In this document: positions 1 to 64,000 of the stretch, piece after piece | How the letters are laid out: the number at the start of each line of letters is the position of its first letter | Position numbering within the stretch: position 1 is the stretch's first letter | Origin: Ruminococcus sp. | Lineage (GTDB): Bacteria > Bacillota_A > Clostridia > Oscillospirales > Ruminococcaceae | DNA length: 64,000 nt | Assembly (NCBI RefSeq): GCF_016283395.1 | Contig: NZ_JAEEMU010000039.1 | Coordinates: forward strand, 1 to 64,000 | Direction of reading: 5' to 3' | Notes under the pieces: generated by a model | Database searches by the model: none | Told to the model about the DNA's origin: nothing | The model's input: only the letters and a program-made list of their open reading frames with translations | Program-made: the position numbers and the translations under genes

Positions 1-206
1 GCTTTGCAGCACACGTTGAGAATCTTGGAACAACAAACTATGTTATTCCTGTATGGAATTCAGTAAAGCTTCTTCAGGACGGAATCAAGCTTAATTATTC
101 ATGGACAAATGCAGGTATAACATTCGGTGTAAATGTTGTAGTTGCTTTGCTGGGAATCGTATGTATAGGCAAACTTTTCAACAGAGAAAAGATAGTAAAC
201 GGCTGA
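1..206 (+). CDS. ABC-2 transporter permease, C-terminal fragment (cut by window start)
   Basis: This is the last 67 codons of an ABC-2 type permease of the NatB kind, ending in FNREKIVNG and TGA. The first about 126 bases are identical to the 3' part of the complete permease gene that ends at 42075, and the remainder diverges. The residues form the final extracytoplasmic loop and last membrane helix. A second regulator-transporter module probably lies to the left of the window, but only this fragment is visible. It is followed at once by a rho-independent terminator. Confidence 0.85.
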   Translation, partial: FAAHVENLGTTNYVIPVWNSVKLLQDGIKLNYSWTNAGITFGVNVVVALLGIVCIGKLFNREKIVNG

Positions 207-220
207 TAACAGAAAATAAA

Positions 221-247
221 AAAGCAGGCTATATGCCTGCTTTTTGT
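221..247 (+). terminator. Rho-independent terminator after the permease fragment
   Basis: A GCAGGC/GCCTGC stem with a five-base loop is followed by a T-run. It sits 15 bases after the permease stop codon. Confidence 0.8.
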
Positions 248-272
248 TTTTGAACTTATGAAATTTTTGAAA

Positions 273-287
273 TTGCACTCAGTGCAA
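273..287. repeat. Palindrome TTGCACTCAGTGCAA, copy 1
   Basis: This is a perfect 15-base palindrome with one central base, flanked by A/T-rich arms (AATTTTTGAAA). Eight related copies occur in intergenic DNA of this island, with two directly beside parA and parB. Confidence 0.8.
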
Positions 288-380
288 TTCTGATAATTTT
301 TTGATTTGTTCCTCGAAAAATCGGCGAATATGAAAAAATAAGCTTGTAAATTTGCTTCGATTTTTAAAGGATTTTTGATT

Positions 381-395
381 TTGCACTGAGTGCAA
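381..395. repeat. Palindrome TTGCACTGAGTGCAA, copy 2
   Basis: This is a second copy about 100 bases from the first, with G instead of C at the centre and an A/T-rich flank. Confidence 0.8.
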
Positions 396-427
396 AAACG
401 AAAATTTTTATTGACGGACAGAAAGAA

Positions 428-467
428 TACAGCCCTGAAACAGTGAAATATCTGCTTCAGGGCTGTA
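428..467 (-). terminator. Terminator-like hairpin after the first EF-hand protein gene
   Basis: ACAGCCCTGAA pairs with TTCAGGGCTGT around a loop of about 17 bases. It lies 30 bases beyond the stop of the leftward gene at 501-1151. Confidence 0.6.
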
Positions 468-500
468 TTTGTATATGAAGTTTGTCAAGAGATTGTCGTA

Positions 501-1151
501 TTAAAGTACACCGATAAGAAGTGAACCTGGGAAGAAGGAAATGTAGCTCTTGAGTGCGTCGTAATCCTTTGAATTAACAGCTCCATCTCCGTTAAGATCA
601 TACTGTCTGCTCATTGTAATAATATCAGTGTAACCAAGAGGATCATGAAGCGCAAGCTTATACTTTGATGCTGATTCAATACTCTTTATCATTGATGAAA
701 GTCTTGTAAGATCAGTTGAATTTACAACACCGTCATAGTTAAAGTCGCCTGAGTGAAGAGTGAAAGCTGATAATCCAATAAGGCCTGTACCTATGTAAGG
801 ATAGGTAGAAGAATTCTTTGTAGGCATAAGACGGAGATCGCTCTTGTCAAGCTTGCCGTCCCAGTTTACGTCAAGTATCTTGTAAGCACGGGAATAAGGT
901 GTGATAGTTACTAATTTATTGATATATGCTTCAAGAACAGCTGTATCTTCTGTAGTAATCTTCTTGTCGCCGTTGATATCGCCCTTCATAGGCATGCTGC
1001 CTAAAAGGTTTATTCTTGTGTCTACGCTTGCAATAATATTTGCTGCGTTTGTGGCAGCTGTTGTTGTAGCTGCGTTAGCTGTTGCAGCTGATACGCTGCA
1101 AGCCATAAGTACTGATGTTGCGAGAGCTGAAAGTGTCTTTTTAAGTTTCAT
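501..1151 (-). CDS. Secreted EF-hand/dockerin-like protein, paralogue 1
   Basis: The 216-residue product starts with a signal peptide (MKLKKTLSALATSVLMACS, then an Ala-rich region). The rest consists of four Ca-binding-loop repeats of dockerin/EF-hand type: GDINGDKKITTED, LDVNWDGKLDKSD, GDFNYDGVVNSTD and YDLNGDGAVNSKD, so it may form two dockerin-like pairs. No catalytic module is present. AAGGAGATAT lies 6 bases before ATG. It is the last of three tandem leftward paralogues, each preceded by its own ribosome site. The function is unknown; calcium-dependent cohesin-like binding at the cell surface is a guess from the loops. Confidence 0.85.
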   Translation of the reverse strand: MKLKKTLSALATSVLMACSVSAATANAATTTAATNAANIIASVDTRINLLGSMPMKGDINGDKKITTEDTAVLEAYINKLVTITPYSRAYKILDVNWDGKLDKSDLRLMPTKNSSTYPYIGTGLIGLSAFTLHSGDFNYDGVVNSTDLTRLSSMIKSIESASKYKLALHDPLGYTDIITMSRQYDLNGDGAVNSKDYDALKSYISFFPGSLLIGVL

Positions 1152-1213
1152 TTTTTATATCTCCTTATATTATGATTAGTTTTTGTTATTTATGATGTAG
1201 TTATCAGTTAAGA

Positions 1214-1879
1214 TCAATAAAGACGGTAGATAATAGGATAGGATATATAGCTTTCCATAAGATCAACGTCCTTTGAGTTGACAAATCCGTCATGATTAAG
1301 GTCGTGAAGATCGTTTCTTAATAACGGAGATATATATGATGTTGTATTTACTATTCTTCCGTTTATTTTCATATAGGATGGGGATGGGATTCTTTTTGAG
1401 TCAAGATTATTGTTAAGGTTAGAAAGATCCTTTGAATCTACAACACCGTCATAGTTGAAATCTCCTGTGCGAAGAGTATAAGCTCTAATAATTGAAATGA
1501 GAGGTATTGAAGTTGTAGGAGATTTCTTTAACATGATATCAAAATCTGTGCTGTCAAGCTTGTCGTCCCAGTTTACATCGAGTACACGGTAAGCTGTAGA
1601 ATCCTTAGTTATCTTGATAAGGCCCTTAAGGTATACATCAAGAACGGCTGCATCTTCTTCATTTACTTTCTTGTCGCCGTTGATATCGCCTTTCATAGGC
1701 ATTGTTCTGCGTAATTTAATAAGTGAATCTATGCCGCTTACAAGCTTTGCGCTTGATGCTACCTGAGCATTTAATGTTGCGGTTGCTGCTGTTGTTGCTG
1801 CGTTAGCTGATACAGCTGATGCGCTGCAAGCCATAAGTGCGGATGCCATGATCCCTGTTGCGAATTTTCTGAATTTCAT
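1214..1879 (-). CDS. Secreted EF-hand/dockerin-like protein, paralogue 2
   Basis: This is a 221-residue paralogue of its neighbours, with a signal peptide and the same four loop repeats (GDINGDKKVNEED, LDVNWDDKLDSTD, GDFNYDGVVDSKD, LNHDGFVNSKD). An ATG six bases upstream (1885) is possible. I chose 1879 because AGGAG then lies 9 bases away and because the product then begins MKFRKF as in paralogue 3. No other domain is visible. Confidence 0.82.
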   Translation of the reverse strand: MKFRKFATGIMASALMACSASAVSANAATTAATATLNAQVASSAKLVSGIDSLIKLRRTMPMKGDINGDKKVNEEDAAVLDVYLKGLIKITKDSTAYRVLDVNWDDKLDSTDFDIMLKKSPTTSIPLISIIRAYTLRTGDFNYDGVVDSKDLSNLNNNLDSKRIPSPSYMKINGRIVNTTSYISPLLRNDLHDLNHDGFVNSKDVDLMESYISYPIIYRLY

Positions 1880-1952
1880 TCTCATATTCTCCTTCTTGTT
1901 TTGTTATTGATTTTGGTTGTATGATTATATTGTTGTCTGAATTGCGTTCAGA

Positions 1953-2603
1953 TCAATAAAGACGTATTAATGGGAATGTGGATATATAGCTGTCTAAAAG
2001 GTTGATATCCTTGTAGTTTACATATCCGTCCTGGTTAAGATCGTAGATGCTTGGTCTTTTGCGGATTATTCTGCCTACTGCATCATATTCTGTCTCGATC
2101 AATGGCTCGACCATGATAGGATCGTCAATTCTGATGATAGGATTAAGTACTATGCCGTTGGTGTTCTTTTTAAGGATAGTGAGGTCCTTTGAGTTTACAA
2201 CGCCATCGCTGTTGAAGTCACCTGTGTGAAGATAGCTGAAGTCAAGTACAGCCTTGTTGTACTTCTTTGGCATAAGAAGCTGATCCTTGACATCAAGCTT
2301 GCCGTCCCAGTTTACATCAAGTACACGAAAAGCTGTGGAATTCTTATTTATATTGATAAGGCCCTTAAGGTATACGTCCAGAACAGCTGAATCTTCTGTT
2401 GTAACCTTCTTGTCGCCGTTGATATCACCCTTCATAGGCATTGTTCCGCGTAATTTGATCATTCTGTCAAGATCGTTGACGAGTTGTGCACTCTTTGCTA
2501 CTTCAGCATTTACTGCAGCTGCTGCGTTAGCGGGTACAGCTGAAAGGCTGCAAGCCATAAGTGCGGATGCCATGATTCCTGTTACGATTTTTCTGAATTT
2601 CAT
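1953..2603 (-). CDS. Secreted EF-hand/dockerin-like protein, paralogue 3
   Basis: This 216-residue protein is promoter-proximal among the three paralogues. It has a signal peptide (MKFRKIVTGIMASALMACS) and four acidic loops: GDINGDKKVTTED, LDVNWDGKLDVKD, GDFNSDGVVNSKD and YDLNQDGYVNYKD. AGGAGGAATT precedes ATG. The copies differ mainly between loops 3 and 4, where this one carries an extra charged segment. The first loop with its preceding MPMK is nearly invariant, which suggests that it is the functional contact. Confidence 0.85.
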   Translation of the reverse strand: MKFRKIVTGIMASALMACSLSAVPANAAAAVNAEVAKSAQLVNDLDRMIKLRGTMPMKGDINGDKKVTTEDSAVLDVYLKGLININKNSTAFRVLDVNWDGKLDVKDQLLMPKKYNKAVLDFSYLHTGDFNSDGVVNSKDLTILKKNTNGIVLNPIIRIDDPIMVEPLIETEYDAVGRIIRKRPSIYDLNQDGYVNYKDINLLDSYISTFPLIRLY

Positions 2604-2663
2604 TTTTAATTCCTCCTGAAGATGTTTGTAATATTATGTATGGATTTATTGAAATTTTTGGTT

Positions 2664-2678
2664 TTGCACTCAGTGCAA
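2664..2678. repeat. Palindrome TTGCACTCAGTGCAA, copy 3
   Basis: It lies between the recombinase gene and the EF-hand gene cluster and is flanked by GAAATTTTTGG on the left. Confidence 0.8.
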
Positions 2679-2748
2679 AATGAAAAATTTTATGTCGTTG
2701 ATAAGTTGAAAAAAGGCTGTATTTCAGTGTTTTTAGTTTAACTACTGT

Positions 2749-3342
2749 TTATACGGCAGTTTGATTTTTAGTGTTTTTTATGATGCCAAGCTCTTTTACT
2801 TTCTTGTAGAAGCGGTTGGGCTTCATGTTGAGCTTGCTCATTGTCTTTACGGCTGTCTGTCTTCCGTCTGTCCAGTTGATACATTCCTTGCGGAATTCTT
2901 CTTCATTGAATGGGAGAGGCTTTCTGCCGTGGTATTTTCCTGCGCGCTTTGCAATTGCGATGCCTTCGCGCTGACGCTGAAGTATCATTTCTCTTTCAAA
3001 CTCGGAAAGTCCTGCAAAGATAGTCAGCATGAGACTGCCCTGTGGAGTTGATGTATCAAAGTTTTCCTTGATGCTTATGAGGTTTACATTCTGGTTATGA
3101 AGATCGTCTATGATAGCGAGAAGATCCTTTACATTTCTTGCAAGACGGGAGTATTCTGTAACGATGACAGTATCTCCTTCGCGGACGTAGTTGCACATTC
3201 TGTTGAACTGTTCGCGGTTTGTATCCTTTGCACTCTGTTTGTCAATGAAGATCTTTTCACATCCAAGCTCTTTGAGTGCAGTTATCTGGCGAGCTTCGTT
3301 CTGTTCAATGGTGCTCACTCGTGCATATCCTATTTTACACAT
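2749..3342 (-). CDS. Small serine recombinase (resolvase/invertase family)
   Basis: The 197-residue product begins MCKIGYARVSTIEQN, the resolvase N-terminal motif with the nucleophilic serine at residue 10. It continues with the conserved EYSRLARN and the FEREMILQRQREGI helix, and ends in a short helix-turn-helix region. This is the usual size of a resolvase or invertase that acts at paired sites. An AGAAAGGAT ribosome site precedes ATG. A perfect 20-base palindrome about 100 bp upstream could be part of a recombination or operator site. It may belong to the plasmid-like DNA of the island as a multimer-resolution enzyme. Confidence 0.88.
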   Translation of the reverse strand: MCKIGYARVSTIEQNEARQITALKELGCEKIFIDKQSAKDTNREQFNRMCNYVREGDTVIVTEYSRLARNVKDLLAIIDDLHNQNVNLISIKENFDTSTPQGSLMLTIFAGLSEFEREMILQRQREGIAIAKRAGKYHGRKPLPFNEEEFRKECINWTDGRQTAVKTMSKLNMKPNRFYKKVKELGIIKNTKNQTAV

Positions 3343-3438
3343 TATTATCGATCCTTTCTGTTTGGTTTAAGTAGTGTTTCGTTTGAAAATATGTATATTT
3401 GTTAAAACAGAGTCTAAAGAAATATAAAAGAGGCTTTT

Positions 3439-3458
3439 GTTTAGGGTATACCCTAAAC
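3439..3458. promoter_or_regulatory. 20-base perfect palindrome between recombinase and GyrI-like genes
   Basis: GTTTAGGGTATACCCTAAAC is perfectly self-complementary. It lies between the stop of the GyrI-like gene and the start of the recombinase gene. It could be an operator or a resolution site; without a T-run it is a poor terminator. Confidence 0.5.
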
Positions 3459-3467
3459 GATCGGATT

Positions 3468-3914
3468 TTAACCGATACCGATACAGATGTCGATTATACA
3501 ATCGTCAGAGTCTATGGTACCGTTTCTTACTACGATGTAGTAAGGCTGTGTCGAAGCCTGAAAATCATGTTCCTTGATAAAGTTGTGAAGAATGTTCTCT
3601 GTTTGCGGAAGGTCATTTAAATTGCCTTCGTGCCGGATAATTACTGCATTGTTTAGTTTGAATATGGGTTTGTAGTCGTATTCCTGGCATTTTTCTATTT
3701 TGCCTTTTACAGGGATAAGTATTTCTACATTGACCATTTCATCATTGACATGATCTTTTTCGGCAAATATTATGTTGTCGTTTTTCTTAAGATCAAGCAC
3801 GTGGAGATTATCAGAAATGTACTGGGTAAGTTTCAGAATATCCGAATGCTTGACTTTAGTATTGTAGCTTATTAGATTGTTGAGTTGAATGTCTTGATGT
3901 TCTATTATCTGCAT
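3468..3914 (-). CDS. GyrI-like / AraC effector-binding-domain protein
   Basis: The 148-residue cytosolic protein has the pattern of a stand-alone GyrI-like effector-binding domain: two repeats of beta strands and a helix, with VNVEILIPVKG in the first half and AVIIRHEGNLNDLPQT, then YYIVVRNG and CIIDICIGIG, in the second. Such domains bind small hydrophobic or cationic compounds, and some confer resistance. No DNA-binding domain is present. AAAGGAACGG precedes ATG. A role in self-protection from island products is possible, but nothing in the sequence proves it. Confidence 0.6.
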   Translation of the reverse strand: MQIIEHQDIQLNNLISYNTKVKHSDILKLTQYISDNLHVLDLKKNDNIIFAEKDHVNDEMVNVEILIPVKGKIEKCQEYDYKPIFKLNNAVIIRHEGNLNDLPQTENILHNFIKEHDFQASTQPYYIVVRNGTIDSDDCIIDICIGIG

Positions 3915-4067
3915 ATTTTACCGTTCCTTTCTGATTTGGATTTTGTAATTAGATTATACCCCGAAAAAGCGGAACAGTCGATAAAATAAGAGCCAACAAG
4001 TAGATTTTTGAAGTGAACGACTATTTGGAGCAAAGCATTATTGGATACGAAATGAAAATTTTTGAAA

Positions 4068-4082
4068 TTGCACTCAGTGCAA
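4068..4082. repeat. Palindrome TTGCACTCAGTGCAA, copy 4
   Basis: This copy is in the 310-base gap between the HlyD gene stop and the GyrI-like gene start. It is flanked by AATTTTTGAAA. Confidence 0.8.
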
Positions 4083-4140
4083 ATCTAAGAATATTATATA
4101 TGAAATGCCTGTTTTTCGGGATTTGTGATAAAAATGACTA

Positions 4141-4163
4141 TGGCCGCATACTATATGCGGCCA
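4141..4163 (-). terminator. Terminator after the exporter operon
   Basis: TGGCCGCATA pairs with TATGCGGCCA around a 3-base loop, followed on the minus strand by ATAGTCATTTTTA. It lies 64 bases beyond the HlyD stop codon. Confidence 0.7.
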
Positions 4164-4226
4164 CAATCGATTCTATAATGATAAGGAGAATGGTTCTATA
4201 TTTCAAACCGTTATCCGTAAATTGTT

Positions 4227-6110
4227 TTATTCTATGAAGTTCAGTTTCTCAAGAAGCCATGATATAGCCTTTTTGGAGCCGTTTATCGACTTTGCACGAA
4301 CGATCATGCCGTTTTTGAGTTCGTGAGTCTCGCCCTTCTTGTTTGAGAGCGATGTATCGGTGAGGCTTGCCTGAGCAACATAGTAGTTCATTCCTGAGTC
4401 GTTTGAGATAGAGTCAGCTGAGATAGATGTGATCTTGCCTGAGAGCTTGCCGTACTCGCTGTATGGCAGAGCATCGAATGCATAATCTGTCATCTGACCT
4501 ACGCTTACCTTTGATATCTCGCTTTCAGGGATATAAAGCATTACCTTGAATCCTGTGTTCTTAGGAATGATGCTGCACAGTGAATTGCCAGCCTGCACCA
4601 TATCACCACAGTTGATATCATTGATGAGGGTAACTGTTCCGTCAATAGATGCCTTGATCTCGGAATTAGTGATGTTTCCTTCAAGTTCAACCAACTGAGA
4701 CTCCAGCGATGTGATTGTATCGTTGAGAGCGTCGATCTCTGAACCGATAGCTACAATAGCTTCGTTCTTGAGTTTATCTGAAGATAACTTTTCATAGTTA
4801 TCAGTATTGGGGGTTCCCTTCAGCGAAAGTTCAAGACTCTTCTTTGATTCCTCAAGAGAAGCGATCTCTGCTTCGGCTGAATTTATAGTGATCTCGATTT
4901 TTGAGAGATATGTGTTTTTGAGAGTTGCGAGGTCCATAGCAGCACTCTGGTATGATGTTTCTGCATTGGAAACGTCGTAGGAGGATACTGCTGAGCCGCT
5001 GTTTGTGAGGTATTCGTTGTAGAGCGCGTTATACTCTGTAACAGCTGAGCTGTACTCGCTTATCATTGAATTATAGGTATTTGTGAACTGTTCATATTCA
5101 AAGTTGAGGTCAGAATTTGATGAAGTGAAAGCTCCGTCCTGTTCAACTGCTGCCTTGAGTGACTTATAGTCGTTCAGTGCACTCTGGAGCTGCTCGTTTG
5201 CGCTGTCGTTGATGAGCTGATTCTCCAGGAGAACGATCTGTGAACGGATATCAGATAGATATGAGTTCTTATAATCCTTTGCAGACTGGTAAAGAGTTTC
5301 AGCGTTCTGCTTCTTTGTATCTACCTGTACTGTTGAAACTATGTTGTTCACCTGAGCCGAAAGCTGCTTTGCAACAGTGTCATATGAATTTCTTGACTGG
5401 TCATAGATGAGCTTTGCCTTTTCATAGTTTGCCTTATATTCATTGTATTCTGCCATGACTACGCTGTCGCTGCCTGCAAACTCGCTGTCTGTTCTGAGGC
5501 AGTTGAGGAGAGAGTTGTATTCTGCGATACGTGCATTCTTTTCAGCTATACTGTTATTGATAGAAACGATCTTGTCCTGTTTCTCTTCCTGTGAAAGGCT
5601 GTTGTTGAGGATAGTATTGTCTACTTCCTTTGCTGAGAGAAGAGTACCATTCTTGTACTGCTCAAATCTGTAGTAGTACTTTGAATCGGAAGCATCGTTC
5701 TTGAAAAGGTTCTTGTTGTCCTTGATGCTCTGCATAAGTAGCTGTGTATTAGCGAGGTCTGCCTTGCTTGAAGCAAGCTTTGTTTCGATTATGGATTTCT
5801 GCTTTGATGCATAGTCTGAGTCAAGAACGAAGAGCGTATCTCCTGCCTTTACTTCCTGACCTTCCGAAACACAGATCTGTTTCAGCTTGCAGCTGCTTGA
5901 TGCAAGTATAGAGCTTGCTGATTCGTTTGTCTTTACTTCGCCAGTGATATTGGTATACTGGTCGATCTTGAAGAAGCACATAGCTACGATAGCTGCTATT
6001 ACGAATGTACAAAGAATGTAGATGAACCACCTGATCTTGGGAGATTCCTTACTTTCCATTACTTCGCGGCTATCTGAGATGTCATTTAAGTCGAGAATGA
6101 TTCCTTTCAA
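4227..6110 (-). CDS. HlyD-family membrane fusion protein of bacteriocin exporter
   Basis: This 627-residue adaptor should link the C39 ABC exporter encoded just upstream to the cell envelope. Residues 27-50 form one membrane helix (WFIYILCTFVIAAIVAMCFF). A lipoyl-like half-motif follows (KQICVSEGQEVKAGDTLFVLD), then about 350 residues of coiled coil, the second half-motif (IKASIDGTVTLINDINCGDMV) and a beta-barrel end. It is longer than usual for the family because of the coiled coil. The start is TTG, chosen because GGAGG lies 8 bases before it and no ATG fits. It starts 14 bases after the exporter stop, so the two form one operon under promoter P1. Confidence 0.9.
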   Translation of the reverse strand: MKGIILDLNDISDSREVMESKESPKIRWFIYILCTFVIAAIVAMCFFKIDQYTNITGEVKTNESASSILASSSCKLKQICVSEGQEVKAGDTLFVLDSDYASKQKSIIETKLASSKADLANTQLLMQSIKDNKNLFKNDASDSKYYYRFEQYKNGTLLSAKEVDNTILNNSLSQEEKQDKIVSINNSIAEKNARIAEYNSLLNCLRTDSEFAGSDSVVMAEYNEYKANYEKAKLIYDQSRNSYDTVAKQLSAQVNNIVSTVQVDTKKQNAETLYQSAKDYKNSYLSDIRSQIVLLENQLINDSANEQLQSALNDYKSLKAAVEQDGAFTSSNSDLNFEYEQFTNTYNSMISEYSSAVTEYNALYNEYLTNSGSAVSSYDVSNAETSYQSAAMDLATLKNTYLSKIEITINSAEAEIASLEESKKSLELSLKGTPNTDNYEKLSSDKLKNEAIVAIGSEIDALNDTITSLESQLVELEGNITNSEIKASIDGTVTLINDINCGDMVQAGNSLCSIIPKNTGFKVMLYIPESEISKVSVGQMTDYAFDALPYSEYGKLSGKITSISADSISNDSGMNYYVAQASLTDTSLSNKKGETHELKNGMIVRAKSINGSKKAISWLLEKLNFIE

Positions 6111-6124
6111 ATTAAAAGCCTCCT

Positions 6125-8563
6125 TTATTTAGTTGTCTGCTGAACGAACATCGGATAAGCGATAGTGCATATCTCTGTCTTTGTTTCTTCATCAGACTTC
6201 TTTTCATCTGTTGAACTGTTGCCTGTATCGGAAGCTTCAGCAGTTTCTGTTGTCTCGGCTGCTGGGGTCTCCTCTGATGCTGCGAGCTCTGCGGCTCTTT
6301 CGGCTGCTTCTGCTACTGTTACTATTGCAGGTGTGGTCTCTGTTTCCTCGACCTCAGGTGATTCTTCAACAGCAACAGCGTCAATTGCCTCGGTCTCTTC
6401 AAAGATAGACTTGTCAGGGAGCTGATCCTTCCAGAGCTTGTAGTACTTGCCCTTGCTCTCGAGAAGTGACTTGTGAGTACCCTCTTCGATGAACTTGCCC
6501 TTTTCCATAACGAAGATCTTGTCACACTTCATAATTGTGCTGAGTCTGTGTGCGATGATAACTGTAGTGATGTTCTTTGAAAGGCTGTTTATAGTCTTTT
6601 CGATAGCCTTCTCGGTAATGGAGTCAAGGTTACTTGTAGCCTCGTCCATGATGAGGATATCAGGCTTCTTGAGGAGTGCTCTTGCAATAGCAAGACGCTG
6701 CTTCTGACCGCCTGAGAGGTTTGCGCCGTTTTCTTCGAGCATTGTGTCGTATCTCAGAGGCATATTATTGATGAATTCATCTGCCTTACTGAGCTTGCAG
6801 GCTTCGATAATGTCCTCGAGTGTTGCATCTTCGTTTCCGAGCATGAGGTTTTCCTTGATAGTACCGCTGAAAAGGAAGATATTCTGTGAGATATAAGCTA
6901 TCTTGTTTCTGAGGCACTCGAGATTGATGTCCTTTATGTTGTAATCTCCTATATAAATGTCGCCTCTTTCTAAAGGATAGAAATTCATAAGGAGCTTGGA
7001 AAGAGTTGTTTTACCTGAACCGCTTCCGCCAACGAGAGCGATCTTTTCGCCTGCCTTGATATCCATGTTGATGTCTTCAAGTACAAGCTTTCTTGTTCCG
7101 TATCTGAAATCGAGGTTTCTGATCTTGATGTCCTTGTTAAGTGACTCGGGATTGAGCTTCTTGTGCTCTGTTTCAAGCTTTTCTACTTCAAGATCGAGGA
7201 TCTCACTGAGTCTTTCAGCTGCTACGATAGCTGTCTGCATTGTAGGCTGGAGATTGATGAGGTTCTTTACAGGATCGAGGAAGTAAGCAAGAAGTGCGTT
7301 GAATGTGATGAGGCTTCCGAGTGTCATATTGCCGTTGAGAACGCTTACAACACCTACCCAGAGGATAACTGTCACACCGATAGTTGAAACGATGTTTGTG
7401 AGTGTCTGCTGAGCGTTTGTGATCATTCCGCCCTTGAATATGCTCTTGAGGAACTTTATAAAGAGTCTGTCAGTCTTTGCCTGAGCCTTGTCTTCTGCAT
7501 TGAATGCCTTAACTGTTTCGATACCATTGAGTGTTTCTACGAGATAAGAAGTAACCTGTGCGTTGTTTTCCATCTGCACTTCGTTGATCTTCTTTACAGG
7601 CTTGTTGAATGCAAATACGATGATGCTGTAAAGAGCGACAACGATAAGTGCGATGAAGAACAGTGTGTGGTTCTGCTTATAAAGTACGATACCGCCAACT
7701 AAAGCCATGAGGGTATCGATCATAATGGTAAGTGTGGCACTGGAGATAGCATCTCTGATCTTTGATGCGTCTGCAAATCTTGATACGATCTCACCTGTTT
7801 TTCTTGTGCCGAAGAAATTCATCGGGAGCGCCAGAACATGCTGATAATAGCCCAGTATCAACGGGATATCTAGCTTTTGTCCGAGGTGCAGCATAAGATG
7901 ATTTCTGAAGGCCTCTAAAACTGCCTTGAAAATGTATAAGCCTATGACTCCTACTGATATCGCCAATAGGGTCTTATGCGTCGAATTCGGGACTATGTCG
8001 TCCATTATCAATCGGAAATAGAACGACGTCAGTATTCCGAATACCGTGATAAGCAATGATGATAAGAATATATTTACAATAAGTCTCTTCTGAGGGAACA
8101 TCAAGCCGAAGAAACGAGAGAGAACTCCCTGATTTTCGTTGCCCTTCTTGAATTTTGCTGTAGGTACGAGGAAGATAAGTACACCTGTCCATACCTTGAA
8201 GAAATCTTCAGGCTTGTATTTTACGATGCCCTTTCCCGGATCTGCAACAATTACCTGATTCTTTGTTATCTTATGGATAACTACATAGTGAAGAAGACTT
8301 CCGTCAACTACTATATGTGCAATGGCAGGGAGCGGAAATTCACTGAAGAATGCTTCCTTGTCACCCTTTACGCCCTTTGCTGTAAAGCCGAGCTGTTCGG
8401 CTGCCTTGATCATACCATATACGTTAGTACCCTGTTTATCGGTACCTGCAACTTCTCTGATCTTTGAAATGGCTATGTTGAGTCCGTACTGTTTTGAGAT
8501 AGTAGCCAGGCATGCTGCGCCACAATCTGTAATGTCGTGTTGTTTTACACAGTAGTATTTCAT
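6125..8563 (-). CDS. C39-peptidase ABC exporter for double-glycine peptides
   Basis: This 812-residue protein cuts leaders after Gly-Gly and exports the peptide. The N-terminal C39 protease has TDCGAACLA with catalytic Cys14, a His in LLHYVVIHK near residue 91, and Asp in VADPGKG. Six membrane helices follow, then an ATPase with GGSGSGKTT near residue 516, LSGGQKQRLAIARALL and ILIMDEATSNLDS. About 90 residues beyond the usual end (after EEGTHKSLLESKGKYYKLW) form an acidic Ala/Glu/Thr-rich tail that most relatives lack. It is driven by the LytTR-type promoter at 8615-8682 and co-transcribed with the HlyD gene. The adjacent leader-peptide array is its likely substrate set. Confidence 0.95.
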   Translation of the reverse strand: MKYYCVKQHDITDCGAACLATISKQYGLNIAISKIREVAGTDKQGTNVYGMIKAAEQLGFTAKGVKGDKEAFFSEFPLPAIAHIVVDGSLLHYVVIHKITKNQVIVADPGKGIVKYKPEDFFKVWTGVLIFLVPTAKFKKGNENQGVLSRFFGLMFPQKRLIVNIFLSSLLITVFGILTSFYFRLIMDDIVPNSTHKTLLAISVGVIGLYIFKAVLEAFRNHLMLHLGQKLDIPLILGYYQHVLALPMNFFGTRKTGEIVSRFADASKIRDAISSATLTIMIDTLMALVGGIVLYKQNHTLFFIALIVVALYSIIVFAFNKPVKKINEVQMENNAQVTSYLVETLNGIETVKAFNAEDKAQAKTDRLFIKFLKSIFKGGMITNAQQTLTNIVSTIGVTVILWVGVVSVLNGNMTLGSLITFNALLAYFLDPVKNLINLQPTMQTAIVAAERLSEILDLEVEKLETEHKKLNPESLNKDIKIRNLDFRYGTRKLVLEDINMDIKAGEKIALVGGSGSGKTTLSKLLMNFYPLERGDIYIGDYNIKDINLECLRNKIAYISQNIFLFSGTIKENLMLGNEDATLEDIIEACKLSKADEFINNMPLRYDTMLEENGANLSGGQKQRLAIARALLKKPDILIMDEATSNLDSITEKAIEKTINSLSKNITTVIIAHRLSTIMKCDKIFVMEKGKFIEEGTHKSLLESKGKYYKLWKDQLPDKSIFEETEAIDAVAVEESPEVEETETTPAIVTVAEAAERAAELAASEETPAAETTETAEASDTGNSSTDEKKSDEETKTEICTIAYPMFVQQTTK

Positions 8564-8614
8564 AAAATCACGTTCCTTCTTTTTGGATTTAAGGTTTGTT
8601 TTATTACATTTATG

Positions 8615-8682
8615 ATTATACTGTATGGTCTAACCTTTTGCATCTTATTGAGAGTAAACGGGATTTTTATGAGAGTAAAAAA
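8615..8682 (-). promoter_or_regulatory. LytTR-type promoter P1 (exporter operon)
   Basis: On the minus strand the -10 is TATAAT (8615-8620). Two direct repeats, written on the plus strand as GAGTAAACGG (from 8652) and GAGTAAA (from 8673), are 21 bp apart. The proximal repeat starts 37 bp from the -10 start, and no good -35 hexamer exists. The same geometry recurs in six other promoters of the island. Confidence 0.8.
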
Positions 8683-8740
8683 TAAAAACGGTAAGAATAT
8701 AATTTCCTTACCGTTTTTATTAATGATCTAATTGTGTAGA

Positions 8741-8881
8741 TTAGCGATTTTTTCTGCTAACGCCAGCAGCTGTACCGATAGCAGTACCAGCAGCGATAAG
8801 TGCACAAACTACTGCGATAACAACCTCGCCGCCGTTTGTATCCATAAGGTCCTTTGTATTGAGATCTGTAAACTTATTCAT
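8741..8881 (-). CDS. Double-glycine peptide 1 (type A core)
   Basis: The 46-residue precursor has leader MNKFTDLNTKDLMDTNGG and a 28-residue core. The core begins EVVIAVVC, contains two overlapping GxxxG motifs (GTAIGTAAG) and ends in the cationic VSRKNR. One Cys is present. GGAGGAATAT lies before ATG. It is the last gene of the leftward array and alternates with type B genes, as expected for two-peptide (class IIb) bacteriocins, whose partners associate through GxxxG. Identity of the partner is inferred from order only. Confidence 0.82.
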   Translation of the reverse strand: MNKFTDLNTKDLMDTNGGEVVIAVVCALIAAGTAIGTAAGVSRKNR

Positions 8882-8909
8882 TTTTATATTCCTCCGATAA
8901 TTTTATAGA

Positions 8910-9059
8910 TTAAGCAAGTACGTATGTAAGGCCATAGCTAACAGCTACACTGCCAGCGAAAGCTGCTGCATATATGATGATTGGAAGAACTCCACCATCA
9001 ATGTTTTCCATCTCTACTGCATTAAGCTCTGCAAATCCATTATTCATTGTATATTCCAT
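8910..9059 (-). CDS. Double-glycine peptide 2 (type B core)
   Basis: The 49-residue precursor has a 23-residue leader (MEYTMNNGFAELNAVEMEN, then IDGG). The 26-residue core is uncharged and hydrophobic: VLPIIIYAAAFAGS, then VAVSYGLTYVLA. It has no Cys. A second in-frame ATG (MNNGF) lies 4 codons later, but the GGAGG is spaced for the first. It sits 28 bases from its type A neighbour and is the likely partner in a two-component peptide. Confidence 0.82.
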   Translation of the reverse strand: MEYTMNNGFAELNAVEMENIDGGVLPIIIYAAAFAGSVAVSYGLTYVLA

Positions 9060-9094
9060 TTTTATATTCCTCCGTAATTATTAGTTATTGTAGA

Positions 9095-9247
9095 TTAGCG
9101 ATTTTTTCTGCTAACACCAGCAGCTGTACCGATAGCAGTACCAGCAGCGATAAGTGCACATGTAATTAATACGACATCGTCTATACCTAAAACGCCGCCA
9201 TCTGTATTCATAAGTTCTTTTGTATTAAGATCTGTAAACTTATTCAT
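9095..9247 (-). CDS. Double-glycine peptide 3 (type A core)
   Basis: The 50-residue precursor has leader MNKFTDLNTKELMNTDGG and a 32-residue core. It begins VLGIDDVVLITC and shares the ALIAAGTAIGTAAGVSRKNR end with peptide 1. The GIDDV segment is an insertion relative to peptide 1 and recurs in peptides 8 and 32. The surrounding DNA is a near-copy of the region of peptide 1, which shows recent tandem duplication. Confidence 0.82.
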   Translation of the reverse strand: MNKFTDLNTKELMNTDGGVLGIDDVVLITCALIAAGTAIGTAAGVSRKNR

Positions 9248-9275
9248 TTTTATATTCCTCCGATAATTTTATAGA

Positions 9276-9425
9276 TTAAGCAAGTACGTATGTAAGGCCG
9301 TAGCTAACAGCTAAGCTGCCAACGAAAGCACCAGCGTAAACGATGAGCGGAATGATACCACCATCGATGTTTTCCATTTCTACAGCGTTAAGCTCTGCAA
9401 ATCCATTATTCATTGTATATTCCAT
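9276..9425 (-). CDS. Double-glycine peptide 4 (type B core)
   Basis: This 49-residue precursor is a close copy of peptide 2 with the same leader. The 26-residue core begins IIPLIVYAGAFVGS and ends SYGLTYVLA. Changes are concentrated in the first half of the core (VLPIII to IIPLIV, AAA to AGA), so the copies have diverged in the mature part. TCCTCC on the plus strand gives a strong ribosome site. Confidence 0.82.
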   Translation of the reverse strand: MEYTMNNGFAELNAVEMENIDGGIIPLIVYAGAFVGSLAVSYGLTYVLA

Positions 9426-9459
9426 TTTATTTTCCTCCGTAATTATCAGTTATTGTTAA

Positions 9460-9615
9460 TTAGCGATTTTTTCTGCTAACGCCTGAAGCTACACCGATAG
9501 CAGTACCAGCAGCGATGAGTGCACAAACTACTGCGATGATAACTTCTCCGCCTGATGTGTTCATTGCGTCTGATTCAGAAAGCTCTGCAAATCCATTATT
9601 CATTGTATATTCCAT
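9460..9615 (-). CDS. Double-glycine peptide 5 (type A core, hybrid leader)
   Basis: The 51-residue precursor joins the type B leader start (MEYTMNNGFAEL) to SESDAMNTSGG. The 28-residue core is type A: EVIIAVVCALIAAGTAIGVA, then a SGVSRKNR end. The mix of a type B leader and a type A core suggests exchange of leader and core segments between array genes. Confidence 0.82.
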   Translation of the reverse strand: MEYTMNNGFAELSESDAMNTSGGEVIIAVVCALIAAGTAIGVASGVSRKNR

Positions 9616-9643
9616 TTTCAATTTCCTCCGTAATTTTTATTGA

Positions 9644-9802
9644 TTATGATCTGTTCTTTCTGCTTTTTGCTGAAGCTACACCGATAGCAGTACCTGCAGC
9701 GATAAGTGCGCCAACTACTGCGATGATAACTTCTCCGCCTGATGTGTTCATTGCGTCTGACTCAGAAAGCTCTGCAAATCTATTATTCATTGTGAAATCC
9801 AT
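9644..9802 (-). CDS. Double-glycine peptide 6 (type A core, Cys-free)
   Basis: This 52-residue relative of peptide 5 has a leader beginning MDFTMNNRFAELSESDAMN and ending TSGG. The 29-residue core starts EVIIAVVGALIAAG, where Gly replaces the Cys of other type A cores, and ends AKSRKNRS. It therefore cannot form the disulfide or thiol chemistry open to peptides 1, 3, 5 and 8. Confidence 0.82.
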   Translation of the reverse strand: MDFTMNNRFAELSESDAMNTSGGEVIIAVVGALIAAGTAIGVASAKSRKNRS

Positions 9803-9829
9803 TTTTATATTCCTCCGTAGTATTATTGA

Positions 9830-9979
9830 TTAAGCAAGTACGTATGTAAGGCCATAGCTAACAGCTACACTGCCAGCGAAAGCTGCTGCATATATGATGA
9901 TTGGAAGGATGCCACCATCGATATTTTCCATTTCTACAGCGTTAAGCTCTGTAAATCCATTATTCATTGTATATTCCAT
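9830..9979 (-). CDS. Double-glycine peptide 7 (type B core)
   Basis: This 49-residue precursor is almost the same as peptide 2, with Thr for Ala in the leader (GFTEL) and ILPIIIYAAAFAGS starting the 26-residue core. It is the third type B gene of the alternating block. An ATTTCCTCC ribosome site on the plus strand precedes the first ATG. Confidence 0.82.
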   Translation of the reverse strand: MEYTMNNGFTELNAVEMENIDGGILPIIIYAAAFAGSVAVSYGLTYVLA

Positions 9980-10007
9980 TTTCAATTTCCTCCGTAATTT
10001 AGTTTAA

Positions 10008-10160
10008 TTAGCGATTCTTTCTGCTAACACCAGCAGCTGTACCGATAGCAGTACCTGCAGCGATAAGTGCGCAAGTAATTAATACGACATCATCTATACC
10101 TAAAACGCCGCCATCTGTATTCATAAGTTCTTTTGTATTGAGATCTGTAAACTTAGTCAT
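10008..10160 (-). CDS. Double-glycine peptide 8 (type A core)
   Basis: This 50-residue precursor has leader MTKFTDLNTKELMNTDGG. Its 32-residue core is the same as that of peptide 3 (VLGIDDVVLITC start, VSRKNR end), and only synonymous and leader changes separate the two genes. It is the first gene of the alternating A/B block, next to a decayed copy. Confidence 0.82.
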   Translation of the reverse strand: MTKFTDLNTKELMNTDGGVLGIDDVVLITCALIAAGTAIGTAAGVSRKNR

Positions 10161-10185
10161 TTTATATTCCTCCTATTAGATATAT

Positions 10186-10333
10186 TTACTTCTTTAATGT
10201 AGACAGCTTATATGCAGTAGCAACTGCTGCTCCTGTACCGACAATTGCAAGAATATGAGATTGTCAGCAAAGAAGGTGCCGCCGTCTGTGTTCATAACTC
10301 GTTTGCGTTAAACTCTGAAAATCTATTATTCAG
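10186..10333 (-). pseudogene. Decayed double-glycine peptide gene (two frameshifts, start lost)
   Basis: The minus strand reads CTG AAT AAT AGA TTT TCA GAG, where paralogues have ATG AAT AAT. After NNRFSEFNANE a base is missing before LMNTDGG. A second shift leads into VGTGAAVATAYKLSTLKK, a normal core end. The start overlaps the stop of the 72-residue membrane protein gene, whose insertion or deletion junction may have inactivated it. Confidence 0.75.
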
Positions 10334-10544
10334 CGTGATTCTTTTCTTCAGCCTTCAATTTTTCTTCTTTACATTTCTTATTTGCATACCAGAATAGTGG
10401 CACATAAATCAGACTTACTAATCCTGATACACGTAAAAATGCAAATGTATTTGTTGTCTGAGATGATACTGTCATCAATGTGAAGATGAACAGGAATAAA
10501 AGTGTTATAAAAAGTGCAGTATATGTACTAGCTTTATTTTTCAT
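10326..10544 (-). CDS. Small two-helix membrane protein, possible immunity protein
   Basis: This 72-residue protein has two membrane helices (TALFITLLFLFIFTLMTV and VSGLVSLIYVPLFWYA) and a charged cytoplasmic tail (NKKCKEEKLKAEEKNHAE). AAGGAGG lies 7 bases before ATG. It has no double-glycine leader and is the only non-precursor gene inside the array. Small membrane proteins of this kind often give immunity to unmodified bacteriocins; that role is inferred from size and position only. Confidence 0.75.
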   Translation of the reverse strand: MKNKASTYTALFITLLFLFIFTLMTVSSQTTNTFAFLRVSGLVSLIYVPLFWYANKKCKEEKLKAEEKNHAE

Positions 10545-10623
10545 TATTATTTCCTCCTTAGAAATTGTTTCTATAATTATTGATTTCTAAAATCTGAATT
10601 TCTGGATATATAAAAGCACTATA

Positions 10624-10752
10624 TTACTTGAATAATTTGCTTATAAGGTAACTTGCAAGTATAACTGGACCAAGTGCTGGACCTACAATACTTACACTGC
10701 CGCCATTTACTTTATTCATTTCCTTAGAATTAAGCTCTGTAAATTTAGTCAT
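10624..10752 (-). CDS. Double-glycine peptide 9
   Basis: The 42-residue precursor has the canonical leader MTKFTELNSKEMNKVNGG. The 24-residue core starts SVSIVGPALGPVILAS and ends in SKLFK. GP repeats and a basic end are the only visible features. The gene could be read further upstream without a stop, but AAGGAGAAAATAAA precedes this ATG. Confidence 0.8.
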   Translation of the reverse strand: MTKFTELNSKEMNKVNGGSVSIVGPALGPVILASYLISKLFK

Positions 10753-10780
10753 TTTATTTTCTCCTTTATTTATATATTTT

Positions 10781-10918
10781 TTACTTTGAATACTTGTTTG
10801 CAAAGTAACCAAGAATCGGTGCTGCAATAACCGGTGCTGCAAGTGGGATAAGGATAACCGGGAATCCACCGTCTATATCGTTCATTTCCTTAGAATTAAG
10901 ATCTCTAAAATTAGTCAT
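10781..10918 (-). CDS. Double-glycine peptide 10 (core identical to peptide 11)
   Basis: The 45-residue precursor has leader MTNFRDLNSKEMNDIDGG and a 27-residue core starting FPVILIPLAAPVIAAP and ending GYFANKYSK. The core is identical in amino acids to that of the next gene, and the two sit in a direct tandem repeat of about 167 bp. Proline-rich hydrophobic sequence with a cationic end suggests membrane activity. Confidence 0.82.
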   Translation of the reverse strand: MTNFRDLNSKEMNDIDGGFPVILIPLAAPVIAAPILGYFANKYSK

Positions 10919-10947
10919 TTTTGTTTTCTCCTTTATTTATATATTTT

Positions 10948-11085
10948 TTACTTTGAATACTTGTTTGCAAAGTAACCAAGAATCGGTGCTGCAATAACCG
11001 GTGCTGCAAGCGGGATAAGGATAACCGGGAATCCACCGTCTATATCGTTCATTTCCTTAGAATTAAGATCTGTAAATTTAGTCAT
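10948..11085 (-). CDS. Double-glycine peptide 11 (core identical to peptide 10)
   Basis: The 45-residue precursor has leader MTKFTDLNSKEMNDIDGG. The core matches peptide 10 residue for residue with one silent base change. The two leaders differ by K/N at position 3 and T/R at position 5. It is the upstream copy of the tandem pair and keeps the commoner leader sequence. Confidence 0.82.
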   Translation of the reverse strand: MTKFTDLNSKEMNDIDGGFPVILIPLAAPVIAAPILGYFANKYSK

Positions 11086-11134
11086 TTTTATTTTCTCCTT
11101 TTATTTTATAATTTTGATATGATTTAATTTATTA

Positions 11135-11278
11135 TTATCTATATATTGGTATAATAGGACCTGATACCGTGATGAATATCTCAGGATGAGAAATAATGTA
11201 ATTTGCAATTGTAGATATTACACCACCGCCATTAACCTCATTAATATCCTTAGTATTAAGATCTGTAAAATTAGTCAT
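11135..11278 (-). CDS. Double-glycine peptide 12
   Basis: The 47-residue precursor has leader MTNFTDLNTKDINEVNGG and a 29-residue core starting GVISTIANYIISHPEIF and ending GPIIPIYR. The leader is shared with peptide 13, and both cores end in YR after a Pro-containing segment. Confidence 0.8.
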   Translation of the reverse strand: MTNFTDLNTKDINEVNGGGVISTIANYIISHPEIFITVSGPIIPIYR

Positions 11279-11326
11279 TTTTGTTTTTCTCCTTTCAATT
11301 TATTTATCTGTAATTATATAGTTATA

Positions 11327-11452
11327 TTATCTATAAAGCCAGTAAGGAACTGGTCCTGTTGAAGCAATAAGTAATGTTGCAAGAGTAGTTGCAATACTGC
11401 CGCCATTAACCTCATTAATATCCTTAGTATTAAGATCTGCAAAATAAGTCAT
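11327..11452 (-). CDS. Double-glycine peptide 13
   Basis: The 41-residue precursor has leader MTYFADLNTKDINEVNGG and a 23-residue core, SIATTLATLLIAS then TGPVPYWLYR. An early Thr/Ser-rich helix-like stretch is followed by an aromatic end. A CTCCTT-type ribosome site on the plus strand precedes ATG. Confidence 0.8.
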   Translation of the reverse strand: MTYFADLNTKDINEVNGGSIATTLATLLIASTGPVPYWLYR

Positions 11453-11496
11453 TTTATTTTCTCCTTCAGATTTATTTATAAAATTATTACGTGTAA

Positions 11497-11622
11497 TTAT
11501 GTATTAGACCAGCGAATCAAAATGTTGCCGATTGTTCTGAGTGCTTTAGAAACAGGGCCGTTACCGCCGCCTGTTACTGTATCTTTTTCATTAGCTGAAA
11601 GCTCTGTAAAATTCTTGCTCAT
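11497..11622 (-). CDS. Double-glycine peptide 14
   Basis: The 41-residue precursor has leader MSKNFTELSANEKDTVTGG and a 22-residue cationic core, GNGPVSKALRTIG then NILIRWSNT. The core could form a short amphipathic helix with K, R and R on one face. Confidence 0.8.
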   Translation of the reverse strand: MSKNFTELSANEKDTVTGGGNGPVSKALRTIGNILIRWSNT

Positions 11623-11659
11623 TCTATTTTTCTCCTTTATATTTCTTCGTGATTGTTGA

Positions 11660-11812
11660 TTAGAAATTGATAACATATGACAAGACAATAAGTTTTGAGC
11701 CTACGACTGCAGCGGCCTTTTTAGCACCACTTATTGGGATGCGTCCTCCGTCTACAGTGATTGCTTCGTCATTATTAAGCTCTGAAAAACCATTATTCAT
11801 TGTATATTCCAT
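11660..11812 (-). CDS. Double-glycine peptide 15
   Basis: The 50-residue precursor has a 23-residue leader (MEYTMNNGFSELNNDEAIT, then VDGG). The 27-residue core starts RIPISGAKKAAAVVGS and ends VLSYVINF. Basic residues lie at the N-terminal end of the core, with a hydrophobic end, the reverse of the type A peptides. Confidence 0.8.
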   Translation of the reverse strand: MEYTMNNGFSELNNDEAITVDGGRIPISGAKKAAAVVGSKLIVLSYVINF

Positions 11813-11878
11813 TTTATTTTTCTCCTTTTTACTTTATAATTTTCGTGTTTTAATTTACGTATATTAAAAGTAATTAGT

Positions 11879-12037
11879 TTACCTTAAAATCCATACTGGA
11901 TAAAGTGGATATGAAGGAACAGTTGTATAAATAATAGCCTTAGCTGCTGTCTGAGCAACCTTTGCGAGTGTAGATGCAACACTACCGCCATTAACCTCGT
12001 TCATATCATTAGCATTAAGATCTGTAAAATAAGTCAT
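11879..12037 (-). CDS. Double-glycine peptide 16
   Basis: The 52-residue precursor has leader MTYFTDLNANDMNEVNGG. The 34-residue core starts SVASTLAKVAQTAAKAI, a helix-like Ala-rich stretch, then turns Pro- and Tyr-rich (VPSYPLYPVWILR). The start resembles peptide 13, so the two probably share descent. Confidence 0.8.
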   Translation of the reverse strand: MTYFTDLNANDMNEVNGGSVASTLAKVAQTAAKAIIYTTVPSYPLYPVWILR

Positions 12038-12111
12038 TATTAGTTTTCTCCTTTCATATTTTTAGAAAATCAGTTTGTATTTTGAAATTGCTGTATTAAT
12101 CTATATTACAA

Positions 12112-12228
12112 TTATGCAAGCCAATACCTGATCTTATTAAGTATTGTATAAGGAAGTTTTGAAGGCCATACATAACCGCCATTAGTCTTAGTCATTTCCT
12201 TAGAACTAAGTTCAGTAAATTTAGTCAT
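12112..12228 (-). CDS. Double-glycine peptide 17
   Basis: The 38-residue precursor has leader MTKFTELSSKEMTKTNGG and a short 20-residue core, YVWPSKLPYTILNKIRYWLA. The core is cationic and aromatic with two Trp, two Tyr and two Pro. Confidence 0.8.
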   Translation of the reverse strand: MTKFTELSSKEMTKTNGGYVWPSKLPYTILNKIRYWLA

Positions 12229-12252
12229 ATTTGTTTCTCCTAAAAATATTGA

Positions 12253-12375
12253 TTATAAAATCCCAGTTCCCAGACTAAAGTGTTCCTTAAGCCATTGAGC
12301 TACAGTCTGAACAAGACCGCCGCCGTTGGTTTCATTCTTTTCTTTAGCTGAAAGCTCTGTAAAATTCTTGCTCAT
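12253..12375 (-). CDS. Double-glycine peptide 18
   Basis: The 40-residue precursor has leader MSKNFTELSAKEKNETNGG and a 21-residue core, GLVQTVAQWLKEHF then SLGTGIL. Residues 3-13 of the core form a plausible amphipathic helix. Leader and length match peptide 14. Confidence 0.8.
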   Translation of the reverse strand: MSKNFTELSAKEKNETNGGGLVQTVAQWLKEHFSLGTGIL

Positions 12376-12399
12376 TTTGGATTTCTCCTTTATTGCATT

Positions 12400-12528
12400 T
12401 TAGCAAACTACTACAGATGATCTTATGATAAATTCCAGAACATCTGCCCATGTAATACGTCCGCCGTCTACAGTGATGATCTCATCATTATTAAGCTCTG
12501 AAAAGCCGTTAGTTACTATGTAATTCAT
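12400..12528 (-). CDS. Double-glycine peptide 19
   Basis: The 42-residue precursor has a 23-residue leader (MNYIVTNGFSELNNDEIIT, then VDGG) and a 19-residue core, RITWADVLEFIIRSSVVVC, ending in a C-terminal Cys. The leader is a relative of that of peptide 15. GGAGGAATATAG precedes ATG. Confidence 0.8.
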   Translation of the reverse strand: MNYIVTNGFSELNNDEIITVDGGRITWADVLEFIIRSSVVVC

Positions 12529-12546
12529 GTCTATATTCCTCCGCTA

Positions 12547-12687
12547 TTAGCGTACAACCGGTCTTACGACAGGAAGTGTAATGCGAATAGGTGGATCGAT
12601 CCAGATGAAAGGTCTTCTGATTCCGACAATGCTTCCGCCGTTTACGGAAACGAGATCTTTAACATTAAGATTTGTAAAATTAGTCAT
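12547..12687 (-). CDS. Double-glycine peptide 20 (Pro/Arg-rich core)
   Basis: The 46-residue precursor has leader MTNFTNLNVKDLVSVNGG. The 28-residue core starts SIVGIRRPFIWIDPP and ends ITLPVVRPVVR. It carries five Arg and five Pro in the manner of proline-rich antimicrobial peptides. Similarity to that class is compositional only; compare peptide 40. Confidence 0.8.
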   Translation of the reverse strand: MTNFTNLNVKDLVSVNGGSIVGIRRPFIWIDPPIRITLPVVRPVVR

Positions 12688-12702
12688 TTTTGTTTTCTCC
12701 TT

Positions 12703-12891
12703 TTATCTTTTATGTGTGAATATTACTTGTGGAAGTGTTGCTGTAAACTCAGCCAATGCAGGTGTTGGTAAGGTAATAATCGGATTATGTACTACATAAT
12801 TTATAGCAGCACCAACAATTTCCTTGACACCTCCGCCACTTACCTCTGTCATATTCTTAGCATCAAGCTTTATAAAACCATTGTTCATCAT
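12703..12891 (-). CDS. Double-glycine peptide 21
   Basis: The 62-residue precursor has leader MMNNGFIKLDAKNMTEVSGG, in which Gly-Gly is preceded by Ser instead of Asn or Asp. The 42-residue core, among the longest here, starts GVKEIVGAAINYVVHNP and ends PQVIFTHKR. The ribosome site is weak (AAAGAAAAC), and either of the two first Met codons could be used. Confidence 0.75.
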   Translation of the reverse strand: MMNNGFIKLDAKNMTEVSGGGVKEIVGAAINYVVHNPIITLPTPALAEFTATLPQVIFTHKR

Positions 12892-12913
12892 AAGTTTTCT
12901 TTATTTATACCAA

Positions 12914-13057
12914 TCAATATGGAAATGTTGTGCGGTTTTTCGGATTATAGATCGGTCCGGGATTAGGGAAAAGGATATCTCTTACATTAGAGATAAATAT
13001 CATTCCGCCATTTACCTTATTGAGTTCATTTGCGTTAAGTACGATAAAATTAGCCAT
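12914..13057 (-). CDS. Double-glycine peptide 22 (Pro-rich core, VLN leader)
   Basis: The 47-residue precursor has leader MANFIVLNANELNKVNGG, of the VLNxNEL leader type. The 29-residue core starts MIFISNVRDILFPNPGPI and ends NRTTFPY, with four Pro residues. Other genes with this leader type also have Pro-rich cores. Confidence 0.8.
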   Translation of the reverse strand: MANFIVLNANELNKVNGGMIFISNVRDILFPNPGPIYNPKNRTTFPY

Positions 13058-13187
13058 CTTTGTTTCTCCTTTTTCTATGCTGCAATGTATAAATTCTGCC
13101 TACTGACGCAGGATAATTCACCGTGTCGATTTCGAGTTGATACTTTGCATTTAAATTAAGCCATATAAGATTTGTTTTCTATAGTTA

Positions 13188-13322
13188 TTAGTTATTTTGG
13201 CAGTAAGAATAAACTTCGCCTACTATTGCTACAGCTAATGCGCCCATAGCTATAAGTGGAAATACAAATCCACCATTTGTTTCGTTCATATCTTTAGCTG
13301 AAAGTTCTGTAAATTTAGCCAT
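13188..13322 (-). CDS. Double-glycine peptide 23
   Basis: The 44-residue precursor has leader MAKFTELSAKDMNETNGG. The 26-residue core starts FVFPLIAMGALAVAIVG and ends SYCQNN. It is one hydrophobic helix with a single Cys near the end. The start is set by GGAGAAAATAAAA before ATG; further upstream is the repeated non-coding segment R1. Confidence 0.8.
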   Translation of the reverse strand: MAKFTELSAKDMNETNGGFVFPLIAMGALAVAIVGEVYSYCQNN

Positions 13323-13325
13323 TTT

Positions 13326-13630
13326 TATTTTCTCCTTATATTTCATTATTAAATTGTATTTCTGTAATAAAAATCTTATCATTTTGCCGCACTCAGGCTC
13401 GATATGATATTTCTATCATATCTCTGTTCAGAAAAGTCTACTCTCGGCATATGTATAAATGGCACTCTTTTCGTATCTCTTTATACGTATCATCATTACT
13501 TCTCTGCCTGTTTCATAACCTACTTTAGCCTGCTCTGATATAGCCTGATGCTGACAAATATATTTTCTTGTATTATATACTTATAAATATTCTAAACTCA
13601 GTTAGAATGCTTATTTTCCCTTGTTAATGT
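13326..13630. repeat. Segmental duplication R1 (intergenic unit of the array)
   Basis: About 300 bases recur with few changes at 14488-14791 and in part at 15453-15735 and 16440-16515. Each copy lies upstream of an intact small-peptide gene. The minus strand of copies R1 and R2 keeps a residual reading frame (EQAKVGYETGREV, then IRIKRYEKSAIYTYA), which is broken in R3, so the unit seems to be the wreck of an older gene carried along with the duplications. Confidence 0.75.
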
Positions 13631-13783
13631 TTATCCTAAGATAAACGAGCAACTCTGAAGGTTCGGGATCACTTTAACCCGAGGACGTATCGGAAGTATG
13701 TATCTGCCGCCTATAAGTTTGCCGACAGTTCCGACGTTCACCTTATCGAGTTAACTTGCGTTAAGTACAACAAAGTGGTTCAT
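13631..13783 (-). pseudogene. Decayed double-glycine peptide gene (nonsense codon, GG lost)
   Basis: The frame reads MNHFVVLNAS, then TAA, then LDKVNVG, where the cleavage Gly-Gly has become Val-Gly. The remaining core matches the intact paralogue at 14792-14947 (GRYILPI.PRVK.IPNLQSC, SFILG). It is thus a dead sister copy inside duplicated unit R1. Confidence 0.8.
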
Positions 13784-13835
13784 TATTATTTTTCCAATAT
13801 TTTATAATTAGTATATTATAGAGTATGCCTCTATT

Positions 13836-13979
13836 TTAGCGGCTTTTGTAACCAGTATAAAATCCATAAGCACCAACAGTAGCAGCAATTACACCTGCTA
13901 CAATAGCTGCTGTAGTCACAATGATACCGCCATCTGTCTCGTTCATATCTTTAGCTGAAAGCTCTGTAAAATTTTTCAT
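13836..13979 (-). CDS. Double-glycine peptide 24
   Basis: The 47-residue precursor has leader MKNFTELSAKDMNETDGG. The 29-residue core starts IIVTTAAIVAGVIAATVG and ends YTGYKSR. It contains a GxxxG-like small-residue pattern (AGVIAATVG) and a basic end. Confidence 0.8.
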   Translation of the reverse strand: MKNFTELSAKDMNETDGGIIVTTAAIVAGVIAATVGAYGFYTGYKSR

Positions 13980-13991
13980 TTTATATCTCCC

Positions 13992-14117
13992 TTATTTAAC
14001 AAGTTTAATTGTGAATGGAAATACTGGCATTGAACTCGGAATATTTGATCCTCTCCAATAGCATCCGCCATTCATTTTATTAAGTTCATTTGCATTAAGT
14101 ATGATAAAATTAGCCAT
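13992..14117 (-). CDS. Double-glycine peptide 25 (VLN-type leader)
   Basis: The 41-residue precursor has leader MANFIILNANELNKMNGG and a 23-residue core, CYWRGSNIPSSMPVFP then FTIKLVK. The core starts with Cys and has three Pro. The ribosome site (AAGAGAAAT) is weaker than average. It starts 12 bases beyond the start of peptide 24 in the upstream direction. Confidence 0.78.
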   Translation of the reverse strand: MANFIILNANELNKMNGGCYWRGSNIPSSMPVFPFTIKLVK

Positions 14118-14184
14118 TTTTATTTCTCTTTCTTATAGTTATAAATTGCTATGATTATTTTCTTATATTAGTTTGTATTTTAGA

Positions 14185-14322
14185 TTACTTCTTTAAAGCT
14201 GCACCAACATAACCTGCTACTGCTCCTGCACCAATAACAATCAATGGTACAAGTGGCAATACCAAAAGTCCACCATCAGTTGCGTTCATTTCTTTAGCTG
14301 TAAGTTCTGTAAATTTGCTCAT
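14185..14322 (-). CDS. Double-glycine peptide 26
   Basis: The 45-residue precursor has leader MSKFTELTAKEMNATDGG. The 27-residue core starts LLVLPLVPLIVIGAGAVAG and ends VGAALKK. It has GxxxG spacing (GAGAVAG, GYVGA) and a terminal Lys-Lys, as in peptide 30. Confidence 0.8.
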   Translation of the reverse strand: MSKFTELTAKEMNATDGGLLVLPLVPLIVIGAGAVAGYVGAALKK

Positions 14323-14349
14323 TTATTTTTCTCCTTTATTAAATTTAAA

Positions 14350-14484
14350 TTACCAGCAGATAGTTCCCGGAATTTCAATTCTTGGGATTGTGAATTTGCC
14401 TTTTCTTGGATTTTCAGGCATATATACAAATCCACCGTTGATCTTACCGAGATCATTAGCATTAAGTACTACAAAATTGTTCAT
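14350..14484 (-). CDS. Double-glycine peptide 27 (Pro-rich core, VLN leader)
   Basis: The 44-residue precursor has leader MNNFVVLNANDLGKINGG. The 26-residue core starts FVYMPENPRKGKFTIPR and ends PGTICW. It contains four Pro and four basic residues, with Cys-Trp at the end. Confidence 0.8.
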   Translation of the reverse strand: MNNFVVLNANDLGKINGGFVYMPENPRKGKFTIPRIEIPGTICW

Positions 14485-14487
14485 TTT

Positions 14488-14791
14488 ATTTTCTCCTTAT
14501 ATTTCATTATTAAATTGTATTTCTGTGATAAAAACCTTATCATTTTGCCGCACTCAGGCTCGATATGATATTTCTATCATATCTTTGTTCAGAAAAGTCT
14601 ACTCTTGGCATATGTATAAATGGCACTCTTTTCGTATCTCTTTATACGTATCATTATTACTTCTCTGCCTGTTTCATAACCTACTTTAGCCTGTTCTGAG
14701 ATAGCCTGTTGCTGACAAATTATATTTCGTATGTTATATACTTATAAATATTCTAAACTTAGTTAGAATGCTTATTTTCTCTTGTTAATGA
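14488..14791. repeat. Segmental duplication R2
   Basis: This is a near-identical copy of R1 lying upstream of peptide 27 and downstream of peptide 28. Differences from R1 are scattered single bases. Confidence 0.75.
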
Positions 14792-14947
14792 TTATCCTAA
14801 GATAAACGAGCAACTCTGAAGGTTAGGGATCATTTTGACCCGAGGACATATCGGAAGTATGTATCTGCCGCTGCTGATAAGTTTGCCGGTAGTTCCGCCG
14901 TTTGCCGTATCGAGTTCATTGGCATTAAGTACAACAAAGTTGTTCAT
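14792..14947 (-). CDS. Double-glycine peptide 28 (VLN-type leader)
   Basis: The 51-residue precursor has leader MNNFVVLNANELDTANGG. The 33-residue core starts TTGKLISSGRYILPICPR and ends LQSCSFILG, with two Cys that could form a disulfide. It is the intact form of the decayed gene at 13631-13783. Reading is open from GGAGAAATGAAA and ATG to TAA. Confidence 0.8.
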   Translation of the reverse strand: MNNFVVLNANELDTANGGTTGKLISSGRYILPICPRVKMIPNLQSCSFILG

Positions 14948-14995
14948 TTTCATTTCTCCTGTATTTATTATAGATTATTCTTTGATAGATCTGCA

Positions 14996-15130
14996 TTAGA
15001 TTAAAAACGATATCCCAAGCTTTAACAAACGCAGATAGGTCTGATAAAACGGACTATCTGGACTTACTGCAATAAATCCGCCGTTTACCTTATTGAGTTC
15101 ATTAGTATTAAGTACTACAAAATTAGCCAT
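14996..15130 (-). CDS. Double-glycine peptide 29 (VLN-type leader)
   Basis: The 44-residue precursor has leader MANFVVLNTNELNKVNGG. The 26-residue core starts FIAVSPDSPFYQTYLR and ends KLGISFLI. Two Pro occur in an S-P-D-S-P motif, and the end is hydrophobic. Confidence 0.8.
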   Translation of the reverse strand: MANFVVLNTNELNKVNGGFIAVSPDSPFYQTYLRLLKLGISFLI

Positions 15131-15146
15131 TTTGTTTCTCCTTTTT

Positions 15147-15212
15147 TATGCTGCAATGTATAAACTCTGCCTACCGACGCAGGATGATTCACCGCGCCGG
15201 TTTTGAGTTTTT
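15147..15212. repeat. Short spacer repeat of the array (three copies)
   Basis: A segment with GCTGCAATGTATAAACTCTG and GACGCAGGATGATTCACCG recurs at 13079-13143 and 15981-16044, each time just upstream of a VLN-leader peptide gene (22, 29, 31). It includes a small CTGC/GCAG hairpin and could be a processing or attenuation site. Confidence 0.6.
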
Positions 15213-15284
15213 ATGCTGCATTTCATTTATATATATTAAGCCTAAAGGCTTGGTTTCGATATTTGTAATAATTTGCTGTGCAAA

Positions 15285-15449
15285 TTACTTCTTTAAAGCT
15301 GCACTAACAGCACCTGCTGCTGCAGCACCGAGTACGATTACAGGAAGATACGGTGTTATTATCGGACCTGTAGTAATAATGTACGGTAATATACGACCGC
15401 CATTAACTTCATTAATATCCTTAGCTGAAAGTTCTGTAAAATTAGCCAT
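15285..15449 (-). CDS. Double-glycine peptide 30
   Basis: The 54-residue precursor has leader MANFTELSAKDINEVNGG. The 36-residue core starts RILPYIITTGPIITPYLP and ends GAVSAALKK. An Ala/Gly-rich second half (GAAAAGAVSAA) fits a helix with small-residue faces. The end is shared with peptide 26. GGAGAAAATAATA precedes ATG; longer upstream reading falls in repeat R3 and is not credible. Confidence 0.8.
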   Translation of the reverse strand: MANFTELSAKDINEVNGGRILPYIITTGPIITPYLPVIVLGAAAAGAVSAALKK

Positions 15450-15452
15450 TAT

Positions 15453-15735
15453 TATTTTCTCCTTATATTTCATTATTAAATTGTATTTCTGTGATAAAAA
15501 ACTTATCATTTTTGCCGCACCCAGGCTCGATATGATATTTCTATCATATCTCTGTTCAGAAAAGTCTACTCTCGGCATATGTATAAATGGCACTCTTTTC
15601 GTATCTCATATACGTATCATTATTACTTCTCTGCCTGTTTCATAACCTGCTTTAGCCTGTCCTGATATAGCCTGCTGCTGACAAATTATATTTCGTATGT
15701 TATATGCTTATAAATATTCTAAACTGAGTTAGAAT
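15453..15735. repeat. Segmental duplication R3
   Basis: This is a third, more diverged copy of R1 with small deletions, one of which removes a TTT triplet region near 15605. The residual reading frame of R1 and R2 is broken here. Confidence 0.7.
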
Positions 15736-15800
15736 GGTTATTTTCGATATTTACTATAATCTGCTCGTCAGATTACTTCTTTAAATAGCTGTATGCTAAA

Positions 15801-15947
15801 TCAATAGCAAATAATTGGACCTGGGAAGGTGATTATTGGTCCCGGGAACTTGATTGGACCTGGATTGTAGACCGTTTTGGGATCATAATAATATCCGCCA
15901 TTGAGCTTATTGAGTTCACTTGTGTTAAGTACTACAAAATTAGCCAT
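15801..15947 (-). CDS. Double-glycine peptide 31 (PGPI-repeat core)
   Basis: The 48-residue precursor has leader MANFVVLNTSELNKLNGG. The 30-residue core starts YYYDPKTVYN and then holds three copies of a PGPI unit (NPGPIKF, FPGPIITF, FPGPIICY), ending in Cys-Tyr. An internal repeat in so small a core is unusual and points to growth by unit duplication. Confidence 0.82.
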   Translation of the reverse strand: MANFVVLNTSELNKLNGGYYYDPKTVYNPGPIKFPGPIITFPGPIICY

Positions 15948-16090
15948 TTTCGTTTCTCCTTATTTATAGTTCTATTTTCTGCTGCATATATAACTCTGCC
16001 TACCAACGCAGGATAATTCACTGCGCCGATTCTGAGTAGATACTTGCATTGATGTATGTTAATTCCAAGGTGCTCTTGCTTAAAGTTGAG

Positions 16091-16201
16091 TCAATGTTTT
16101 CTGGGGAATAGAATGCCATATACTATGCCTCTAACTATACTGGTAATTACACTGTCAAAAAATGAACCACCAATAAATCTATTAATGTCCTTAGAATTCT
16201 A
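16091..16201 (-). pseudogene. Double-glycine peptide gene lacking its 5' end
   Basis: The minus strand reads NSKDINRFIGG, then SFFDSVITSIVRGIVYGI and LFPRKH with TGA. The first about eight leader codons and the ribosome site are missing, and the sequence passes straight into the 3' end of the next gene upstream. It is a deletion remnant. Confidence 0.75.
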
Positions 16202-16211
16202 TATGTTTAGA

Positions 16212-16367
16212 TTACTTGATATAATGATTATAAACGTATGTTGCGCCGTAAGCGACAGCAGTGCCAATACCAATTACACATGCTAAAGCAACGTCGTCAA
16301 TACCAAAGATGCCGCCATCTGTGTTCATGAGCTCTTTTGTATTAAGTTCTGTAAAATTCTTGCTCAT
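16212..16367 (-). CDS. Double-glycine peptide 32
   Basis: The 51-residue precursor has leader MSKNFTELNTKELMNTDGG. The 32-residue core starts IFGIDDVALACVIGIGTAVA and ends VYNHYIK. The GIDDV start, single Cys and GxxxG-rich middle make it a distant member of the type A group at 8.7-10.2 kb. Confidence 0.8.
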   Translation of the reverse strand: MSKNFTELNTKELMNTDGGIFGIDDVALACVIGIGTAVAYGATYVYNHYIK

Positions 16368-16581
16368 TTTATTATCTTCTTATGTATTCGGGCACGATAT
16401 TGCTGCATACATACCTTCGCTAAAGGCTGGTATCCGACAAGTATAGATGGCACTCTTATTCGTATCTCATATACGTATCATTATTACTTTTCTGCCTGTT
16501 CCATTGTCTTTACTGCACCTGTTCCGAGAGAAAATGTTGCAGTCAATATCATTAAAACCTTATATTATTACTTATCAACAA

Positions 16582-16749
16582 TTAGTCAAAGAGACCGCTA
16601 ACAAAATCCTTTGTGCTGTTCCAAAGATACTTACAGCCGCTGATCCAGTTTCCGGTAAACTCCTTTACCAGATTCTTTGCCTGAGAAAGTACGCTGCCGC
16701 CGTTTACTTCTGTCATTTCTGCTGCATTAAGTTCTGTAAATTTAGCCAT
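16582..16749 (-). CDS. Double-glycine peptide 33 (Trp-rich pair with 34)
   Basis: The 55-residue precursor has leader MAKFTELNAAEMTEVNGG. The 37-residue core starts SVLSQAKNLVKEF, has GNWISGCKYLW in the middle and ends NSTKDFVSGLFD. The last 18 residues are the same as in peptide 34 on the far side of a lanthipeptide precursor gene. AGGAGGAAAATAAC precedes ATG. Confidence 0.82.
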   Translation of the reverse strand: MAKFTELNAAEMTEVNGGSVLSQAKNLVKEFTGNWISGCKYLWNSTKDFVSGLFD

Positions 16750-16809
16750 TGTTATTTTCCTCCTGAATATCTTTCGTTGTTTTTTAGATCATATATTATA
16801 AGTTTTTGA

Positions 16810-17025
16810 TTATCTGCAAGACTTGCGTGAGCCATTGCACTCTGCTGATACAGTCATCACTGCGCCACATCTATATGCTTTTGTTGCGGCAACGTATGCA
16901 CCTGCTGTGATAGCTACGCTGATCGCAATTGCAGCACCTGCTGATGCGCCTGTCTCGTCACCGAGTTCCATATCCTTTGCTTCATCGAGAAGCTCGTTCA
17001 TTTCTGTTGTTTTCTTTTCTGACAT
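16810..17025 (-). CDS. Class II lanthipeptide precursor inside the unmodified-peptide array
   Basis: The 71-residue product begins MSEKKTTEMNELLDEAKDME, the same leader family as the precursors at 27299 and 27509, followed by LGDETGA as the likely cleavage region. The core has many Ser/Thr and three Cys (residues 53, 63 and 70: YRCGAVMT, SAECNGS, RKSCR), as needed for lanthionine rings. The nearest LanM gene is 7 kb away and in another transcription unit. It lies between peptides 33 and 34, with its ribosome site 10 bases from the stop of 34. Confidence 0.82.
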   Translation of the reverse strand: MSEKKTTEMNELLDEAKDMELGDETGASAGAAIAISVAITAGAYVAATKAYRCGAVMTVSAECNGSRKSCR

Positions 17026-17047
17026 GATATTTTTCTCCTATCAATAA

Positions 17048-17215
17048 TTAGTCAAAGAGACCGCTAACAAAATCCTTTGTGCTGTTCCAAAGATACTTGC
17101 AGCCGCTTACCCAGCATGTTGCAGCGGTTGATACAAAAGTCTTTGCCTTATCAAGTACGCCGCCACCGTTTACTTCTGTTATTTCTGTTGCATTAAGTTC
17201 TGTAAATTTGCTCAT
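17048..17215 (-). CDS. Double-glycine peptide 34 (Trp-rich pair with 33)
   Basis: The 55-residue precursor has leader MSKFTELNATEITEVNGG. The 37-residue core starts GVLDKAKTFVSTAATCWVSG, continues CKYLWNSTKDF and ends VSGLFD. It has two Cys, against one in peptide 33. The first half of the core has diverged while the second half is identical, which suggests that the second half is a shared contact surface. Confidence 0.82.
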   Translation of the reverse strand: MSKFTELNATEITEVNGGGVLDKAKTFVSTAATCWVSGCKYLWNSTKDFVSGLFD

Positions 17216-17282
17216 TTTTAATTTCCTCCATTATTGTTATATTTTTTAGTGTATCGATATTATATTCTTTTTAATATGTTGA

Positions 17283-17432
17283 TTACAGCCATCCATAAAG
17301 ACGTTTTACAAATTTTCCGATCCTGGTATCGTATATAGCATCTTTTATTGAGTCCATTACATTGTATTTTGAAGAACCGCCATTAGTAGCGTCCATTTCT
17401 TTAGGATCAAGCTCTTTAAAATTATCAGCCAT
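17283..17432 (-). CDS. Double-glycine peptide 35
   Basis: The 49-residue precursor has leader MADNFKELDPKEMDATNGG. The 30-residue core is charged and less hydrophobic than most: SSKYNVMDSIKDAIYDTR, then IGKFVKRLYGWL. GGAGGATAATATA before ATG sets the start; two Met codons further upstream lack a ribosome site. Confidence 0.8.
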   Translation of the reverse strand: MADNFKELDPKEMDATNGGSSKYNVMDSIKDAIYDTRIGKFVKRLYGWL

Positions 17433-17451
17433 TATATTATCCTCCATGATC

Positions 17452-17646
17452 TTACTTTGTAAAAGCGCTAATAGCACTGCCGATCATAAGCTGATCTGTT
17501 ACAGGATTAAATTCACGAGTGACCATGAGTTGACCGTTTCTCTTTACAAAGTAAACAGGTCTTGTATCCTGCCACATAAAGCTTGGATTGATATATCCGC
17601 CATTAGTGTAATTCATTTCTGCTGCGTTAAGTATTGCAAAAGTCAT
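17452..17646 (-). CDS. Double-glycine peptide 36 (long core)
   Basis: The 64-residue precursor has a short 17-residue leader, MTFAILNAAEMNYTNGG. The 47-residue core, the longest here, starts YINPSFMWQDTRPVYFVKR and ends GSAISAFTK. Four codons separate the stop from the ribosome site of the next gene. The core has no Cys. Confidence 0.78.
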   Translation of the reverse strand: MTFAILNAAEMNYTNGGYINPSFMWQDTRPVYFVKRNGQLMVTREFNPVTDQLMIGSAISAFTK

Positions 17647-17687
17647 TTTGTTTGTCTCCTGTATATTTGTAGAATTATCTTGCTATA

Positions 17688-17831
17688 TTACTTTCTTTTA
17701 GCCTGGTACAAAGCATATGCTGTATATAATACACTTGCACCGAATACGATAGCTTTAGTTGGAATCATTGGAAGGGAACCGCCGTTAGTCTCGTCCATTT
17801 CCTTAGCATTGAGTTCTGCGAAATTAGCCAT
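17688..17831 (-). CDS. Double-glycine peptide 37
   Basis: The 47-residue precursor has leader MANFAELNAKEMDETNGG. The 29-residue core starts SLPMIPTKAIVFGASVLY and ends ALYQAKRK. It resembles peptides 38 and 41: Pro near the start, Ala/Tyr-rich helix and a strongly basic end. Confidence 0.8.
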   Translation of the reverse strand: MANFAELNAKEMDETNGGSLPMIPTKAIVFGASVLYTAYALYQAKRK

Positions 17832-17856
17832 TTTTAATTTCTCCTTTTATTTTCAT

Positions 17857-17994
17857 TTAGAAACGTCCTCGGGATGTTACAAATGGTGTGCCGCCAAACG
17901 GGAAAGAAATTATCCTGATAATGGTATCATCACCATATTCGCCCTTAACGCTGTTATTTTTCTTAAAATCAGTATCTGAAGAATAAGTATTCAT
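17857..17994 (-). CDS. Small array peptide without canonical leader
   Basis: The 45-residue product begins MNTYSSDTDFKKNNSVKGEY and lacks ELxxxE and a Gly-Gly near position 18. A Gly-Gly does occur at residues 34-35 (ISFPFGG), followed by TPFVTSRGRF. GGAGATTATAAA precedes ATG, so it is probably expressed. It may be a precursor with a different leader, or one that has lost its leader by recombination. Confidence 0.6.
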   Translation of the reverse strand: MNTYSSDTDFKKNNSVKGEYGDDTIIRIISFPFGGTPFVTSRGRF

Positions 17995-18162
17995 TTTATA
18001 ATCTCCTTCTGTGAAATCATGCTATTTCAAGGATAAACAAATTCACTTCACCTGCCGATACAGGATCCTGTTCACCGTACCGATCCAAAGCAAACACGTA
18101 CACTATCCCCTGTAATTAGCCATAAAATACTTATAATATTTTTATAGAATTATACTGTTTAA

Positions 18163-18294
18163 TTACTTATGTGAAGCCTGATATGCAGCGTATGCTGCAC
18201 CTGCAACACCTGCACCGATTGCTATGATAATCGGAAGGAATCCACCGTTAGTCTCGTTCATTTCCTTAGAATTGAGTTCTGTAAAGTTAGCCAT
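18163..18294 (-). CDS. Double-glycine peptide 38
   Basis: The 43-residue precursor has the canonical leader MANFTELNSKEMNETNGG. The 25-residue core starts FLPIIIAIGAGVAGAAY and ends AAYQASHK. It has GxxxG (GAGVAG) and a weakly basic end. It is part of a closely spaced run of similar genes (37, 38, 39, 41). Confidence 0.8.
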   Translation of the reverse strand: MANFTELNSKEMNETNGGFLPIIIAIGAGVAGAAYAAYQASHK

Positions 18295-18336
18295 TTTTTA
18301 TTTCTCCTTTAATATTTATAGAATTATATTGTTTAA

Positions 18337-18471
18337 TTACTTCTTAAGAACGTTATAGCATGCAGCATATATAGCTGTAGTAGCTACAACAAAACCTGCA
18401 AAGACCAACGGGATAACTCCGCCGTCTGTCTCGTTCATTTCCTTAGCTGAAAGCTCTGTAAACTTGCTCAT
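18337..18471 (-). CDS. Double-glycine peptide 39
   Basis: The 44-residue precursor has leader MSKFTELSAKEMNETDGG. The 26-residue core starts VIPLVFAGFVVATTAIY and ends CYNVLKK, with one Cys and terminal Lys-Lys. Confidence 0.8.
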   Translation of the reverse strand: MSKFTELSAKEMNETDGGVIPLVFAGFVVATTAIYAACYNVLKK

Positions 18472-18491
18472 TTTAGTTTTCTCCTTTGTTA

Positions 18492-18638
18492 TCAAACGTA
18501 ATAATAAACCGGTCTGATAGGTCTGACAGGACGAATAGTATCAATAGGTCTGATCGGTCTTACAGGCAGGATAGTAACCATACCGCCGTTTAATGCATTA
18601 AGCTCGTCCGGATTAAGTCTTACAAAATTAGTCATCAT
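18492..18638 (-). CDS. Double-glycine peptide 40 (RPIRP-repeat, Pro/Arg-rich core)
   Basis: The 48-residue precursor begins with two Met codons (MMTNFVRLNPDELNALNGG). The 29-residue core starts MVTILPVRPIRPID, repeats the unit as TIRPVRPIRPV and ends YYYV. It has five Arg and six Pro with no Lys or Cys. This is the composition and motif (R-P-x-R-P) of ribosome-targeting proline-rich antimicrobial peptides such as the insect apidaecins; homology to them is not claimed. The leader is of the VLN/VRLN type. Confidence 0.82.
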   Translation of the reverse strand: MMTNFVRLNPDELNALNGGMVTILPVRPIRPIDTIRPVRPIRPVYYYV

Positions 18639-18679
18639 TTTAGTATTCTCCCTTTAAATTATAGAATTATCCTGTAACA

Positions 18680-18811
18680 TTACTTTCTTGTAGCTCTGTA
18701 TACAAGGTATGCAGCAGTAAGATATGTAGCGATCTTAATTGGAAGTGTAGGTACAGATCCACCATTAGTCTCGTTCATTTCCTGTGCGCTGAGTTCTGCA
18801 AAATTAGCCAT
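18680..18811 (-). CDS. Double-glycine peptide 41
   Basis: The 43-residue precursor has leader MANFAELSAQEMNETNGG. The 25-residue core starts SVPTLPIKIATYLTAAY and ends LVYRATRK. It is a relative of peptide 37, with the same length pattern and basic end. Confidence 0.8.
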   Translation of the reverse strand: MANFAELSAQEMNETNGGSVPTLPIKIATYLTAAYLVYRATRK

Positions 18812-18852
18812 TGTTATTTCTCCTTTTTTACATTATAGAATATGGGTTTATA

Positions 18853-18963
18853 TTATTTTTTCTTCGGCAGTAAAATATTTCGCCAATCAGGCAAACATAT
18901 GGATCTACCGCCGTTTACTTCTTCTTTATCATTAGGTGGAAGCTCTTTAAAATCCTTGTTCAT
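18853..18963 (-). CDS. Double-glycine peptide 42 (shortest core)
   Basis: The 36-residue precursor has leader MNKDFKELPPNDKEEVNGG and the shortest core of the array, the 17-residue RSICLPDWRNILLPKKK. The core is strongly cationic with one Cys and two Pro. Confidence 0.78.
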   Translation of the reverse strand: MNKDFKELPPNDKEEVNGGRSICLPDWRNILLPKKK

Positions 18964-19005
18964 GATAATTTTCTCCTTTTTCATTATAGAATTATAAATA
19001 TATGT

Positions 19006-19134
19006 TTACTTCTTTAACTGTCGAAGTAAAGATTCTCTTATAGTGCGCCTAAGGTCTGCAGGTATATAAATAGAAGTTCCACCATTTGTCTTGTCACATT
19101 CCTTAGCGTCAAGCTCCTTAAAATTATCAGCCAT
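19006..19134 (-). CDS. Double-glycine peptide 43
   Basis: The 42-residue precursor has leader MADNFKELDAKECDKTNGG, with an unusual Cys in the leader. The 23-residue core, TSIYIPADLRRTIRES then LLRQLKK, is a probable cationic amphipathic helix with six basic residues. Confidence 0.8.
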   Translation of the reverse strand: MADNFKELDAKECDKTNGGTSIYIPADLRRTIRESLLRQLKK

Positions 19135-19186
19135 TTTAAGCTTCCTCCTTCTTTAATTTTATAAAAATATCCTTTTCAGGACATCA

Positions 19187-19333
19187 TTATCTGAATATCC
19201 AAGTGAAACGCTTCTTTAACTTTATTGGTGGATTAATATCGATTACGCGTTTGTCAAAGATCGGCTCCGAAACAACAAATCCACCGCCTATCTCGCTGAT
19301 CTCTTCGTCACTGAGTTCTACAAAGTTATCCAT
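19187..19333 (-). CDS. Double-glycine peptide 44
   Basis: The 48-residue precursor has leader MDNFVELSDEEISEIGGG. The 30-residue core starts FVVSEPIFDKRVIDINPP and ends KRFTWIFR, mixing acidic and basic residues. The leader is more acidic than its neighbours. Confidence 0.8.
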   Translation of the reverse strand: MDNFVELSDEEISEIGGGFVVSEPIFDKRVIDINPPIKLKKRFTWIFR

Positions 19334-19377
19334 TTTGCTTTCTCCTTTATATTATTAAATATATGTACTAAAGTCTG

Positions 19378-19515
19378 TTACTTAGAAAATCTTGTAAAAA
19401 GCTTCTTGAATCTGCTGACAGGAGTACCCTCGCAGATATAGTCATTATCAATAGCAGTGCAGATGCAACCGCCGTTGATCTCTTTCATTTCCATAGAATT
19501 AAGCTCTGTAAACAT
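19378..19515 (-). CDS. Double-glycine peptide 45 (three-Cys core)
   Basis: The 45-residue precursor has a 16-residue leader, MFTELNSMEMKEINGG, shortened at its start. The 29-residue core begins CICTAIDNDYICEGTPVS and ends FTRFSK. Three Cys (core positions 1, 3 and 12) and several Thr/Ser are unlike the other cores, so a disulfide or a modification is possible. Confidence 0.78.
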   Translation of the reverse strand: MFTELNSMEMKEINGGCICTAIDNDYICEGTPVSRFKKLFTRFSK

Positions 19516-19564
19516 GATCTTTTTTCTCCTTTACTTATTATAGAATTATAGTTATATATTACTT

Positions 19565-19687
19565 CTAACACTGGCAGGCCTTATATATTACTGCACCTAA
19601 AGCTAATAAAACAGGTACGATGATAGTTGTCAGACCGCCATTAGTTTCATTCATTTCCTTAGAGTTGAGTTCTGTAAAATCACTCAT
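19565..19687 (-). CDS. Double-glycine peptide 46
   Basis: The 40-residue precursor has leader MSDFTELNSKEMNETNGG and a 22-residue core, LTTIIVPVLLALGAV then IYKACQC, ending in C-x-C. TAG is used as stop, followed by an in-frame AAG TAA; read-through would add a Lys-Lys-like end as in other array genes. It has possibly lost its original end by one base change. Confidence 0.78.
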   Translation of the reverse strand: MSDFTELNSKEMNETNGGLTTIIVPVLLALGAVIYKACQC

Positions 19688-19705
19688 TTTTCTTACCTCT
19701 TAGAA

Positions 19706-19855
19706 TTATCTTCTCTTTAATAAACTGATCCCCGATATTTTTATCGGAACGGGATCGACCAATATCCCTGTTGACCAGCCAAAGGGATGATATCCTCCGT
19801 TGATATCCGTCATTTCATTGATATTGAGATAATTGAAGTTATTCTGATGTTCCAT
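19706..19855 (-). CDS. Double-glycine peptide 47
   Basis: The 49-residue precursor has a 21-residue leader (MEHQNNFNYLNINEMTDI, then NGG). The 28-residue core starts YHPFGWSTGILVDPVPIK and ends SLLKRR. An AGGAGGAAATT ribosome site precedes ATG. Confidence 0.8.
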   Translation of the reverse strand: MEHQNNFNYLNINEMTDINGGYHPFGWSTGILVDPVPIKISGISLLKRR

Positions 19856-19883
19856 AATTTCCTCCTAATTCTCGATATGCTTA

Positions 19884-20018
19884 TTACTTCTTAAAACAAT
19901 TGCCTATCTTATATGCAACATATGCTGCAACAGCCAGAGCCAGTGATGCTTTAACCTTTGCTCCGCCATTTACTTCATTCATTTCCTGTGCATTGAGTTC
20001 TGCGAAATTTGTGCTCAT
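19884..20018 (-). CDS. Double-glycine peptide 48 (promoter-proximal)
   Basis: The 44-residue precursor has leader MSTNFAELNAQEMNEVNGG. The 25-residue core starts AKVKASLALAVAAYVAY and ends NCFKK, an Ala-rich cationic helix with one Cys. It is the first gene of the leftward array, about 150 bases downstream of promoter P2. Confidence 0.82.
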   Translation of the reverse strand: MSTNFAELNAQEMNEVNGGAKVKASLALAVAAYVAYKIGNCFKK

Positions 20019-20166
20019 AATAACTTCTCCTTTTTTAGTTTAATATTTTGTTTTTGTTAGGATTCTTCCTAAATTTGAACCTTGATAATTACTAAGATAT
20101 TTGCCTGGACATATGCTTTGTTGAATTTTGTTTTTCTTCGCTTTTCTTTGTTCATCTTACAAGCTT

Positions 20167-20234
20167 ATTATAATCTGTTCTTATTTTTTCTTCTACAAAT
20201 CCTGAGTTAACAGTCGTTTTTTTGTAGTGAATAA
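20167..20234 (-). promoter_or_regulatory. LytTR-type promoter P2 (peptide array, proximal)
   Basis: The -10 is TATAAT (minus strand, 20167-20172). The repeats are GAGTTAACAG from 20204 and TAGTGAATAA from 20225, 21 bp apart and 37 bp from the -10 start. A further TAGTAAA from 20245 may be a third repeat. Confidence 0.75.
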
Positions 20235-20333
20235 ATATTCGTTTTAGTAAATAATTATTCATTATATAATAATACTAAGACCACACTTTTTTATCAGCTT
20301 GTGCTTTTAATTTATCTCTGTGTTTCTGTATTT

Positions 20334-20401
20334 ATTATAGCTTTATCCTTTGATTTTTACAATCTTTTCGGAGTAAACAAGCTATTTTTTGCAGTGAATA
20401 A
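20334..20401 (-). promoter_or_regulatory. LytTR-type promoter P3 (peptide array, middle)
   Basis: The -10 is TATAAT (20334-20339). The repeats are GAGTAAACAA from 20371 and CAGTGAATAA from 20392. Spacings are the same as in P1. Confidence 0.78.
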
Positions 20402-20451
20402 ATATTCACATTTGCTTATGATTTTTTCTTGTTGTTCTTTGTTCTGATTAT

Positions 20452-20519
20452 ACTATACTACGTTCTGATATTTTTCGCTATAAAAAAAGAGTAATTACCT
20501 TTTTTTTAAGAGTAAACGG
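20452..20519 (-). promoter_or_regulatory. LytTR-type promoter P4 (peptide array, distal)
   Basis: The -10 is TATAGT (20452-20457), with an alternative TATAAT five bases further on. The repeats are GAGTAAT from 20489 and GAGTAAACGG from 20510. From here to 20755 I see no other feature except AT-rich DNA. Confidence 0.75.
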
Positions 20520-20755
20520 TAAAAAAGTCATGAAAAATGGCTATTTACCTACAAAATCAGCAGTAACGAACGATTATCAGAAGTCAAAAACTGCACGTTT
20601 CATGCACTCAACTATGTCATTGCTAATGCATGACACAAATCGCTCCTATCTTCTGCTGCTGTAAACACAGCTACAATTACTGCATAGCTCAGCAAGCTGC
20701 TGTGATCGCCACCAATAGCAGCTTCTTTGACCTTAATTACTTAGCAAGAGATAAT

Positions 20756-20784
20756 TTGACAAAACTACTCAATCGTTGTATTAT
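20756..20784 (+). promoter_or_regulatory. Promoter of the Cys-rich secreted protein gene
   Basis: TTGACA (20756-20761) and TATTAT (20779-20784) are 17 bp apart on the plus strand, about 50 bases before the start codon. Confidence 0.65.
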
Positions 20785-20833
20785 ATTATTGAGAACTATT
20801 TAGCGCCTTAGATTTTGCAAAGGATGTAAACGA

Positions 20834-21286
20834 ATGAAAAAAATTATCAAACAAATTGCAACAGCGGCAATGGCTTTGTCACTTCTTGGAACGGGTTCAG
20901 CTGTAAAAACTACTTATAGTAACACACTTACGGCAAACTCTGCAAATTGTCAGTACCATGATGGTTCAATACAAAATGGTAAAAAAATCGTAAATTATGT
21001 ACCAGATGATGGGTACAAAAAATGCAAGAGCTGTGGACAAATTACAGGAAAAATAGACTGTTTAAACCACAGTTGGCAAACAGAGTACGGAGAATGGTTT
21101 AAACGCCAAAAACATCTTGGAAAAACTGCTTGTCCGAAACACATTATACATATTGTTAATGTTTATTACGAAGAACGCATTGTAACAAAAAGATGTACAA
21201 TATGTGGTGTAAAAAAAGTAAAAAAGCAGGAGCGCCATGGCTTTTATAAAGGTGAAAAATTACACTATACTATCAATTTTTTTTAA
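20834..21286 (+). CDS. Small secreted Cys-rich protein, paralogue 1
   Basis: The 150-residue product has a signal peptide (MKKIIKQIATAAMALSLLG) ending near TANSANC. The mature part has three CxxC-type pairs: KKCKSCGQITG, TACPKH, and KRCTICGVKKVKK near the end, suggesting a zinc ribbon or disulfide fold. It is the only rightward gene between the peptide array and the lanthipeptide operon. A smaller paralogue lies at 31320. The function is unknown; binding of an island peptide outside the cell is possible. Confidence 0.8.
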   Translation: MKKIIKQIATAAMALSLLGTGSAVKTTYSNTLTANSANCQYHDGSIQNGKKIVNYVPDDGYKKCKSCGQITGKIDCLNHSWQTEYGEWFKRQKHLGKTACPKHIIHIVNVYYEERIVTKRCTICGVKKVKKQERHGFYKGEKLHYTINFF

Positions 21287-21368
21287 ATAGCTCTTGCCAC
21301 ACAGGAGAAATAAAAAACTAAGTACTGCTTAAAATTGTCTTTCTCTTATATACACAATAACAAAAAAT

Positions 21369-21405
21369 GTCTCCTATGGTTAGATCACACCATAGGAGAC
21401 TTTTT
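21369..21405. terminator. Bidirectional terminator
   Basis: GTCTCCTATGG pairs with CCATAGGAGAC around a 10-base loop, with T-runs on both strands. It separates the rightward Cys-rich gene from the leftward lanthipeptide operon. Confidence 0.8.
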
Positions 21406-21422
21406 ATAATTGTTGTTTTAGA

Positions 21423-21629
21423 TTAGCGAAGCACAGGCTTAATAAGGCATTTATAATCTCTTGTTACAACTGTAAGACAGCTGAGATTGATGCTAACGCG
21501 TGGCAGTGTTGTGATTGCGCTTGAGATTATAAGATTACCTGCAGCAGTTGCACCTGCACCGATTGAGAGCTCCTCTGTTTCTTCGAGAAGGCTGTTGATT
21601 TCCATTGACTTTTTAACATTTTCTGACAT
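21423..21629 (-). CDS. Class II lanthipeptide precursor (MSEN leader family), copy 1
   Basis: The 68-residue product has leader MSENVKKSMEINSLLEETEE ending LSIGAGA, a LanM-type leader with a GA or GAG cleavage region. The core is rich in Ser and Thr (LIISSAITTLP, RVSINLSC) with Cys at residues 51 and 61 (LSCLTVVT, YKCL). The start follows GGAGAAAAACAAA; upstream in-frame Met codons have no ribosome site. It is the last gene of the operon, after LanT. Confidence 0.85.
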   Translation of the reverse strand: MSENVKKSMEINSLLEETEELSIGAGATAAGNLIISSAITTLPRVSINLSCLTVVTRDYKCLIKPVLR

Positions 21630-21669
21630 TTTGTTTTTCTCCTTTAAAGTTAGTTTTTTGGTGGGATTA

Positions 21670-21903
21670 TTACTTAAGCGCCGACTTAACAACGCATCTG
21701 GAACCGCCTCTTGTTACAACTGTAAGGCAGACAACATTGATGCTTACGCTTGGATTTGCACTCGAGATAGGTGTTATGAGTGCACTTGAGACAGGTGTTG
21801 CAACAGATATGATCTTGCTGCTTATACCTGCGCCGATTGCGAGCTCCTCTGTTTCTTCGAGAAGGCTGTTGATTTCCATTGACTTTTTAGTGTTTTCTGA
21901 CAT
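21670..21903 (-). CDS. Class II lanthipeptide precursor (MSEN leader family), copy 2
   Basis: The 77-residue product shares the leader of its neighbour (MSENTKKSMEINSLLEETEE, then LAIGAG). The core carries a long Ser/Thr stretch (ISSKIISVATPVSSALITP) and then VSINVVCLTVVTRGGSRC, with Cys at residues 59 and 70. The C-terminal part aligns with that of copy 1, while the N-terminal core half is unrelated. It starts 45 bases after the LanT stop. Confidence 0.85.
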   Translation of the reverse strand: MSENTKKSMEINSLLEETEELAIGAGISSKIISVATPVSSALITPISSANPSVSINVVCLTVVTRGGSRCVVKSALK

Positions 21904-21948
21904 TTTGTTTTTCTCCTTTAAATTTATTTGAATTTAATATATAAAATA

Positions 21949-24093
21949 TTATGCTGATTCAGTATAGCCTATCGGTACATTATCCTCATGCTCATAAAGG
22001 CTCTTATAAATGCCGCCCTTACGAATAAGCTCTTCATGTGTTCCGACTTCAGCTATTTGTCCCTTTTCGACTACTACGATCTTATCTGCATCGTATACAG
22101 TAGAAAGTCTGTGAGCGATAACTATTCTTGTTACCTTGATATCCTGTAACTGATCGGATATAGACTTTTCGTATATATTATCAAGAGCGCTTGTAGCCTC
22201 ATCGAGTACGAGTATTTTTGGCTTTCCTGCCAAAGCTCTTGCCAGAGCAAGGCGCTGTCTCTGTCCGCCTGAGAAATTCATGCCCATATCTGATACGATA
22301 GTATTGTATCTCATCGGCATTCTTTCGATATCATCTGCGATGCCGACTATTCTGCAGGCTTCTTCAACGTCCTCCTGAGTAATATCATCACGATTTGCAA
22401 CGATATTCTCATAAATAGACTTATTGAACAGGGTGATTTCCTGAGGAACTATGCCCATCTGTCTGTATGCATAAGATGTATCGATCTCACTAAGCTTGTG
22501 ATTGTCAAGATAGACCTCGCCGCTGCCGGGTTGATAAATACCTACCAGAAGCTTGGCAAGAGTGCTCTTTCCAGAACCAGATCTTCCGACCAGTGCGACC
22601 TTCTCGCCCTTCTTGATCGAAAGACTGATATCTTTAAGAACATCATCTGAGTTTTTTGAATATCTGAAAGATACGTTTTCAAGCTCGATATTACCGTCAA
22701 TATCGATCTTAGGCTTGCCTTCGTTCGATTCAGCTTCCTTCTGATCCATGATATCAGAGATTCTGTCGATATACATAGTGCTGTTTACTATGCTGATAAA
22801 CATTGTACATACAGAACTTGCAAGTGAGAAGAAAGTACCTGAAAGCGAATAGAAAGCCAGTGCTGTACCGAGTGTCATTCTGCCGTCCCATGCAAACATA
22901 AGGCTTACGATAAGCAATATGAGCGGAACTACATTTACTATAGCAAAGCTGCATACACTGAGAGCGTTTCCAAGAAGTTCACGGTGTGTGAAGTTTCTCT
23001 TGTATACCGCAAAGCGTGAATCCCACTTTTTGCGGACTGACTCTTCAAGTGAAAGCATCTTAACATTCAGCATTGAGAAGATAGTCTCTGTCTGAACTTC
23101 CTGAAGCTTCTTCTGAGAAGCTATCATAGACATTCCTCTTTCTTTGAGTACAAACTGTACTGCAAACATTATGAAGAATTCTATTGCAAAAACTATAAGT
23201 GATATTATCGCAAGCATAACATTCTGCTTGAAGAGATATACCATTATTACAGTGATCGCGCCGCATTCTATGAGTCCATCTATTATCTGTCTTACAAGAA
23301 CGTCTCTTATTGCCATACCGCTGCTCATAGATACGAGAATATCTGATTTATTTCTCATATCAAAGAATTTATACGGCAGCCGCAGCAGCTTATGGAAGAT
23401 ACCATTGTTTATATCCTGATCTATATTTGCCTGCAAATATATCAGCTGTGTACTTTTCAAAAATTCAAAAAGGATATATGCTGCACCCGCTGCGAGTACG
23501 AAAGGCACTTTCGACATTACGCTTTCGCGGCTAAGTTCATCTATAAGCTTCTGTATTATGATAGGAAATCCGACTGAGCCGACATAAGTTGCTATCGAGC
23601 ATATCAGAATACCTAAATACAGCCATTTGTTCTTAAATAACAAAGGTATTATATTCTTTGAGAATTTTGGTTTTTCTTCAGGTTCAGGCATATTTTCGGT
23701 AGGCTGAGCATAGATTGCAAAGCCGCTGAAGCCTTCCTTGAATTCTTCGATCGAATATGTAAGGGTTCCGTATTCAGGATCTATTACCTTTACCTTATTC
23801 TTGTATATCTTCTTTACAACGATGTAATGTCTGTGTTCCCAGAGAACGATGGTAGGCTCTTTAAGTTCCTTGAGCCCCTCGAACACTGTTCTGTATACCT
23901 TAACATCAAAACCGTGTTTCTTCAGAAGATTTTTTACTTGTAAAAGTGAACTTCCGTCACGACCAATATCATTTTCAGCTCTGAGAGAACTGATGCTGAT
24001 ATTATAGCCGTAATAGTTCATAAGCATACCTGCACAGCAGAGTCCGCACTCTGTCTGCTGCATCTGTTCAATAAATTTAAGACGATGTTTCAT
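21949..24093 (-). CDS. lanT: LanT: C39-peptidase ABC transporter for lanthipeptides
   Basis: This 714-residue protein removes the leader and exports the modified peptide. The C39 protease domain has MQQTECGLCCAGML with catalytic Cys16, His in HRHYIVVKK and Asp in VIDPEYG. Membrane helices follow, then the ATPase with GRSGSGKST near residue 506, FSGGQRQRLALARAL and ILVLDEATSALDN. The ATG at 24093 is preferred over a GTG 9 bases upstream because AGGTG lies 7 bases before it. It starts 12 bases after the lanM stop and is clearly co-transcribed with it. Confidence 0.93.
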   Translation of the reverse strand: MKHRLKFIEQMQQTECGLCCAGMLMNYYGYNISISSLRAENDIGRDGSSLLQVKNLLKKHGFDVKVYRTVFEGLKELKEPTIVLWEHRHYIVVKKIYKNKVKVIDPEYGTLTYSIEEFKEGFSGFAIYAQPTENMPEPEEKPKFSKNIIPLLFKNKWLYLGILICSIATYVGSVGFPIIIQKLIDELSRESVMSKVPFVLAAGAAYILFEFLKSTQLIYLQANIDQDINNGIFHKLLRLPYKFFDMRNKSDILVSMSSGMAIRDVLVRQIIDGLIECGAITVIMVYLFKQNVMLAIISLIVFAIEFFIMFAVQFVLKERGMSMIASQKKLQEVQTETIFSMLNVKMLSLEESVRKKWDSRFAVYKRNFTHRELLGNALSVCSFAIVNVVPLILLIVSLMFAWDGRMTLGTALAFYSLSGTFFSLASSVCTMFISIVNSTMYIDRISDIMDQKEAESNEGKPKIDIDGNIELENVSFRYSKNSDDVLKDISLSIKKGEKVALVGRSGSGKSTLAKLLVGIYQPGSGEVYLDNHKLSEIDTSYAYRQMGIVPQEITLFNKSIYENIVANRDDITQEDVEEACRIVGIADDIERMPMRYNTIVSDMGMNFSGGQRQRLALARALAGKPKILVLDEATSALDNIYEKSISDQLQDIKVTRIVIAHRLSTVYDADKIVVVEKGQIAEVGTHEELIRKGGIYKSLYEHEDNVPIGYTESA

Positions 24094-24105
24094 TAATTTC
24101 ACCTA

Positions 24106-27100
24106 TTATCTTAAAGTAAGAATATCAAGCATATTCTCGTTGTATTCCATGTCAAGTATTCCGACTGCAAGAGCCTGAGGTCCGAGCATGAATGAAGTAT
24201 CCTCTGAATAGTAGAAATAATCACCGAAAACCTTTTCCTTCATGCCTTCAACAGCAATTCTGTACTGTTCCATGCAGAATTCCTGAAGCTCCTTATTTCC
24301 AAGGACCTTAGCAAGTCTCTTGAGTATCATCAGATTTCCCATGTCGCCATGGCAAAGGCAATGATCCACGCCATAGCCGTTATTTCTGATAATTTCAGCG
24401 ATCTCCTCAAGATCACTGCGTGTTACGAATTTATCACCGAAGACTTCTGCTAATCTCATCTTCATTAAAGCGATTCCGGGAGCACCGTGGCACCAGTTGA
24501 TAGAAACGTCGCTGCGCTTCTTATCTCTTGCCCAGTTATCGCGGTTGTTATCTATTACTCTGCAAGACTCTACATAAGCACAGCCTTTTTCAATAATATC
24601 AATAGCTCTTTCATCATGGCTGAATTCATAATAATCAGCAAATGCATCAACTATTCCTGCCACACCGTGAGCATATCCTGTATAGCCTTCAACGCCCCAG
24701 TAGAGTGCATTTTCATTCTCATAATCAGCTCTTGCAATAAGCTCATCAGCGCACTCTCTGATCCTTGCTCTTGCAAGTTCCTTATCCTCATTGCTGAAGC
24801 CGTCAAAGCCATCGAGCTTCTTGTATACATAGATCAAAAGCTTCATAAGACCTGCAATACCTGCAAGGAAGTCAGTCTGTGACATCTTTGATATCTTTAC
24901 ATTCTTTACAAGAGCATTAAAAATACTTGCGACCTTAGCCTTGTCAGCTCCCTCACGAGCGAATGAGTAGATAATGCCCGAAGCACCAACAAATCCGCTG
25001 AGGTCAACATCGTCATTTGATAATACCTTTTCAAGGTTATACTCAAGCTCGGTTTCTATACGCTTTGCGTATTCAAGAGCCTTCTTATTTCCTGTAGCAC
25101 GGCTGTGAGCCATAAGATAGAGATACATTCCGGAAAGACCGCCGTAGATATCAGTTCTCATGTATGATACGAAGGTCGGCCAGTCAGGGCTCCTGTTAAT
25201 GTTGAGCCAGATGATATTGCTGACTTCATGTCCGGGATGCTGAATACTCTTTTCCTCTGTTATCTGTAATATACGCTCAAGGTAATCTTCCTTGGTTAAA
25301 GTCTTGTTTTTGATCTCTTCAGGGCATGAGCTTCTCTTTACATTTACCTTATCTGCCGTTGTGCCTTCTTCTTCAAGCTCTTCAGCAAAGCTGAGGCTGA
25401 TAAAGCCGAGCTGTCTCTTCATATCGAGATCATTCATGCTCAGAATAGTGTCGACAGCACTGCTGAGAAGAGACTTGTCAAACATCTGACCTGTAGCAAT
25501 GCCCTCTGAATCGATGAGTTCATTTCCTTCAGAAGTACACATAAAGTAAGGGATATCACCGTTGTACATATCTCTTAACTCTGAGCGCACAAGACCTTTG
25601 CTTATTCTGCTTCTGTCAGTAACAGCAATTATCTTGAGCAGGAACATCTTTCTGTCCCATGCATTTCTGAAAAGGAGCGGATGACAGCTTGTTCTTACGA
25701 TCTGATCATAAATATTAGTAGAACGAACGATAACTCTGTTCATCTTTGCAGTAAATGCATCTGTGATGCACTGAACAAAAGCCTGCTTATCTCCGCATAC
25801 GAGCTTGTAAGTCATCTCAAAGCCGTCCATAATATCCTCAATAAACTTAACAGCATCTTGCTTTTCGCCGTTAAGTACAGGACAGCAGCTGTGAGATTCC
25901 ATAGTGCCGAACACCTTTTCAAGCTTTATTTCACCGTCCTCACCTCTTACAGGTGAAACGCTTATAAATGGTGATTCCTGCTCTCTCTGACGGCCCATAG
26001 CGCCGACTTCGAGCTTCTTCTTAGTATTTGGGTTAACGATCTGCATAGGCAGGAAACCTGTCTTCATTACAGATCTGTCGATAATATCTATAGCTTCGTC
26101 ACAAGCGCCTTCGATCTTTGCACCCGGATCAAATACGATAGAATGGAGCAGTGTTTCGAGATCGATGAGGATAGGCTCTGCCTTGCTGCAAATGATATTT
26201 TCGCTGTGGAAATCCTTGCCGTTGAGCATATAGATTATGCCGAGCAGCTCGCCCATCTTTTTATAGTAATCATGTACCTCACTCTCATTATCGCAAGGCT
26301 CAAAGTTGATAAACTCTGTCCAGCCCTGCTTATCAGTTGTGTGATACTTGAATAATTTCAATTCCTTAAATTCAGGACCGCCGTTTTTGTTGAAGTAATC
26401 AATAACTTCATTGAATGCATCCTCTGTTTCAAGAGATCTTGGCTTGTAAACGATCTTGATGTCATCGTTAAAAGTCATGATGCAAACCATTCTGCCTTCT
26501 CTGTGGCTGTCGCCCTCTGAGAAAGAGATCTGCTTGATGGTCCTGACGTTGCTGTTTATCTTTGTTCTGATATTTTCAATTTCTTTTTCTGTACCGCAGA
26601 TAAGCTCTCTTGCCATATTTACGAACCATCTGCATCTTACGTCTAACAGACGAATAAGCTCAGGGTAATTATTATAAACACCTGTAAGGAACTCGGGATC
26701 CTTAAGCATCTCGTTAAACTGTTCCTGCATCTCAGTTTCATTTTCACCTGAGAGCTTATCCTCTTTCTTTGTATAACCAAATTCCTGAAGGATAACTCTG
26801 AATGCTATATCATAGCACTGTGTATAAAGTGCTGTGAATGTATCTTCGCATAAAAGTTCTTTATCTTCGATAATACTGCAGGATTTAACCATCTCAATTA
26901 TCTGCTCACCTGCATTTCTGAGCAGCGGGCGGAAAAATTCATTCCATGTATATTTATCTGTAACTGCAGAAAACATAGCATCATAAACAGTGCTGTAATC
27001 TGCAGCAGTATTTTCGGTAATTAAGTTTTCAATTAATTCTGTCTGAGAATCAGCTTCAGAATCGTAGTTTTCAAGGACCTCATCTAAAGTACAGCCCCAG

Positions 27101-27198
27101 TATTCTTCAATATAGTTATTAAGTTCTTCTGTGTCCTTTACGTTAGGTAAAAGCTTTGTCCATGTTTCTATTGTAGATTCTTTTGTAAGCATTCTCAT
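24106..27198 (-). CDS. lanM: LanM: class II lanthipeptide synthetase
   Basis: This 1030-residue bifunctional enzyme dehydrates Ser/Thr and cyclises Cys onto the products. The N-terminal two thirds match the LanM dehydratase domain (FSEGDSHREGRMVCIMTF, IKIVYKPRSLETE, DFHSENIICS, PILIDLETLLH). The C-terminal LanC-like domain keeps the zinc ligands: INWCHGAPG near residue 905 and HCLCHGDMGN near 945. The ATG at 27198 is chosen; a TTG four codons upstream has a poorer ribosome site. It is the only synthetase in the window and must serve at least four precursors next to it. Confidence 0.95.
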   Translation of the reverse strand: MRMLTKESTIETWTKLLPNVKDTEELNNYIEEYWGCTLDEVLENYDSEADSQTELIENLITENTAADYSTVYDAMFSAVTDKYTWNEFFRPLLRNAGEQIIEMVKSCSIIEDKELLCEDTFTALYTQCYDIAFRVILQEFGYTKKEDKLSGENETEMQEQFNEMLKDPEFLTGVYNNYPELIRLLDVRCRWFVNMARELICGTEKEIENIRTKINSNVRTIKQISFSEGDSHREGRMVCIMTFNDDIKIVYKPRSLETEDAFNEVIDYFNKNGGPEFKELKLFKYHTTDKQGWTEFINFEPCDNESEVHDYYKKMGELLGIIYMLNGKDFHSENIICSKAEPILIDLETLLHSIVFDPGAKIEGACDEAIDIIDRSVMKTGFLPMQIVNPNTKKKLEVGAMGRQREQESPFISVSPVRGEDGEIKLEKVFGTMESHSCCPVLNGEKQDAVKFIEDIMDGFEMTYKLVCGDKQAFVQCITDAFTAKMNRVIVRSTNIYDQIVRTSCHPLLFRNAWDRKMFLLKIIAVTDRSRISKGLVRSELRDMYNGDIPYFMCTSEGNELIDSEGIATGQMFDKSLLSSAVDTILSMNDLDMKRQLGFISLSFAEELEEEGTTADKVNVKRSSCPEEIKNKTLTKEDYLERILQITEEKSIQHPGHEVSNIIWLNINRSPDWPTFVSYMRTDIYGGLSGMYLYLMAHSRATGNKKALEYAKRIETELEYNLEKVLSNDDVDLSGFVGASGIIYSFAREGADKAKVASIFNALVKNVKISKMSQTDFLAGIAGLMKLLIYVYKKLDGFDGFSNEDKELARARIRECADELIARADYENENALYWGVEGYTGYAHGVAGIVDAFADYYEFSHDERAIDIIEKGCAYVESCRVIDNNRDNWARDKKRSDVSINWCHGAPGIALMKMRLAEVFGDKFVTRSDLEEIAEIIRNNGYGVDHCLCHGDMGNLMILKRLAKVLGNKELQEFCMEQYRIAVEGMKEKVFGDYFYYSEDTSFMLGPQALAVGILDMEYNENMLDILTLR

Positions 27199-27298
27199 TT
27201 TATTATCCAACTTTCATTAGTTATTTTTGTTTTAATACTGATCCTTTTCAGTATGGAACTGAAAAGGATCAGTATAGCAAATCTTTAGTTTTTTATAA

Positions 27299-27481
27299 TT
27301 ACTTAGTGCGTGGTCTATAGCAAACGACGCCTTTGGTTACAAGTGTTGTTATGATAGGTCCGCAAGCTGCAATTGAAGCGATTACTGAAGGTGTAATACC
27401 GCCGCCTGCTTCCTCGCCAAGTGACATTTCGTTTGCTTCTTCAAGAAGCTCATTCATTTCTGTTGTTTTCTTTTCTGACAT
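27299..27481 (-). CDS. Class II lanthipeptide precursor (MSEKK leader family), copy 1
   Basis: The 60-residue product has leader MSEKKTTEMNELLEEANEMS then LGEEAGG. The core starts GITPSVIASIAACGPIITT and ends VVCYRPRTK. Cys at residues 40 and 54 follow several Ser/Thr, allowing two thioether rings. It lies between precursor copy 2 and lanM. The very similar leaders of this family imply recognition by one LanM. Confidence 0.87.
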   Translation of the reverse strand: MSEKKTTEMNELLEEANEMSLGEEAGGGITPSVIASIAACGPIITTLVTKGVVCYRPRTK

Positions 27482-27508
27482 TGTTTTTTTCTCCTTATTA
27501 TTTTTTAA

Positions 27509-27697
27509 TTACTTTGAAAATGGGTTGCATGATCTGCGGCCTGGGAAACACTCTGCTGAGATGGTATGTATTAAACCGCAGCCACGGACTATTGTTGCGA
27601 TTGGATTGATAAAACCTGCGCCTGTCTCCTCACCAAGTGACATTTCGTTTGCTTCTTCAAGAAGCTCGTTCATTTCTGTTGTTTTCTTTTCTGACAT
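27509..27697 (-). CDS. Class II lanthipeptide precursor (MSEKK leader family), copy 2
   Basis: The 62-residue product shares the leader of copy 1 and ends it with LGEETGA. The core, GFINPIATIVRGCGLIHTIS then AECFPGRRSCNPFSK, has three Cys (residues 40, 50, 57). The Cys spacing matches that of the orphan precursor at 16810 (C-x9-C-x6-C), so these two probably make products with the same ring pattern. AAGGAGAAAAAACA precedes ATG. Confidence 0.87.
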   Translation of the reverse strand: MSEKKTTEMNELLEEANEMSLGEETGAGFINPIATIVRGCGLIHTISAECFPGRRSCNPFSK

Positions 27698-27767
27698 TGT
27701 TTTTTCTCCTTTAATCATTTAATTTTAATATAATCAATAACTATTTATTTAAAAACAGTTATATGAA

Positions 27768-27974
27768 TCAGAATAATTTTCTTCCGAACGATCGGAAAGT
27801 ACCTGTCCTGCGTCCATAGTCTGTATCAAACGCTCTAAACATATCCGGTTGAATGTAAGCACTCGAACCTATTGCAGAGCCGACCTTTGAGGTACCTGCG
27901 CCCTCTTCAAGATATTTGTCATCAACTTCCTCGAGAAGAGAGATCTTTGCGATTTTGCTGCTTTTCTTAAACAT
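27768..27974 (-). CDS. Cys-free leader peptide-like gene, first gene of the lanthipeptide operon
   Basis: The 68-residue product has a leader-like start (MFKKSSKIAKISLLEEVDDK, then YLEEGAG), followed by TSKVGSAIGSSAYIQPDMF and ending GTFRSFGRKLF. It has Ser and Thr but no Cys, so it cannot form lanthionine. It could be a dehydrated peptide without rings, a second component, or a signal. A TAGGAGAATGC ribosome site precedes ATG, and promoter P5 lies 80 bases upstream. Confidence 0.7.
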   Translation of the reverse strand: MFKKSSKIAKISLLEEVDDKYLEEGAGTSKVGSAIGSSAYIQPDMFRAFDTDYGRRTGTFRSFGRKLF

Positions 27975-28053
27975 TTCTGCATTCTCCTATTTCAAATTTT
28001 TTTAATATCATCTGGTTTTGAATTTTTCATACCGGATCTGTTTTTCTGTATTA

Positions 28054-28121
28054 ACTATAATACTTTTTCCGTTTTCTCTCTACCTTATCGGAGTAAACAG
28101 GACATTTTTCATAGTGAGTAA
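28054..28121 (-). promoter_or_regulatory. LytTR-type promoter P5 (lanthipeptide operon, proximal)
   Basis: The -10 is TATAGT (28054-28059). The repeats are GAGTAAACAG from 28091 and TAGTGAG from 28112. Spacing is 37 and 21 bp, as in the other sites. Confidence 0.78.
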
Positions 28122-28171
28122 ATATTGCTGTTTTTTGAGGAATTCTGTTGTTTTTCCCCTTGCATGATTAT

Positions 28172-28239
28172 ACTATACTCCTCATTCTGCGTTTCCGCTA
28201 TCAAAACGGAGTAAACGTATTTTTCACAGGAGTAAATGG
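28172..28239 (-). promoter_or_regulatory. LytTR-type promoter P6 (lanthipeptide operon, distal)
   Basis: The -10 is TATAGT (28172-28177). The repeats are GAGTAAACGT from 28209 and GAGTAAATGG from 28230. It is a tandem partner of P5. Confidence 0.8.
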
Positions 28240-28285
28240 TAAAAAACAACGTTTTCAAGGCATATTTTGTCTGAAATTTTTGAAA

Positions 28286-28300
28286 TTGCACTGAGTGCAA
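28286..28300. repeat. Palindrome TTGCACTGAGTGCAA, copy 5 (before parA)
   Basis: It lies 25 bases upstream of the parA promoter and is flanked by AAATTTTTGAAA and AAATCCAAAAAT, which extend the symmetry. It is a candidate centromere (parS-like) site because of its position. Confidence 0.75.
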
Positions 28301-28323
28301 ATCCAAAAATCCTCGAAAAATCA

Positions 28324-28352
28324 TTGAAAACGCGACCGATACATGATATAAT
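28324..28352 (+). promoter_or_regulatory. parAB promoter
   Basis: TTGAAA (28324-28329) and TATAAT (28347-28352) are 17 bp apart, 29 bases before the parA start. Confidence 0.7.
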
Positions 28353-28380
28353 AAAGAAAAAACCTCAGAAAGGCAAAGAT

Positions 28381-29157
28381 ATGATCGTTATATCCTTATT
28401 AAATAGAAAGGGCGGCGCAGGAAAGACTACAGCCAGCGTAAATTTAGCAGCCATATTCGCCCACACCTATAAAAAGCGCGTACTTTTAGCAGATATAGAT
28501 CCACAGGCAAATGCAACCACATACCTTAACAAGTTCATCTCAAAGGACGAGATCAGCATATACGATGTGCTGTGCAAGGATACTCCCATAAAAGAAGCTA
28601 TCATCGACACCGATATAGATAACCTTAAACTTATACCTGCAAATGTCAACCTCGACAATGCCGACACTCAGCTTATGATGCTCCCTACGGCAAAGGAATT
28701 CGTCTTAAAGAAGAAGCTCCGCGAGCTGGACGGCGAATTCGACTACATATTCATAGACTGTCCCCCTGCAAGAAACAACCTTACCACAAACGCTCTCACA
28801 GCCAGCAATTACACCATACTCCCCTGTGAAGCTACGGAATACGGCATAGACAGTATTTTTGCAATGACAGAGTTCATTTCCAATGTACAGTCAGATGTAA
28901 ACGACAACCTCAAAGTCGCAGGCATACTTTTCACAAAGCGTGAGAATACCACCGCTCAGCGTTACTATATAGAACAGTTCAAAACAAATCTCGATTCATA
29001 CCACTTCTTTGATACCGAGATCAGAAAGACTACCGTAGTCGAAAAGAGTCTTGCGGAGCATTCTCCCCTGATCGTATACGGCAAAAAGGAAGAAGTCACC
29101 AATGATTACATAAAAGTAGCGAAAGAGCTGGAACAGATAATCAAAGGAGAGATCTGA
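28381..29157 (+). CDS. parA: ParA-family partition ATPase
   Basis: This 258-residue deviant-Walker ATPase moves replicons apart at division. It begins MIVISLLNRKGGAGKTTASV with the KGGxGKTT motif, followed by LLADIDPQANATTYL (Walker A') and YIFIDCPPARNNLTTNAL. The start follows GAAAGGC, and a longer in-frame reading upstream would begin inside the palindrome. parB follows after 4 bases. With the two rep genes it marks this part of the island as plasmid-derived. Confidence 0.92.
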   Translation: MIVISLLNRKGGAGKTTASVNLAAIFAHTYKKRVLLADIDPQANATTYLNKFISKDEISIYDVLCKDTPIKEAIIDTDIDNLKLIPANVNLDNADTQLMMLPTAKEFVLKKKLRELDGEFDYIFIDCPPARNNLTTNALTASNYTILPCEATEYGIDSIFAMTEFISNVQSDVNDNLKVAGILFTKRENTTAQRYYIEQFKTNLDSYHFFDTEIRKTTVVEKSLAEHSPLIVYGKKEEVTNDYIKVAKELEQIIKGEI

Positions 29158-29161
29158 ATAA

Positions 29162-30337
29162 ATGGCTAAAAAGTTCAATCCAACCAATGCAGCTGACAGA
29201 TTTGCCAAGCTGGGCGATGAAGCCAAAAAGGCTAAAAATAAAGCTGACAGGACCGAAATGATACCTATCAGCTCTATAATAATGAATGAGGATAATGTTT
29301 TCAGTGCTAACGATACCGATGAAGAAATACAGAGCTTAGCCGAAAACATCAAGGAAAACGGACTTATCCACAACATCACCGTAGCGGAAACTAGTCCCGA
29401 TCAGTATCTCCTCATCTCAGGCGAACGCCGCACAAAGGCTATGAAGTACCTTGGAAGAGATACAATAAAGGCAAACATAAAAAGCGGACTGTCCGAATTT
29501 GAGATACTGAAGCTGCTCTTCTTTGCCAACAGTGAGACCAGAGAATACAGCACAGAAGAAAAGATACACATTATAAATGATTTCAAAGAAAAAATAAAAA
29601 GATTTAGCATCAACGATAAGGCGTCTGTAAGCGCGTTTAACAGCTATGTCTCCGAAGCCTTTAATATACACCCTCGACAGGCTTCAAAGCTTATAAGCAT
29701 ATCCTCAGAGCTCTCAGAGGGGCTGAAAGAGCTTCTATTCTCCGACATTATAGACATAAACACTGCAGCAGCCTTTGCGCAGCTCCCGGAAGACTATCAG
29801 GACTATGCCGCTGATCTTATTGCCGCAGGAAACCAGAAGGATACAAAAGGCTCTGTTCAGAAAGCTCTCGACTTTACCAAGCTTTCAAAGAATGTGATCT
29901 CAAAATCAAACAATTCTCTTTCCAAGAACAAGGCCTCCTATGCTTACTACAGCAAACGCCTTGAAAGCACAAGGGAAAAGATACCTCCTCTTACGATCAT
30001 GCTCTCACAGGAAGGTACCGACGAGGAAGCGATATTTAAGCAGATCAACGACCTTAATGAAGATATCCGTAAATACGAAAAGATCCTCAAAGAACTGGAC
30101 GAAGAGAAAGAAAAGATGCTTCAGCTCCAGGGCAAGGACATAGATAAGATATTCAAGGAATTTTCAAAGAGCAGAAAAAAGTCTCAGCCCAAGCCCGATG
30201 ACACAGAACTTATATCAAAAGAAGTTCAGAAACTTGAGGCATCAGTCAAAAAGCTTATGGGATTAGCTCCTTCCAAGGAACTGGAAAAGATAAGTTCCCT
30301 TATTGAAAAATACCGTATCTCACAAGATAAAAATTAA
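29162..30337 (+). CDS. parB: ParB-family partition protein
   Basis: This 391-residue protein has the ParB/Srx N-terminal domain: IPISSIIMNEDNVFSANDTD, AENIKENGLIHNITV and YLLISGERRTKAMKYLG (GERR CTP-binding box). A helix-turn-helix region follows (SAFNSYVSEAFNIHPRQASK), then a long coiled coil (YEKILKELDEEKEKMLQLQ). It should bind a centromere site; the palindromes on both sides of the operon are candidates. The coiled coil makes it longer than chromosomal ParB. Confidence 0.9.
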   Translation: MAKKFNPTNAADRFAKLGDEAKKAKNKADRTEMIPISSIIMNEDNVFSANDTDEEIQSLAENIKENGLIHNITVAETSPDQYLLISGERRTKAMKYLGRDTIKANIKSGLSEFEILKLLFFANSETREYSTEEKIHIINDFKEKIKRFSINDKASVSAFNSYVSEAFNIHPRQASKLISISSELSEGLKELLFSDIIDINTAAAFAQLPEDYQDYAADLIAAGNQKDTKGSVQKALDFTKLSKNVISKSNNSLSKNKASYAYYSKRLESTREKIPPLTIMLSQEGTDEEAIFKQINDLNEDIRKYEKILKELDEEKEKMLQLQGKDIDKIFKEFSKSRKKSQPKPDDTELISKEVQKLEASVKKLMGLAPSKELEKISSLIEKYRISQDKN

Positions 30338-30357
30338 AGTGCAATTTTTATAAAACA

Positions 30358-30387
30358 CGAAAAGCAGGCAAAAAGCCTGCTTTTTTA
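30358..30387 (+). terminator. Terminator after parB
   Basis: AAAGCAGGC and GCCTGCTTTTTT form a stem with a short A-loop, 20 bases after the parB stop. Confidence 0.8.
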
Positions 30388-30404
30388 TTGTGAAATTTTT
30401 GGAT

Positions 30405-30419
30405 TTGCACTCAGTGCAA
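30405..30419. repeat. Palindrome TTGCACTCAGTGCAA, copy 6 (after parB)
   Basis: It is the centre of a perfect inverted repeat of about 42 bases: GAAATTTTTGGA to the left and TCCAAAAATTTTC to the right. Confidence 0.82.
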
Positions 30420-30435
30420 ATCCAAAAATTTTCGT

Positions 30436-30505
30436 TGCTGTTTATTCAATTACGGGTTCTTTATTTCTTGTTTACAGTTATGACATTCAAACGATACCGT
30501 AATTT
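30436..30505. other. Origin-like remnant with ATTACGG motif
   Basis: CAATTACGGGTTCTTTATTT and an opposed ACCGTAATT about 45 bases later recur at 30859-30925 with small changes. The motif equals the iteron core of the origin at 31800-31892, so both look like partial copies of that origin. Confidence 0.55.
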
Positions 30506-30566
30506 TTTCTCTATTTTATATCATATCTGAGATTGTAAACACGAGTTCCAGTCGTGCGCTTGCACC

Positions 30567-30680
30567 TAAAAACGGAGTGAGAGATTTGAACTCTCACGCC
30601 TATAATATCAAAATGTGCTGATGAATTAGCCCATATGTCAGCGGCGAGGGGAATTGAACCCCTGTCCATAACTTGCAACG
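30567..30680 (-). other. tRNA/tmRNA 3'-end-like fragments (possible attachment-site relics)
   Basis: The minus strand carries two T-arm-like hairpins: GACAGGGGTTCAATTCCCC followed by TCGCCGC, as at the 3' end of tmRNA, and 60 bases further GTGAGAGTTCAAATCTCTCAC, as at a tRNA 3' end. Neither has a matching 5' half, so no complete RNA gene is present. Elements that integrate at RNA genes carry such fragments. Confidence 0.55.
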
Positions 30681-30702
30681 CCTTTGTAAGATATATTTTT
30701 AT

Positions 30703-30750
30703 TTTCGGCTATCGCAAACAACGCAAAATAGCATATTTGCAGAATCAATT
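30703..30750 (+). repeat. Origin-associated element, copy 1
   Basis: A 48-base segment starting TTTCGGCTATCGCAAACAAC and ending GCAGAATCAATT occurs again at 31754-31801 and inverted at 36224-36271. In the latter two cases it directly abuts iterons. Confidence 0.75.
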
Positions 30751-30827
30751 CCCACCAGATCATTTCTTGATCCACACCAATAAAAAATTCTTAGTGGTTG
30801 TAATCTGAATCATATAAATTTTCGGAT

Positions 30828-30842
30828 TTGCACCAAGTGCAA
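30828..30842. repeat. Palindrome copy 7, imperfect (TTGCACCAAGTGCAA)
   Basis: The centre differs (CCAAG) but the GCAC/GTGC arms and the TTTTCGGAT and AATCAAAAATTTTC flanks are kept. Confidence 0.7.
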
Positions 30843-30978
30843 AATCAAAAATTTTCATTGCTATTTATTCAATTACGGGTTCTTTATTCCTTATTTACGG
30901 TTACAACATTCAAGCAATACCGTAATTGATTTTCTTCATATTATATCTGGTTTCTGTCGTGCGCAACATAACAAAGTC

Positions 30979-31045
30979 TACTTGCTCCATGTTTTACAAT
31001 ATTTACTCTATTATCCTTGAAAAAAAGAATAAAACTGATAATATT
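30979..31045 (+). promoter_or_regulatory. Possible LytTR-type promoter P8 (rightward)
   Basis: On the plus strand TTTACTC ends at 31008 and a weaker CTTGCTC ends at 30987, 21 bp apart. TAATAT lies at 31039-31044, within one base of the spacing seen in P1-P7. It would drive the 32-residue peptide gene. The upstream repeat is poor, so this is a candidate only. Confidence 0.45.
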
Positions 31046-31081
31046 TAATTATCAAAATCTTATTGAAAGGAGTGTATTAAA

Positions 31082-31180
31082 ATGGCCGGAGTTATATGGG
31101 ATATCATTAAAATAATGTATCATAGTGCTTGTGACGGAATATCAAATCGTGTTGAAAGCGTCATTGCAAAATATTATTAA
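31082..31180 (+). CDS. 32-residue leaderless amphipathic peptide
   Basis: GAAAGGAGTGTATTAAA is followed by ATG and 32 codons: MAGVIWDIIKIMYHSACDG, then ISNRVESVIAKYY. There is no signal peptide or double-glycine leader. The pattern of hydrophobic residues is that of an amphipathic helix, as in leaderless bacteriocins, phenol-soluble modulins or type I toxins. A strong terminator follows 2 bases after the stop, so it is a stand-alone mRNA. A LytTR-like site precedes it. I cannot choose among these classes. Confidence 0.7.
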   Translation: MAGVIWDIIKIMYHSACDGISNRVESVIAKYY

Positions 31181-31182
31181 AA

Positions 31183-31212
31183 AAAAGCTCTCCGCAAGGG
31201 GAGCTTTTTTTA
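31183..31212 (+). terminator. Terminator of the 32-residue peptide gene
   Basis: AGCTCTCC pairs with GGGGAGCT around GCAA, followed by seven T. Confidence 0.82.
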
Positions 31213-31319
31213 TTAAAAATCATAGTAGTAAATATCTTAATAAAATATGCAAAATGAGTTATCATGTATACATAGGGCAATATTTAGCCTTAAATATTGT
31301 TGTAAAGGATTTGATACAA

Positions 31320-31586
31320 ATGAAGAACATAATCAAAAAGATTTTAGCAACAGCAATGGCATTTACTTTGCTCGGTACTGACACAACTATGTCAAAGGAA
31401 ATAAATCCTAAGTCAGCAAACACACTGTCGGCTCATGCTGCACATCATTGTAACTATAACAGGGTTTCTTTTAGATATGGTTGCTATATTGTATATTCTT
31501 GTTCTTGCGGCAGAACTTATGCAACTTTCAGGCATAGATATAATAATTCAAATGTTTGTATAGACTGCGGTTACAAATATTATTAA
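31320..31586 (+). CDS. Small secreted Cys-rich protein, paralogue 2
   Basis: The 88-residue product has a signal peptide (MKNIIKKILATAMAFTLLG) closely matching that of the 150-residue protein at 20834, then NTLSAHAAHHCNYN. The mature part has YGCYIVYSCSCGRTYATF and ends NVCIDCGYKYY, a zinc-ribbon-like pair. AAAGGATTTGATACAA precedes ATG; a longer upstream reading crosses the terminator of the previous gene and is rejected. The function is unknown. Confidence 0.78.
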   Translation: MKNIIKKILATAMAFTLLGTDTTMSKEINPKSANTLSAHAAHHCNYNRVSFRYGCYIVYSCSCGRTYATFRHRYNNSNVCIDCGYKYY

Positions 31587-31599
31587 TGACAAGTATAAA

Positions 31600-31627
31600 G
31601 GCTCTCCATTTAGGAGAGCTTTTTTCT
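31600..31627 (+). terminator. Terminator after Cys-rich protein 2
   Basis: GCTCTCC and GGAGAGC form a stem around a 5-base loop, followed by a T-run. Confidence 0.8.
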
Positions 31628-31753
31628 TATATACACTAGCTCCAGTCGTGTACCTACTCCCTTAGCAGGTGAGCATTTTTGAAACTTGCTTATTATCAGT
31701 CAATCCATCCATGTTTGTTTGATAGTTATTTTAAGATATATTTTATAATATAC

Positions 31754-31801
31754 TTTCGGCTATCGTAAACAACGCAAAATAGCATATTTGCAGAATCAAT
31801 T
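31754..31801 (+). repeat. Origin-associated element, copy 2
   Basis: This copy (one base different from copy 1 in the first 20) runs directly into the first iteron of the origin of rep gene 1. Confidence 0.78.
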
Positions 31802-31917
31802 ACGGCAACGATATTTCTTGATTACGGCAACGATATTTCTTAATTACGGGTTTCATATTTCCAATTACGGTAACAGCATTTCTTAATTACGGAGAACTAT
31901 ATTGACTAACACCGTAA
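31798..31917 (+). other. Plasmid-type replication origin 1 (iterons)
   Basis: TTACGG recurs at 31800, 31822, 31844, 31865 and 31887, spacing 21-22 bp, each followed by a sequence like CAACGATATTTCTT. An opposed CCGTAATT lies in the promoter spacer. Iterons at two helical turns next to an initiator gene define an iteron-controlled origin. Confidence 0.8.
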
Positions 31918-31930
31918 TTAGTGGTATAAT
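31902..31930 (+). promoter_or_regulatory. Promoter of rep gene 1
   Basis: TTGACT (31902-31907) and TATAAT (31925-31930) are 17 bp apart. An inverted half-iteron lies between them, which would allow autorepression by Rep. Confidence 0.75.
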
Positions 31931-31964
31931 TATTTTTGTAAGTATTTCTTTGAGGTGATCATAT

Positions 31965-32969
31965 ATGTCAGAATTATTTGAAACTGCCATAATTGAAAAA
32001 AGAAATGTATTAAATGAAATTAGAGCAAGTAATTTAACGCTGCAGGAATTGCGTTTCTTTTCAATTTATCTGTCAAAAATTAATCCAAGAGATGAAAATA
32101 CAAGAAGCGTAAAATTTCCGTTTGCCGACTTTAAAAAAATAATGGATTTTGGAAAGCTGAATATACAGCAATTAAAAAACAGCGCAGATAGTATATTAGG
32201 AAAAAAAGTTTTTATTCCACTCGAAAGCGGAGGCTTTGAAGGAATAGTATTGTTTGATAAATGCAAAGTAGATAAGAACAGCAATGGTGAATGGTTTGTA
32301 GAAATAAGCGCCAGTAACGCAGCTATGCCTCTGATGTTCGATTTTAAAGAACGCTATTTCAGATATGAACTTTGGAATGCTTTGCGTCTTAGATCACCAA
32401 ACCAAATAAGAATGTATGAGATATTAAAACAGTATGAGAAATTAGGAAAAAGAGAACTATCAGTAAAAGATCTTCGAGAATTACTTGGTATATCTGATAC
32501 AGAGTATTCAAGCAGGACCGGGTGGTCAGATTTCAAAAAAGGAGTACTCGACAGTTGTCAGAAAGCTCTTAAAGAGATCACGGATATTTCCTATACTTAT
32601 GAACGAGGTAAAACAGGTGCGGGAGGAAAATGGCTGACTATTATCTTTCATATCTCAAAAAATGTTCCCGTAAATACACAGATGACATTATTTGAATCCG
32701 AAATTGCAGAATATATTGATCTGAAAAAAGTCAAAGGAAATGACAGCGAAGAAAATGCCGAACGGCTTTCACCTGAGCTCCAGAACATGATACTTTTTGC
32801 AGACGATCTTACAAAGAACGATGTCAAAGAGATATATTATGCCATGCAAGAAAAAAGCTATGAAAATATATTTTTGTCGTTCAAACGCCTGTATCAGACT
32901 GCCGTAAATAACGATCCGGCTAATTTAAAAGCATACATCCTCGGCATTATCAGAAATGAAAAAATCTGA
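31965..32969 (+). CDS. Replication initiator protein (Rep_3/RepB family), copy 1
   Basis: The 334-residue protein begins MSELFETAIIEKRNVLNEIR and has the two winged-helix domains of iteron-binding initiators: LTLQELRFFSIYLSKINPRD, then FRYELWNALRLRSPNQIRMY, LKQYEKLGKRELSVKDLREL and SYTYERGKTGAGGKWLTIIF. TGAGGTGATCATAT precedes ATG. It is about half identical by eye to the second initiator at 34961 but faces the other way and has its own iterons. Confidence 0.9.
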   Translation: MSELFETAIIEKRNVLNEIRASNLTLQELRFFSIYLSKINPRDENTRSVKFPFADFKKIMDFGKLNIQQLKNSADSILGKKVFIPLESGGFEGIVLFDKCKVDKNSNGEWFVEISASNAAMPLMFDFKERYFRYELWNALRLRSPNQIRMYEILKQYEKLGKRELSVKDLRELLGISDTEYSSRTGWSDFKKGVLDSCQKALKEITDISYTYERGKTGAGGKWLTIIFHISKNVPVNTQMTLFESEIAEYIDLKKVKGNDSEENAERLSPELQNMILFADDLTKNDVKEIYYAMQEKSYENIFLSFKRLYQTAVNNDPANLKAYILGIIRNEKI

Positions 32970-33004
32970 AAACTTGTGATACGAATCATAAAAAATTTTT
33001 GGAT

Positions 33005-33019
33005 TTGCACTCAGTGCAA
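33005..33019. repeat. Palindrome TTGCACTCAGTGCAA, copy 8
   Basis: This copy lies just after rep gene 1 and is flanked by AAAATTTTTGGA and TTTCAAAAATTTTC. Confidence 0.8.
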
Positions 33020-33082
33020 TTTCAAAAATTTTCAATTTTCTGAAGCCAAAATATTTCATCAAGAACAACTTGAAAAGAAATA

Positions 33083-33111
33083 AGAGCGACAAAAGTCGCT
33101 CTCTTTTTTTG
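33083..33111 (+). terminator. Terminator after rep gene 1
   Basis: AGAGCGAC pairs with GTCGCTCT around AAAA, followed by CTTTTTTT. Confidence 0.82.
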
Positions 33112-33239
33112 AAAAAAGAGCTCGTATTTTTGTAATAGAACTCTCGCTCAAATGGACTGATATCATACAAATCTACTTTAAAAATTTTCATTTTTTTCAA
33201 TTTTAGAAGCAAGTACAAAAATAGCAGCAGGAGTGCTGT

Positions 33240-33660
33240 TTACAATTTAGACATAATTTGTTTACAAGAAAAAAGCTGCTCAATACGATACGTGCAAGTC
33301 AACAAATTGCTTGGTTAGTACATCACTTTTTAAGTTCCATAACAAACAGACTTGCTCACAAATCAATTAAATCTGCACTATCGGAAAGAAAAAATATATC
33401 CGTTCGTCAGGACGGATACTGTCACGCAATATCTATTTTGACATGATATGTCAAAGCAGAAATGTGCCCTTTTGTCAAAAAGGGTACCGTCACGCAATAC
33501 CTGTTTCGGCAAAGCTCCCTCAGAGCTCTGACATAACAGAATCACGCTGAGAAAAAAATGAAAATATTTTCAGTGTGACAGCTCTGCAGCGTAAGGGAAT
33601 CTCCCTTAAACCCTTGACTATTTTTTGAAAGGGAATGAAAAAACATGTATCCAGAAAGCA
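33240..33660. other. Non-coding region with several inverted repeats, possible mobilisation relic
   Basis: No gene with a ribosome site is visible. There are short inverted repeats (ATCCGTTCGTCAGGACGGAT; TGACATGATATGTCA; CACGCTGA and TCAGTGTG), two copies of CGTCACGCAATA-like sequence, and GTAAGGGAATCTCCCTTA followed by AACCCTT. Mobilisable elements often have such clusters at transfer origins, but no relaxase gene is present, so this is tentative. Confidence 0.35.
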
Positions 33661-33706
33661 TGCAATAAAAATATTTTACAATAAAAAGAAAGCATAATAT
33701 CCTTGC

Positions 33707-33735
33707 TTGACAGATAAAATCAACTGCTATATAAT
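33707..33735 (+). promoter_or_regulatory. Promoter of the membrane metalloprotease gene
   Basis: TTGACA (33707-33712) and TATAAT (33730-33735) are 17 bp apart, about 55 bases before the start codon. Confidence 0.8.
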
Positions 33736-33791
33736 AATCATGCAATAAGAATTAAACCATTATATTTTCAAACGTGATAAGGAGTCTTAAC

Positions 33792-34916
33792 ATGAAAAAA
33801 ACTTTAAAAACAATACTGATTTTAGTTGTATTTATAATTGGCTGCTTTGGCGGCGGAATACTGGCAGGAAAAATAATAAAACATATATTTGGAGAGTCGG
33901 TATCAACAAACGGAGGCAATAACACAGTTATTATAATTTCAACGTTTGTCTCATTTTTTGTTTCCTTTCTGCTTACAGTAATAATACATGAGACCGGACA
34001 TCTTGTCTGCGGATTGATTACAGGATATAAGTATCTCTTATTCAGGGTAGGCTCTCTTTCTCTGATAAAGCGCAACAATAAATTTGAATTCAAAAAATTC
34101 TCCATACAAGGCACAGGCGGACAGTGTATACTTATGCCGCCTGATAGTAATGATCCTAAAAAAGTTCCCTGCTTTCTCTATCACTTAGGCGGCGGACTTT
34201 TCAATTTTATCACCGCGCTTATAGCTTTTCCTATAGCATTTGCTACTCACAGCAATATTCTAAGACCTTTTTTTCTGATATTAGGAATGTTATCACTTTT
34301 TCAAGCTCTTATGAATCTTATCCCCAGAAAGGGACAAATTCCGAATGATGGTTATAACATACTTATGATGCTGCGAAAACCAGCTGAGAGAGTTGCTATG
34401 TACAAAGCACTCAAAGTCAATGGTCTTCTTTTTAACGGCTCAACGCCTTCTCAGATACCTCCTGAGTTGTATGATCTTGGTGCTGAAGGTTTCTATGATG
34501 TAGTCGAAAAAGTGCTCAAAGGTGAAGCACACATTGACAGTTTAGACTTTGAAGGCGCAGAAAAACTCTTTTCTGAAAGTGCCGATAATAACACGATCAA
34601 ATATTATCAGCTTGAAAGTCGTTCTGAGCTTATGTTCTGCAAGATAATGAATAATGCTCCGGCTGAAGAAATAGACAAGATATATGACAACGAGCTTGCC
34701 AACTTCATAACCGCAGCAGGTAAAACATTAATATCAAAGCGCAGACAAATGTATGCTTATCAATTGCTGTACAAGCATGATGAAGAGGCTGCTGAAAAGG
34801 AATATCAGGCAGCCATGAAGCTCAAAGACACATACCCTATCGAGGGTGAAGTCACTGCCGAACTCAAACTCATAGACTTCATAAAATCACGTAAAGAAGC
34901 CGCTTTACAAAGTTAA
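33792..34916 (+). CDS. Membrane zinc metalloprotease-like protein (M50/site-2 type)
   Basis: This 374-residue protein has an N-terminal membrane helix (TILILVVFIIGCFGGGILAG), a second helix carrying VIIHETGHLVCGLITG with the HExxH zinc motif, and further helices (FNFITALIAFPIAFA, and PFFLILGMLSLFQALMNLIPRKG with the NLIP sequence typical near the third ligand). The last 170 residues are soluble and helical, without a known domain. AAGGAGTCTTAAC precedes ATG. Relatives cut membrane or signal peptides; here it could process an island peptide, which is conjecture. Confidence 0.75.
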   Translation: MKKTLKTILILVVFIIGCFGGGILAGKIIKHIFGESVSTNGGNNTVIIISTFVSFFVSFLLTVIIHETGHLVCGLITGYKYLLFRVGSLSLIKRNNKFEFKKFSIQGTGGQCILMPPDSNDPKKVPCFLYHLGGGLFNFITALIAFPIAFATHSNILRPFFLILGMLSLFQALMNLIPRKGQIPNDGYNILMMLRKPAERVAMYKALKVNGLLFNGSTPSQIPPELYDLGAEGFYDVVEKVLKGEAHIDSLDFEGAEKLFSESADNNTIKYYQLESRSELMFCKIMNNAPAEEIDKIYDNELANFITAAGKTLISKRRQMYAYQLLYKHDEEAAEKEYQAAMKLKDTYPIEGEVTAELKLIDFIKSRKEAALQS

Positions 34917-34923
34917 ATACTAA

Positions 34924-34958
34924 AAAAGCTCCCTGTGTTTACACATAGGGAGCTTTTA
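34924..34958. terminator. Bidirectional terminator
   Basis: AAAGCTCCCTGTG and CATAGGGAGCTTTT form a stem between the rightward protease gene and the leftward rep gene 2. Confidence 0.8.
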
Positions 34959-34960
34959 AT

Positions 34961-36013
34961 TTATTCCTCAATATCCGTTTCTATCATACGGCAAAGATAC
35001 GAAAATCTCTTTTCTTTTTTTGGAGAATAAACATTCATCTTATTGATCTGACTTACAAGATAATTGCACATCTCGATATGGTCATGACTTGGAACTGCTT
35101 TCATTGTAAGATCCTGAAGCACTCTGACCTGATCGGAAGTAAACTCATCATTAAGCGCATCTCTGCCCAGAAAATTTGCAAGCTCAGAACCGTAATCATT
35201 CTCTTTTGTTTCAATGACATTTTCTATTTCGTGATCTAGCAAAGCATCAACTATTTCAGACTTTGGCTGCATATCTATAAATTCATCGAGAGTGAGCTGA
35301 TCTATATACTCTTCATTCCTGCTTATGTAAAAAATAATAGACAGCCATCTTCCGCCTGCACCCGTTCTTCCGCGCTCATAGGTGAAGCATATATCCGTTG
35401 TCTCTTTCAGAGCCTGCTGGCAGCTGTCAAGGACTTTCTTTTTGAAATTCGACCAGCCTGTACGATCAGAGTATTCGTGATCAGAAACGCCAAGCAGAGC
35501 CCTAAGCTCCTTGACTTCGATCTCACGCTTTCCTATTGACTCATACTGCTTCAGTATCTCGTACATACGCACCTGATTAGCAGATTTAAGACGCAAAGCG
35601 TTCCAGAGCTCATACTTGAAATAATGGCTTTTGAAGTCAAACATAAGCGGAAGTGCCTTATCATGGGCGTCTATCTCCATATACCACTTGCCGTCATCAT
35701 CCTGATCTATACGGCATTCCTTAAAAAGCTGAAAAGCAGTATATCCGCCTCTTTCAGTCGGAATGTGAACGAGCTTTGTCAGCAGACTGTCTGTGCTTGC
35801 ACGCAGCTGACCTATATTGAGTTTCCCAAAATTCATTATGCGCTGAAAATCTTCTATAGGAAATCTTACTGCTCGTGTAGAGAGATCCCAGGGATTGATC
35901 CTGGATAAGTAGATGCTGAAAAAACGAAGCTCCTGCACAGTCATATTGTTGCTTCTGAGTTCGTTAAGTACATTTCTTTTTTCAACTATTGCTGTTTCAT
36001 AAATTTTAGACAC
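34961..36013 (-). CDS. Replication initiator protein (Rep_3/RepB family), copy 2
   Basis: The 350-residue protein begins (V/M)SKIYETAIVEKRNVLNELR and follows copy 1 closely: NMTVQELRFFSIYLSRINPW, FKYELWNALRLKSANQVRMY, FTYERGRTGAGGRWLSIIFY. The C-terminal 60 residues differ. GTG at 36013 is chosen because it matches the start of copy 1 and has GGGG 8 bases before it; another GTG lies 9 bases upstream. Its promoter lies among its own iterons, which suggests autorepression. Confidence 0.9.
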   Translation of the reverse strand: MSKIYETAIVEKRNVLNELRSNNMTVQELRFFSIYLSRINPWDLSTRAVRFPIEDFQRIMNFGKLNIGQLRASTDSLLTKLVHIPTERGGYTAFQLFKECRIDQDDDGKWYMEIDAHDKALPLMFDFKSHYFKYELWNALRLKSANQVRMYEILKQYESIGKREIEVKELRALLGVSDHEYSDRTGWSNFKKKVLDSCQQALKETTDICFTYERGRTGAGGRWLSIIFYISRNEEYIDQLTLDEFIDMQPKSEIVDALLDHEIENVIETKENDYGSELANFLGRDALNDEFTSDQVRVLQDLTMKAVPSHDHIEMCNYLVSQINKMNVYSPKKEKRFSYLCRMIETDIEE

Positions 36014-36031
36014 TGTAATCACCCCGATAAA

Positions 36032-36060
36032 AGTATATCACAGCATTAAGTACTTGTCAA
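36032..36060 (-). promoter_or_regulatory. Promoter of rep gene 2
   Basis: On the minus strand TTGACA (36055-36060) and TATACT (36032-36037) are 17 bp apart. A partial iteron (AAGTACTT) lies between them. Confidence 0.75.
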
Positions 36061-36065
36061 TAGTG

Positions 36066-36228
36066 AAGTACGTAATTAAGAAATAATCGGTACGTAATCA
36101 GAAATAGAAAGTACGTAATCAGAAATAGAAAGTACGTAATTGAGAAATGCAAAGTACGTAATCGGAAATATAAAGTACGTAATTGAGAAATGCAAAGTAC
36201 GTAATCAGAAATATAAAGTACGTAATTG
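36066..36228 (-). other. Plasmid-type replication origin 2 (eight iterons)
   Basis: GTACGTAAT recurs at 36068, 36090, 36111, 36132, 36154, 36175, 36197 and 36218, spaced 21 or 22 bp, with AGAAATA-like spacers. Such spacing on one DNA face next to an initiator gene is diagnostic of an iteron origin. The iteron sequence differs from that of origin 1, so the two replicons could be compatible. Confidence 0.87.
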
Positions 36229-36271
36229 ATTCCGCAAAGGTGCTATTTACCGTCGTTTGCGATAGCCGAAA
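36224..36271 (-). repeat. Origin-associated element, copy 3 (inverted)
   Basis: AATTGATTCCGCAAAGG to GCGATAGCCGAAA is the reverse complement of copies 1 and 2 with several changes. It again abuts the last iteron. The following 170 bases contain only short repeats of ATTAAATCAA and CGACTGACCGACCGA. Confidence 0.75.
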
Positions 36272-36448
36272 TCAAGTATTAAATCAATATTAAATCAAGT
36301 ATTAAATCAATCTATCAATCAATAGAGAAATTTTTGACCGACTGACCGACCGATAATAAGCTGTTGAAAAATGTTGGTACTGTTGAAAGTCATAATTCTT
36401 ACTTTTTATGATTGGTATAACAATTTTTGCTAAAATAGTTTGATAAGA

Positions 36449-36477
36449 TTGACATTTTTAATGGCTTATGCTATAAT
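36449..36477 (+). promoter_or_regulatory. Promoter of the DUF4003-like gene
   Basis: TTGACA (36449-36454) and TATAAT (36472-36477) are 17 bp apart, a consensus-type promoter. Confidence 0.85.
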
Positions 36478-36546
36478 AAATTATATTTAAATAGACTACA
36501 CAATTTGTTAAACAAACATATGCAGAAAATATAGGAGAATTATATT

Positions 36547-37536
36547 ATGAAAACTAACATGAATGATATTTGCAATAATTATATTGTTAATTATAATACG
36601 GTGAAGTCTGTATTTAAGCATGAAAGTGAATATATTTATCCCATATGCGCAAATGTGTTTTGTACCCATAATAGGATCATTTCTGAAGATGAACTCATAC
36701 AGAGTAATAAGATCCTTAAGGAAAACATAAGCGCATTTTCTAATTTCAGAGGATTAGTTAAGGCATACATTGCTTCAATTATTGCTGTCAGTGATAATTC
36801 TGAAAAAGTTATAAAAAAAATGACTACCAATTATGATCTTTTGAAAAAAGAATTTTCTTCTTCTTCTTATTTGACGGTTATATCGATAATTTTATCAGAA
36901 CTCTTTGATGATGAAAAAGTAGTCAATATTATTTCAAAGGGCAAAGAGTTATACAAAAAAATAAAAAAGGAGCATCCGCTCCTTACTTCGTCTGAAGATG
37001 TTATATTTGCAATTCTTCTGGTTTTGTCTGAAAAATCTACTGATCAGCTAATAGTAGATATGGAAGAAAGTTATAAAATATTAAAGCCATTGGCTTCAAA
37101 TAATGTTATTCAATCTGTATCACATATATTGGCGTTTTCTAATAAGTCGCCAGCAGAGAAAAGTGAATATTTTAAAAAGTTTATAGAAGCTATAAACTCT
37201 TCTGGATTAAAATACAGTAAAGATCGTGCTTTTACTACTTTAGCCTCTCTTTCAATCATTGACGCTGATATGAATGAGATAATAGATAATATTAAGGAAG
37301 TAGATGAGTTTCTTTCAAAACAGAAGCCATATAAAGGTGTATTTGGTTTCGATCAGAAATCACGGTTTATGAATGCAGCTATGTTAGTTTCAAATGTCTA
37401 TTCGAATTCAATTATATCTTCTGCTGCAGTAAGTACGAGCACGATTGCTATTGTTGCAGCTCAGCAAGCTGCTTTATGTGCGATTATTACTTCAACTGCA
37501 GCTACTTCGGCTTTAACGGCTACTTCATCATATTAA
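36547..37536 (+). CDS. DUF4003-like cytosolic protein
   Basis: This 329-residue, largely helical protein resembles the DUF4003 family: FSNFRGLVKAYIASIIAVSD, NYDLLKKEFSSSSYLTVISI, EHPLLTSSEDVIFAILLVLS and FGFDQKSRFMNAAMLVSN are the family-like blocks. No catalytic motif is seen and the function of the family is unknown. The last 45 residues are an Ala/Ser/Thr-rich hydrophobic tail (AVSTSTIAIVAAQQAALCAI) that could enter the membrane. AGGAGAATTATATT precedes ATG. It lies beside the two-component genes but has its own strong promoter. Confidence 0.7.
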   Translation: MKTNMNDICNNYIVNYNTVKSVFKHESEYIYPICANVFCTHNRIISEDELIQSNKILKENISAFSNFRGLVKAYIASIIAVSDNSEKVIKKMTTNYDLLKKEFSSSSYLTVISIILSELFDDEKVVNIISKGKELYKKIKKEHPLLTSSEDVIFAILLVLSEKSTDQLIVDMEESYKILKPLASNNVIQSVSHILAFSNKSPAEKSEYFKKFIEAINSSGLKYSKDRAFTTLASLSIIDADMNEIIDNIKEVDEFLSKQKPYKGVFGFDQKSRFMNAAMLVSNVYSNSIISSAAVSTSTIAIVAAQQAALCAIITSTAATSALTATSSY

Positions 37537-37610
37537 GTAATTTTATGTACAAGAGTAGGGGATTTATTTTTACAATCTGTTATAAGTGTTATTGTTCATA
37601 ATTTTAAATA

Positions 37611-37660
37611 AGTATTGATATGCATTGATTATTTTTGAATTAGAAATCAAACCAGTCCCA
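37611..37660. repeat. 50-base direct repeat covering minigene 1 (other copy 37722-37771)
   Basis: AGTATTGATATGCATTGATT and the following 30 bases are the same in both copies, 111 bp apart. The repeat includes the last codons of each minigene and about 30 bases downstream. Confidence 0.85.
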
Positions 37661-37666
37661 GAACAT
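37640..37666 (-). CDS. Minigene 1 for octapeptide MFWDWFDF
   Basis: ATG TTC TGG GAC TGG TTT GAT TTC TAA on the minus strand encodes eight residues. AAAGGA lies 9 bases before ATG. The second copy at 37751 encodes the same peptide with a different Phe codon, so the product and not just the DNA seems conserved. It is leaderless, acidic and aromatic. A longer in-frame form (MKGYGK before it) has no ribosome site. It is the candidate signal for the adjacent sensor kinase. Confidence 0.6.
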   Translation of the reverse strand: MFWDWFDF

Positions 37667-37750
37667 TTTTCCGTATCCTTTCATTGTTTTTTTCTTACTA
37701 ATTTTTGATAAACTTTAACTAAGTATTGATATGCATTGATTATTTTTGAA

Positions 37751-37777
37751 TTAGAAATCAAACCAGTCCCAAAACAT
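37751..37777 (-). CDS. Minigene 2 for octapeptide MFWDWFDF
   Basis: ATG TTT TGG GAC TGG TTT GAT TTC TAA encodes the same eight residues as minigene 1. AAAGG lies 9 bases before this ATG, the same spacing as in copy 1. An ATG three codons earlier (MKN) directly abuts the AAAGG and is less likely. It is the first gene after promoter P7 and is divergent from the response regulator. Confidence 0.62.
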   Translation of the reverse strand: MFWDWFDF

Positions 37778-37824
37778 ATTTTTCATCCTTTCGTTGTTTT
37801 TTACGGTTCCGTTTCATTGATCTT

Positions 37825-37892
37825 ATTATAGTCCGAACAGGTAAAATTAACTATAAAAACAGAGCGAACAGGATAATTTTTGGAGTAAATGG
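37825..37892 (-). promoter_or_regulatory. LytTR-type promoter P7 (MFWDWFDF minigenes)
   Basis: The -10 is TATAAT (37825-37830). The repeats are GAGCGAACAG from 37862 and GAGTAAATGG from 37883, 21 bp apart and 37 bp from the -10. It points at the minigenes, which would give positive feedback if they encode the signal. Confidence 0.78.
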
Positions 37893-37959
37893 TTGTTCAA
37901 CATTCACAGAAAAAGTGTGTTATTAACATATCACAGCATATAAGTAAATAGAAAGGAGA

Positions 37960-37998
37960 ATGATATACCGCATAAAATCGCTGTATATTGGGTATTAA
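37960..37998 (+). CDS. Possible 12-codon leader ORF of the regulator gene
   Basis: ATG and 11 codons (MIYRIKSLYIGY) end in TAA, which overlaps an ATG of another frame 5 bases before the regulator start. GAAAGGAG lies only one base before ATG, closer than usual. It may serve translational coupling, or the ribosome site may simply serve no gene here. Confidence 0.3.
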   Translation: MIYRIKSLYIGY

Positions 37999-38002
37999 TG
38001 AT

Positions 38003-38713
38003 ATGAGGATTGCAATTTGTGATGATCAGATGCCTTTACATGATGATCTGAAAAAAAATCTTGAGGAGTATGCTCTTAAAAGGCATTTGATAATAGTTTA
38101 TGATGATTACTTAAAAGGGGCAGATCTTATAGCCAGTGATATAGAATATGATATTATATTCATGGATTATCAGATGGATGATCTGGACGGACTTGAAACT
38201 TCAAGACGAATAAGAAAGAAAAATATTAAGACGACAATAATATTTCTTACAAGTTTCAAAAACATAGTTTTTGATACATTTGAAGTAAATACTTTTCGTT
38301 TCCTTGTAAAGCCGATAGATATGGAAAAACTGTCATCGGCTATGGATGATTACCTGGCAAGTCTTGATGACAGTAATTTTGTATTAATAAAGACAGAGGA
38401 TGATAACAAGAGACTGAATATCGATGATATAATTTATATTGAGGCAGCGGACAAATACTGCTATATAAGAACTGTTGAAGATAATATACTGTATAAAAAC
38501 ACTTTATCTGATATTGAGAAACAGCTTCCTGAAGAGAAGTTCTTCAGAAGCCATCGTACTTACCTTGTTGGATTCAAGCATATAGTTTCGCATACCTCTA
38601 CGGATATATTATTCGATAATAAAGAGCGTGCTCTTATCAGTAAATTAAAGCTTACGCCATTTAAAAAGGCATTTACAGATTATGTGAAACGCTATAATTT
38701 TGATAAGAGGTGA
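38003..38713 (+). CDS. LytTR response regulator (AgrA-like)
   Basis: This 236-residue regulator has a receiver domain (MRIAICDDQ, phospho-acceptor Asp in YDIIFMDYQMDD near residue 54, FLTSFKN, RFLVKPID) and a LytTR DNA-binding domain (DIIYIEAADKYCYIRT, FFRSHRTYLVGFKHI). Proteins of this class (AgrA, ComE, BlpR, PlnC) bind direct repeats two turns apart, as found in P1-P7. ATG at 38003 gives the standard receiver start; a TTG 15 bases upstream is possible. It overlaps the kinase gene by 4 bases. It is the only LytTR protein in the window. Confidence 0.92.
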   Translation: MRIAICDDQMPLHDDLKKNLEEYALKRHLIIVYDDYLKGADLIASDIEYDIIFMDYQMDDLDGLETSRRIRKKNIKTTIIFLTSFKNIVFDTFEVNTFRFLVKPIDMEKLSSAMDDYLASLDDSNFVLIKTEDDNKRLNIDDIIYIEAADKYCYIRTVEDNILYKNTLSDIEKQLPEEKFFRSHRTYLVGFKHIVSHTSTDILFDNKERALISKLKLTPFKKAFTDYVKRYNFDKR

Positions 38714-40020
38714 GTAATTTGTTAGTTGTTAATGTAGTATTAACTTGTATAGCATATTTTTTACTTGATGCATTGATCATTCAAATGGTTGGATGTATTG
38801 GAAACTGTAAAATAAAAAGTAAAGTTTTAGCTGTATTAATGCTAATAATAACAATGATTCCAATAATTATAGTTATTTATAAGTTTAATGTAGGAATTTT
38901 TAGATATCCTATAAAAATATATTTTTTGATTGCAAGGTTAGTTTTATATTCTGTAGTGTTTTGGAATTTTAATATTAAAGTACTATATGTCTTTTTAGTA
39001 ACATTTACAACGAATCAAATCTATTCTAATTTAACATTATATTTATTCAAAAGATTGAACAAAAGCATGGTGGCTATGTTTTTGGAAGTTATTGTACTTG
39101 CAATTTTATTGGTTTATATAAAAAAAGGAAAAAAGGAAGAAATTTATAAACAGCTTATTATGTCTCTTCCAAGAAAACTTTACATATTAATACTTGTAAT
39201 GTTACTTATAGCTTCAATGTTTGTAATGGGAGCTACAAGACCTAATAATGAAGTATTTATTAAGTATTTACTGCTTCCGTCTATGATAGGATTAGTTATA
39301 TCGACTATAGCTATCATCAGGATCGGTATATCTGAAAACGAAAAGAAATCCGCTGTAGATCTGCTTTCAAAGCAGATGGAAGGACAGATCGGATATTACG
39401 AGAAGATAAATAAAATATATGGTGAATTCAGAAGCTTCAGACATGATTATAAGAATCATGTGCTTTGTCTGAGAGGTCTTATTGCCGCAGACAAAAAGGA
39501 TGAGGCTCTGGAGTATATGAACACCATGCAGGATATGTCTTCTGTGGGAAAGAACAAGTATCACACAGGAAATGTTATCATTGATGCGCTACTTGATGAT
39601 AAGAGCGATAAAGCTGGAAAGGTCAGAACAAAACTTGATTTTGACGGTGTTGTTCCTTCATCAGGTATAAGTAATGCAGATCTTTGTATAATCATGGCTA
39701 ATGCCATTGATAATGCTATCGAGGCTTGTTCAAAGGATGAGTCTGAAAATGAAAAGATCATAAAAGTAGATTCTGATTTCAGACAGGGATATTTTTTCCT
39801 GAGAGTTTCTAATCCTATGTTTGAGGAAGTTAAATTCAAGGGAAAGAATAAGGTCGTTACTTCAAAGGCTGATAAGGAGCATCACGGATTCGGCGTTGCG
39901 AACATAGTTCATACTGCCGAGAAACACGGCGGTACTGCTGAGATATCTACAGATAACGGGCAGTTTACTATTGAAGTTCAGCTTATGCTTGAACAGACAT
40001 ATGCAGAACAGTCTGCATAA
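38710..40020 (+). CDS. AgrC-like sensor histidine kinase (GHKL ATPase)
   Basis: The 436-residue protein starts with GTG overlapping the regulator stop as GTGA, behind AAGAGG. The first about 200 residues form six or seven membrane helices (for example ILILVMLLIASMFVMG), the expected peptide sensor. The kinase core has FRSFRHDYKNHVLCLRGL with the phospho-acceptor His near residue 245, the N-box DLCIIMANAIDNAIEAC and the G-box HHGFGVANIVHTAEKHGG. The type fits AgrC, ComD and BlpH, but no AgrB or AgrD is nearby, so the ligand must be of another kind. Confidence 0.92.
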   Translation: MSNLLVVNVVLTCIAYFLLDALIIQMVGCIGNCKIKSKVLAVLMLIITMIPIIIVIYKFNVGIFRYPIKIYFLIARLVLYSVVFWNFNIKVLYVFLVTFTTNQIYSNLTLYLFKRLNKSMVAMFLEVIVLAILLVYIKKGKKEEIYKQLIMSLPRKLYILILVMLLIASMFVMGATRPNNEVFIKYLLLPSMIGLVISTIAIIRIGISENEKKSAVDLLSKQMEGQIGYYEKINKIYGEFRSFRHDYKNHVLCLRGLIAADKKDEALEYMNTMQDMSSVGKNKYHTGNVIIDALLDDKSDKAGKVRTKLDFDGVVPSSGISNADLCIIMANAIDNAIEACSKDESENEKIIKVDSDFRQGYFFLRVSNPMFEEVKFKGKNKVVTSKADKEHHGFGVANIVHTAEKHGGTAEISTDNGQFTIEVQLMLEQTYAEQSA

Positions 40021-40042
40021 TCTCAAAAGGGTTTTATTTAAA

Positions 40043-40074
40043 AAACAGCAGCTTATGTTTGTTGCTGTTTTCTT
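40043..40074 (+). terminator. Weak terminator after the kinase gene
   Basis: AACAGCA and TGCTGTT form a short stem with a loop of about 13 bases, followed by TTCTT. Confidence 0.45.
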
Positions 40075-40126
40075 AAGATATGAATAAAGCTATAAAATTA
40101 TTCCAAGGAGGAAACAGAGAAAAATA

Positions 40127-40906
40127 ATGGAAGTACTAAAAGCAGAAAATCTCGTAAAAACATTCGCACTAAGTGACAAACAAAGAAAAGCTCTTGGAAC
40201 AAATGAAAAAAATAAGATAGCAGTAAACGGAATAAGCTTTACTGCAAGATCAGGAGAAGTGTTCGGACTTCTGGGACCGAACGGCGCAGGCAAGACAACG
40301 ACAATGCGTATGCTTGCAACACTTATCAAGCCTGACAGCGGAGATGCACTTTATAACGACGTCAGTGCAGTAAAGACTCCTGAAAAGATACGTTCAGAGC
40401 TTGCATTCCTTACTACGGACTTAAAGCCTGATATGAAATCAACACCAAATCTAATGTACGATTTCTTTGCAGAGCTTTATCATGTTCCGAAGGATAAGGC
40501 TGAAAAGCGTAAAAAAGAGCTTTTTGAAGAGTTCGGTATAAACAAGTATGCCGATACTATGATATCAAAGCTCTCACAGGGACAGAGACAGAAAGTCTCA
40601 CTGGTAATATCGGTTATACATGATCCGAAGTTCATTATATTCGATGAGCCCACAAACGGACTTGATATCATTGCATCACGTGTAGTCCGTGAGTTCATAC
40701 TGAATATGAAAAAAGCAGGCAAATGTATGATAATCTCAACTCATTTGTTTGATCTTGTAGAGAAGGTCTGTGACAGGGCAGCCATGATAATGGACGGAAG
40801 AATAGTTGCAGATGATACTCTCGAAAACCTCATGCAGGGACGCTCGCTTGAAGAGGCGTTCTATGAAATATATACAAGCATTAACGGCGGAAAAGATGAG
40901 GTGTGA
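40127..40906 (+). CDS. ABC-2 transporter ATPase (NatA-like)
   Basis: This 259-residue ATPase has Walker A GPNGAGKTTTMRML, signature LSQGQRQKVSL, Walker B FIIFDEPTNGLD and the H-loop STHLFDL. AAGGAGGAAACAGAG precedes ATG. It pairs with the permease that follows. NatAB-like pairs next to bacteriocin regulators often pump sodium or remove peptides, and so may give immunity. Confidence 0.93.
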   Translation: MEVLKAENLVKTFALSDKQRKALGTNEKNKIAVNGISFTARSGEVFGLLGPNGAGKTTTMRMLATLIKPDSGDALYNDVSAVKTPEKIRSELAFLTTDLKPDMKSTPNLMYDFFAELYHVPKDKAEKRKKELFEEFGINKYADTMISKLSQGQRQKVSLVISVIHDPKFIIFDEPTNGLDIIASRVVREFILNMKKAGKCMIISTHLFDLVEKVCDRAAMIMDGRIVADDTLENLMQGRSLEEAFYEIYTSINGGKDEV

Positions 40907-40908
40907 TC

Positions 40909-42075
40909 ATGAGAGATATTATTACAGTTGCAAAAAAAGAATTAAAAGCATTTTTTAGCGATAAAGCAATACTGCTTCAGATGTTTATCCTTCCTTTTGC
41001 CATAGTATTTGGTTATGGCATGCTTATGGCGGCAACTTGGTCAAATATTGCAGATGATAAAGCACCGAAGAAAAACGAAACAGTTATTGCTTACAGTATG
41101 AATGCACCTGATGAATTCAAGACTGTACTTGATGAGCTTGGCATAAAGCCTGCACCTGATAAAGATATTGAGAAATACAAGGATCAGGTCAAGAGTAAAG
41201 AAGCAGACATGATCATGGTATTCCCAGAAGATTTCAAAATGGATGAACCGGGTTCATCAACACTGTCAAATATAGATATCTTCTATAATTCTGACAAGAA
41301 GTCGTCAATGGAACTTTATTCAAAGGCTACAGTGATGTTTACTACTATGCAGCCGAGAATATTTACATTCAATGAATCGACTGATACAGATTATGACCTT
41401 ATAGACAAGGCATCAATGCTGAGAAATCTCCTTGGTGGAATAATCCCGCTCATTGTATTCATGGCAGTGTATATGGTTTGTATGAGCCTTGCAGCAAACT
41501 CTATTGCAGGTGATAAGGAAAAAGGCTTCCTCAATACATTGCTTGTAACACCTATCAAGAGAGAAAGTCTTGCAGCAGGAAAGTCGATATCGATACTTGT
41601 AGTAGCAATAATCGCAAGCTGTTCAGCATTCATAGGAATGGCGATCTCACTTCCAAAGTTTGCCGATGCATTAAAGATAGCAGAAAAAACAAGCTACAGC
41701 ATACCAGATTATGGTGTACTGTTAGGAGCAGTAGTAACAGGTTCATTTGTATGTGCAGTAATACTGCTTATAATTTCAACAGTGGCAAAGGATACAAAGC
41801 AGGCAACAACACTTTCACCGATAATTCTGCTTGTAGTAATGATTCCTTCACTGATGTGCTCGACAGAAAGCTTTGCAGCACACGTTGAGAATCTTGGAAC
41901 AACAAACTATGTTATTCCTGTATGGAATTCAGTAAAGCTTCTTCAGGACGGAATCAAGCTTAATTATTCATGGACAAATGCAGGTATAACATTCGGAGTA
42001 AATGTTGCTGTTGCATTATTTGGAATATTCTTTATTGGTAAGCTTTTCAACAGAGAAAAGATAGTAAACGGTTAA
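40909..42075 (+). CDS. ABC-2 transporter permease (NatB-like)
   Basis: This 388-residue permease has one N-terminal helix (ILLQMFILPFAIVFGYGMLM), an extracytoplasmic domain of about 140 residues, and five C-terminal helices with the family block SIAGDKEKGFLNTLLVTPI. ATG at 40909 follows GAGG by 7 bases; a GTG 6 bases upstream overlaps the ATPase stop. Its last 206 bases recur at the window start with identity over the first 126, so two copies of this transporter gene flank the island in the same direction. Confidence 0.92.
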   Translation: MRDIITVAKKELKAFFSDKAILLQMFILPFAIVFGYGMLMAATWSNIADDKAPKKNETVIAYSMNAPDEFKTVLDELGIKPAPDKDIEKYKDQVKSKEADMIMVFPEDFKMDEPGSSTLSNIDIFYNSDKKSSMELYSKATVMFTTMQPRIFTFNESTDTDYDLIDKASMLRNLLGGIIPLIVFMAVYMVCMSLAANSIAGDKEKGFLNTLLVTPIKRESLAAGKSISILVVAIIASCSAFIGMAISLPKFADALKIAEKTSYSIPDYGVLLGAVVTGSFVCAVILLIISTVAKDTKQATTLSPIILLVVMIPSLMCSTESFAAHVENLGTTNYVIPVWNSVKLLQDGIKLNYSWTNAGITFGVNVAVALFGIFFIGKLFNREKIVNG

Positions 42076-42076
42076 T

Positions 42077-42110
42077 AAAAAATGCACGCTGTAAAGCGTG
42101 CATTTTTTTA
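42077..42110. terminator. Bidirectional terminator at the island right edge
   Basis: AAAAAATGCACGCT and AGCGTGCATTTTTTT form a stem around GTAA between the converging permease and zinc-ribbon genes. Confidence 0.85.
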
Positions 42111-43385
42111 TCTTCTTGCGTTGCAGAACGGACATTTGTTGTATTTTGATGCAAATATGTTTCCGCAGTACTGACAGGTAACTGTGCTGCCTGAGCTGTC
42201 TGTAGCATTATCGTAAGTTGCTGATGTTGTGGGGAAACTATCAAGTGACGGCATCATATCGCTTTCGTTCTTACTGTTTTCGGGCATCATCTGTTTGTAC
42301 TGGTCAATGAACGAATTGAACTCTGTATCGCGTTCTTTTTTGTCAGCCTTGTAATCGGAATAAGTGTAATTCTTGCCAGATTCGTTTATACGCTGTCTGC
42401 GTATGGTCTGTGGGTCTAAAGGCTGGGTGTTATTGTTCTTGCTTACATTGTTATTGACGCTGATATTGCTTCTGTTTGATGAATATGGTGTGGAATTATA
42501 GCTGTTACCGTAAGTATTCCTGTTGCCGTACGAGCTGCTTCCGCCGTATGTATTGCTGTCGGTATCAAGAGGTGCAGGTTGTGCTTTCCTGTACTTGAAT
42601 GACGGATAAAGCATTAAAAATGCATGGAGCAGCACAAAGCCCAGCATGAAAAGCATAGGTCCGAGCTGGTGCATATCAGGCTTCATGGAAATATTATCCG
42701 TTAAATAACGGAATGAGCTTATGAGTGACTCGTCTAAATCGTTTTTATCATACAGATAAGAATGAAAAGCTGAATTGAACTGTGCTGCTGTTTGTTCTGT
42801 GAGTACACTGTCGGTATTATCTCCCTGCATACCCTCCCAGTACCAGTCGCTGGAATGATTGGCTTTATCATGCGGCTGAGAATATATTATGAGCCAGTGC
42901 ATTTCGTCATTGAATTCGGAAAGATACCTGTTGTATGCATAGTCTTCCAGTGAGGAGTAGGTTTTTTTCCAGTCGTCGTTATAGATAGTGATAACGGCAG
43001 GTGTGATATCAGTTTTTTTCTGGAAAGCCTTGAGTTCCTTCATTACCTCGCTTTCGTCATCGATAGCATCTGCTTCATCTTTGATGATTATGGTGTGGTC
43101 GCTGTACTTTGGTATGTGCGGTACAGCCTTGATGATACCTGATATACTTACCCATAGGAAAGGCAGGTATATCAATATCGCAAATACAGTTGCGAAAGAG
43201 AAGCCGGGTTTGAAATCCGAGCCTGCATAGAAGTACCTCGGCTGGTTACGATGGTAATATACATACCTGCGAGAATTGTGGAATGGTCTGCTGCTTGTCC
43301 TTGTTCTGGAACTGCTGCTGTGAGAGCCTCCGTGACCGCCGTGTGAGCCGCCGCCGTGAGAACCTCCGCCAGATGAATGTGGCAT
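42108..43385 (-). CDS. Membrane protein with TPM-like domain and C-terminal zinc ribbon
   Basis: The 425-residue product begins with a Gly/His/Ser-rich tract (MPHSSGGGSHGGGSHGGHGG) and an Arg/Tyr-rich basic patch, followed by a membrane helix (FSFATVFAILIYLPFLWVSI). A domain of about 150 residues follows (DITPAVITIYNDDWKKTY, MHWLIIYS) that resembles TPM/YgcG-like folds, then a second helix (GPMLFMLGFVLLHAFLMLYP), an Asn/Ser-rich linker and a C-terminal CxxC-x12-CxxC ribbon (CQYCG, CPFCNARR). The function is unknown. It probably belongs to the chromosome rather than the island. Confidence 0.7.
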   Translation of the reverse strand: MPHSSGGGSHGGGSHGGHGGSHSSSSRTRTSSRPFHNSRRYVYYHRNQPRYFYAGSDFKPGFSFATVFAILIYLPFLWVSISGIIKAVPHIPKYSDHTIIIKDEADAIDDESEVMKELKAFQKKTDITPAVITIYNDDWKKTYSSLEDYAYNRYLSEFNDEMHWLIIYSQPHDKANHSSDWYWEGMQGDNTDSVLTEQTAAQFNSAFHSYLYDKNDLDESLISSFRYLTDNISMKPDMHQLGPMLFMLGFVLLHAFLMLYPSFKYRKAQPAPLDTDSNTYGGSSSYGNRNTYGNSYNSTPYSSNRSNISVNNNVSKNNNTQPLDPQTIRRQRINESGKNYTYSDYKADKKERDTEFNSFIDQYKQMMPENSKNESDMMPSLDSFPTTSATYDNATDSSGSTVTCQYCGNIFASKYNKCPFCNARR

Positions 43386-43679
43386 AATATAACCCCCCTA
43401 TATCAAATATAATGGATATATTTTATATCATACTCCGCAAAAAGTCAAGACTTTTTTGTGACTCATTTATTTCGCATATTTGAACTCATATTTGCCCAAT
43501 GATATTCGTATGTAATTTTATATATGATCCTTGAAAAAGAAATGATCGCGTTCAATACAATACATATCACCTTATCACAGAAATGCCGTTTTTGGCTGCA
43601 TGATCCTATTATCAAAAAATATGGTTTTTAAGTATTCGGACAAGTGATACTGCAATAGAATATAACGGAGGCGATTTCT

Positions 43680-43859
43680 ATTGCAGAGTTAAGCAGATCA
43701 GGTCATCATTCGCAGGAGAAAACTGTAATAACGGAAAAGGGGAACATGGTTGTTGAAAATCTCTTCCCTGATAAAAATGACCATAAAAAGTTAAAGGCTG
43801 CGAAAGCGGAGCTGTACGGAGTTTTCTCAAAGTACGTGAAAAACAGTGATAAAAAATAA
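43680..43859 (+). CDS. Small protein upstream of the large serine recombinase
   Basis: The reading frame IAELSRSGHHSQEKTVITEK then GNMVVENLFPDKNDHKKLK ends SKYVKNSDKK, 59 codons. The best ribosome site (ACGGAGGCG) lies 9 bases before an ATT, so an AUU start is likely. The first ATG is at 43746 (37 residues) and has no ribosome site. The product is small and basic. It forms a compact unit with the recombinase gene and a second small gene. Confidence 0.55.
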   Translation: MAELSRSGHHSQEKTVITEKGNMVVENLFPDKNDHKKLKAAKAELYGVFSKYVKNSDKK

Positions 43860-43916
43860 ATACAGTGTTTGCGCTGCGGCAAAGCAGTGCAGCGGACAGT
43901 TCTGAAAGGAGCTGAT

Positions 43917-45413
43917 ATTATCGTAGCTATCTATGCAAGACAATCTGTTGATCGTGCGGACAGCATCTCCATAGAACATCAGATAGAACTATGCAAATAT
44001 GAAGCAAGAGGTGAGACTTTCAGGACGTATATAGACCGCGGTTACAGCGGCAAGGATACGAACCGTCCCGAGTTCGCACAGATGATGAACGATATAAGGC
44101 TCGGTGAGATAAATACGGTCATTGTTTATAAGCTCGACCGCATAAGCCGTTCAATACTTGATTTTTCGGCGATGATGGAAATGTTCGGCAAATACGGTGT
44201 GCAGTTCGTTTCTGCAACGGAAAAGTTTGACACTTCCTCGCCAATGGGAAATGCAATGCTGAATATCTGTATCGTATTTGCACAGCTTGAACGCGAAACT
44301 ATACAGAAGCGAGTTGCTGACGCATATTTTTCACGGAGTCAGAAAAGCTTTTACATGGGAGGAGCTATACCCTACGGGTACAGAAAAGTGCCTGCTGTAA
44401 TTGACGGGGTGCATACTTCAATGTATGAGCCGATACCCGATGAAGAAAATGTCGTCCGCATGATGTTTGAGATGTACTCTCAGCCGCAGACTTCATACGG
44501 TGATATCATTGACAGAATGAATGAGCTTGGGATAAAAAAGCGCGGAAAAGACTGGGTAAGACAGCGGATAAGGGAGCTTATCCTAAATCCCATATACGTA
44601 AAGGCTGACTCTGATGTGTATGATTTCTTCAAGGAGCATGGTGCAGTGCTTGTGAATCTGCCCTCGGATTATATCGGAGTCAACGGCTGCTACTGCTACA
44701 AAAGCCGTTCAGATAAAAGGAAAAAAATCACAGAAATTGAAGGCAAGCAGATAGTTCTTGCTCCGCACAAGGGGATAGTGGACTCGGCATTATGGCTGAA
44801 ATGCCGTAAAAAGTGCATGGGGAGAGCGCAGATCATACCTTTGCAGAAGGCGAGAAATTCATGGCTGTGCGGCAAGATAAAGTGCGGAGAGTGCGGCTAT
44901 GCTCTTACTGCAAAGCAGTTCGACAACGGGCGGCGGCGTTACCTCATCTGCTCAAACAGGCTCGGTACAAAATGCTGTAAAGGGGCAGGTACGCTGTATA
45001 CTGCTGCGATAGAAAAGCTTGTGTGTGATGAGATAAACGAAAGGCTGACTGAGCTGGGAAAGCTTTCACCGTCGAAAAAAAGTGCTCCCGATAGTGAACT
45101 TGCTATGCTGGAGAATGAGCTTGCTGAGACAGACAAGGAGATAAACGGACTTCTCGAAAAAGTCGCCAATGCTGATAACGTGCTTTTTCAGTACATAAAC
45201 CAGCGTATTTCCGCTCTTGACAGTCGGAAAAACGAAATATATCAGCGCGTGAAGAAGCTCGGTTCGGAAAAGTGTATTCCTGACTGCACGATAGACTATC
45301 ATTCAGCGATGTGGGACGAGCTGAGCTTTGACGATAAACGTCAGGTGGCAGATATACTTATCCGCATCATATATGCTACAAGTGAAAAAATAATCATTCA
45401 GTGGAGAATATGA
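43917..45413 (+). CDS. Large serine recombinase
   Basis: This protein of about 498 residues has the catalytic resolvase domain (IVAIYARQSVDRADSISIEH with nucleophile Ser, DRGYSGKDTNRPEFAQMMND, YKLDRISRSILDF), a recombinase domain (IPYGYRKVP, MYSQPQTSYGDIIDRMNELG), a zinc-ribbon (KCGECGYALTAKQFD, YLICSNRLGTKCCKGAG) and a coiled-coil end. Such enzymes integrate phages and transposons. AAAGGAG lies just before ATT (43917) and ATC (43920), and no ATG or GTG fits, so a rare start codon is likely. No att repeats are evident around it. Confidence 0.85.
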   Translation: MIVAIYARQSVDRADSISIEHQIELCKYEARGETFRTYIDRGYSGKDTNRPEFAQMMNDIRLGEINTVIVYKLDRISRSILDFSAMMEMFGKYGVQFVSATEKFDTSSPMGNAMLNICIVFAQLERETIQKRVADAYFSRSQKSFYMGGAIPYGYRKVPAVIDGVHTSMYEPIPDEENVVRMMFEMYSQPQTSYGDIIDRMNELGIKKRGKDWVRQRIRELILNPIYVKADSDVYDFFKEHGAVLVNLPSDYIGVNGCYCYKSRSDKRKKITEIEGKQIVLAPHKGIVDSALWLKCRKKCMGRAQIIPLQKARNSWLCGKIKCGECGYALTAKQFDNGRRRYLICSNRLGTKCCKGAGTLYTAAIEKLVCDEINERLTELGKLSPSKKSAPDSELAMLENELAETDKEINGLLEKVANADNVLFQYINQRISALDSRKNEIYQRVKKLGSEKCIPDCTIDYHSAMWDELSFDDKRQVADILIRIIYATSEKIIIQWRI

Positions 45414-45523
45414 GTTCTCTTGAACGAAACGGCGAAGCACTTCGCATAGCACAGGATAATCTTGACTCTAAAAACTTCTATGCCTGCAATCCTTCCTTTG
45501 ATAAAAACTGCGGCAAAAGATGA
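45410..45523 (+). CDS. 37-residue protein overlapping the recombinase gene
   Basis: ATG overlaps the recombinase stop (ATGA) with GTGGAGAAT before it. The product is MSSLERNGEALRIAQDNLDS, then KNFYACNPSFDKNCGKR. A strong terminator follows within 10 bases. The tight coupling suggests a working part of the recombinase cassette; no family is recognised. Confidence 0.6.
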   Translation: MSSLERNGEALRIAQDNLDSKNFYACNPSFDKNCGKR

Positions 45524-45528
45524 ACGTA

Positions 45529-45560
45529 TAAGGCTTCCGATATTTTCGGAAGCCTTTTTT
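45529..45560 (+). terminator. Terminator of the recombinase cassette
   Basis: AAGGCTTCCGA and TCGGAAGCCTTTTTT form a perfect stem. Confidence 0.85.
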
Positions 45561-45731
45561 ATGGAAATATTACGGGAATATCCGACAAAAGAAGTCAGCG
45601 ACAGCAGTCATTTATCACGGGTTAAAATGTGATGTGGATGAAAAGCATCGGGAAATCGGATATTTTGACATGAAAAAGAACTTTCGGCTGTACATTGCAG
45701 ATGTTATACTGGACATAAAGGAGGGATAGGT

Positions 45732-46628
45732 ATGAAAAAGATCATACTTGCTGCTGCGGCATTTATAATGCTGATATCAGCGGACAAAGGAACTGCTGCG
45801 GCAGAAAGCAGCGGCTACGAATACACTATCATAGACGGAGAAGTTACGGTAGTCGGATATAATGGCGAACCTGAATACATTGAGATACCCGAATATATTG
45901 AGGGATGCCCCGTTATTGAGGTGAGGGACAACGCATTCTATAACTGTCATTCGCTGAAAGAGGCTGTACTGCCTGACACAGTGCTGAAAATAGGGCATCA
46001 CAGCTTTTATGCCTGTTATGAGCTTGAAAGCATAAGGCTCCCTGCGGAGCTTGAAGAGATAGGCATGGGCTGCTTCTGTGGCTGCGGGGCACTAAAGGAG
46101 ATAGAACTCCCCGAAACCCTTGATATTATCTCCGATTCCTGCTTTCGTGCCTGTACGTCTCTTAGTGAAATAAGTCTGCCGCATGGGACAAAAATAATCG
46201 AAAAATTTGCTTTTGCAGGCTGTACTGACCTGTGCAGCGCAGAGCTGGGCGAGAGCCTTTTAGCTGTGGGAGAAATGGCATTTTATATGTGCGGAAAGCT
46301 TTCGAGCGCGGTATTGCCCAAAACCTGCTACGATATAGGTGAGCAGGCATTCGGGTATGACTGTGACGGCAATAAGATGACAGTAAAAACAGATATGACG
46401 ATAGTAGGTGACAGCGAGTCGGCGGTGGAACGATATGCAAAGGAAAACGGTCTCGGATTTGCAGAATTACATGAAACGGCTGATGCTTTTGCACAGGTTG
46501 CAGACGCTGAGAAAAGCGTGAAAGCACCCGAATGGGTGAGCTGGCTCGGGCTCGGCATATTTGGAGTGCTTACAGCCATAGTTGTGATAATATCATTTAA
46601 CGAAGATAGGAGGAAAAAGCTTAAATAA
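45732..46628 (+). CDS. Leucine-rich-repeat (BspA-like) surface protein
   Basis: The 298-residue protein has a signal peptide (MKKIILAAAAFIMLISADKG) and about six repeats of LRR_5 type, such as VIEVRDNAFYNCHSLKEAVL, KIGHHSFYACYELESIRLP and IGMGCFCGCGALKEIELP. It ends in one membrane helix with a basic tail (GLGIFGVLTAIVVIISF, NEDRRKKLK), so it is anchored with the repeats outside. AAGGAGGGATAGGT precedes ATG. BspA-like proteins act in adhesion; here plant surface or host contact is inferred. Confidence 0.85.
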   Translation: MKKIILAAAAFIMLISADKGTAAAESSGYEYTIIDGEVTVVGYNGEPEYIEIPEYIEGCPVIEVRDNAFYNCHSLKEAVLPDTVLKIGHHSFYACYELESIRLPAELEEIGMGCFCGCGALKEIELPETLDIISDSCFRACTSLSEISLPHGTKIIEKFAFAGCTDLCSAELGESLLAVGEMAFYMCGKLSSAVLPKTCYDIGEQAFGYDCDGNKMTVKTDMTIVGDSESAVERYAKENGLGFAELHETADAFAQVADAEKSVKAPEWVSWLGLGIFGVLTAIVVIISFNEDRRKKLK

Positions 46629-46707
46629 TTGCTGTTTCAGAACGGTCTGACCATAAATTGCGCTTTTTGGATAATCGGCTAATATTAGTAATGTTTTATG
46701 AAATCCC

Positions 46708-46736
46708 TTGCAATTTCAGAAAAAATGTGTTATCAT
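46708..46736 (+). promoter_or_regulatory. Promoter of the mannanase gene
   Basis: TTGCAA (46708-46713) and TATCAT (46731-46736) are 17 bp apart, 98 bases before the start codon. Confidence 0.6.
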
Positions 46737-46834
46737 ATATGTGTATAATTGCGTTAAGCTGATAAATAAGGATAGGCACTTAAATTATAGGCTTAAAGCA
46801 AATAATTTAATACACACGATCTGGAGGGATCAAA

Positions 46835-48820
46835 TTGAAAAAAGAAAACATGAAGCGCGCTGCGTGCACTGTTGCAGCTGCGTTCATCGCGTCGGCGGCG
46901 ATGAGTTTTCCTTCAGCTCTGGCAAAGCCATCGGCAGTTCTTGCTGCCGATGAGGTCCTCAAATACGAATTCGAGGACGGCAAAACAAGCGGAGGAAAGA
47001 TCCACGCTGATGGAGCTTCCGATGTAAAGATGAGCGATTTCCCGGAAGGCACAGACCTGAGCGGATTCTCGGGCAAGGGATTTGCTTATCTCGATCAGAA
47101 GGGCACAACCCTCAGCGTAGACGTAGATGTTCCTGAGGCAGGACTCTACGAGCTTAACATTGGTTACTGTGAACCAAGTGACCCAAACAAGAAAGTCCAG
47201 TATCTCAACGTCAACGGAGTAAATCAGGGCGAGCTTACCTGCCCGTACACCAAGACATTTGCAGAGACTTCTGGCGGTGTGGTGAACCTTAAAAAGGGAA
47301 AGAACACTATCGAGCTGAAAGCATACTGGGGCTATACCTTCTTCGATTATCTCACATTGAAGGCTGCTCCCGAAAAGCTCACCAATCTTTCGCCTACAAG
47401 GGAGCTTTCAAATCCCAAGGCTTCTGATACCACAAAGCGTCTTTACAATTATCTCTGCGACCAGTATGGAAAGCACATCATATCAGGTCAGCAGGAATAC
47501 TGCGGAGACCACAACTATAACCTCTGGAACAGCCCCGATGTATTCATCAAGGACAATGAAGCCGAGTTTGAATACATAGAGGAAAAGACAGGCAAACAGC
47601 CTGCTATACGCGGAATAGATTTCCTTGCGTACAATACCTCTTCCGAGTGGCGTGATCATGCTCCTGAGCGAGTTATAGAATGGGTAAACAAGTATCACGG
47701 TATCGCAACTGTTTCATGGCACTGGAACGTGCCCTGCGAAAAGGGAAGCGATGATATCGCTTTCTATGTAGAGTCAGCAAATCCCAAGTTCACAACGTTC
47801 AGCTGTAAAAATGCGGTCACAGAGGGAACATGGGAAAATGAAGTCGTTATGGCTGATATCGAGCTTATCGCAGGCGAGCTGAAAAAGCTCAAGGACGCAG
47901 ATGTGCCTGTACTCTGGAGACCTCTCCACGAAGCCGAGGGCGGCTGGTTCTGGTGGGGAGCTGAGGGCGCAGAGCCGTGCAAGAAGCTCTACCGTCTGCT
48001 CTACGATCAGCTCACGAATGTTTACGGTCTGGACAACCTTATCTGGATATGGACAGGCTCGACTTCACCTGCGGCTGCCGACTGGTATCCGGGTGATGAT
48101 GTTGTGGATATTGTTGGCTACGATAAGTATAACTGCGCTGACGGCATAGCTAATCTCAGCTCTATATCGTCCACGTTCTACAGCCTTGTACAGGGTACGG
48201 ACTGTCAGAAAATGGTGACTATGTCCGAGAACGATTCCATACCTTCACTTGAAAACCTTGTGAACGATAAGGCTGCATGGCTGTATTTCTGTCCGTGGTA
48301 TATGAATTACCTCACCAGTGAGCAGAACAACCCTGTGGACAATCTCATAGAGGTATATCAGAGTGATTACTGCATCACTCTTGATGAGCTTCCTGACCTA
48401 AAAACATATCCTATAAATGGCAGTCAGGAAACTGTAACTACTACAGTTACGACCAAGTCCGTGACTACTTCAACGACTAAAGTCACGACCACTTCAGCGT
48501 CAAAAACTTCGACGACGACTAAAGTCACAACTTCTACCACGTCAAATGCTGAGACAAATGCAACGACTTCTTCAACGTTTTCAAATAACTATAAAAAAGG
48601 CGATGCCAACTGCGACGGCAATGTTGATATGTCTGATGCGGTTATCATAATGCAGTCTCTTGCAAATCCCGATAAATACGGTGAAAAAGGTACTGATATG
48701 TTTCATATCACTGAACAGGGAAAAATAAACGGAGATGTGGAAACAAGCAGTAAGGGACTCACTTCAAATGACGCTCTGGAGATACAGAAGTATCTTCTCG
48801 GTCTTTCAAAGTGGGATTAA
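46835..48820 (+). CDS. GH26 beta-mannanase with CBM35-like domain and dockerin
   Basis: This 661-residue secreted enzyme should cut beta-1,4-mannan. It has a signal peptide (residues 1-35), a CBM35-like carbohydrate-binding domain (LKYEFEDGKT to YWGYTFFDYLTLKAAPEK), and a GH26 catalytic domain with acid/base Glu in WRPLHEAEGGWFWWG and nucleophile Glu in VTMSENDSIPS. A Thr-rich linker leads to a C-terminal dockerin (GDANCDGNVDMSDAVIIMQS, LTSNDALEIQKYLLG). The dockerin indicates attachment to a cellulosome scaffoldin. GGAGGGATCAAATT, then GAAAAAAG, precede the start; a TTG or ATG choice within two codons is open. Confidence 0.93.
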   Translation: MKKENMKRAACTVAAAFIASAAMSFPSALAKPSAVLAADEVLKYEFEDGKTSGGKIHADGASDVKMSDFPEGTDLSGFSGKGFAYLDQKGTTLSVDVDVPEAGLYELNIGYCEPSDPNKKVQYLNVNGVNQGELTCPYTKTFAETSGGVVNLKKGKNTIELKAYWGYTFFDYLTLKAAPEKLTNLSPTRELSNPKASDTTKRLYNYLCDQYGKHIISGQQEYCGDHNYNLWNSPDVFIKDNEAEFEYIEEKTGKQPAIRGIDFLAYNTSSEWRDHAPERVIEWVNKYHGIATVSWHWNVPCEKGSDDIAFYVESANPKFTTFSCKNAVTEGTWENEVVMADIELIAGELKKLKDADVPVLWRPLHEAEGGWFWWGAEGAEPCKKLYRLLYDQLTNVYGLDNLIWIWTGSTSPAAADWYPGDDVVDIVGYDKYNCADGIANLSSISSTFYSLVQGTDCQKMVTMSENDSIPSLENLVNDKAAWLYFCPWYMNYLTSEQNNPVDNLIEVYQSDYCITLDELPDLKTYPINGSQETVTTTVTTKSVTTSTTKVTTTSASKTSTTTKVTTSTTSNAETNATTSSTFSNNYKKGDANCDGNVDMSDAVIIMQSLANPDKYGEKGTDMFHITEQGKINGDVETSSKGLTSNDALEIQKYLLGLSKWD

Positions 48821-48860
48821 ATAAAAATAAAAAATGATTCACATTAAAAGGGAGGAAAAT

Positions 48861-51551
48861 ATGATGAATCACAAAAAACTGACTGCGGCAGTATTGAGTA
48901 TCGTTACTGCTGCAACATCACTTTGTGCAGCTGTTCCTGTAAATGCGGCTGATTCAGAGCCTGTACAGGAATTCTGCGCACCTATCAGCGAGATAGTCCA
49001 GGACTCAGGTCTTGATATCGACTATGCGCGTGCACTTCAGTATTCGCTCTATTTCTATGACGCAAATATGTGCGGAGAGTTCAAAGAAAATGAGAACAAA
49101 CTCTCATGGCGCGGCAGCTGCCACACATATGACGCTCATGTTCCTATGATCCCATGGGACGGACTTACAAATAACAGCAGTAAGGGCGGTACTAACCTTT
49201 CAGCTTCATTCATGGAAAAATACAAGGATGTTCTCGATCCTGACGGCGACGGCACTATCGACGTTGCAGGCGGTTTCCACGATGCAGGTGACCACGTTGA
49301 ATTTGGTATGCCTGAAAACTATTCAGCAGCTACACTTGGCTGGGATTACTATGAATTCCGTGATTCGTTCAAGAAGCTCAAACTGGAAGATCATATGGAG
49401 ACTATTCTCCGTCATTTCAATGACTATCTTATGAAGTGTACATTCCTTGACGATAATGGTACAGTTATCGCACACTGCTATCAGGTCGGCGATGGTAATA
49501 TCGACCATGCTATCTGGAACAGCCCGGAGGTTGATACTATGCCTCGTCCTGCATTTTTCCTGACAGCAGAAAAGCCTCAGACAGACTATGTTGTATCGGC
49601 ATGTGCTTCGCTGGCTATCAATTACCTTAACTTTAAGGATACTGATGCTGATTATGCTGCACAGTCACTGAAATACGCAAAGGCTCTCTGGAAATTTGCT
49701 AATGACAATCCTAAGGAGCTTTCAGATAATGGTGACGGCCCCGGTCAGTTCTATGGTTCTTCAAAGTGGGAGGACGACTATTGCTGGGCTGCTGCATGGA
49801 TGTACCTTGCAACAGGCGATGAAAGTGTGTTTGATTACGCTGTAGAGATATTCGATTACTATGCTCCTTCAGGCTGGTGCTACTGCTGGAACGATATGTG
49901 GAGCGGTGCAGGCGTTATGTGGGCTGTTGTAAATCAGGAACACCCAGAGCTCGACCTTGTTCAGAAGATCAGAGATGCTCAGGGCAAGAACCAGTATGTT
50001 TTTGACAACTTCTGGGACGATGACTGTGTAGGCAAGTGTCTCAATGCATGGAAGCAGAAGGAAACACCTCAGGGCTTCGCATGGCTCAACCAGTGGGGCA
50101 GCTGCCGTTACAACACAGCTATGCAGCTTATCTGTCTTGTTCACGATAAGTATACCAATGACGGAAAGCCGGGCGAATGGGCTGAATGGGCACAAAAGCA
50201 GATGGACTATGTTCTCGGTAAGAATGACATCACTTATAAGGAAGAGGCTAAGTACTCTGTTCTTGCAGGCAAGAATGGTACTCACGGTCCGAGAAGCTTC
50301 GTTGTAGGTTACAATGATACATCAGTAAAGAATCCTCATCACCGTGCAGCATCAGGTCTTCTTATGGCTGAAGATGCGCGTGAGCAGAGACATATCCTCT
50401 GGGGTGCTCTTGCAGGTGGTCCGGACAATAAGGACGGTCATGATGACGCTACAAAGGATTGGACAGAAAACGAGGTTACTATCGACTATAATGCTTGTCT
50501 CCCGGGTGCAGCTGCTGGTCTTTATGCTTTCTTCGGCACAGAGGATATGGCTATAACTCCTAACTTCCCTCCTGAGGATGAGAAGAGAGTATACGGCGGC
50601 GGTGCAGGCGGCGAAGGCGGCAGCGGATACTGGGTCGAGGCTATCGGTCTTGACAGCCGCAACGACGACGGTACAGGTGCTGTTGAGGTTTCACTGAAGG
50701 TCCTTTCAGGTGAAACTACTCCTGCAAAGAACATCACAGTAAGATATTTCATTGATGCTTCAGAGGTTTCTGACCCGACGATCATTGATACAAAGAAGCT
50801 TTACGATCAGTCTGAAATGGAGATCGAAGGTGCTAAGTGTACAGTAAGTCCGTTAAAGAAGTACAAGGATTCAGACAGCATCTACTATGTTGAGCTTTCA
50901 TGGGAAGACTGCACTATAATCAACTCCGGTAAGAAGAGCCAGTTCTCAGTTGGCTTCTACGGAAAGGGATATACAGATCCTGATACACATAAGTATATAG
51001 TATATAAATGGGATCCTGAAAATGACTGGAGCTATGAGCACCTTAAGATGGGTAAGAAAACAGACTTCTTCGCAGTTGATGATCCGCCTGAGGAGCGTTG
51101 CGATTACATCTGTGTTTATGCTGACGGCGTTCTCGTAGGCGGTATCGAGCCTGACGGTACAAAGCCTGCTGAAAAGGAGCCTGCAAAGACAACTACAACA
51201 ACAAAGCCTGTAGTTACAACAACAACTACCACAAAGGCTGTTACAGTTACTTCTACATCTACAACAACAGCAGCTCCTAAGGTAACAACTACTGTTTCTG
51301 AAGAGAATGAGGTCAAGGTAACAAAGGCCGGCGACGCTAACTGCGACGGTCAGGTAGATATGTCTGATATCGTTCTTATCATGCAGTCACTTGCAAATCC
51401 TGACAAGTACGGAATAAATGGCTCAGACAAGAACCATATTTCCAATCAGGGACAGGCAAACGCTGACGTTGACAAGAGCAGCAAGGGCGTTACTTCAAAC
51501 GACGCACTTAGAATTCAGGAATTCCTGCTTGGCAAGGTAAAATCACTTTAA
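48861..51551 (+). CDS. GH9 endoglucanase with CBM3-like domain and dockerin
   Basis: This 896-residue secreted cellulase has a signal peptide (LTAAVLSIVTAATSLCAAVP) and a GH9 (alpha/alpha)6 domain with the two catalytic Asp region GGFHDAGDHVEFGMP, PHHRAASG and ENEVTIDYNACLPGAAAGLY with the acid Glu. A CBM3c-like module follows (SGYWVEAIGLDSRNDDGTG), then a Thr/Val linker and a dockerin (GDANCDGQVDMSDIVLIMQS, VTSNDALRIQEFLLG). GGGAGGAAAAT precedes ATG-ATG; an ATG 27 bases upstream lacks a ribosome site. It starts 40 bases after the mannanase stop without a terminator between, so the two are co-transcribed. Confidence 0.95.
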   Translation: MMNHKKLTAAVLSIVTAATSLCAAVPVNAADSEPVQEFCAPISEIVQDSGLDIDYARALQYSLYFYDANMCGEFKENENKLSWRGSCHTYDAHVPMIPWDGLTNNSSKGGTNLSASFMEKYKDVLDPDGDGTIDVAGGFHDAGDHVEFGMPENYSAATLGWDYYEFRDSFKKLKLEDHMETILRHFNDYLMKCTFLDDNGTVIAHCYQVGDGNIDHAIWNSPEVDTMPRPAFFLTAEKPQTDYVVSACASLAINYLNFKDTDADYAAQSLKYAKALWKFANDNPKELSDNGDGPGQFYGSSKWEDDYCWAAAWMYLATGDESVFDYAVEIFDYYAPSGWCYCWNDMWSGAGVMWAVVNQEHPELDLVQKIRDAQGKNQYVFDNFWDDDCVGKCLNAWKQKETPQGFAWLNQWGSCRYNTAMQLICLVHDKYTNDGKPGEWAEWAQKQMDYVLGKNDITYKEEAKYSVLAGKNGTHGPRSFVVGYNDTSVKNPHHRAASGLLMAEDAREQRHILWGALAGGPDNKDGHDDATKDWTENEVTIDYNACLPGAAAGLYAFFGTEDMAITPNFPPEDEKRVYGGGAGGEGGSGYWVEAIGLDSRNDDGTGAVEVSLKVLSGETTPAKNITVRYFIDASEVSDPTIIDTKKLYDQSEMEIEGAKCTVSPLKKYKDSDSIYYVELSWEDCTIINSGKKSQFSVGFYGKGYTDPDTHKYIVYKWDPENDWSYEHLKMGKKTDFFAVDDPPEERCDYICVYADGVLVGGIEPDGTKPAEKEPAKTTTTTKPVVTTTTTTKAVTVTSTSTTTAAPKVTTTVSEENEVKVTKAGDANCDGQVDMSDIVLIMQSLANPDKYGINGSDKNHISNQGQANADVDKSSKGVTSNDALRIQEFLLGKVKSL

Positions 51552-51557
51552 TAGCTT

Positions 51558-51586
51558 TAAAGCGGCTCATCTGAGCCGCTTTTCTG
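51558..51586 (+). terminator. Terminator after the cellulase gene
   Basis: AAAGCGGCTCA and TGAGCCGCTTTT form a stem with a short loop. Confidence 0.85.
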
Positions 51587-51612
51587 TTATCATGTGGCAA
51601 TAATGAAAATAC

Positions 51613-51642
51613 TTGACTGAATCGGCTGATATGTTGTATAAT
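51613..51642 (+). promoter_or_regulatory. Promoter of spoIIR
   Basis: TTGACT (51613-51618) and TATAAT (51637-51642) are 18 bp apart. Confidence 0.7.
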
Positions 51643-51681
51643 TATTGATGATACGGTCAATGCTTTCCATGAGGTGATATA

Positions 51682-52332
51682 ATGAAAAAGCCATCATGGA
51701 AGATAATGGCGGCAGGGCTTGTACTTACCATACTTATTTCAAATATGAGCAGCTTCATTAGCGACGGGCTGAAACTTGAAGAGCTCCGCGGCAGTGTGCT
51801 GCGGCTGCATATCCTTGCCAATTCCGACAGTGAAAAGGATCAGCAGCTTAAACTTATGGTGCGTGACGAGCTCCTTGAAAGAGGGATATTCAACGGTGCG
51901 AATGATCTTGCTGAAGCTGAACGCATAGCAAAGGTGAGAATGCCTGAGATAGTTCGGACGGCGGAAAGTGTCCTGCGCAGGAACGGCTGTAATGACAAAG
52001 TGTCGGCAGAGCTTGCAGATGCGGACTTTGATGAACGTGTGTATGGTGATATCACCATGCCTGCGGGACACTACAGAGCACTTCGCATAATGATAGGTGA
52101 TGCTCGCGGACATAACTGGTGGTGCGTGATGTATCCGCCTCTGTGTCTGCCTGCTGCCTGTGAAAAGACTGCTGAAACAGAAGAAGTGAACAGCGAAGCG
52201 GAAAGCGTGACTGATGATAAGGCAGCAGAAGAAGAGAGCTTTGATGAAAAAGAGCTTGATATACTAAAAAAACCTAAGAAATACAAGCTGAAATTTGCTT
52301 TATGGGATAAAATCAAAAGCGTATTTAGCTGA
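51682..52332 (+). CDS. spoIIR: Stage II sporulation protein R
   Basis: This 216-residue secreted signalling protein activates SpoIIGA in spore formers. The family features are an N-terminal membrane/signal segment, LRLHILANSDSEKDQQLKLM, VRDELLERG, and YGDITMPAGHYRALRIMIGD with GHNWWCVMYPPLC. A charged Glu-rich insert precedes the KYKLKFALWDKIKS end. GAGGTGATATA precedes ATG. It is often kept in ruminococci that are not known to sporulate well. Confidence 0.92.
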   Translation: MKKPSWKIMAAGLVLTILISNMSSFISDGLKLEELRGSVLRLHILANSDSEKDQQLKLMVRDELLERGIFNGANDLAEAERIAKVRMPEIVRTAESVLRRNGCNDKVSAELADADFDERVYGDITMPAGHYRALRIMIGDARGHNWWCVMYPPLCLPAACEKTAETEEVNSEAESVTDDKAAEEESFDEKELDILKKPKKYKLKFALWDKIKSVFS

Positions 52333-52367
52333 ACTATTGTGCAAGACTACAAAAATGATGCGACCGC

Positions 52368-52396
52368 TTGACATATCAGACCATATGTTGTATAAT
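52368..52396 (+). promoter_or_regulatory. Promoter of infC-rpmI-rplT
   Basis: TTGACA (52368-52373) and TATAAT (52391-52396) are 17 bp apart, a full consensus promoter, with a leader of about 170 bases before infC. Confidence 0.88.
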
Positions 52397-52404
52397 ATTT
52401 GAGT

Positions 52405-52545
52405 AAACAAAGCAGAACTATGCGTTCTCACCGTCGGGCTATGCTGAAACGGTCAATATATAATGGTAAACAGGTCGTATTTGCGGCTTGATTTTCAGTG
52501 TGTATTGGTGAGTGCGGATAATTTCTGCACTCATTTTTGTTTTTA
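52405..52545 (+). promoter_or_regulatory. infC operon leader with terminator-like hairpin (L20-type attenuation)
   Basis: The untranslated leader ends in a stem GAGTGC and GCACTC (52510-52532) followed by ATTTTTGTTTTT, directly before the ribosome site. In Firmicutes this operon is controlled by L20 binding to a leader that folds into a terminator. The location fits; the L20-binding fold itself was not worked out. Confidence 0.6.
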
Positions 52546-52572
52546 AATTATTTTGCTTGGAGGTGCTTGACT

Positions 52573-53091
52573 ATTAGCAAACAGGAACTGCAGATCAACG
52601 AAGAGATAAGAGATAAAGAAGTTCTCGTAATCGACGCTGAAGGAAAAAAGCTCGGCGTTTTATCCGCCAAAGAAGCACAGCAGATGGCTTTCGAACAGGA
52701 TCTTGATCTCGTAAAGATCGCTCCGCAGGCAACACCGCCCGTATGCCGTATCATGGATTACGGAAAGTATTGCTTCGAGCAGGCTAAACGTGAGAAGGAA
52801 GCAAGAAAAAATCAGAAGGTAGTTTCTATCAAGGAGATCAGAATGTTCTCTACAATAGATACCCATGACTTTGAAACGAAGGTAAATCAGGCTGTCAAAT
52901 TTTTAGAGGGCGGCGACAAGCTCAAGGTATCAGTAAGATTCCGTAAAAGAGCTATTGCACATCCCGAACTTGGAAACGAACTGCTTGATCGTTTCAAGGA
53001 AGCAGTTTCTGCGGCAGGCACTGTGGATAAGCCGGCTAAAATGGAGGGACGCAGCATAGTAATGTTCGTTTCCCCAAAGGCCGCTAAGTAA
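52573..53091 (+). CDS. infC: Translation initiation factor IF-3 (AUU start)
   Basis: This 172-residue factor binds the 30S subunit and checks start codons. The start is ATT behind TTGGAGGTGCTTGACT, and the first residues [13 protein letters not shown] match the family. Use of AUU for infC is well known and lets IF-3 limit its own synthesis. Motifs include [32 protein letters not shown] and [18 protein letters not shown]. It is followed by rpmI after 13 bases. Confidence 0.96.
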
Positions 53092-53104
53092 GGAGGATCA
53101 TATA

Positions 53105-53308
53105 ATGGCAAAGGTAAAGGTTAAAACTCACTCGGGCGCAAAGAAGCGTTTTAAGATTACAGGAAGCGGTAAGGTAAAGTACCAGCACACAAACAAGAGA
53201 CACAGACTTACTCAGAAGGATACTAAGCGCAAGAGAATCGCTCGTAACGCAGGTGTAGCTGACTGCACAAATGCACCTACAATTAAGAAGCTCGTTCCTT
53301 ATATGTAA
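53105..53308 (+). CDS. rpmI: 50S ribosomal protein L35
   Basis: The 67-residue basic protein begins [20 protein letters not shown] and has the standard L35 length. AAGGAGGATCATATA precedes ATG. It is the middle gene of the conserved infC-rpmI-rplT operon. No anomaly is seen. Confidence 0.97.
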
Positions 53309-53378
53309 TTGGAAGCGGATATCGTATCCGCATGGTACTGGGCTATTCCCGTAATTTTAATTTTGGAGGTAAAAGACT

Positions 53379-53732
53379 ATGGCACGTATTAAAGGTGCAA
53401 TGATGACTCGTAAGAGAAGAAACAAGACTTTAAAGCTTGCTAAGGGCTACTGGGGTTCTAAGAGCAAGCACTTCAAGATGGCTAAGCAGGCCGTAATGAA
53501 GTCAGGCAACTATGCATACATCGGAAGAAAGCAGAAGAAGAGACAGTTCAGACAGCTCTGGATCACAAGAATTTCAGCTGCTGCTAAGCTCAACGGCATG
53601 AACTACTCTACATTCATGAACGGCTGCAAGAAGGCTGGTATCTCTCTTAACAGAAAGATGCTCTCTGAGATCGCTATCAACGATGCAGCTGGTTTCACAG
53701 CAATTGCTGACAAGGCAAAGGCTGCTCTTTAA
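53379..53732 (+). CDS. rplT: 50S ribosomal protein L20
   Basis: The 117-residue protein begins [20 protein letters not shown] and contains [40 protein letters not shown] and [15 protein letters not shown], as in all L20. It assembles early on 23S rRNA and represses its own operon through the leader. TTGGAGGTAAAAGACT precedes ATG. Confidence 0.97.
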
Positions 53733-53742
53733 TTGATATAAT

Positions 53743-53779
53743 AAACACGCTTCTTAATTAATTTAAGAGCGTGTTTTTG
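53743..53779 (+). terminator. Terminator of infC-rpmI-rplT
   Basis: AAACACGCTTCTTAA and TTAAGAGCGTGTTTTT form a stem directly after rplT. Confidence 0.85.
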
Positions 53780-53873
53780 TTAATAAAGAATCCATTGTAC
53801 ACAGTGCATGACGGTGGCTGAGATACAGTCCGTCATGCCGTGTATATGAGTTCTGTAAGGCGGTGTTGTACTA

Positions 53874-54656
53874 TTGGAAAACATCATCACTTCAAAAGAT
53901 AATCCTACTGTCAAGCTGTATCAGAAGCTTTCTTCCTCAAAAAAAGAAAGACTTCAGTACGGCTTATTCGTGTTGGAGGGGCAAAGGATAGTTGAGGACG
54001 CTCTCAAAGAGGAAAGCGGCATAACTCAGCTAATACTCACTCAAAAGGCGTATGAACGCTTCGGTGAAGAACTTTTACAGGCTGATTTGAGAAACACAAG
54101 GACAATTGTCATTTCAAATGAGCTTGGAAACAGGATAGCTTCTACCGACAGTACACAGGGCGTTTTTGCAATGTGCAGGATACCTGTGCAGCGCAGCGTC
54201 AGCAGCATTATCACCGAAAACGGCAAGTATCTCGTGCTCTTCGGATTACAGGATCCCGGAAACGTTGGTATGATGATCAGAACTGCCGATGCACTTGGTA
54301 TCAGCGGTGTTATAATGTCGGGAAGCTGTGACCTTTACAGCCCGAAGGTGATACGTTCAACTATGGGTTCGGTGTTCAGAATGAAGATAGCCATAGAAAA
54401 TGATGCGGATAAGCTTTTTGAGGAACTTGCGGGCATTACGACTTCTGCCGCTGTCATAGACAAGGACGCTCAGCCTGTGACAGAGTGTAAATTTGAGGGC
54501 GCACATGCCGTGTTCATCGGCAATGAGGGGAACGGACTTCCTGCTGATATCGCACAGCGTTGCAGCAGAAAAGTAATTATCCCTATGCACGGAAATATCA
54601 ATTCACTTAATGCTGCAATGGCAGCAGGAATACTTATGTGGGAGCTCAGCAGGTAA
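53874..54656 (+). CDS. SpoU/TrmH-family rRNA 2'-O-methyltransferase
   Basis: The 260-residue protein has a substrate-binding N-terminus (ENIITSKDNPTVKLYQKLSS, GLFVLEGQRIVEDAL) and a SPOUT knot with the three family motifs: FGLQDPGNVGMMIRTADALG, HAVFIGNEGNGL and IPMHGNINSLNAAMAAGIL. It should transfer methyl from S-adenosylmethionine to a ribose in 23S rRNA; the exact target cannot be told. The start is TTG, 9 bases after AAGGCGG. The usual neighbours of rplT in Firmicutes include this gene. Confidence 0.9.
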   Translation: MENIITSKDNPTVKLYQKLSSSKKERLQYGLFVLEGQRIVEDALKEESGITQLILTQKAYERFGEELLQADLRNTRTIVISNELGNRIASTDSTQGVFAMCRIPVQRSVSSIITENGKYLVLFGLQDPGNVGMMIRTADALGISGVIMSGSCDLYSPKVIRSTMGSVFRMKIAIENDADKLFEELAGITTSAAVIDKDAQPVTECKFEGAHAVFIGNEGNGLPADIAQRCSRKVIIPMHGNINSLNAAMAAGILMWELSR

Positions 54657-54700
54657 CACTGCTCGGCTCGGACTGATACATTAATAAAGGAGGCATGACT

Positions 54701-55915
54701 GTGGACGATACAAAATACTGGCTTTGGCTCAATATGGTATTCGGTACTGGAAATCACCGTATATGGGAGATAATGAGCTTCTTCCAGACAGCTGAGGAAG
54801 CATATGCTTCACTCACTTCTGATGAGAACATAGTCAGCCTTAACGAAAAGGAACTGAAAAATTCTGCGGAGATACCTCTTTCAAATGCCGAGAGCTTTAT
54901 TGCAAACTGCAATAGGCGCGGTATAGGAGTTATCGCCTGCACAAGTCCCGAATATCCCAAACAGCTTGAGCATATATATAATCCGCCGTCTGTACTTTAT
55001 TATAAGGGCAATATATCATGCCTAAAGACCGAGCTTACGGTCACGGCTGTAGGTACGCGAAAAGCTACAGCTTACAGCCTTAAAGCCGCAAAGGAGATAT
55101 GCTCTGAGCTTTCAGCCCGCGGAGCTGTTATAATCAGCGGCTTTGCAATGGGCATAGACCTTGCCTGCAGTATGGCTGCGGCTGAGATAGGCAGACCAAC
55201 GGTATGCGTAATGGGCTGCGGAGTAGATGTGGATTATCCAAAGCAGAATTTTGCTTACAGAGATCCCATACTTGCGGCAGGCGGTGTATTCGTGTCGGAA
55301 TTCCCACCAGGGACACCTCCGATCTCGCCTAATTTTCCAAAGAGAAACAGGATACTTGCTGCGCTCGGAAGAGCAGTGGTAGTCTTTGAAGCAGGAACAA
55401 GGAGCGGTTCACTTATTACAGCAAACCTTGCAGCAGGACAGGGACGGGAAGTTCTGTGTCTGCCGCCTGCTGATATATTCAGCGAAGCCTTTGTGGGCAA
55501 CATAAAGCTGCTGCGGGACGGTGCGATACCAATGTACAGTGCTTCCGACGTTATCGACTGTATAACATTCAGGAAAAAGCAATATACTGCTGAGGCAATG
55601 CCGAAAAGAGCTGCGGAGAATTACGCGGCAAAAACGCTGACGAACGAAGAGATGACCGAGATGATGAAAGTCCTCAACGGTATCTCTGACGAGCAGCAGA
55701 CAAAGCGTGAAATTAGTAAAGCTCAGCTGCCTGACGATCTTTCGGAGCAGCAGAGGAGAATAGCAGAAGCCCTTGAAAACGGACCGCTCCATGCGGACGA
55801 ACTGGCTTCATTACTTGAAATAGATACAGGCGAGCTGATGACTGAGCTCACCGAACTGGAAATATTCGGAACAGTACGTTCGCTTCCGGGAAAAATGTAT
55901 GAACTTATAAGATAA
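54701..55915 (+). CDS. dprA: DNA processing protein DprA
   Basis: This 404-residue protein loads RecA on incoming single-stranded DNA during transformation. The Rossmann-like core has TAVGTRKATAYSLKAAKEIC, GAVIISGFAMGIDLACSMAA, VCVMGCGVDVDYPKQN, FPKRNRILAALGRAVVVFEA and GSLITANLAAGQGREVLCLP. A C-terminal winged helix follows (DDLSEQQRRIAEALENGPLH). GTG at 54701 is preferred because AGGAGG lies 7 bases before it; an ATG two codons upstream is only one base from that site. Confidence 0.92.
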   Translation: MDDTKYWLWLNMVFGTGNHRIWEIMSFFQTAEEAYASLTSDENIVSLNEKELKNSAEIPLSNAESFIANCNRRGIGVIACTSPEYPKQLEHIYNPPSVLYYKGNISCLKTELTVTAVGTRKATAYSLKAAKEICSELSARGAVIISGFAMGIDLACSMAAAEIGRPTVCVMGCGVDVDYPKQNFAYRDPILAAGGVFVSEFPPGTPPISPNFPKRNRILAALGRAVVVFEAGTRSGSLITANLAAGQGREVLCLPPADIFSEAFVGNIKLLRDGAIPMYSASDVIDCITFRKKQYTAEAMPKRAAENYAAKTLTNEEMTEMMKVLNGISDEQQTKREISKAQLPDDLSEQQRRIAEALENGPLHADELASLLEIDTGELMTELTELEIFGTVRSLPGKMYELIR

Positions 55916-55927
55916 GGGGAAAGATCA

Positions 55928-58009
55928 ATGTCAGATTTAGTCATCGTTGAGTCGCCTGCAAAGGCGAAAACCATTCAGAAATATCTCGGACCGGGCTATG
56001 AGGTAATTGCCTCAATGGGTCATGTCCGTGACCTTCCCAAGTCAAAAATGGGTGTTGACAAGGATAACGACTTCAAGCCTCAGTATACCGATATGAAGGG
56101 CAAGGAGGACGTTATCAAGGAGCTTAAAAAGCGCGCAAAGAAGTGCGATAAAGTTTATCTCGCAACCGACCCTGACCGCGAGGGAGAAGCCATATCATGG
56201 CATATAGCGCAGATGCTCAAGCTGGATATGAACGCAGATAACCGTGTGGCTTTCAATGAGATCACCAAGACAGGCGTTAAAAACGGTATGAGCAATCCGC
56301 ATAAGATAGATGTAGACCTTGTAAACGCTCAGCAGGCAAGACGTATACTCGACCGTCTTGTGGGCTATGAGCTCAGTCCGTTCCTGTGGAAAAAGGTAAA
56401 AAGAGGACTTTCGGCAGGCAGAGTTCAGTCTGTAGCTGTACGTCTTGTAGTTGACCGCGAAAACGAGATACGCGCTTTCGTGCCTAAGGAATACTGGTCT
56501 ATAGACGCAAAATTCACAGCACCTTCATCAAGAAAGGTATTCGATGCTGCTCTTGTAGCAGTTGACGGCGAAAAGCTTGAGATACCAAATCAAGCAGAGG
56601 CTGACAACCTTCTTGCAAGACTTGAAAATGCAGAGTACACAGTCACATCTGTAAAGAAGCGTGTCACAAAGAAACAGCCTGCACCGCCTTTCATCACATC
56701 TACCTTACAGCAGGAAGCCTCACGTAAGCTCAGCTTCAGTGCAAAGCGTACCATGAAGGCTGCGCAGGAGCTTTACGAAGGTGTTGACGTAGAGGGCGTA
56801 GGTGCAGTAGGTCTTATCACTTACATGAGAACCGACAGCCTGCGTATATCAGACGAGGCAAAGGCAGCTGCTGCCGAGTACATCGGAGTAGTTTACGGCA
56901 AAGACTATCTGCCCCCCGAGCCAAGAAACTTCAAGACCAAGAACAACGCTCAGGACGCCCACGAAGCAATACGTCCTTCAACTCCAGAGCTTACTCCCGA
57001 AAGAGTAAAGAGTAGCCTCAGCTCCGACCAGTATAAGCTCTACAAGCTCATATGGGAGCGTTTCATCGCAAGTCAGATGGCAAATGCTCTCCTTGATACG
57101 GTATCTGCCGATATCGAAGCAAACGGCTGTACTTTCAGAGCATCGGGCTATTCAGTAAAGTTTGACGGATTTATGGCACTTTACGTAGAGTCGAACGATT
57201 CCGAAGAGGGCAGCAAGAAGATGCTTCCCGAACTTAAAGCAGAGGATAAGCTGAAACTGAAATCCATAGCAGGAAATCAGCATTTCACTCAGCCGCCTCC
57301 GCGCTTTACGGAAGCTTCGCTTATCAAGGCACTTGAAGAAAACGGCATAGGCAGACCAAGTACCTATGCTCCTACTATAACCACTATAACTTCACGCCGC
57401 TATGTCGAGCATGAGGGCAAGGCTCTGAAACCTACAAACTTAGGTGAAGTTATCACAGAGCTTATGAAGGATCACTTCAAGAAGATAGTTGACGCTAAAT
57501 TCACAGCGGAAATGGAAAACAACCTCGATGAAGTCGAGCACGGCTCAAAGAACTGGGTAAGCACCCTCCATGAGTTTTACGATGATTTTTCCAAAACTTT
57601 GAAAAAGGCTGAAGAAGCTATGGACGGCAAGCGTGTGAAAGTTCCCGATGAAGAGACCGACGTTGTCTGCGAGCTTTGCGGCAGGAACATGGTCATCAAG
57701 TACAGTAAGTACGGTAAATTCCTTGCCTGTCCGGGATTCCCCGAGTGCAAGAACACAAAGAAGATTGTTACAGAGGCTGACGGAACTTGTCCGAGATGTG
57801 GAAAGAAGATGCTGCTGAAAAAGTCAAAGAAGGGCAGAAGCTTCTATGGCTGCGAGGGATTCCCTGATTGTAGCTTTATGACATGGAACGTGCCTACTAA
57901 GGAGATATGTCCTCAGTGCGGCAAGACTCTGTTTATGAAGGGCGGCAAGTCGGGCAAGCTGGTATGCGAGAATGACGGCTGCGGCTATGAAAGAGAGCTT
58001 AAGAAATGA
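55928..58009 (+). CDS. topA: DNA topoisomerase I
   Basis: This 693-residue type IA enzyme relaxes negative supercoils. It has the TOPRIM domain (LVIVESPAKAKTIQKYLGPG, LATDPDREGEAISWHIA), the catalytic Tyr in LITYMRTDSLRISDEAK, and three C-terminal zinc-ribbon modules (CELCGRNMVIKYSKYGKFLA, CPRCGKKMLLKKSKKGRSFY, CPQCGKTLFMKGGKSGKLVC). AAGGGGAAAGATCA precedes ATG. It overlaps trmFO by 4 bases (ATGA). Confidence 0.97.
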   Translation: MSDLVIVESPAKAKTIQKYLGPGYEVIASMGHVRDLPKSKMGVDKDNDFKPQYTDMKGKEDVIKELKKRAKKCDKVYLATDPDREGEAISWHIAQMLKLDMNADNRVAFNEITKTGVKNGMSNPHKIDVDLVNAQQARRILDRLVGYELSPFLWKKVKRGLSAGRVQSVAVRLVVDRENEIRAFVPKEYWSIDAKFTAPSSRKVFDAALVAVDGEKLEIPNQAEADNLLARLENAEYTVTSVKKRVTKKQPAPPFITSTLQQEASRKLSFSAKRTMKAAQELYEGVDVEGVGAVGLITYMRTDSLRISDEAKAAAAEYIGVVYGKDYLPPEPRNFKTKNNAQDAHEAIRPSTPELTPERVKSSLSSDQYKLYKLIWERFIASQMANALLDTVSADIEANGCTFRASGYSVKFDGFMALYVESNDSEEGSKKMLPELKAEDKLKLKSIAGNQHFTQPPPRFTEASLIKALEENGIGRPSTYAPTITTITSRRYVEHEGKALKPTNLGEVITELMKDHFKKIVDAKFTAEMENNLDEVEHGSKNWVSTLHEFYDDFSKTLKKAEEAMDGKRVKVPDEETDVVCELCGRNMVIKYSKYGKFLACPGFPECKNTKKIVTEADGTCPRCGKKMLLKKSKKGRSFYGCEGFPDCSFMTWNVPTKEICPQCGKTLFMKGGKSGKLVCENDGCGYERELKK

Positions 58010-59334
58010 ACGATATCGTTAACGTTATAGGTGCAGGACTTGCAGGCTGTGAAGCGGCATGGGCTGTGGCAGAAGCAGGCATAAGGGTGCGTCTTTATGA
58101 GATGAAACCCGAAAAGTATTCTCCTGCTCATAAGTACAGCGGCTTTGCGGAGCTTGTATGCTCGAATTCCCTTAAAGCTGCAAGGCTTGAATCGGCTGCG
58201 GGACTGCTCAAATACGAAATGGAGCTTCTCGGTTCGCTGACAGTGCCATGCGCAAAGGAGAATTCCGTAGAAGCAGGCGGCGCACTGGCTGTAGACCGTG
58301 AGAAGTTCTCGGACGCAGTTACGGCAAAGATAAAGTCCCACCCTCTTATCGAGGTCATAGGCGGCGAGGTCACAGAGCTTCCCGAGGGAACGACTATCAT
58401 TGCTACAGGACCTCTTACACAGGGAGCTATGGCTGATATTATCCGCGGACTCTGCGGCGAGGGACTTAGCTTTTATGACGCAGCAGCTCCTATCGTTACG
58501 GCTGAAACCATAAATATGGAAAGTGCATTTTACGCTTCACGCTATGACAGAGGCGATGCGGACTATGCTAACTGTCCCATGAACAAGGAAGAATACCTTG
58601 CTTTCCACGAAGCTCTTATAAATGCGGAAAAGGTACAGCTCAAGGACTTTGAGACACACCCGTTCAGTGTATACGAGGGCTGTATGCCTATTGAGGAGCT
58701 TGCTTCCCGAGGTGTTGACACTATGCGCTTCGGACCTATGAAGCCTGTGGGCATAGATGATCCGCGTACAGGCAGGAGACCTTACGCTGTTGTACAGCTG
58801 AGAAAAGAGAACCGTGAGGGAACACTTTTCAACCTTGTGGGATTTCAGACAAACCTAAAATTCGGTGAGCAGAAGAGAGTATTCTCAATGATACCCGGGC
58901 TTGAAAATGCCGAGTTCATGCGCTATGGCGTAATGCACAGGAACACATTCATAAACAGTCCCGAGCTTCTTAACTCTGATTTCTCAATGAGAAACCGTCC
59001 CGAGATATTCTTTGCAGGACAGATAACAGGAGTTGAGGGCTATATGGAAAGTGCAGCCAGCGGACTTATAGCAGGTATCGCTGCATCACGCAGGCTGAAA
59101 GGACTTGAGCCTGTAAAGCTTCCGCTCGATACCATGACAGGAGCACTTTCTCATTATGTCAGTGATCCTTTCAACAGCGGAAATTTCCAGCCAATGGGAG
59201 CTAATATGGGGATACTTCCCGATATCGGCGTAAGGATAAAGGATAAAAAGGAACGCTACGGTGCATACGCACAGCGCGCTGTAAATTCGCTGAGAGGAGA
59301 GCTTGAAAGAATTGGCGGTAAATGTAATAGTTGA
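58006..59334 (+). CDS. trmFO: Folate-dependent tRNA (uracil-5-)-methyltransferase TrmFO
   Basis: This 442-residue flavoenzyme makes ribothymidine 54 in the tRNA T-loop from methylene-tetrahydrofolate. The FAD-binding start VNVIGAGLAGCEAAWAVAEA, then FAELVCSNSLKAARLESAAG, GVDTMRFGPMKPVGIDDP, IFFAGQITGVEGYMESAASG and QPMGANMGILPDI, are all family blocks. The start overlaps the topA stop. The next gene begins inside its 3' end. Confidence 0.95.
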   Translation: MNDIVNVIGAGLAGCEAAWAVAEAGIRVRLYEMKPEKYSPAHKYSGFAELVCSNSLKAARLESAAGLLKYEMELLGSLTVPCAKENSVEAGGALAVDREKFSDAVTAKIKSHPLIEVIGGEVTELPEGTTIIATGPLTQGAMADIIRGLCGEGLSFYDAAAPIVTAETINMESAFYASRYDRGDADYANCPMNKEEYLAFHEALINAEKVQLKDFETHPFSVYEGCMPIEELASRGVDTMRFGPMKPVGIDDPRTGRRPYAVVQLRKENREGTLFNLVGFQTNLKFGEQKRVFSMIPGLENAEFMRYGVMHRNTFINSPELLNSDFSMRNRPEIFFAGQITGVEGYMESAASGLIAGIAASRRLKGLEPVKLPLDTMTGALSHYVSDPFNSGNFQPMGANMGILPDIGVRIKDKKERYGAYAQRAVNSLRGELERIGGKCNS

Positions 59335-60319
59335 TGCATTCGGAGGAGACAACGCTCCTCTTGAAGTAATAAAGGGCTGCGAAAGAGCAGTCCGCGAGCT
59401 TGGAGTTAAGATAACACTTACAGGACGCGAAAAGGAAATAAGGGCTTGTGCCGAGAAAAACGGCATAAGTCTCAACGGAATAGAAATAGTTCATACCGAT
59501 GATGTTTTTGATATACATGAAGAACCGAAGGAGATAATCAAATCAGGAAAAAACTCCTCAATGGCAGTTGGTCTGAGCTTACTTGCAGAGGGAAAGGGCG
59601 ATGCCTTTGTATCCGCAGGAAGCACAGGAGCACTTGTAATGGGAGCGACCTTCATCGTCAAGCGTATCAAAGGCATTAAGCGGATAGCACCTTCACCTGT
59701 ACTTCCAGGAGATAAGGGCAATTTCGTACTTATCGACGCAGGAGCAAATACCGAATGTCGCCCCGAGATGCTGGTACAGTTTGCAGTAATGGGCAGCGCG
59801 TACATGGAAAAGGTAATGGGCATAAAGAACCCGAAGGTAGGACTGCTTAACATAGGCTCTGAGGAGACAAAGGGCAGAGACCTTGAAATAGAAGCGTATA
59901 AGCTGCTTGAAAAAAGCGGTCTTAACTTTGCAGGAAATATCGAGGCAAGAGAGATGCCGCAGGGAAATGTGCAGGTCGTAGTTACTGACGGCTTTACGGG
60001 AAATATCGCGCTCAAGCTCTATGAGGGCATGGGCAGCTTCTTTGCTAAGAAGATGAAGTGGATATTCTCGGGCGCAGGAAAAATCGGTGCAATACTTTCA
60101 ATTGGTAAAATAAAGACATTCCGCAAGCAGATGGATTACAAGGAAGTCGGCGGCTCCGCACTTTTAGGTGTGAAGAAGCCCGTAATAAAAGCACACGGAA
60201 GCTCTGACGGTACAGCGTTCTTCAATGCGGTAAGACAGGCAAAACGTTGTGTCGAGGGCGATGTCGCAGGAGTCATAGAGAGCTATGTAGCTCGTACAGC
60301 TTCTGCGGACAAGGAGTGA
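59303..60319 (+). CDS. plsX: Phosphate acyltransferase PlsX
   Basis: The 338-residue enzyme makes acyl-phosphate from acyl-ACP for phospholipid synthesis. It has VNVIVDAFGGDNAPLEVIKG at the start and DAFVSAGSTGALVMGATFIV, IDAGANTECRPEMLVQFAVM, GNVQVVVTDGFTGNIALKLY and KEVGGSALLGVKKPVIKAHG. TTG starts are available at 59303 and 59312; AGGAG is 3 and 12 bases away, so the start is uncertain by three codons. It overlaps trmFO by 32 bases. Confidence 0.93.
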   Translation: MKELAVNVIVDAFGGDNAPLEVIKGCERAVRELGVKITLTGREKEIRACAEKNGISLNGIEIVHTDDVFDIHEEPKEIIKSGKNSSMAVGLSLLAEGKGDAFVSAGSTGALVMGATFIVKRIKGIKRIAPSPVLPGDKGNFVLIDAGANTECRPEMLVQFAVMGSAYMEKVMGIKNPKVGLLNIGSEETKGRDLEIEAYKLLEKSGLNFAGNIEAREMPQGNVQVVVTDGFTGNIALKLYEGMGSFFAKKMKWIFSGAGKIGAILSIGKIKTFRKQMDYKEVGGSALLGVKKPVIKAHGSSDGTAFFNAVRQAKRCVEGDVAGVIESYVARTASADKE

Positions 60320-60323
60320 TAAA

Positions 60324-61013
60324 ATGGAAAATTTAGAAAGATTTGAGGAAATAATAGGCTATAAATTCAAAAACATACAGCTGCTGAAACAGGCACTGTC
60401 TCACTCATCATACGCAAACGAAAAGAAGATGCCCAGCGGCAGCAATGAGAGACTGGAATTTCTCGGTGACAGCGTACTTTCTATCGTTGTATCGGATTTT
60501 CTTTATAAGAACCTCAACGTTGCAGAGGGCGAGCTTACAAAAATGAGAGCTTCTCTTGTATGCGAGAAGTCTCTCCATATATTTGCACAGCAGATAGAAC
60601 TCGGCACTTTCCTCCGCCTTGGAAAGGGCGAGGAGAATACAGGCGGCAGAGAGCGTCCTTCCATACTTGCAGACGCTTTTGAAGCAGTTATCGCTGCTAT
60701 ATACCTTGACGGCGGTATGGAGCCTGCGGCAAAGCACATACTCCGCTTCATGCCAAAGGACATACGCCATGCAAAGAAGCCTGTTTTCAACGATTTCAAA
60801 ACAGTTTTGCAGGAAATAGTCCAGAAGAACCCCGAGGAAAAGGTGGAATACGTACTTATCGGTGAGGAAGGTCCCGACCACAACAAGCGTTTTGTAGTTG
60901 AGGTGTGCCTTAACGATCAGGTCATAGGCAAGGGAAAGGGCAAGAGCAAAAAGGAAGCCGAGCAGCTTGCAGCAAAGGAAGCTCTCGAACTTATGGGCTA
61001 TGAAGCACAGTAA
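60324..61013 (+). CDS. rnc: Ribonuclease III
   Basis: This 229-residue double-strand-specific RNase has the signature NERLEFLGDSVLSIVVSDFL, the second acidic region LADAFEAVIAAIYLDGG, and a double-stranded RNA-binding domain at the end (FKTVLQEIVQKNPEEKVEYV, KGKGKSKKEAEQLAAKEALE). GGAGTGATAAA precedes ATG. plsX, rnc and smc form a common Firmicutes gene order. Confidence 0.96.
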   Translation: MENLERFEEIIGYKFKNIQLLKQALSHSSYANEKKMPSGSNERLEFLGDSVLSIVVSDFLYKNLNVAEGELTKMRASLVCEKSLHIFAQQIELGTFLRLGKGEENTGGRERPSILADAFEAVIAAIYLDGGMEPAAKHILRFMPKDIRHAKKPVFNDFKTVLQEIVQKNPEEKVEYVLIGEEGPDHNKRFVVEVCLNDQVIGKGKGKSKKEAEQLAAKEALELMGYEAQ

Positions 61014-61983
61014 CATATCTGTTTTTATACCCCATATCGGCTGTCCTCATCAGTGCAGCTTCTGCGATCAGCGCACCATAAGCGGCGCACAGCACGCTCC
61101 CGACGGAAATGAAGTCAGGGAGATATGCTCAAAGGCATTAAGTGAAGTCAGAGAGCCGCAGAATACCGAGATAGCCTTTTTCGGCGGCAGCTTTACGGCT
61201 GTTCCAAGTGATTATATGATCGAGCTTCTCACAGCAGCATCTGAGTTCGTTGGTGAGGGAAAATTCAGCGGCATACGCTGTTCTACACGTCCCGACTGTA
61301 TCAGTGAAGATGTACTTGAGATATTGAAAAAGTACGGTGTTACAGCTATAGAGCTTGGTGCGCAGTCAATGGACGATACAGTTCTTGAAGCAAACGAGCG
61401 CGGACACAGTGTACAGGACGTTGTTGAAGCAAGCAGGCTTATAAAGTCCTACGGCTTTGAGCTGGGCTTGCAGATGATGACGGGACTTTATAAAAGCTCC
61501 CGTGAAAGCGATATCGCCACAGCAGATGCCATAATCAGCATTTGTCCCGATACTGTAAGGATATATCCTGTTGTAGTCATTGACGGCACAAAGCTTGCTG
61601 AGTATTACCGCAGGGGCGAATACAGAATGATGCCTCTTGATGATATGGTGGGGCTGTGTGCGGAATTGCTCGAAAAGTTTGAGAAAAAAGGAATAAGGGT
61701 AATAAAATGCGGACTTCATGCATCGGAATTTGTGGAGCATGATATGGTGGCAGGCTATTATCACCCTGCTTTCCGCGAACTGTGCGAGAGCAGGATATAC
61801 CTTAAAAAGATAGAAGCATTCGCAGAGAACTGCGGATATATCCGTATCGCCGTACCCCCAGGGGATATAAGCAAGGCGGTAGGACATAAAAAAAGCAATA
61901 TTGCATATATGAAGTCAAAAGGCGTGGAGGTGAAGATAGTTCCCTCAGCCGATGACAAAACAGAAATTATCGAACGGCGGTGA
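61000..61983 (+). CDS. Radical SAM protein
   Basis: The 327-residue protein begins MKHSNISVFIPHIGCPHQCS and has a CxxxCxxC cluster motif (CPHQCSFCDQRTISG) for a 4Fe-4S cluster, with IAFFGGSFTAVP and GLQMMTGLYKSS. It resembles Elp3/HemN-like radical SAM proteins found between rnc and smc. The substrate is unknown. The ATG at 61000 is inside rnc (14-base overlap in another frame) and gives a normal family start; in-frame reading further upstream is not needed. Confidence 0.85.
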   Translation: MKHSNISVFIPHIGCPHQCSFCDQRTISGAQHAPDGNEVREICSKALSEVREPQNTEIAFFGGSFTAVPSDYMIELLTAASEFVGEGKFSGIRCSTRPDCISEDVLEILKKYGVTAIELGAQSMDDTVLEANERGHSVQDVVEASRLIKSYGFELGLQMMTGLYKSSRESDIATADAIISICPDTVRIYPVVVIDGTKLAEYYRRGEYRMMPLDDMVGLCAELLEKFEKKGIRVIKCGLHASEFVEHDMVAGYYHPAFRELCESRIYLKKIEAFAENCGYIRIAVPPGDISKAVGHKKSNIAYMKSKGVEVKIVPSADDKTEIIERR

Positions 61984-61987
61984 ATGA

Positions 61988-64000
61988 ATGTACCTGAAAT
62001 CACTTGAAATACAGGGCTTTAAGTCCTTTCCAGACAAGATAAGCCTTACCTTTGACAAGGGACTTACCGCAGTTGTCGGACCTAACGGAAGCGGCAAGAG
62101 CAATATCGGTGACTCTGTTCGCTGGGTACTTGGTGAACAGTCAACAAAGACTCTCCGCGGAAACAAAATGGAAGATGTAATCTTTTCGGGTACTGTTGCG
62201 CGAAAGCCTATGGGATTTGCCGCAGTTACGCTGAATATAGACAATTCCGACAATACTCTCCCCGATATCGGTGATGAAGTTGCGGTTACACGTAAGCTTT
62301 ACAGAAGCGGCGAGAGCGAGTACCTTATCAACGGAAAGTCCTGCCGATTGAAGGACATAAACGAGCTTTTCATGGACACAGGTCTGGGACGCGACGGCTA
62401 CTCTATAATCGGACAGGGACGAATTGCCGAGATAGTAGGTGCAAAAAGCTCTGAACGCCGTGATATTTTTGAAGAAGCGGCAGGTATCTCAAAGTTCAGA
62501 TACAAAAAGCTGGAAGCAGAGAGAAAGCTTACAGCCGCACAGGAAAACCTGCTTCGTCTGACGGATATACTCACCGAGCTTGAAGGCAGAGTCGAGCCCC
62601 TGCGTATACAGTCGCAGAAGGCGGAGAAGTTCATAAAGCTTGCAGAAGAGCGTAAAAAGCTGGAAATATCCGTCTGGGTGACAAAGCTGGACGAGATGAA
62701 GGTAAAGCTTGACGAATTGGAAAGCAAGATACTTGTCAGTAAGAACGAGTACGAGAACGTTGAAAACGACATTCAGCGTGAGGAGCAGAAAATAGCCGAC
62801 GGCATACGCAAGATGCAGGAAAGCACCATGCGAGCCGACGAGCTCCGCCGCAAAATGCTTGAAGAGGAGCAGACGGCTTCGGAAATGAAGTCGGGCATAG
62901 CCGTTCTCGAAAATGATATAAAGCACTGTAATGAAGCAGTTGAAGCTGCTCAGAAGAATATAGACAATGCCGAGGAAGCTAAGAAAGCTCTTGAAAATGA
63001 GCGTAAGGCAGCTGCCGATAAGCTTGCTGAGCTTGAAGCTCAGAAAAAGGCAATGGAAGAGGAGATAAAGGAAGCCGAGGAAAGCTTCCGCAGAGCTGAG
63101 AGCGAAAGCTCTAAGCTTGGCGATTCCGTTGACAAGGCAGGCAGCGAGATAAACGGACTTTACATCAAGCAGAGCGAGTACCGTTTTGCGATAGAGTCCT
63201 CAAAGCAGACCATAGCCGAGCAGACTGCAAGGCTTGCCGAGCTTCGTGAAAGCAGCGGCGACCTTGGTCAGAAGCTGAAAGAGTACGAAGCGCAGACCGA
63301 GAGCGTAAAGGCAGAAGCCGAAAAGAACAAGGCAAAAGCCGAGGAGATACGCAACAGGCTCAGCGGACTTGAAAGGCTTTTCAAGTCGCGCAGAGAGGGC
63401 TTCGAGCAGGCGAAAAACGACTTTGAACGCGCACTTTATGAACTGAAAGACAAGCAGCAGAGACGCAAGATACTTACCGATCTTGAAAACAACATGGAGG
63501 GCTTTGCAGGAAGCGTCAAGCAGGTGCTGAAAGCTTCAAAGCAGGGACGTATCGGCGGTATCTTCGGAACTGTGGCACAGAATATAAGCGTTGAGCCCGA
63601 GTACGCTGTGGCTGTTGAAACAGCACTGGGCGGTGCTATGCAGAATATCATCGTTGAAAACGAAGATATCGCAAAACGCTGCATACGCTTCCTTAAAGAG
63701 CAGAAAGCAGGCCGTGCAACATTCCTGCCCATAACCTCTGTAAAGGGCTATGAGCTCAAAGAGCAGGGACTTGAAAACTGCGAGGGCTTTGTTGCCAATG
63801 CCAACAAGATAGTAAAGTACGATCCGAAATTCAGCGGCATCATAGCTTCCCTGCTGGGACGTATAGTCATTGCCGAGGACATCGACACAGCTACCCTTAT
63901 CGCCAAGAAGTACGGATACAAGTTCAGGATAGTAACTCTTGACGGTCAAGTCATAAACGCAGGCGGTTCGTTCACAGGTGGTTCTGCACAGCGTTCGGGC
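61988..64000 (+). CDS. smc: Chromosome segregation ATPase SMC (cut by window end)
   Basis: The first 671 residues of SMC are present: Walker A region MYLKSLEIQGFKSFPDKISL and VVGPNGSGKSNIGDSVRWVL, QGRIAEIVGAKSSERRDIFE, long coiled coil, and the hinge region (GRIGGIFGTVAQNISVEPEY, NIIVENEDIAKRCIRFLKE). The reading frame stays open to the last base, so the gene continues outside the window. The start ATG lies 4 bases after the previous stop, with GGCGGTGAATGA before it. Confidence 0.95.
   Translation, partial: MYLKSLEIQGFKSFPDKISLTFDKGLTAVVGPNGSGKSNIGDSVRWVLGEQSTKTLRGNKMEDVIFSGTVARKPMGFAAVTLNIDNSDNTLPDIGDEVAVTRKLYRSGESEYLINGKSCRLKDINELFMDTGLGRDGYSIIGQGRIAEIVGAKSSERRDIFEEAAGISKFRYKKLEAERKLTAAQENLLRLTDILTELEGRVEPLRIQSQKAEKFIKLAEERKKLEISVWVTKLDEMKVKLDELESKILVSKNEYENVENDIQREEQKIADGIRKMQESTMRADELRRKMLEEEQTASEMKSGIAVLENDIKHCNEAVEAAQKNIDNAEEAKKALENERKAAADKLAELEAQKKAMEEEIKEAEESFRRAESESSKLGDSVDKAGSEINGLYIKQSEYRFAIESSKQTIAEQTARLAELRESSGDLGQKLKEYEAQTESVKAEAEKNKAKAEEIRNRLSGLERLFKSRREGFEQAKNDFERALYELKDKQQRRKILTDLENNMEGFAGSVKQVLKASKQGRIGGIFGTVAQNISVEPEYAVAVETALGGAMQNIIVENEDIAKRCIRFLKEQKAGRATFLPITSVKGYELKEQGLENCEGFVANANKIVKYDPKFSGIIASLLGRIVIAEDIDTATLIAKKYGYKFRIVTLDGQVINAGGSFTGGSAQRSG

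What the first reader, a model, noticed from the sequence alone, without database searches (positions are those of the whole stretch)
8741..20018. An 11.3-kb array of 48 intact double-glycine-leader peptide genes
Between 8741 and 20018 I count 48 intact small leftward genes, each with a ribosome site, a 16-23 residue leader ending in Gly-Gly, and cores of 17-47 residues. One precursor without a clear leader, one lanthipeptide precursor, three decayed copies and one membrane protein are interspersed. Known class II bacteriocin loci usually hold one to about a dozen such genes. Leaders fit a common form (M-x-x-F-x-E-L-N-x-K-E-M-N-E-x-N-G-G), while cores differ greatly, as expected if one exporter serves a diversified arsenal.
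Basis: partly seen in the sequence, partly recalled or inferred. Interest (0 to 1): 0.95.

Follow-up and report, generated by a model that had tools for sequence, protein, structure and literature searches.

The report
Forty-eight-peptide bacteriocin array with shared switch
A likely Ruminococcus genome carries 48 tiny genes in one row, encoding 46 different short peptides behind one common kind of export tag, likely a stock of bacteria-inhibiting peptides that a single neighbouring pump would trim and release and that a tiny signal peptide is predicted to switch on.

Summary
In detail: 48 intact leftward genes at 8741-20018, all starting ATG, leaders of 16-23 aa ending Gly-Gly, cores of 17-47 aa, 46 of them distinct. 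The leaders carry the pattern that C39-peptidase exporters recognise, and a full exporter (best solved match PCAT1, 4RY2) plus a HlyD-like protein lie just downstream. Cores are mostly cationic and unlike each other; leaders and cores have been shuffled between copies. No surveyed genome comes close: at most 12 profile hits in any of 125 genus genomes, at most 9 leader hits in any of 32 related exporter loci. The same box and a short Trp/Phe-rich ORF stand divergent to all 17 related systems fetched. Killing, cleavage, transcription and signalling are inferred, not shown. New variant of a known kind.

The parts
8741..20018 (-). Array of 48 GG-leader precursor genes, starting (low coordinate) at 8741, 8910, 9095, 9276, 9460, 9644, 9830, 10008, 10624, 10781, 10948, 11135, 11327, 11497, 11660, 11879, 12112, 12253, 12400, 12547, 12703, 12914, 13188, 13836, 13992, 14185, 14350, 14792, 14996, 15285, 15801, 16212, 16582, 17048, 17283, 17452, 17688, 18163, 18337, 18492, 18680, 18853, 19006, 19187, 19378, 19565, 19706, 19884
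   Evidence: median gap between neighbours 41 nt, coding 6909 of 11278 bp
18492..18638 (-). Precursor with a proline-arginine-rich core (MVTILPVRPIRPIDTIRPVRPIRPVYYYV)
   Evidence: two metagenome relatives P0026 and P0027 with identical leader and changed core
16810..17025 (-). Lanthipeptide-like precursor inside the array, start region 84-87% identical in DNA to the precursors at 27.3-27.7 kb
   Evidence: NF040663 29 bits, below its cut-off of 60
10326..10544 (-). 72-aa hydrophobic ORF in the array; immunity protein only as a guess
   Evidence: no family
13634..13783 (-). Decayed copy of precursor 14792
8681..8721 (-). 17-pair terminator-like hairpin between array and exporter
8615..8679 (-). 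Box plus -10 (TTTACTC-N14-TTTACTC-N31-TATAAT) before the exporter gene
6125..8563 (-). C39-peptidase ABC exporter (PCAT)
4227..6110 (-). HlyD-like protein, candidate accessory protein of the exporter
   Evidence: PF13437 over its cut-off; TIGR01843 and TIGR01000 under theirs
4136..4168 (-). 15-pair terminator-like hairpin after the HlyD-like gene
3468..3914 (-). GyrI-like/DUF5085-like protein; weak box (3 mismatches) upstream at 4017
   Evidence: (both families under cut-off)
20167..20516 (-). Three box-plus--10 sites upstream of the array, boxes starting at 20516, 20402 (or 20398) and 20235 (or 20231)
28053..28236 (-). Two box-plus--10 sites upstream of the lanthipeptide operon, boxes starting at 28236 and 28122
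21423..27974 (-). Lanthipeptide operon: precursors 27768-27974, 27509-27697, 27299-27481, LanM 24106-27210, C39-ABC exporter 21949-24102, precursors 21670-21903 and 21423-21629
37825..37889 (-). Box plus -10 before the micropeptide ORFs
37751..37777 (-). Micropeptide ORF MFWDWFDF, copy 1 (candidate signal)
37640..37666 (-). Micropeptide ORF MFWDWFDF, copy 2 (candidate signal)
37988..38713 (+). LytTR response regulator
38710..40020 (+). GHKL histidine kinase
40127..42075 (+). ABC-2 transporter (ATPase 40127-40906, permease 40903-42075); candidate for self-protection or signal export, untested

Best explanation
The array encodes 48 precursors with 46 distinct cores, which the adjacent C39 exporter is predicted to cleave after Gly-Gly and release as mostly unmodified, likely class II bacteriocin-like peptides, while a peptide-sensing LytTR/GHKL circuit likely switches on the array, the exporter and a lanthipeptide operon together. 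Shown from sequence: the genes, the leader pattern at -15, -12, -8, -7, -4 and GG, the exporter and its aligned residues, leader-core shuffling between copies, and one promoter layout before the array, exporter, lanthipeptide operon and twin 8-aa ORFs. Inferred: transcription, export and cleavage, action against other bacteria, binding of this regulator to these boxes, and the 8-aa peptide as its signal. The diversity would arise by tandem duplication, recombination near the leader-core junction and within cores, and divergence of cores under one constant export tag.
For: 48 genes, leader positions and ribosome sites. Exporter over the TIGR01193 cut-off, best solved relative PCAT1. Leader positions -15, -12, -7, -4 are those that bind PCAT peptidase domains (PMC7018657, passages). 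40/48 cores cationic, GxxxG in 10/48 against 4.7 +/- 1.9 in shuffles; TIGR03949 24/48 and PF10439 24/48 at E<=0.1. Shuffling: 8741/9460 core dS 0.20, leader dS 1.28; 8910/9830 core dS 0.05, leader dS 0.78. Promoter layout at 7 distinct strong sites in the window, Markov null mean 0.08, max 1; 17/17 related two-component loci have box, -10 at 31 nt and a short aromatic ORF; 0 sites in 35 other loci, 565 kb.
Against: No activity, RNA or mass data. Half of the precursors match no bacteriocin model at E<=0.1, and 13/48 match a lantibiotic model. No cognate immunity genes recognised for 46 different cores. The HlyD-like protein is under both curated accessory cut-offs. In the other genomes no box was seen before a GG array: first ORFs after boxes are micropeptides, secreted proteins, GyrI-like and others, and four genomes with GG precursors (G001, G004, G014, G016) have no exact box. 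Box rule and ORF class were first seen in these sequences, so not blind tests. Terminator and sigma-70 scans near chance overall, and internal promoters in the array are not excluded, so a single transcript is not shown.
Confidence: 0.62

Rival explanations
1. The 48 are GG-leader peptides for signalling, biofilm or niche adaptation rather than killing, exported by the same pump.
For: GG peptides with such roles are reported (PMC7018657, passages). No recognised immunity genes; 2/48 match ComC (PF03047, best E 0.014) and 1/48 BlpC (E 0.073).
Against: The diversity of cores (40 clusters at 50% identity) fits no single receptor; 24/48 match class IIb bacteriocin models, cores are cationic; a lanthipeptide operon shares the promoters.
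Confidence: 0.17
2. The precursors are substrates of the nearby LanM and become lanthipeptides, as in the prochlorosins.
For: LanM and lanthipeptide precursors lie 4-8 kb away and share promoters; 13/48 match TIGR03893 at E<=0.1.
Against: 30/48 cores have no cysteine and only 4/48 have two or more; the leaders differ from the MSEKKTTEMNELLEEA-type leaders beside LanM.
Confidence: 0.06
3. Export is right, but the array is regulated otherwise: the shared boxes are bound by another regulator or the micropeptide ORFs are not signals.
For: No binding or signalling data; 8-aa ORFs are very short; boxes elsewhere stand before varied genes.
Against: 17/17 related two-component loci have box and short aromatic ORF in the same divergent place; shuffles give a short ORF with ribosome site in 4.4%, with two or more F/W in 1.2%; three more distant kinase loci and 32 exporter loci have no site.
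Confidence: 0.3
4. A decaying, mostly silent gene array kept on a mobile element, without present use.
For: Some decayed copies and repeated debris; ParA, ParB, Rep_3 and recombinase genes around.
Against: 48 intact frames with ribosome sites; dN/dS about 0.28 (leaders) and 0.35 (cores) in 7 chosen pairs; conserved promoters.
Confidence: 0.06

Closest known systems
Class II double-glycine bacteriocin loci with a PCAT exporter (pneumococcal ComAB/BlpAB, RtgAB; PMC7018657, passages)
   Same: GG leaders with the -15/-12/-7/-4 pattern, C39-ABC exporter, several cargoes per exporter
   Different: 48 precursors in one run; no recognised immunity genes beside them; leader-core mosaics
Prochlorosins/synechococsins (PMC10783134, passages) and R. 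flavefaciens FD-1 lanthipeptides (PMC3951391, passages)
   Same: One machinery for many cores behind conserved leaders; up to 16 consecutive precursors, 79-83 per genome; 12 in FD-1
   Different: Those are LanM-modified (prochlorosins with Nif11 leaders, largely scattered); here short class II-type leaders, few cysteines, one contiguous run of 48
PCAT1 (4RY2) and LahT150 (PMC6363468, passages)
   Same: Exporter 6125-8563 aligns over residues 2-713 with PCAT1; a C39 domain that tolerates very different cargoes is documented
   Different: Substrates here are 48 in number and untested
Peptide quorum sensing by GHKL kinase and LytTR regulator (ComDE, BlpHR, agr; recalled)
   Same: Kinase and regulator families, direct repeats 21 nt apart, signal ORF under the same promoter type
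   Different: Candidate signal is a leaderless 7-24 aa Trp/Phe-rich ORF, divergent from the regulator; no GG-leader or AgrD-type precursor seen beside the kinase (AgrB/AgrD not searched for)

Membership tests
Class II double-glycine bacteriocin precursors | Short leader ending GG with hydrophobic -15, -12, -7, -4 | tested here: met
   F-15 47/48, L-12 47/48, M/L/I-7 40/48; at -4 T 19, V 16, I 8, others 5
Class II double-glycine bacteriocin precursors | Match to curated class II models (TIGR03949, PF10439, TIGR01847) | tested here: inconclusive
   24, 24 and 10 of 48 at E<=0.1; number over the curated cut-offs not shown except for member 1
Class II double-glycine bacteriocin precursors | Small, cationic, hydrophobic core | tested here: met
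   17-47 aa; 40/48 positive, 6 neutral, 2 negative
Class II double-glycine bacteriocin precursors | Cognate immunity genes | tested here: inconclusive
   One 72-aa hydrophobic ORF without a family; no systematic immunity search beyond the families scanned
Class II double-glycine bacteriocin precursors | Antimicrobial activity of the mature peptide | not testable with these tools
   needs synthesis or culture
PCAT exporters (TIGR01193) | Score over the curated cut-off, C39 domain | tested here: met
   733.7 bits against 523.85; PF03412 141.3 bits
PCAT exporters (TIGR01193) | Catalytic Cys, His, Asp | tested here: met
   C14, H92, D108 align with the same residues of 4RY2; that these are catalytic is recalled
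Class II lanthipeptides (LanM substrates) | Cores with Cys for lanthionine rings | tested here: not met
   30/48 without Cys, 4/48 with two or more
GHKL/LytTR peptide quorum sensing | GHKL kinase with adjacent LytTR regulator | tested here: met
   PF14501 79.2 bits, PF04397 71.3 bits
GHKL/LytTR peptide quorum sensing | Direct-repeat sites at target promoters and at the signal gene | tested here: met
   7 distinct strong sites in the window; 17/17 relatives; binding not tested
GHKL/LytTR peptide quorum sensing | Known type of signal precursor (GG-leader ComC/BlpC type or AgrD) | tested here: inconclusive
   Only leaderless 8-aa ORFs seen under the box beside the kinase; AgrB/AgrD not searched for

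The most novel reading that the evidence does not exclude
This is the largest contiguous bacteriocin arsenal known: 46 different peptides behind one export tag and one pump, remade by swapping leaders and cores between copies, and fired as a single volley with the pump and a lanthipeptide operon by a new family of quorum signals: leaderless, Trp/Phe-rich peptides of 7-24 residues read by a LytTR/GHKL pair and written into promoters of the form TTYACTC-N14-TTYACTC-N31-TATAAT across Ruminococcus.
Probability: 0.42. Interest if true: 0.9.

Novelty: new variant of a known kind. Interest (0 to 1): 0.77.

Why it matters
If the peptides work as predicted, one genome holds 46 natural cargoes for one pump: a ready test of how far a C39 exporter tolerates cargo, and of how a producer survives its own mixture without matching immunity genes. 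The promoter rule and the micropeptide make the regulation directly testable with an 8-residue synthetic peptide, and would give a signalling system for Ruminococcus, a genus of fibre degraders in rumen and gut (recalled). The proline-arginine core at 18492-18638 resembles proline-rich antimicrobial peptides of animals (recalled, no database comparison made).

Tried and rejected
Chance ORFs: rejected. Rfam: 0 matches at gathering score. tRNA: none. Sigma-70 consensus promoters: 76 found, 64.9 +/- 7.4 expected, uninformative; terminator scan 14 found, 10.7 +/- 3.4 expected, so only the two long hairpins are used. Replication/partition region against plasmids: no match. Exporter against plasmids: record limit reached, best about 63% in Paraclostridium sordellii, not pursued. 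Exporter in viral contigs: none confirmed. A 300-nt segment repeated three times upstream of 13188, 14350 and 15285 looked like an RNA element (fold z -3.68) but contains remnants of an unidentified reading frame, matched only within the window; treated as duplicated debris. Promoter-like sites inside two of these copies (14748, 15714) are left open. Attachment sites: one 13-nt match, 4126 and 43769, not tested against chance. Leader and core identity correlate only weakly (Spearman 0.16). Literature: 10 searches; I saw no report of a class II array near this size or of this micropeptide system in the listings, nor in the passages of the eight papers opened. The library lacks most subscription journals, so absence from print is not shown.
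Full report
WHAT IS THERE. The finding is right in its main count. Scanning both strands for short ORFs with a GG leader lists 49, all leftward; one (16752-16835) is judged spurious, leaving 48. A leader matrix built from 47 of those leaders recovers 48 sites in 64 kb, all in 8741-20018 on the minus strand, and none in the reversed sequence of the 33 records then held; this is circular for the window but not for the null. All 48 start with ATG; 43/48 have a ribosome site matching at least 5 of 6 bases, against 4.1% of 1046 other minus-strand ATGs. Leaders are 16-23 and cores 17-47 residues. Two pairs have identical cores (9095/10008 and 10781/10948), so 46 cores differ.

LEADERS. Position -15 is F in 47/48, -12 L in 47/48, -8 E or D in 47/48, -7 M, L or I in 40/48, and GG is in 48/48. 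The exception, 19187, ends in GGG and fits when read one residue later. Positions -15, -12, -7 and -4 are those stated to bind C39 peptidase domains through hydrophobic contacts (PMC7018657, passages seen). At -4, threonine (19/48) is commoner than valine (16/48), a departure from a purely hydrophobic pattern.

EXPORTER. Just downstream, 6125-8563 encodes a C39-ABC exporter: TIGR01193 at 733.7 bits against a cut-off of 523.85, with PCAT1 as best solved relative (4RY2, 841.6 bits); C14, H92 and D108 align with the same residues there (that these are catalytic is recalled). The next gene, 4227-6110, is HlyD-like but below both curated accessory-protein cut-offs. A C39 domain that accepts very different cargoes is known (LahT150, PMC6363468, passages).

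CORES. Mean pairwise identity is 17% for cores and 47% for leaders; leader identity exceeds core identity in 1106 of 1128 pairs; at 50% identity there are 40 core clusters. Leaders average charge -1.9, cores +2.0; 40/48 cores are positive, 6 neutral, 2 negative; the last eight residues average +1.5, the rest +0.5. GxxxG occurs in 10/48 against 4.7 +/- 1.9 in shuffles (11 of 1000 shuffles reach 10). Nine cores have four or more prolines. 30/48 lack cysteine and 4/48 have two or more, which speaks against processing by the nearby LanM. TIGR03949 (class IIb) matches 24/48 and PF10439 24/48 at E<=0.1, and the lantibiotic model TIGR03893 13/48; the precursors without a model rest on leader and context.

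HOW IT GREW. In 7 pairs chosen for similarity, pooled dN/dS is about 0.28 in leaders and 0.35 in cores, consistent with purifying selection. Leaders and cores have separate histories: 8741 and 9460 have nearly the same core (dS 0.20) under unlike leaders (dS 1.28); 8910 and 9830 have nearly the same core (dS 0.05) with leaders at dS 0.78; 16582 and 17048 are alike in the leader and the second half of the core, less between. Duplication plus recombination, near the GG junction and within cores, is the likely engine. The two metagenome relatives of the proline-arginine peptide (18492) have its 19-residue leader unchanged; the core is much changed in P0027, little in P0026. Some copies have decayed.

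HOW UNUSUAL. Of 32 loci fetched with the exporter, 22 have at least one matrix hit; the highest count is 9 (L002, R. flavefaciens XPD3002), then 8 (L023). Flanks were limited to 10 kb and several contigs end early, but 39 of the window's 48 would fall within that limit (coordinates). With the profile of the 48 (A1), 14 of 19 exporter-bearing genomes match at E<=0.01, maximum 10; 6 of 125 genus genomes match at E<=0.05, maximum 12 over four contigs of G002; 9 of 391 class genomes match at E<=0.01, maximum 10 (again G002), next 3. With TIGR03949, 27 of 396 family genomes match at E<=0.05, maximum 4, and 1 is over the cut-off. These are one genome per species, and A1 favours this array. Near relatives of single peptides lie on metagenome contigs up to 44 kb, so sister arrays probably exist. 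In print, the longest tandem run I saw is 16 consecutive prochlorosin precursors (PMC10783134, passages), with 79-83 precursors per genome in two strains, scattered; FD-1 has 12 lanthipeptide precursors (PMC3951391, passages). The 2026 survey of rumen isolates (PMC13289728, passages) reports 21 two-component loci and six lanthipeptide cores in XPD3002, and no array of dozens in the passages seen.

A SHARED SWITCH. The upstream regions of the array and of the lanthipeptide operon align over about 260 nt (score 79; best of 294 random window stretches 26). Both, and the exporter's upstream region, contain TTTACTC-like heptamers 21 or 25 nt apart. Pairs with at most one mismatch in total occur five times in the window, before the array, lan operon or exporter, and at no other spacing from 8 to 45; 60 Markov sequences give mean 0.13, maximum 1. 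In related genomes the -10 hexamer was seen to start 31 nt after the box in many cases. Tested back on the window, TTYACTC-N14/18-TTYACTC-N31-TATAAT gives 12 rows at 9 distinct sites: 7 strong ones, 8679 (exporter), 20516, 20402 and 20235 (array), 28236 and 28122 (lan operon) and 37889; a weaker one at 4017 before the GyrI-like gene; and one at 16488 (+) that I take as chance. At the stricter setting, spacing 31 gives 10 rows and every other spacing from 20 to 45 gives 0 to 2; 25 Markov sequences give mean 0.08, maximum 1.

THE CANDIDATE SIGNAL. Site 37889 precedes two copies, 111 nt apart, of an 8-residue ORF MFWDWFDF with ribosome sites, divergent from a LytTR regulator and GHKL kinase. The kinase has relatives in 81 of 125 genus genomes at E<=1e-10; I fetched the 17 best-scoring genomes (a second copy in G133 was left out). 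In 17/17, and in the window, the divergent region has the box (at most one mismatch), a -10 at exactly 31 nt (at most one mismatch), and a short ORF with ribosome site 70-117 nt after the box, such as MGGFWDFIFGR, MTWSTILDFLFGNK, MGDFLDWLFGGRK, MWDWLFG, MIWEWIFG. In L092 two ORFs overlap and only the second is Trp/Phe-rich; in L088, L095, L097 and L098 the ORFs are longer or less alike. The half-site was widened to TTY after seeing these loci, so box and ORF were not blind tests. Shuffled upstream sequence gives a box in 0.3% and, at 60-110 nt from a fixed point, a short ORF with ribosome site in 4.4%, with two or more F/W in 1.2%. Three more distant kinase loci (L079-L081) and the 32 exporter loci, 565 kb together, have no site. 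Over 23 genomes the exact box occurs 47 times in 17 genomes, against 5 for the reversed pattern; a few of the 47 lack a -10 and are likely chance. Against a general bacteriocin role, first ORFs after boxes elsewhere are micropeptides, secreted proteins, GyrI-like proteins and others, with no GG array seen (30 loci), and G001, G004, G014 and G016, which have GG precursors, have no exact box.

MECHANISM. I propose: the 8-residue peptide accumulates outside, the kinase senses it, the regulator binds the boxes, and array, exporter, lan operon and signal ORFs rise together; the exporter cuts each precursor after GG and releases the cores. The hairpin between array and exporter (8681-8721), followed by the exporter's own promoter, would set precursor and pump levels apart; strong hairpins stand in that gap in 4 of 17 other loci with an upstream precursor (L002, L013, L020, L023). 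All steps after the DNA are inferred. How the cell is protected is open: the 72-aa ORF and an ABC-2 transporter beside the kinase (40127-42075) are candidates without evidence.

SETTING. The exporter's eight Ruminococcus-labelled relatives match at 66-86% identity, most at 79% or more, and dockerins, GH9 and GH26 enzymes lie in the window, so the genus is likely Ruminococcus; no whole genome is held for the window. ParA, ParB, two Rep_3 initiators and two serine recombinases suggest a mobile element; its ends were not found.

Noticed in passing
window 37600-37889; loci L082-L098: Conserved divergent micropeptide ORFs with box promoters beside a LytTR/GHKL two-component system in 17 of 17 related loci; looks like a signalling family in its own right, also where no GG array is present.
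   Followed up: partly
window 13323-13622, 14484-14783, 15450-15749: Three copies (94-95% by blastn) of a 300-nt segment upstream of precursors 13188, 14350 and 15285, with remnants of an unidentified reading frame; a fourth partial copy at 16441-16546.
   Followed up: partly
window 28267-36022: ParA, ParB and two Rep_3 replication initiators in what otherwise looks chromosomal; ParB has only distant relatives (about 28-38% identity) in 8 of 8 genomes searched.
   Followed up: partly
window 2749-3342 and 43869-45413: A small resolvase and a large serine recombinase about 40 kb apart on either side of the array, lan operon and replication genes; a possible mobile unit.
   Followed up: partly
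window 20834-21286 and 31125-31586: Two similar small secreted-looking proteins (MKKIIKQIATAAMALSLLGTG..., MKNIIKKILATAMAFTLLGTD...) without a Pfam hit; proteins with like signal sequences follow boxes in several other genomes.
   Followed up: no
window 501-2603: Three consecutive short secreted ORFs with repeat-like sequence; two of them scanned and both match Dockerin_1.
   Followed up: no
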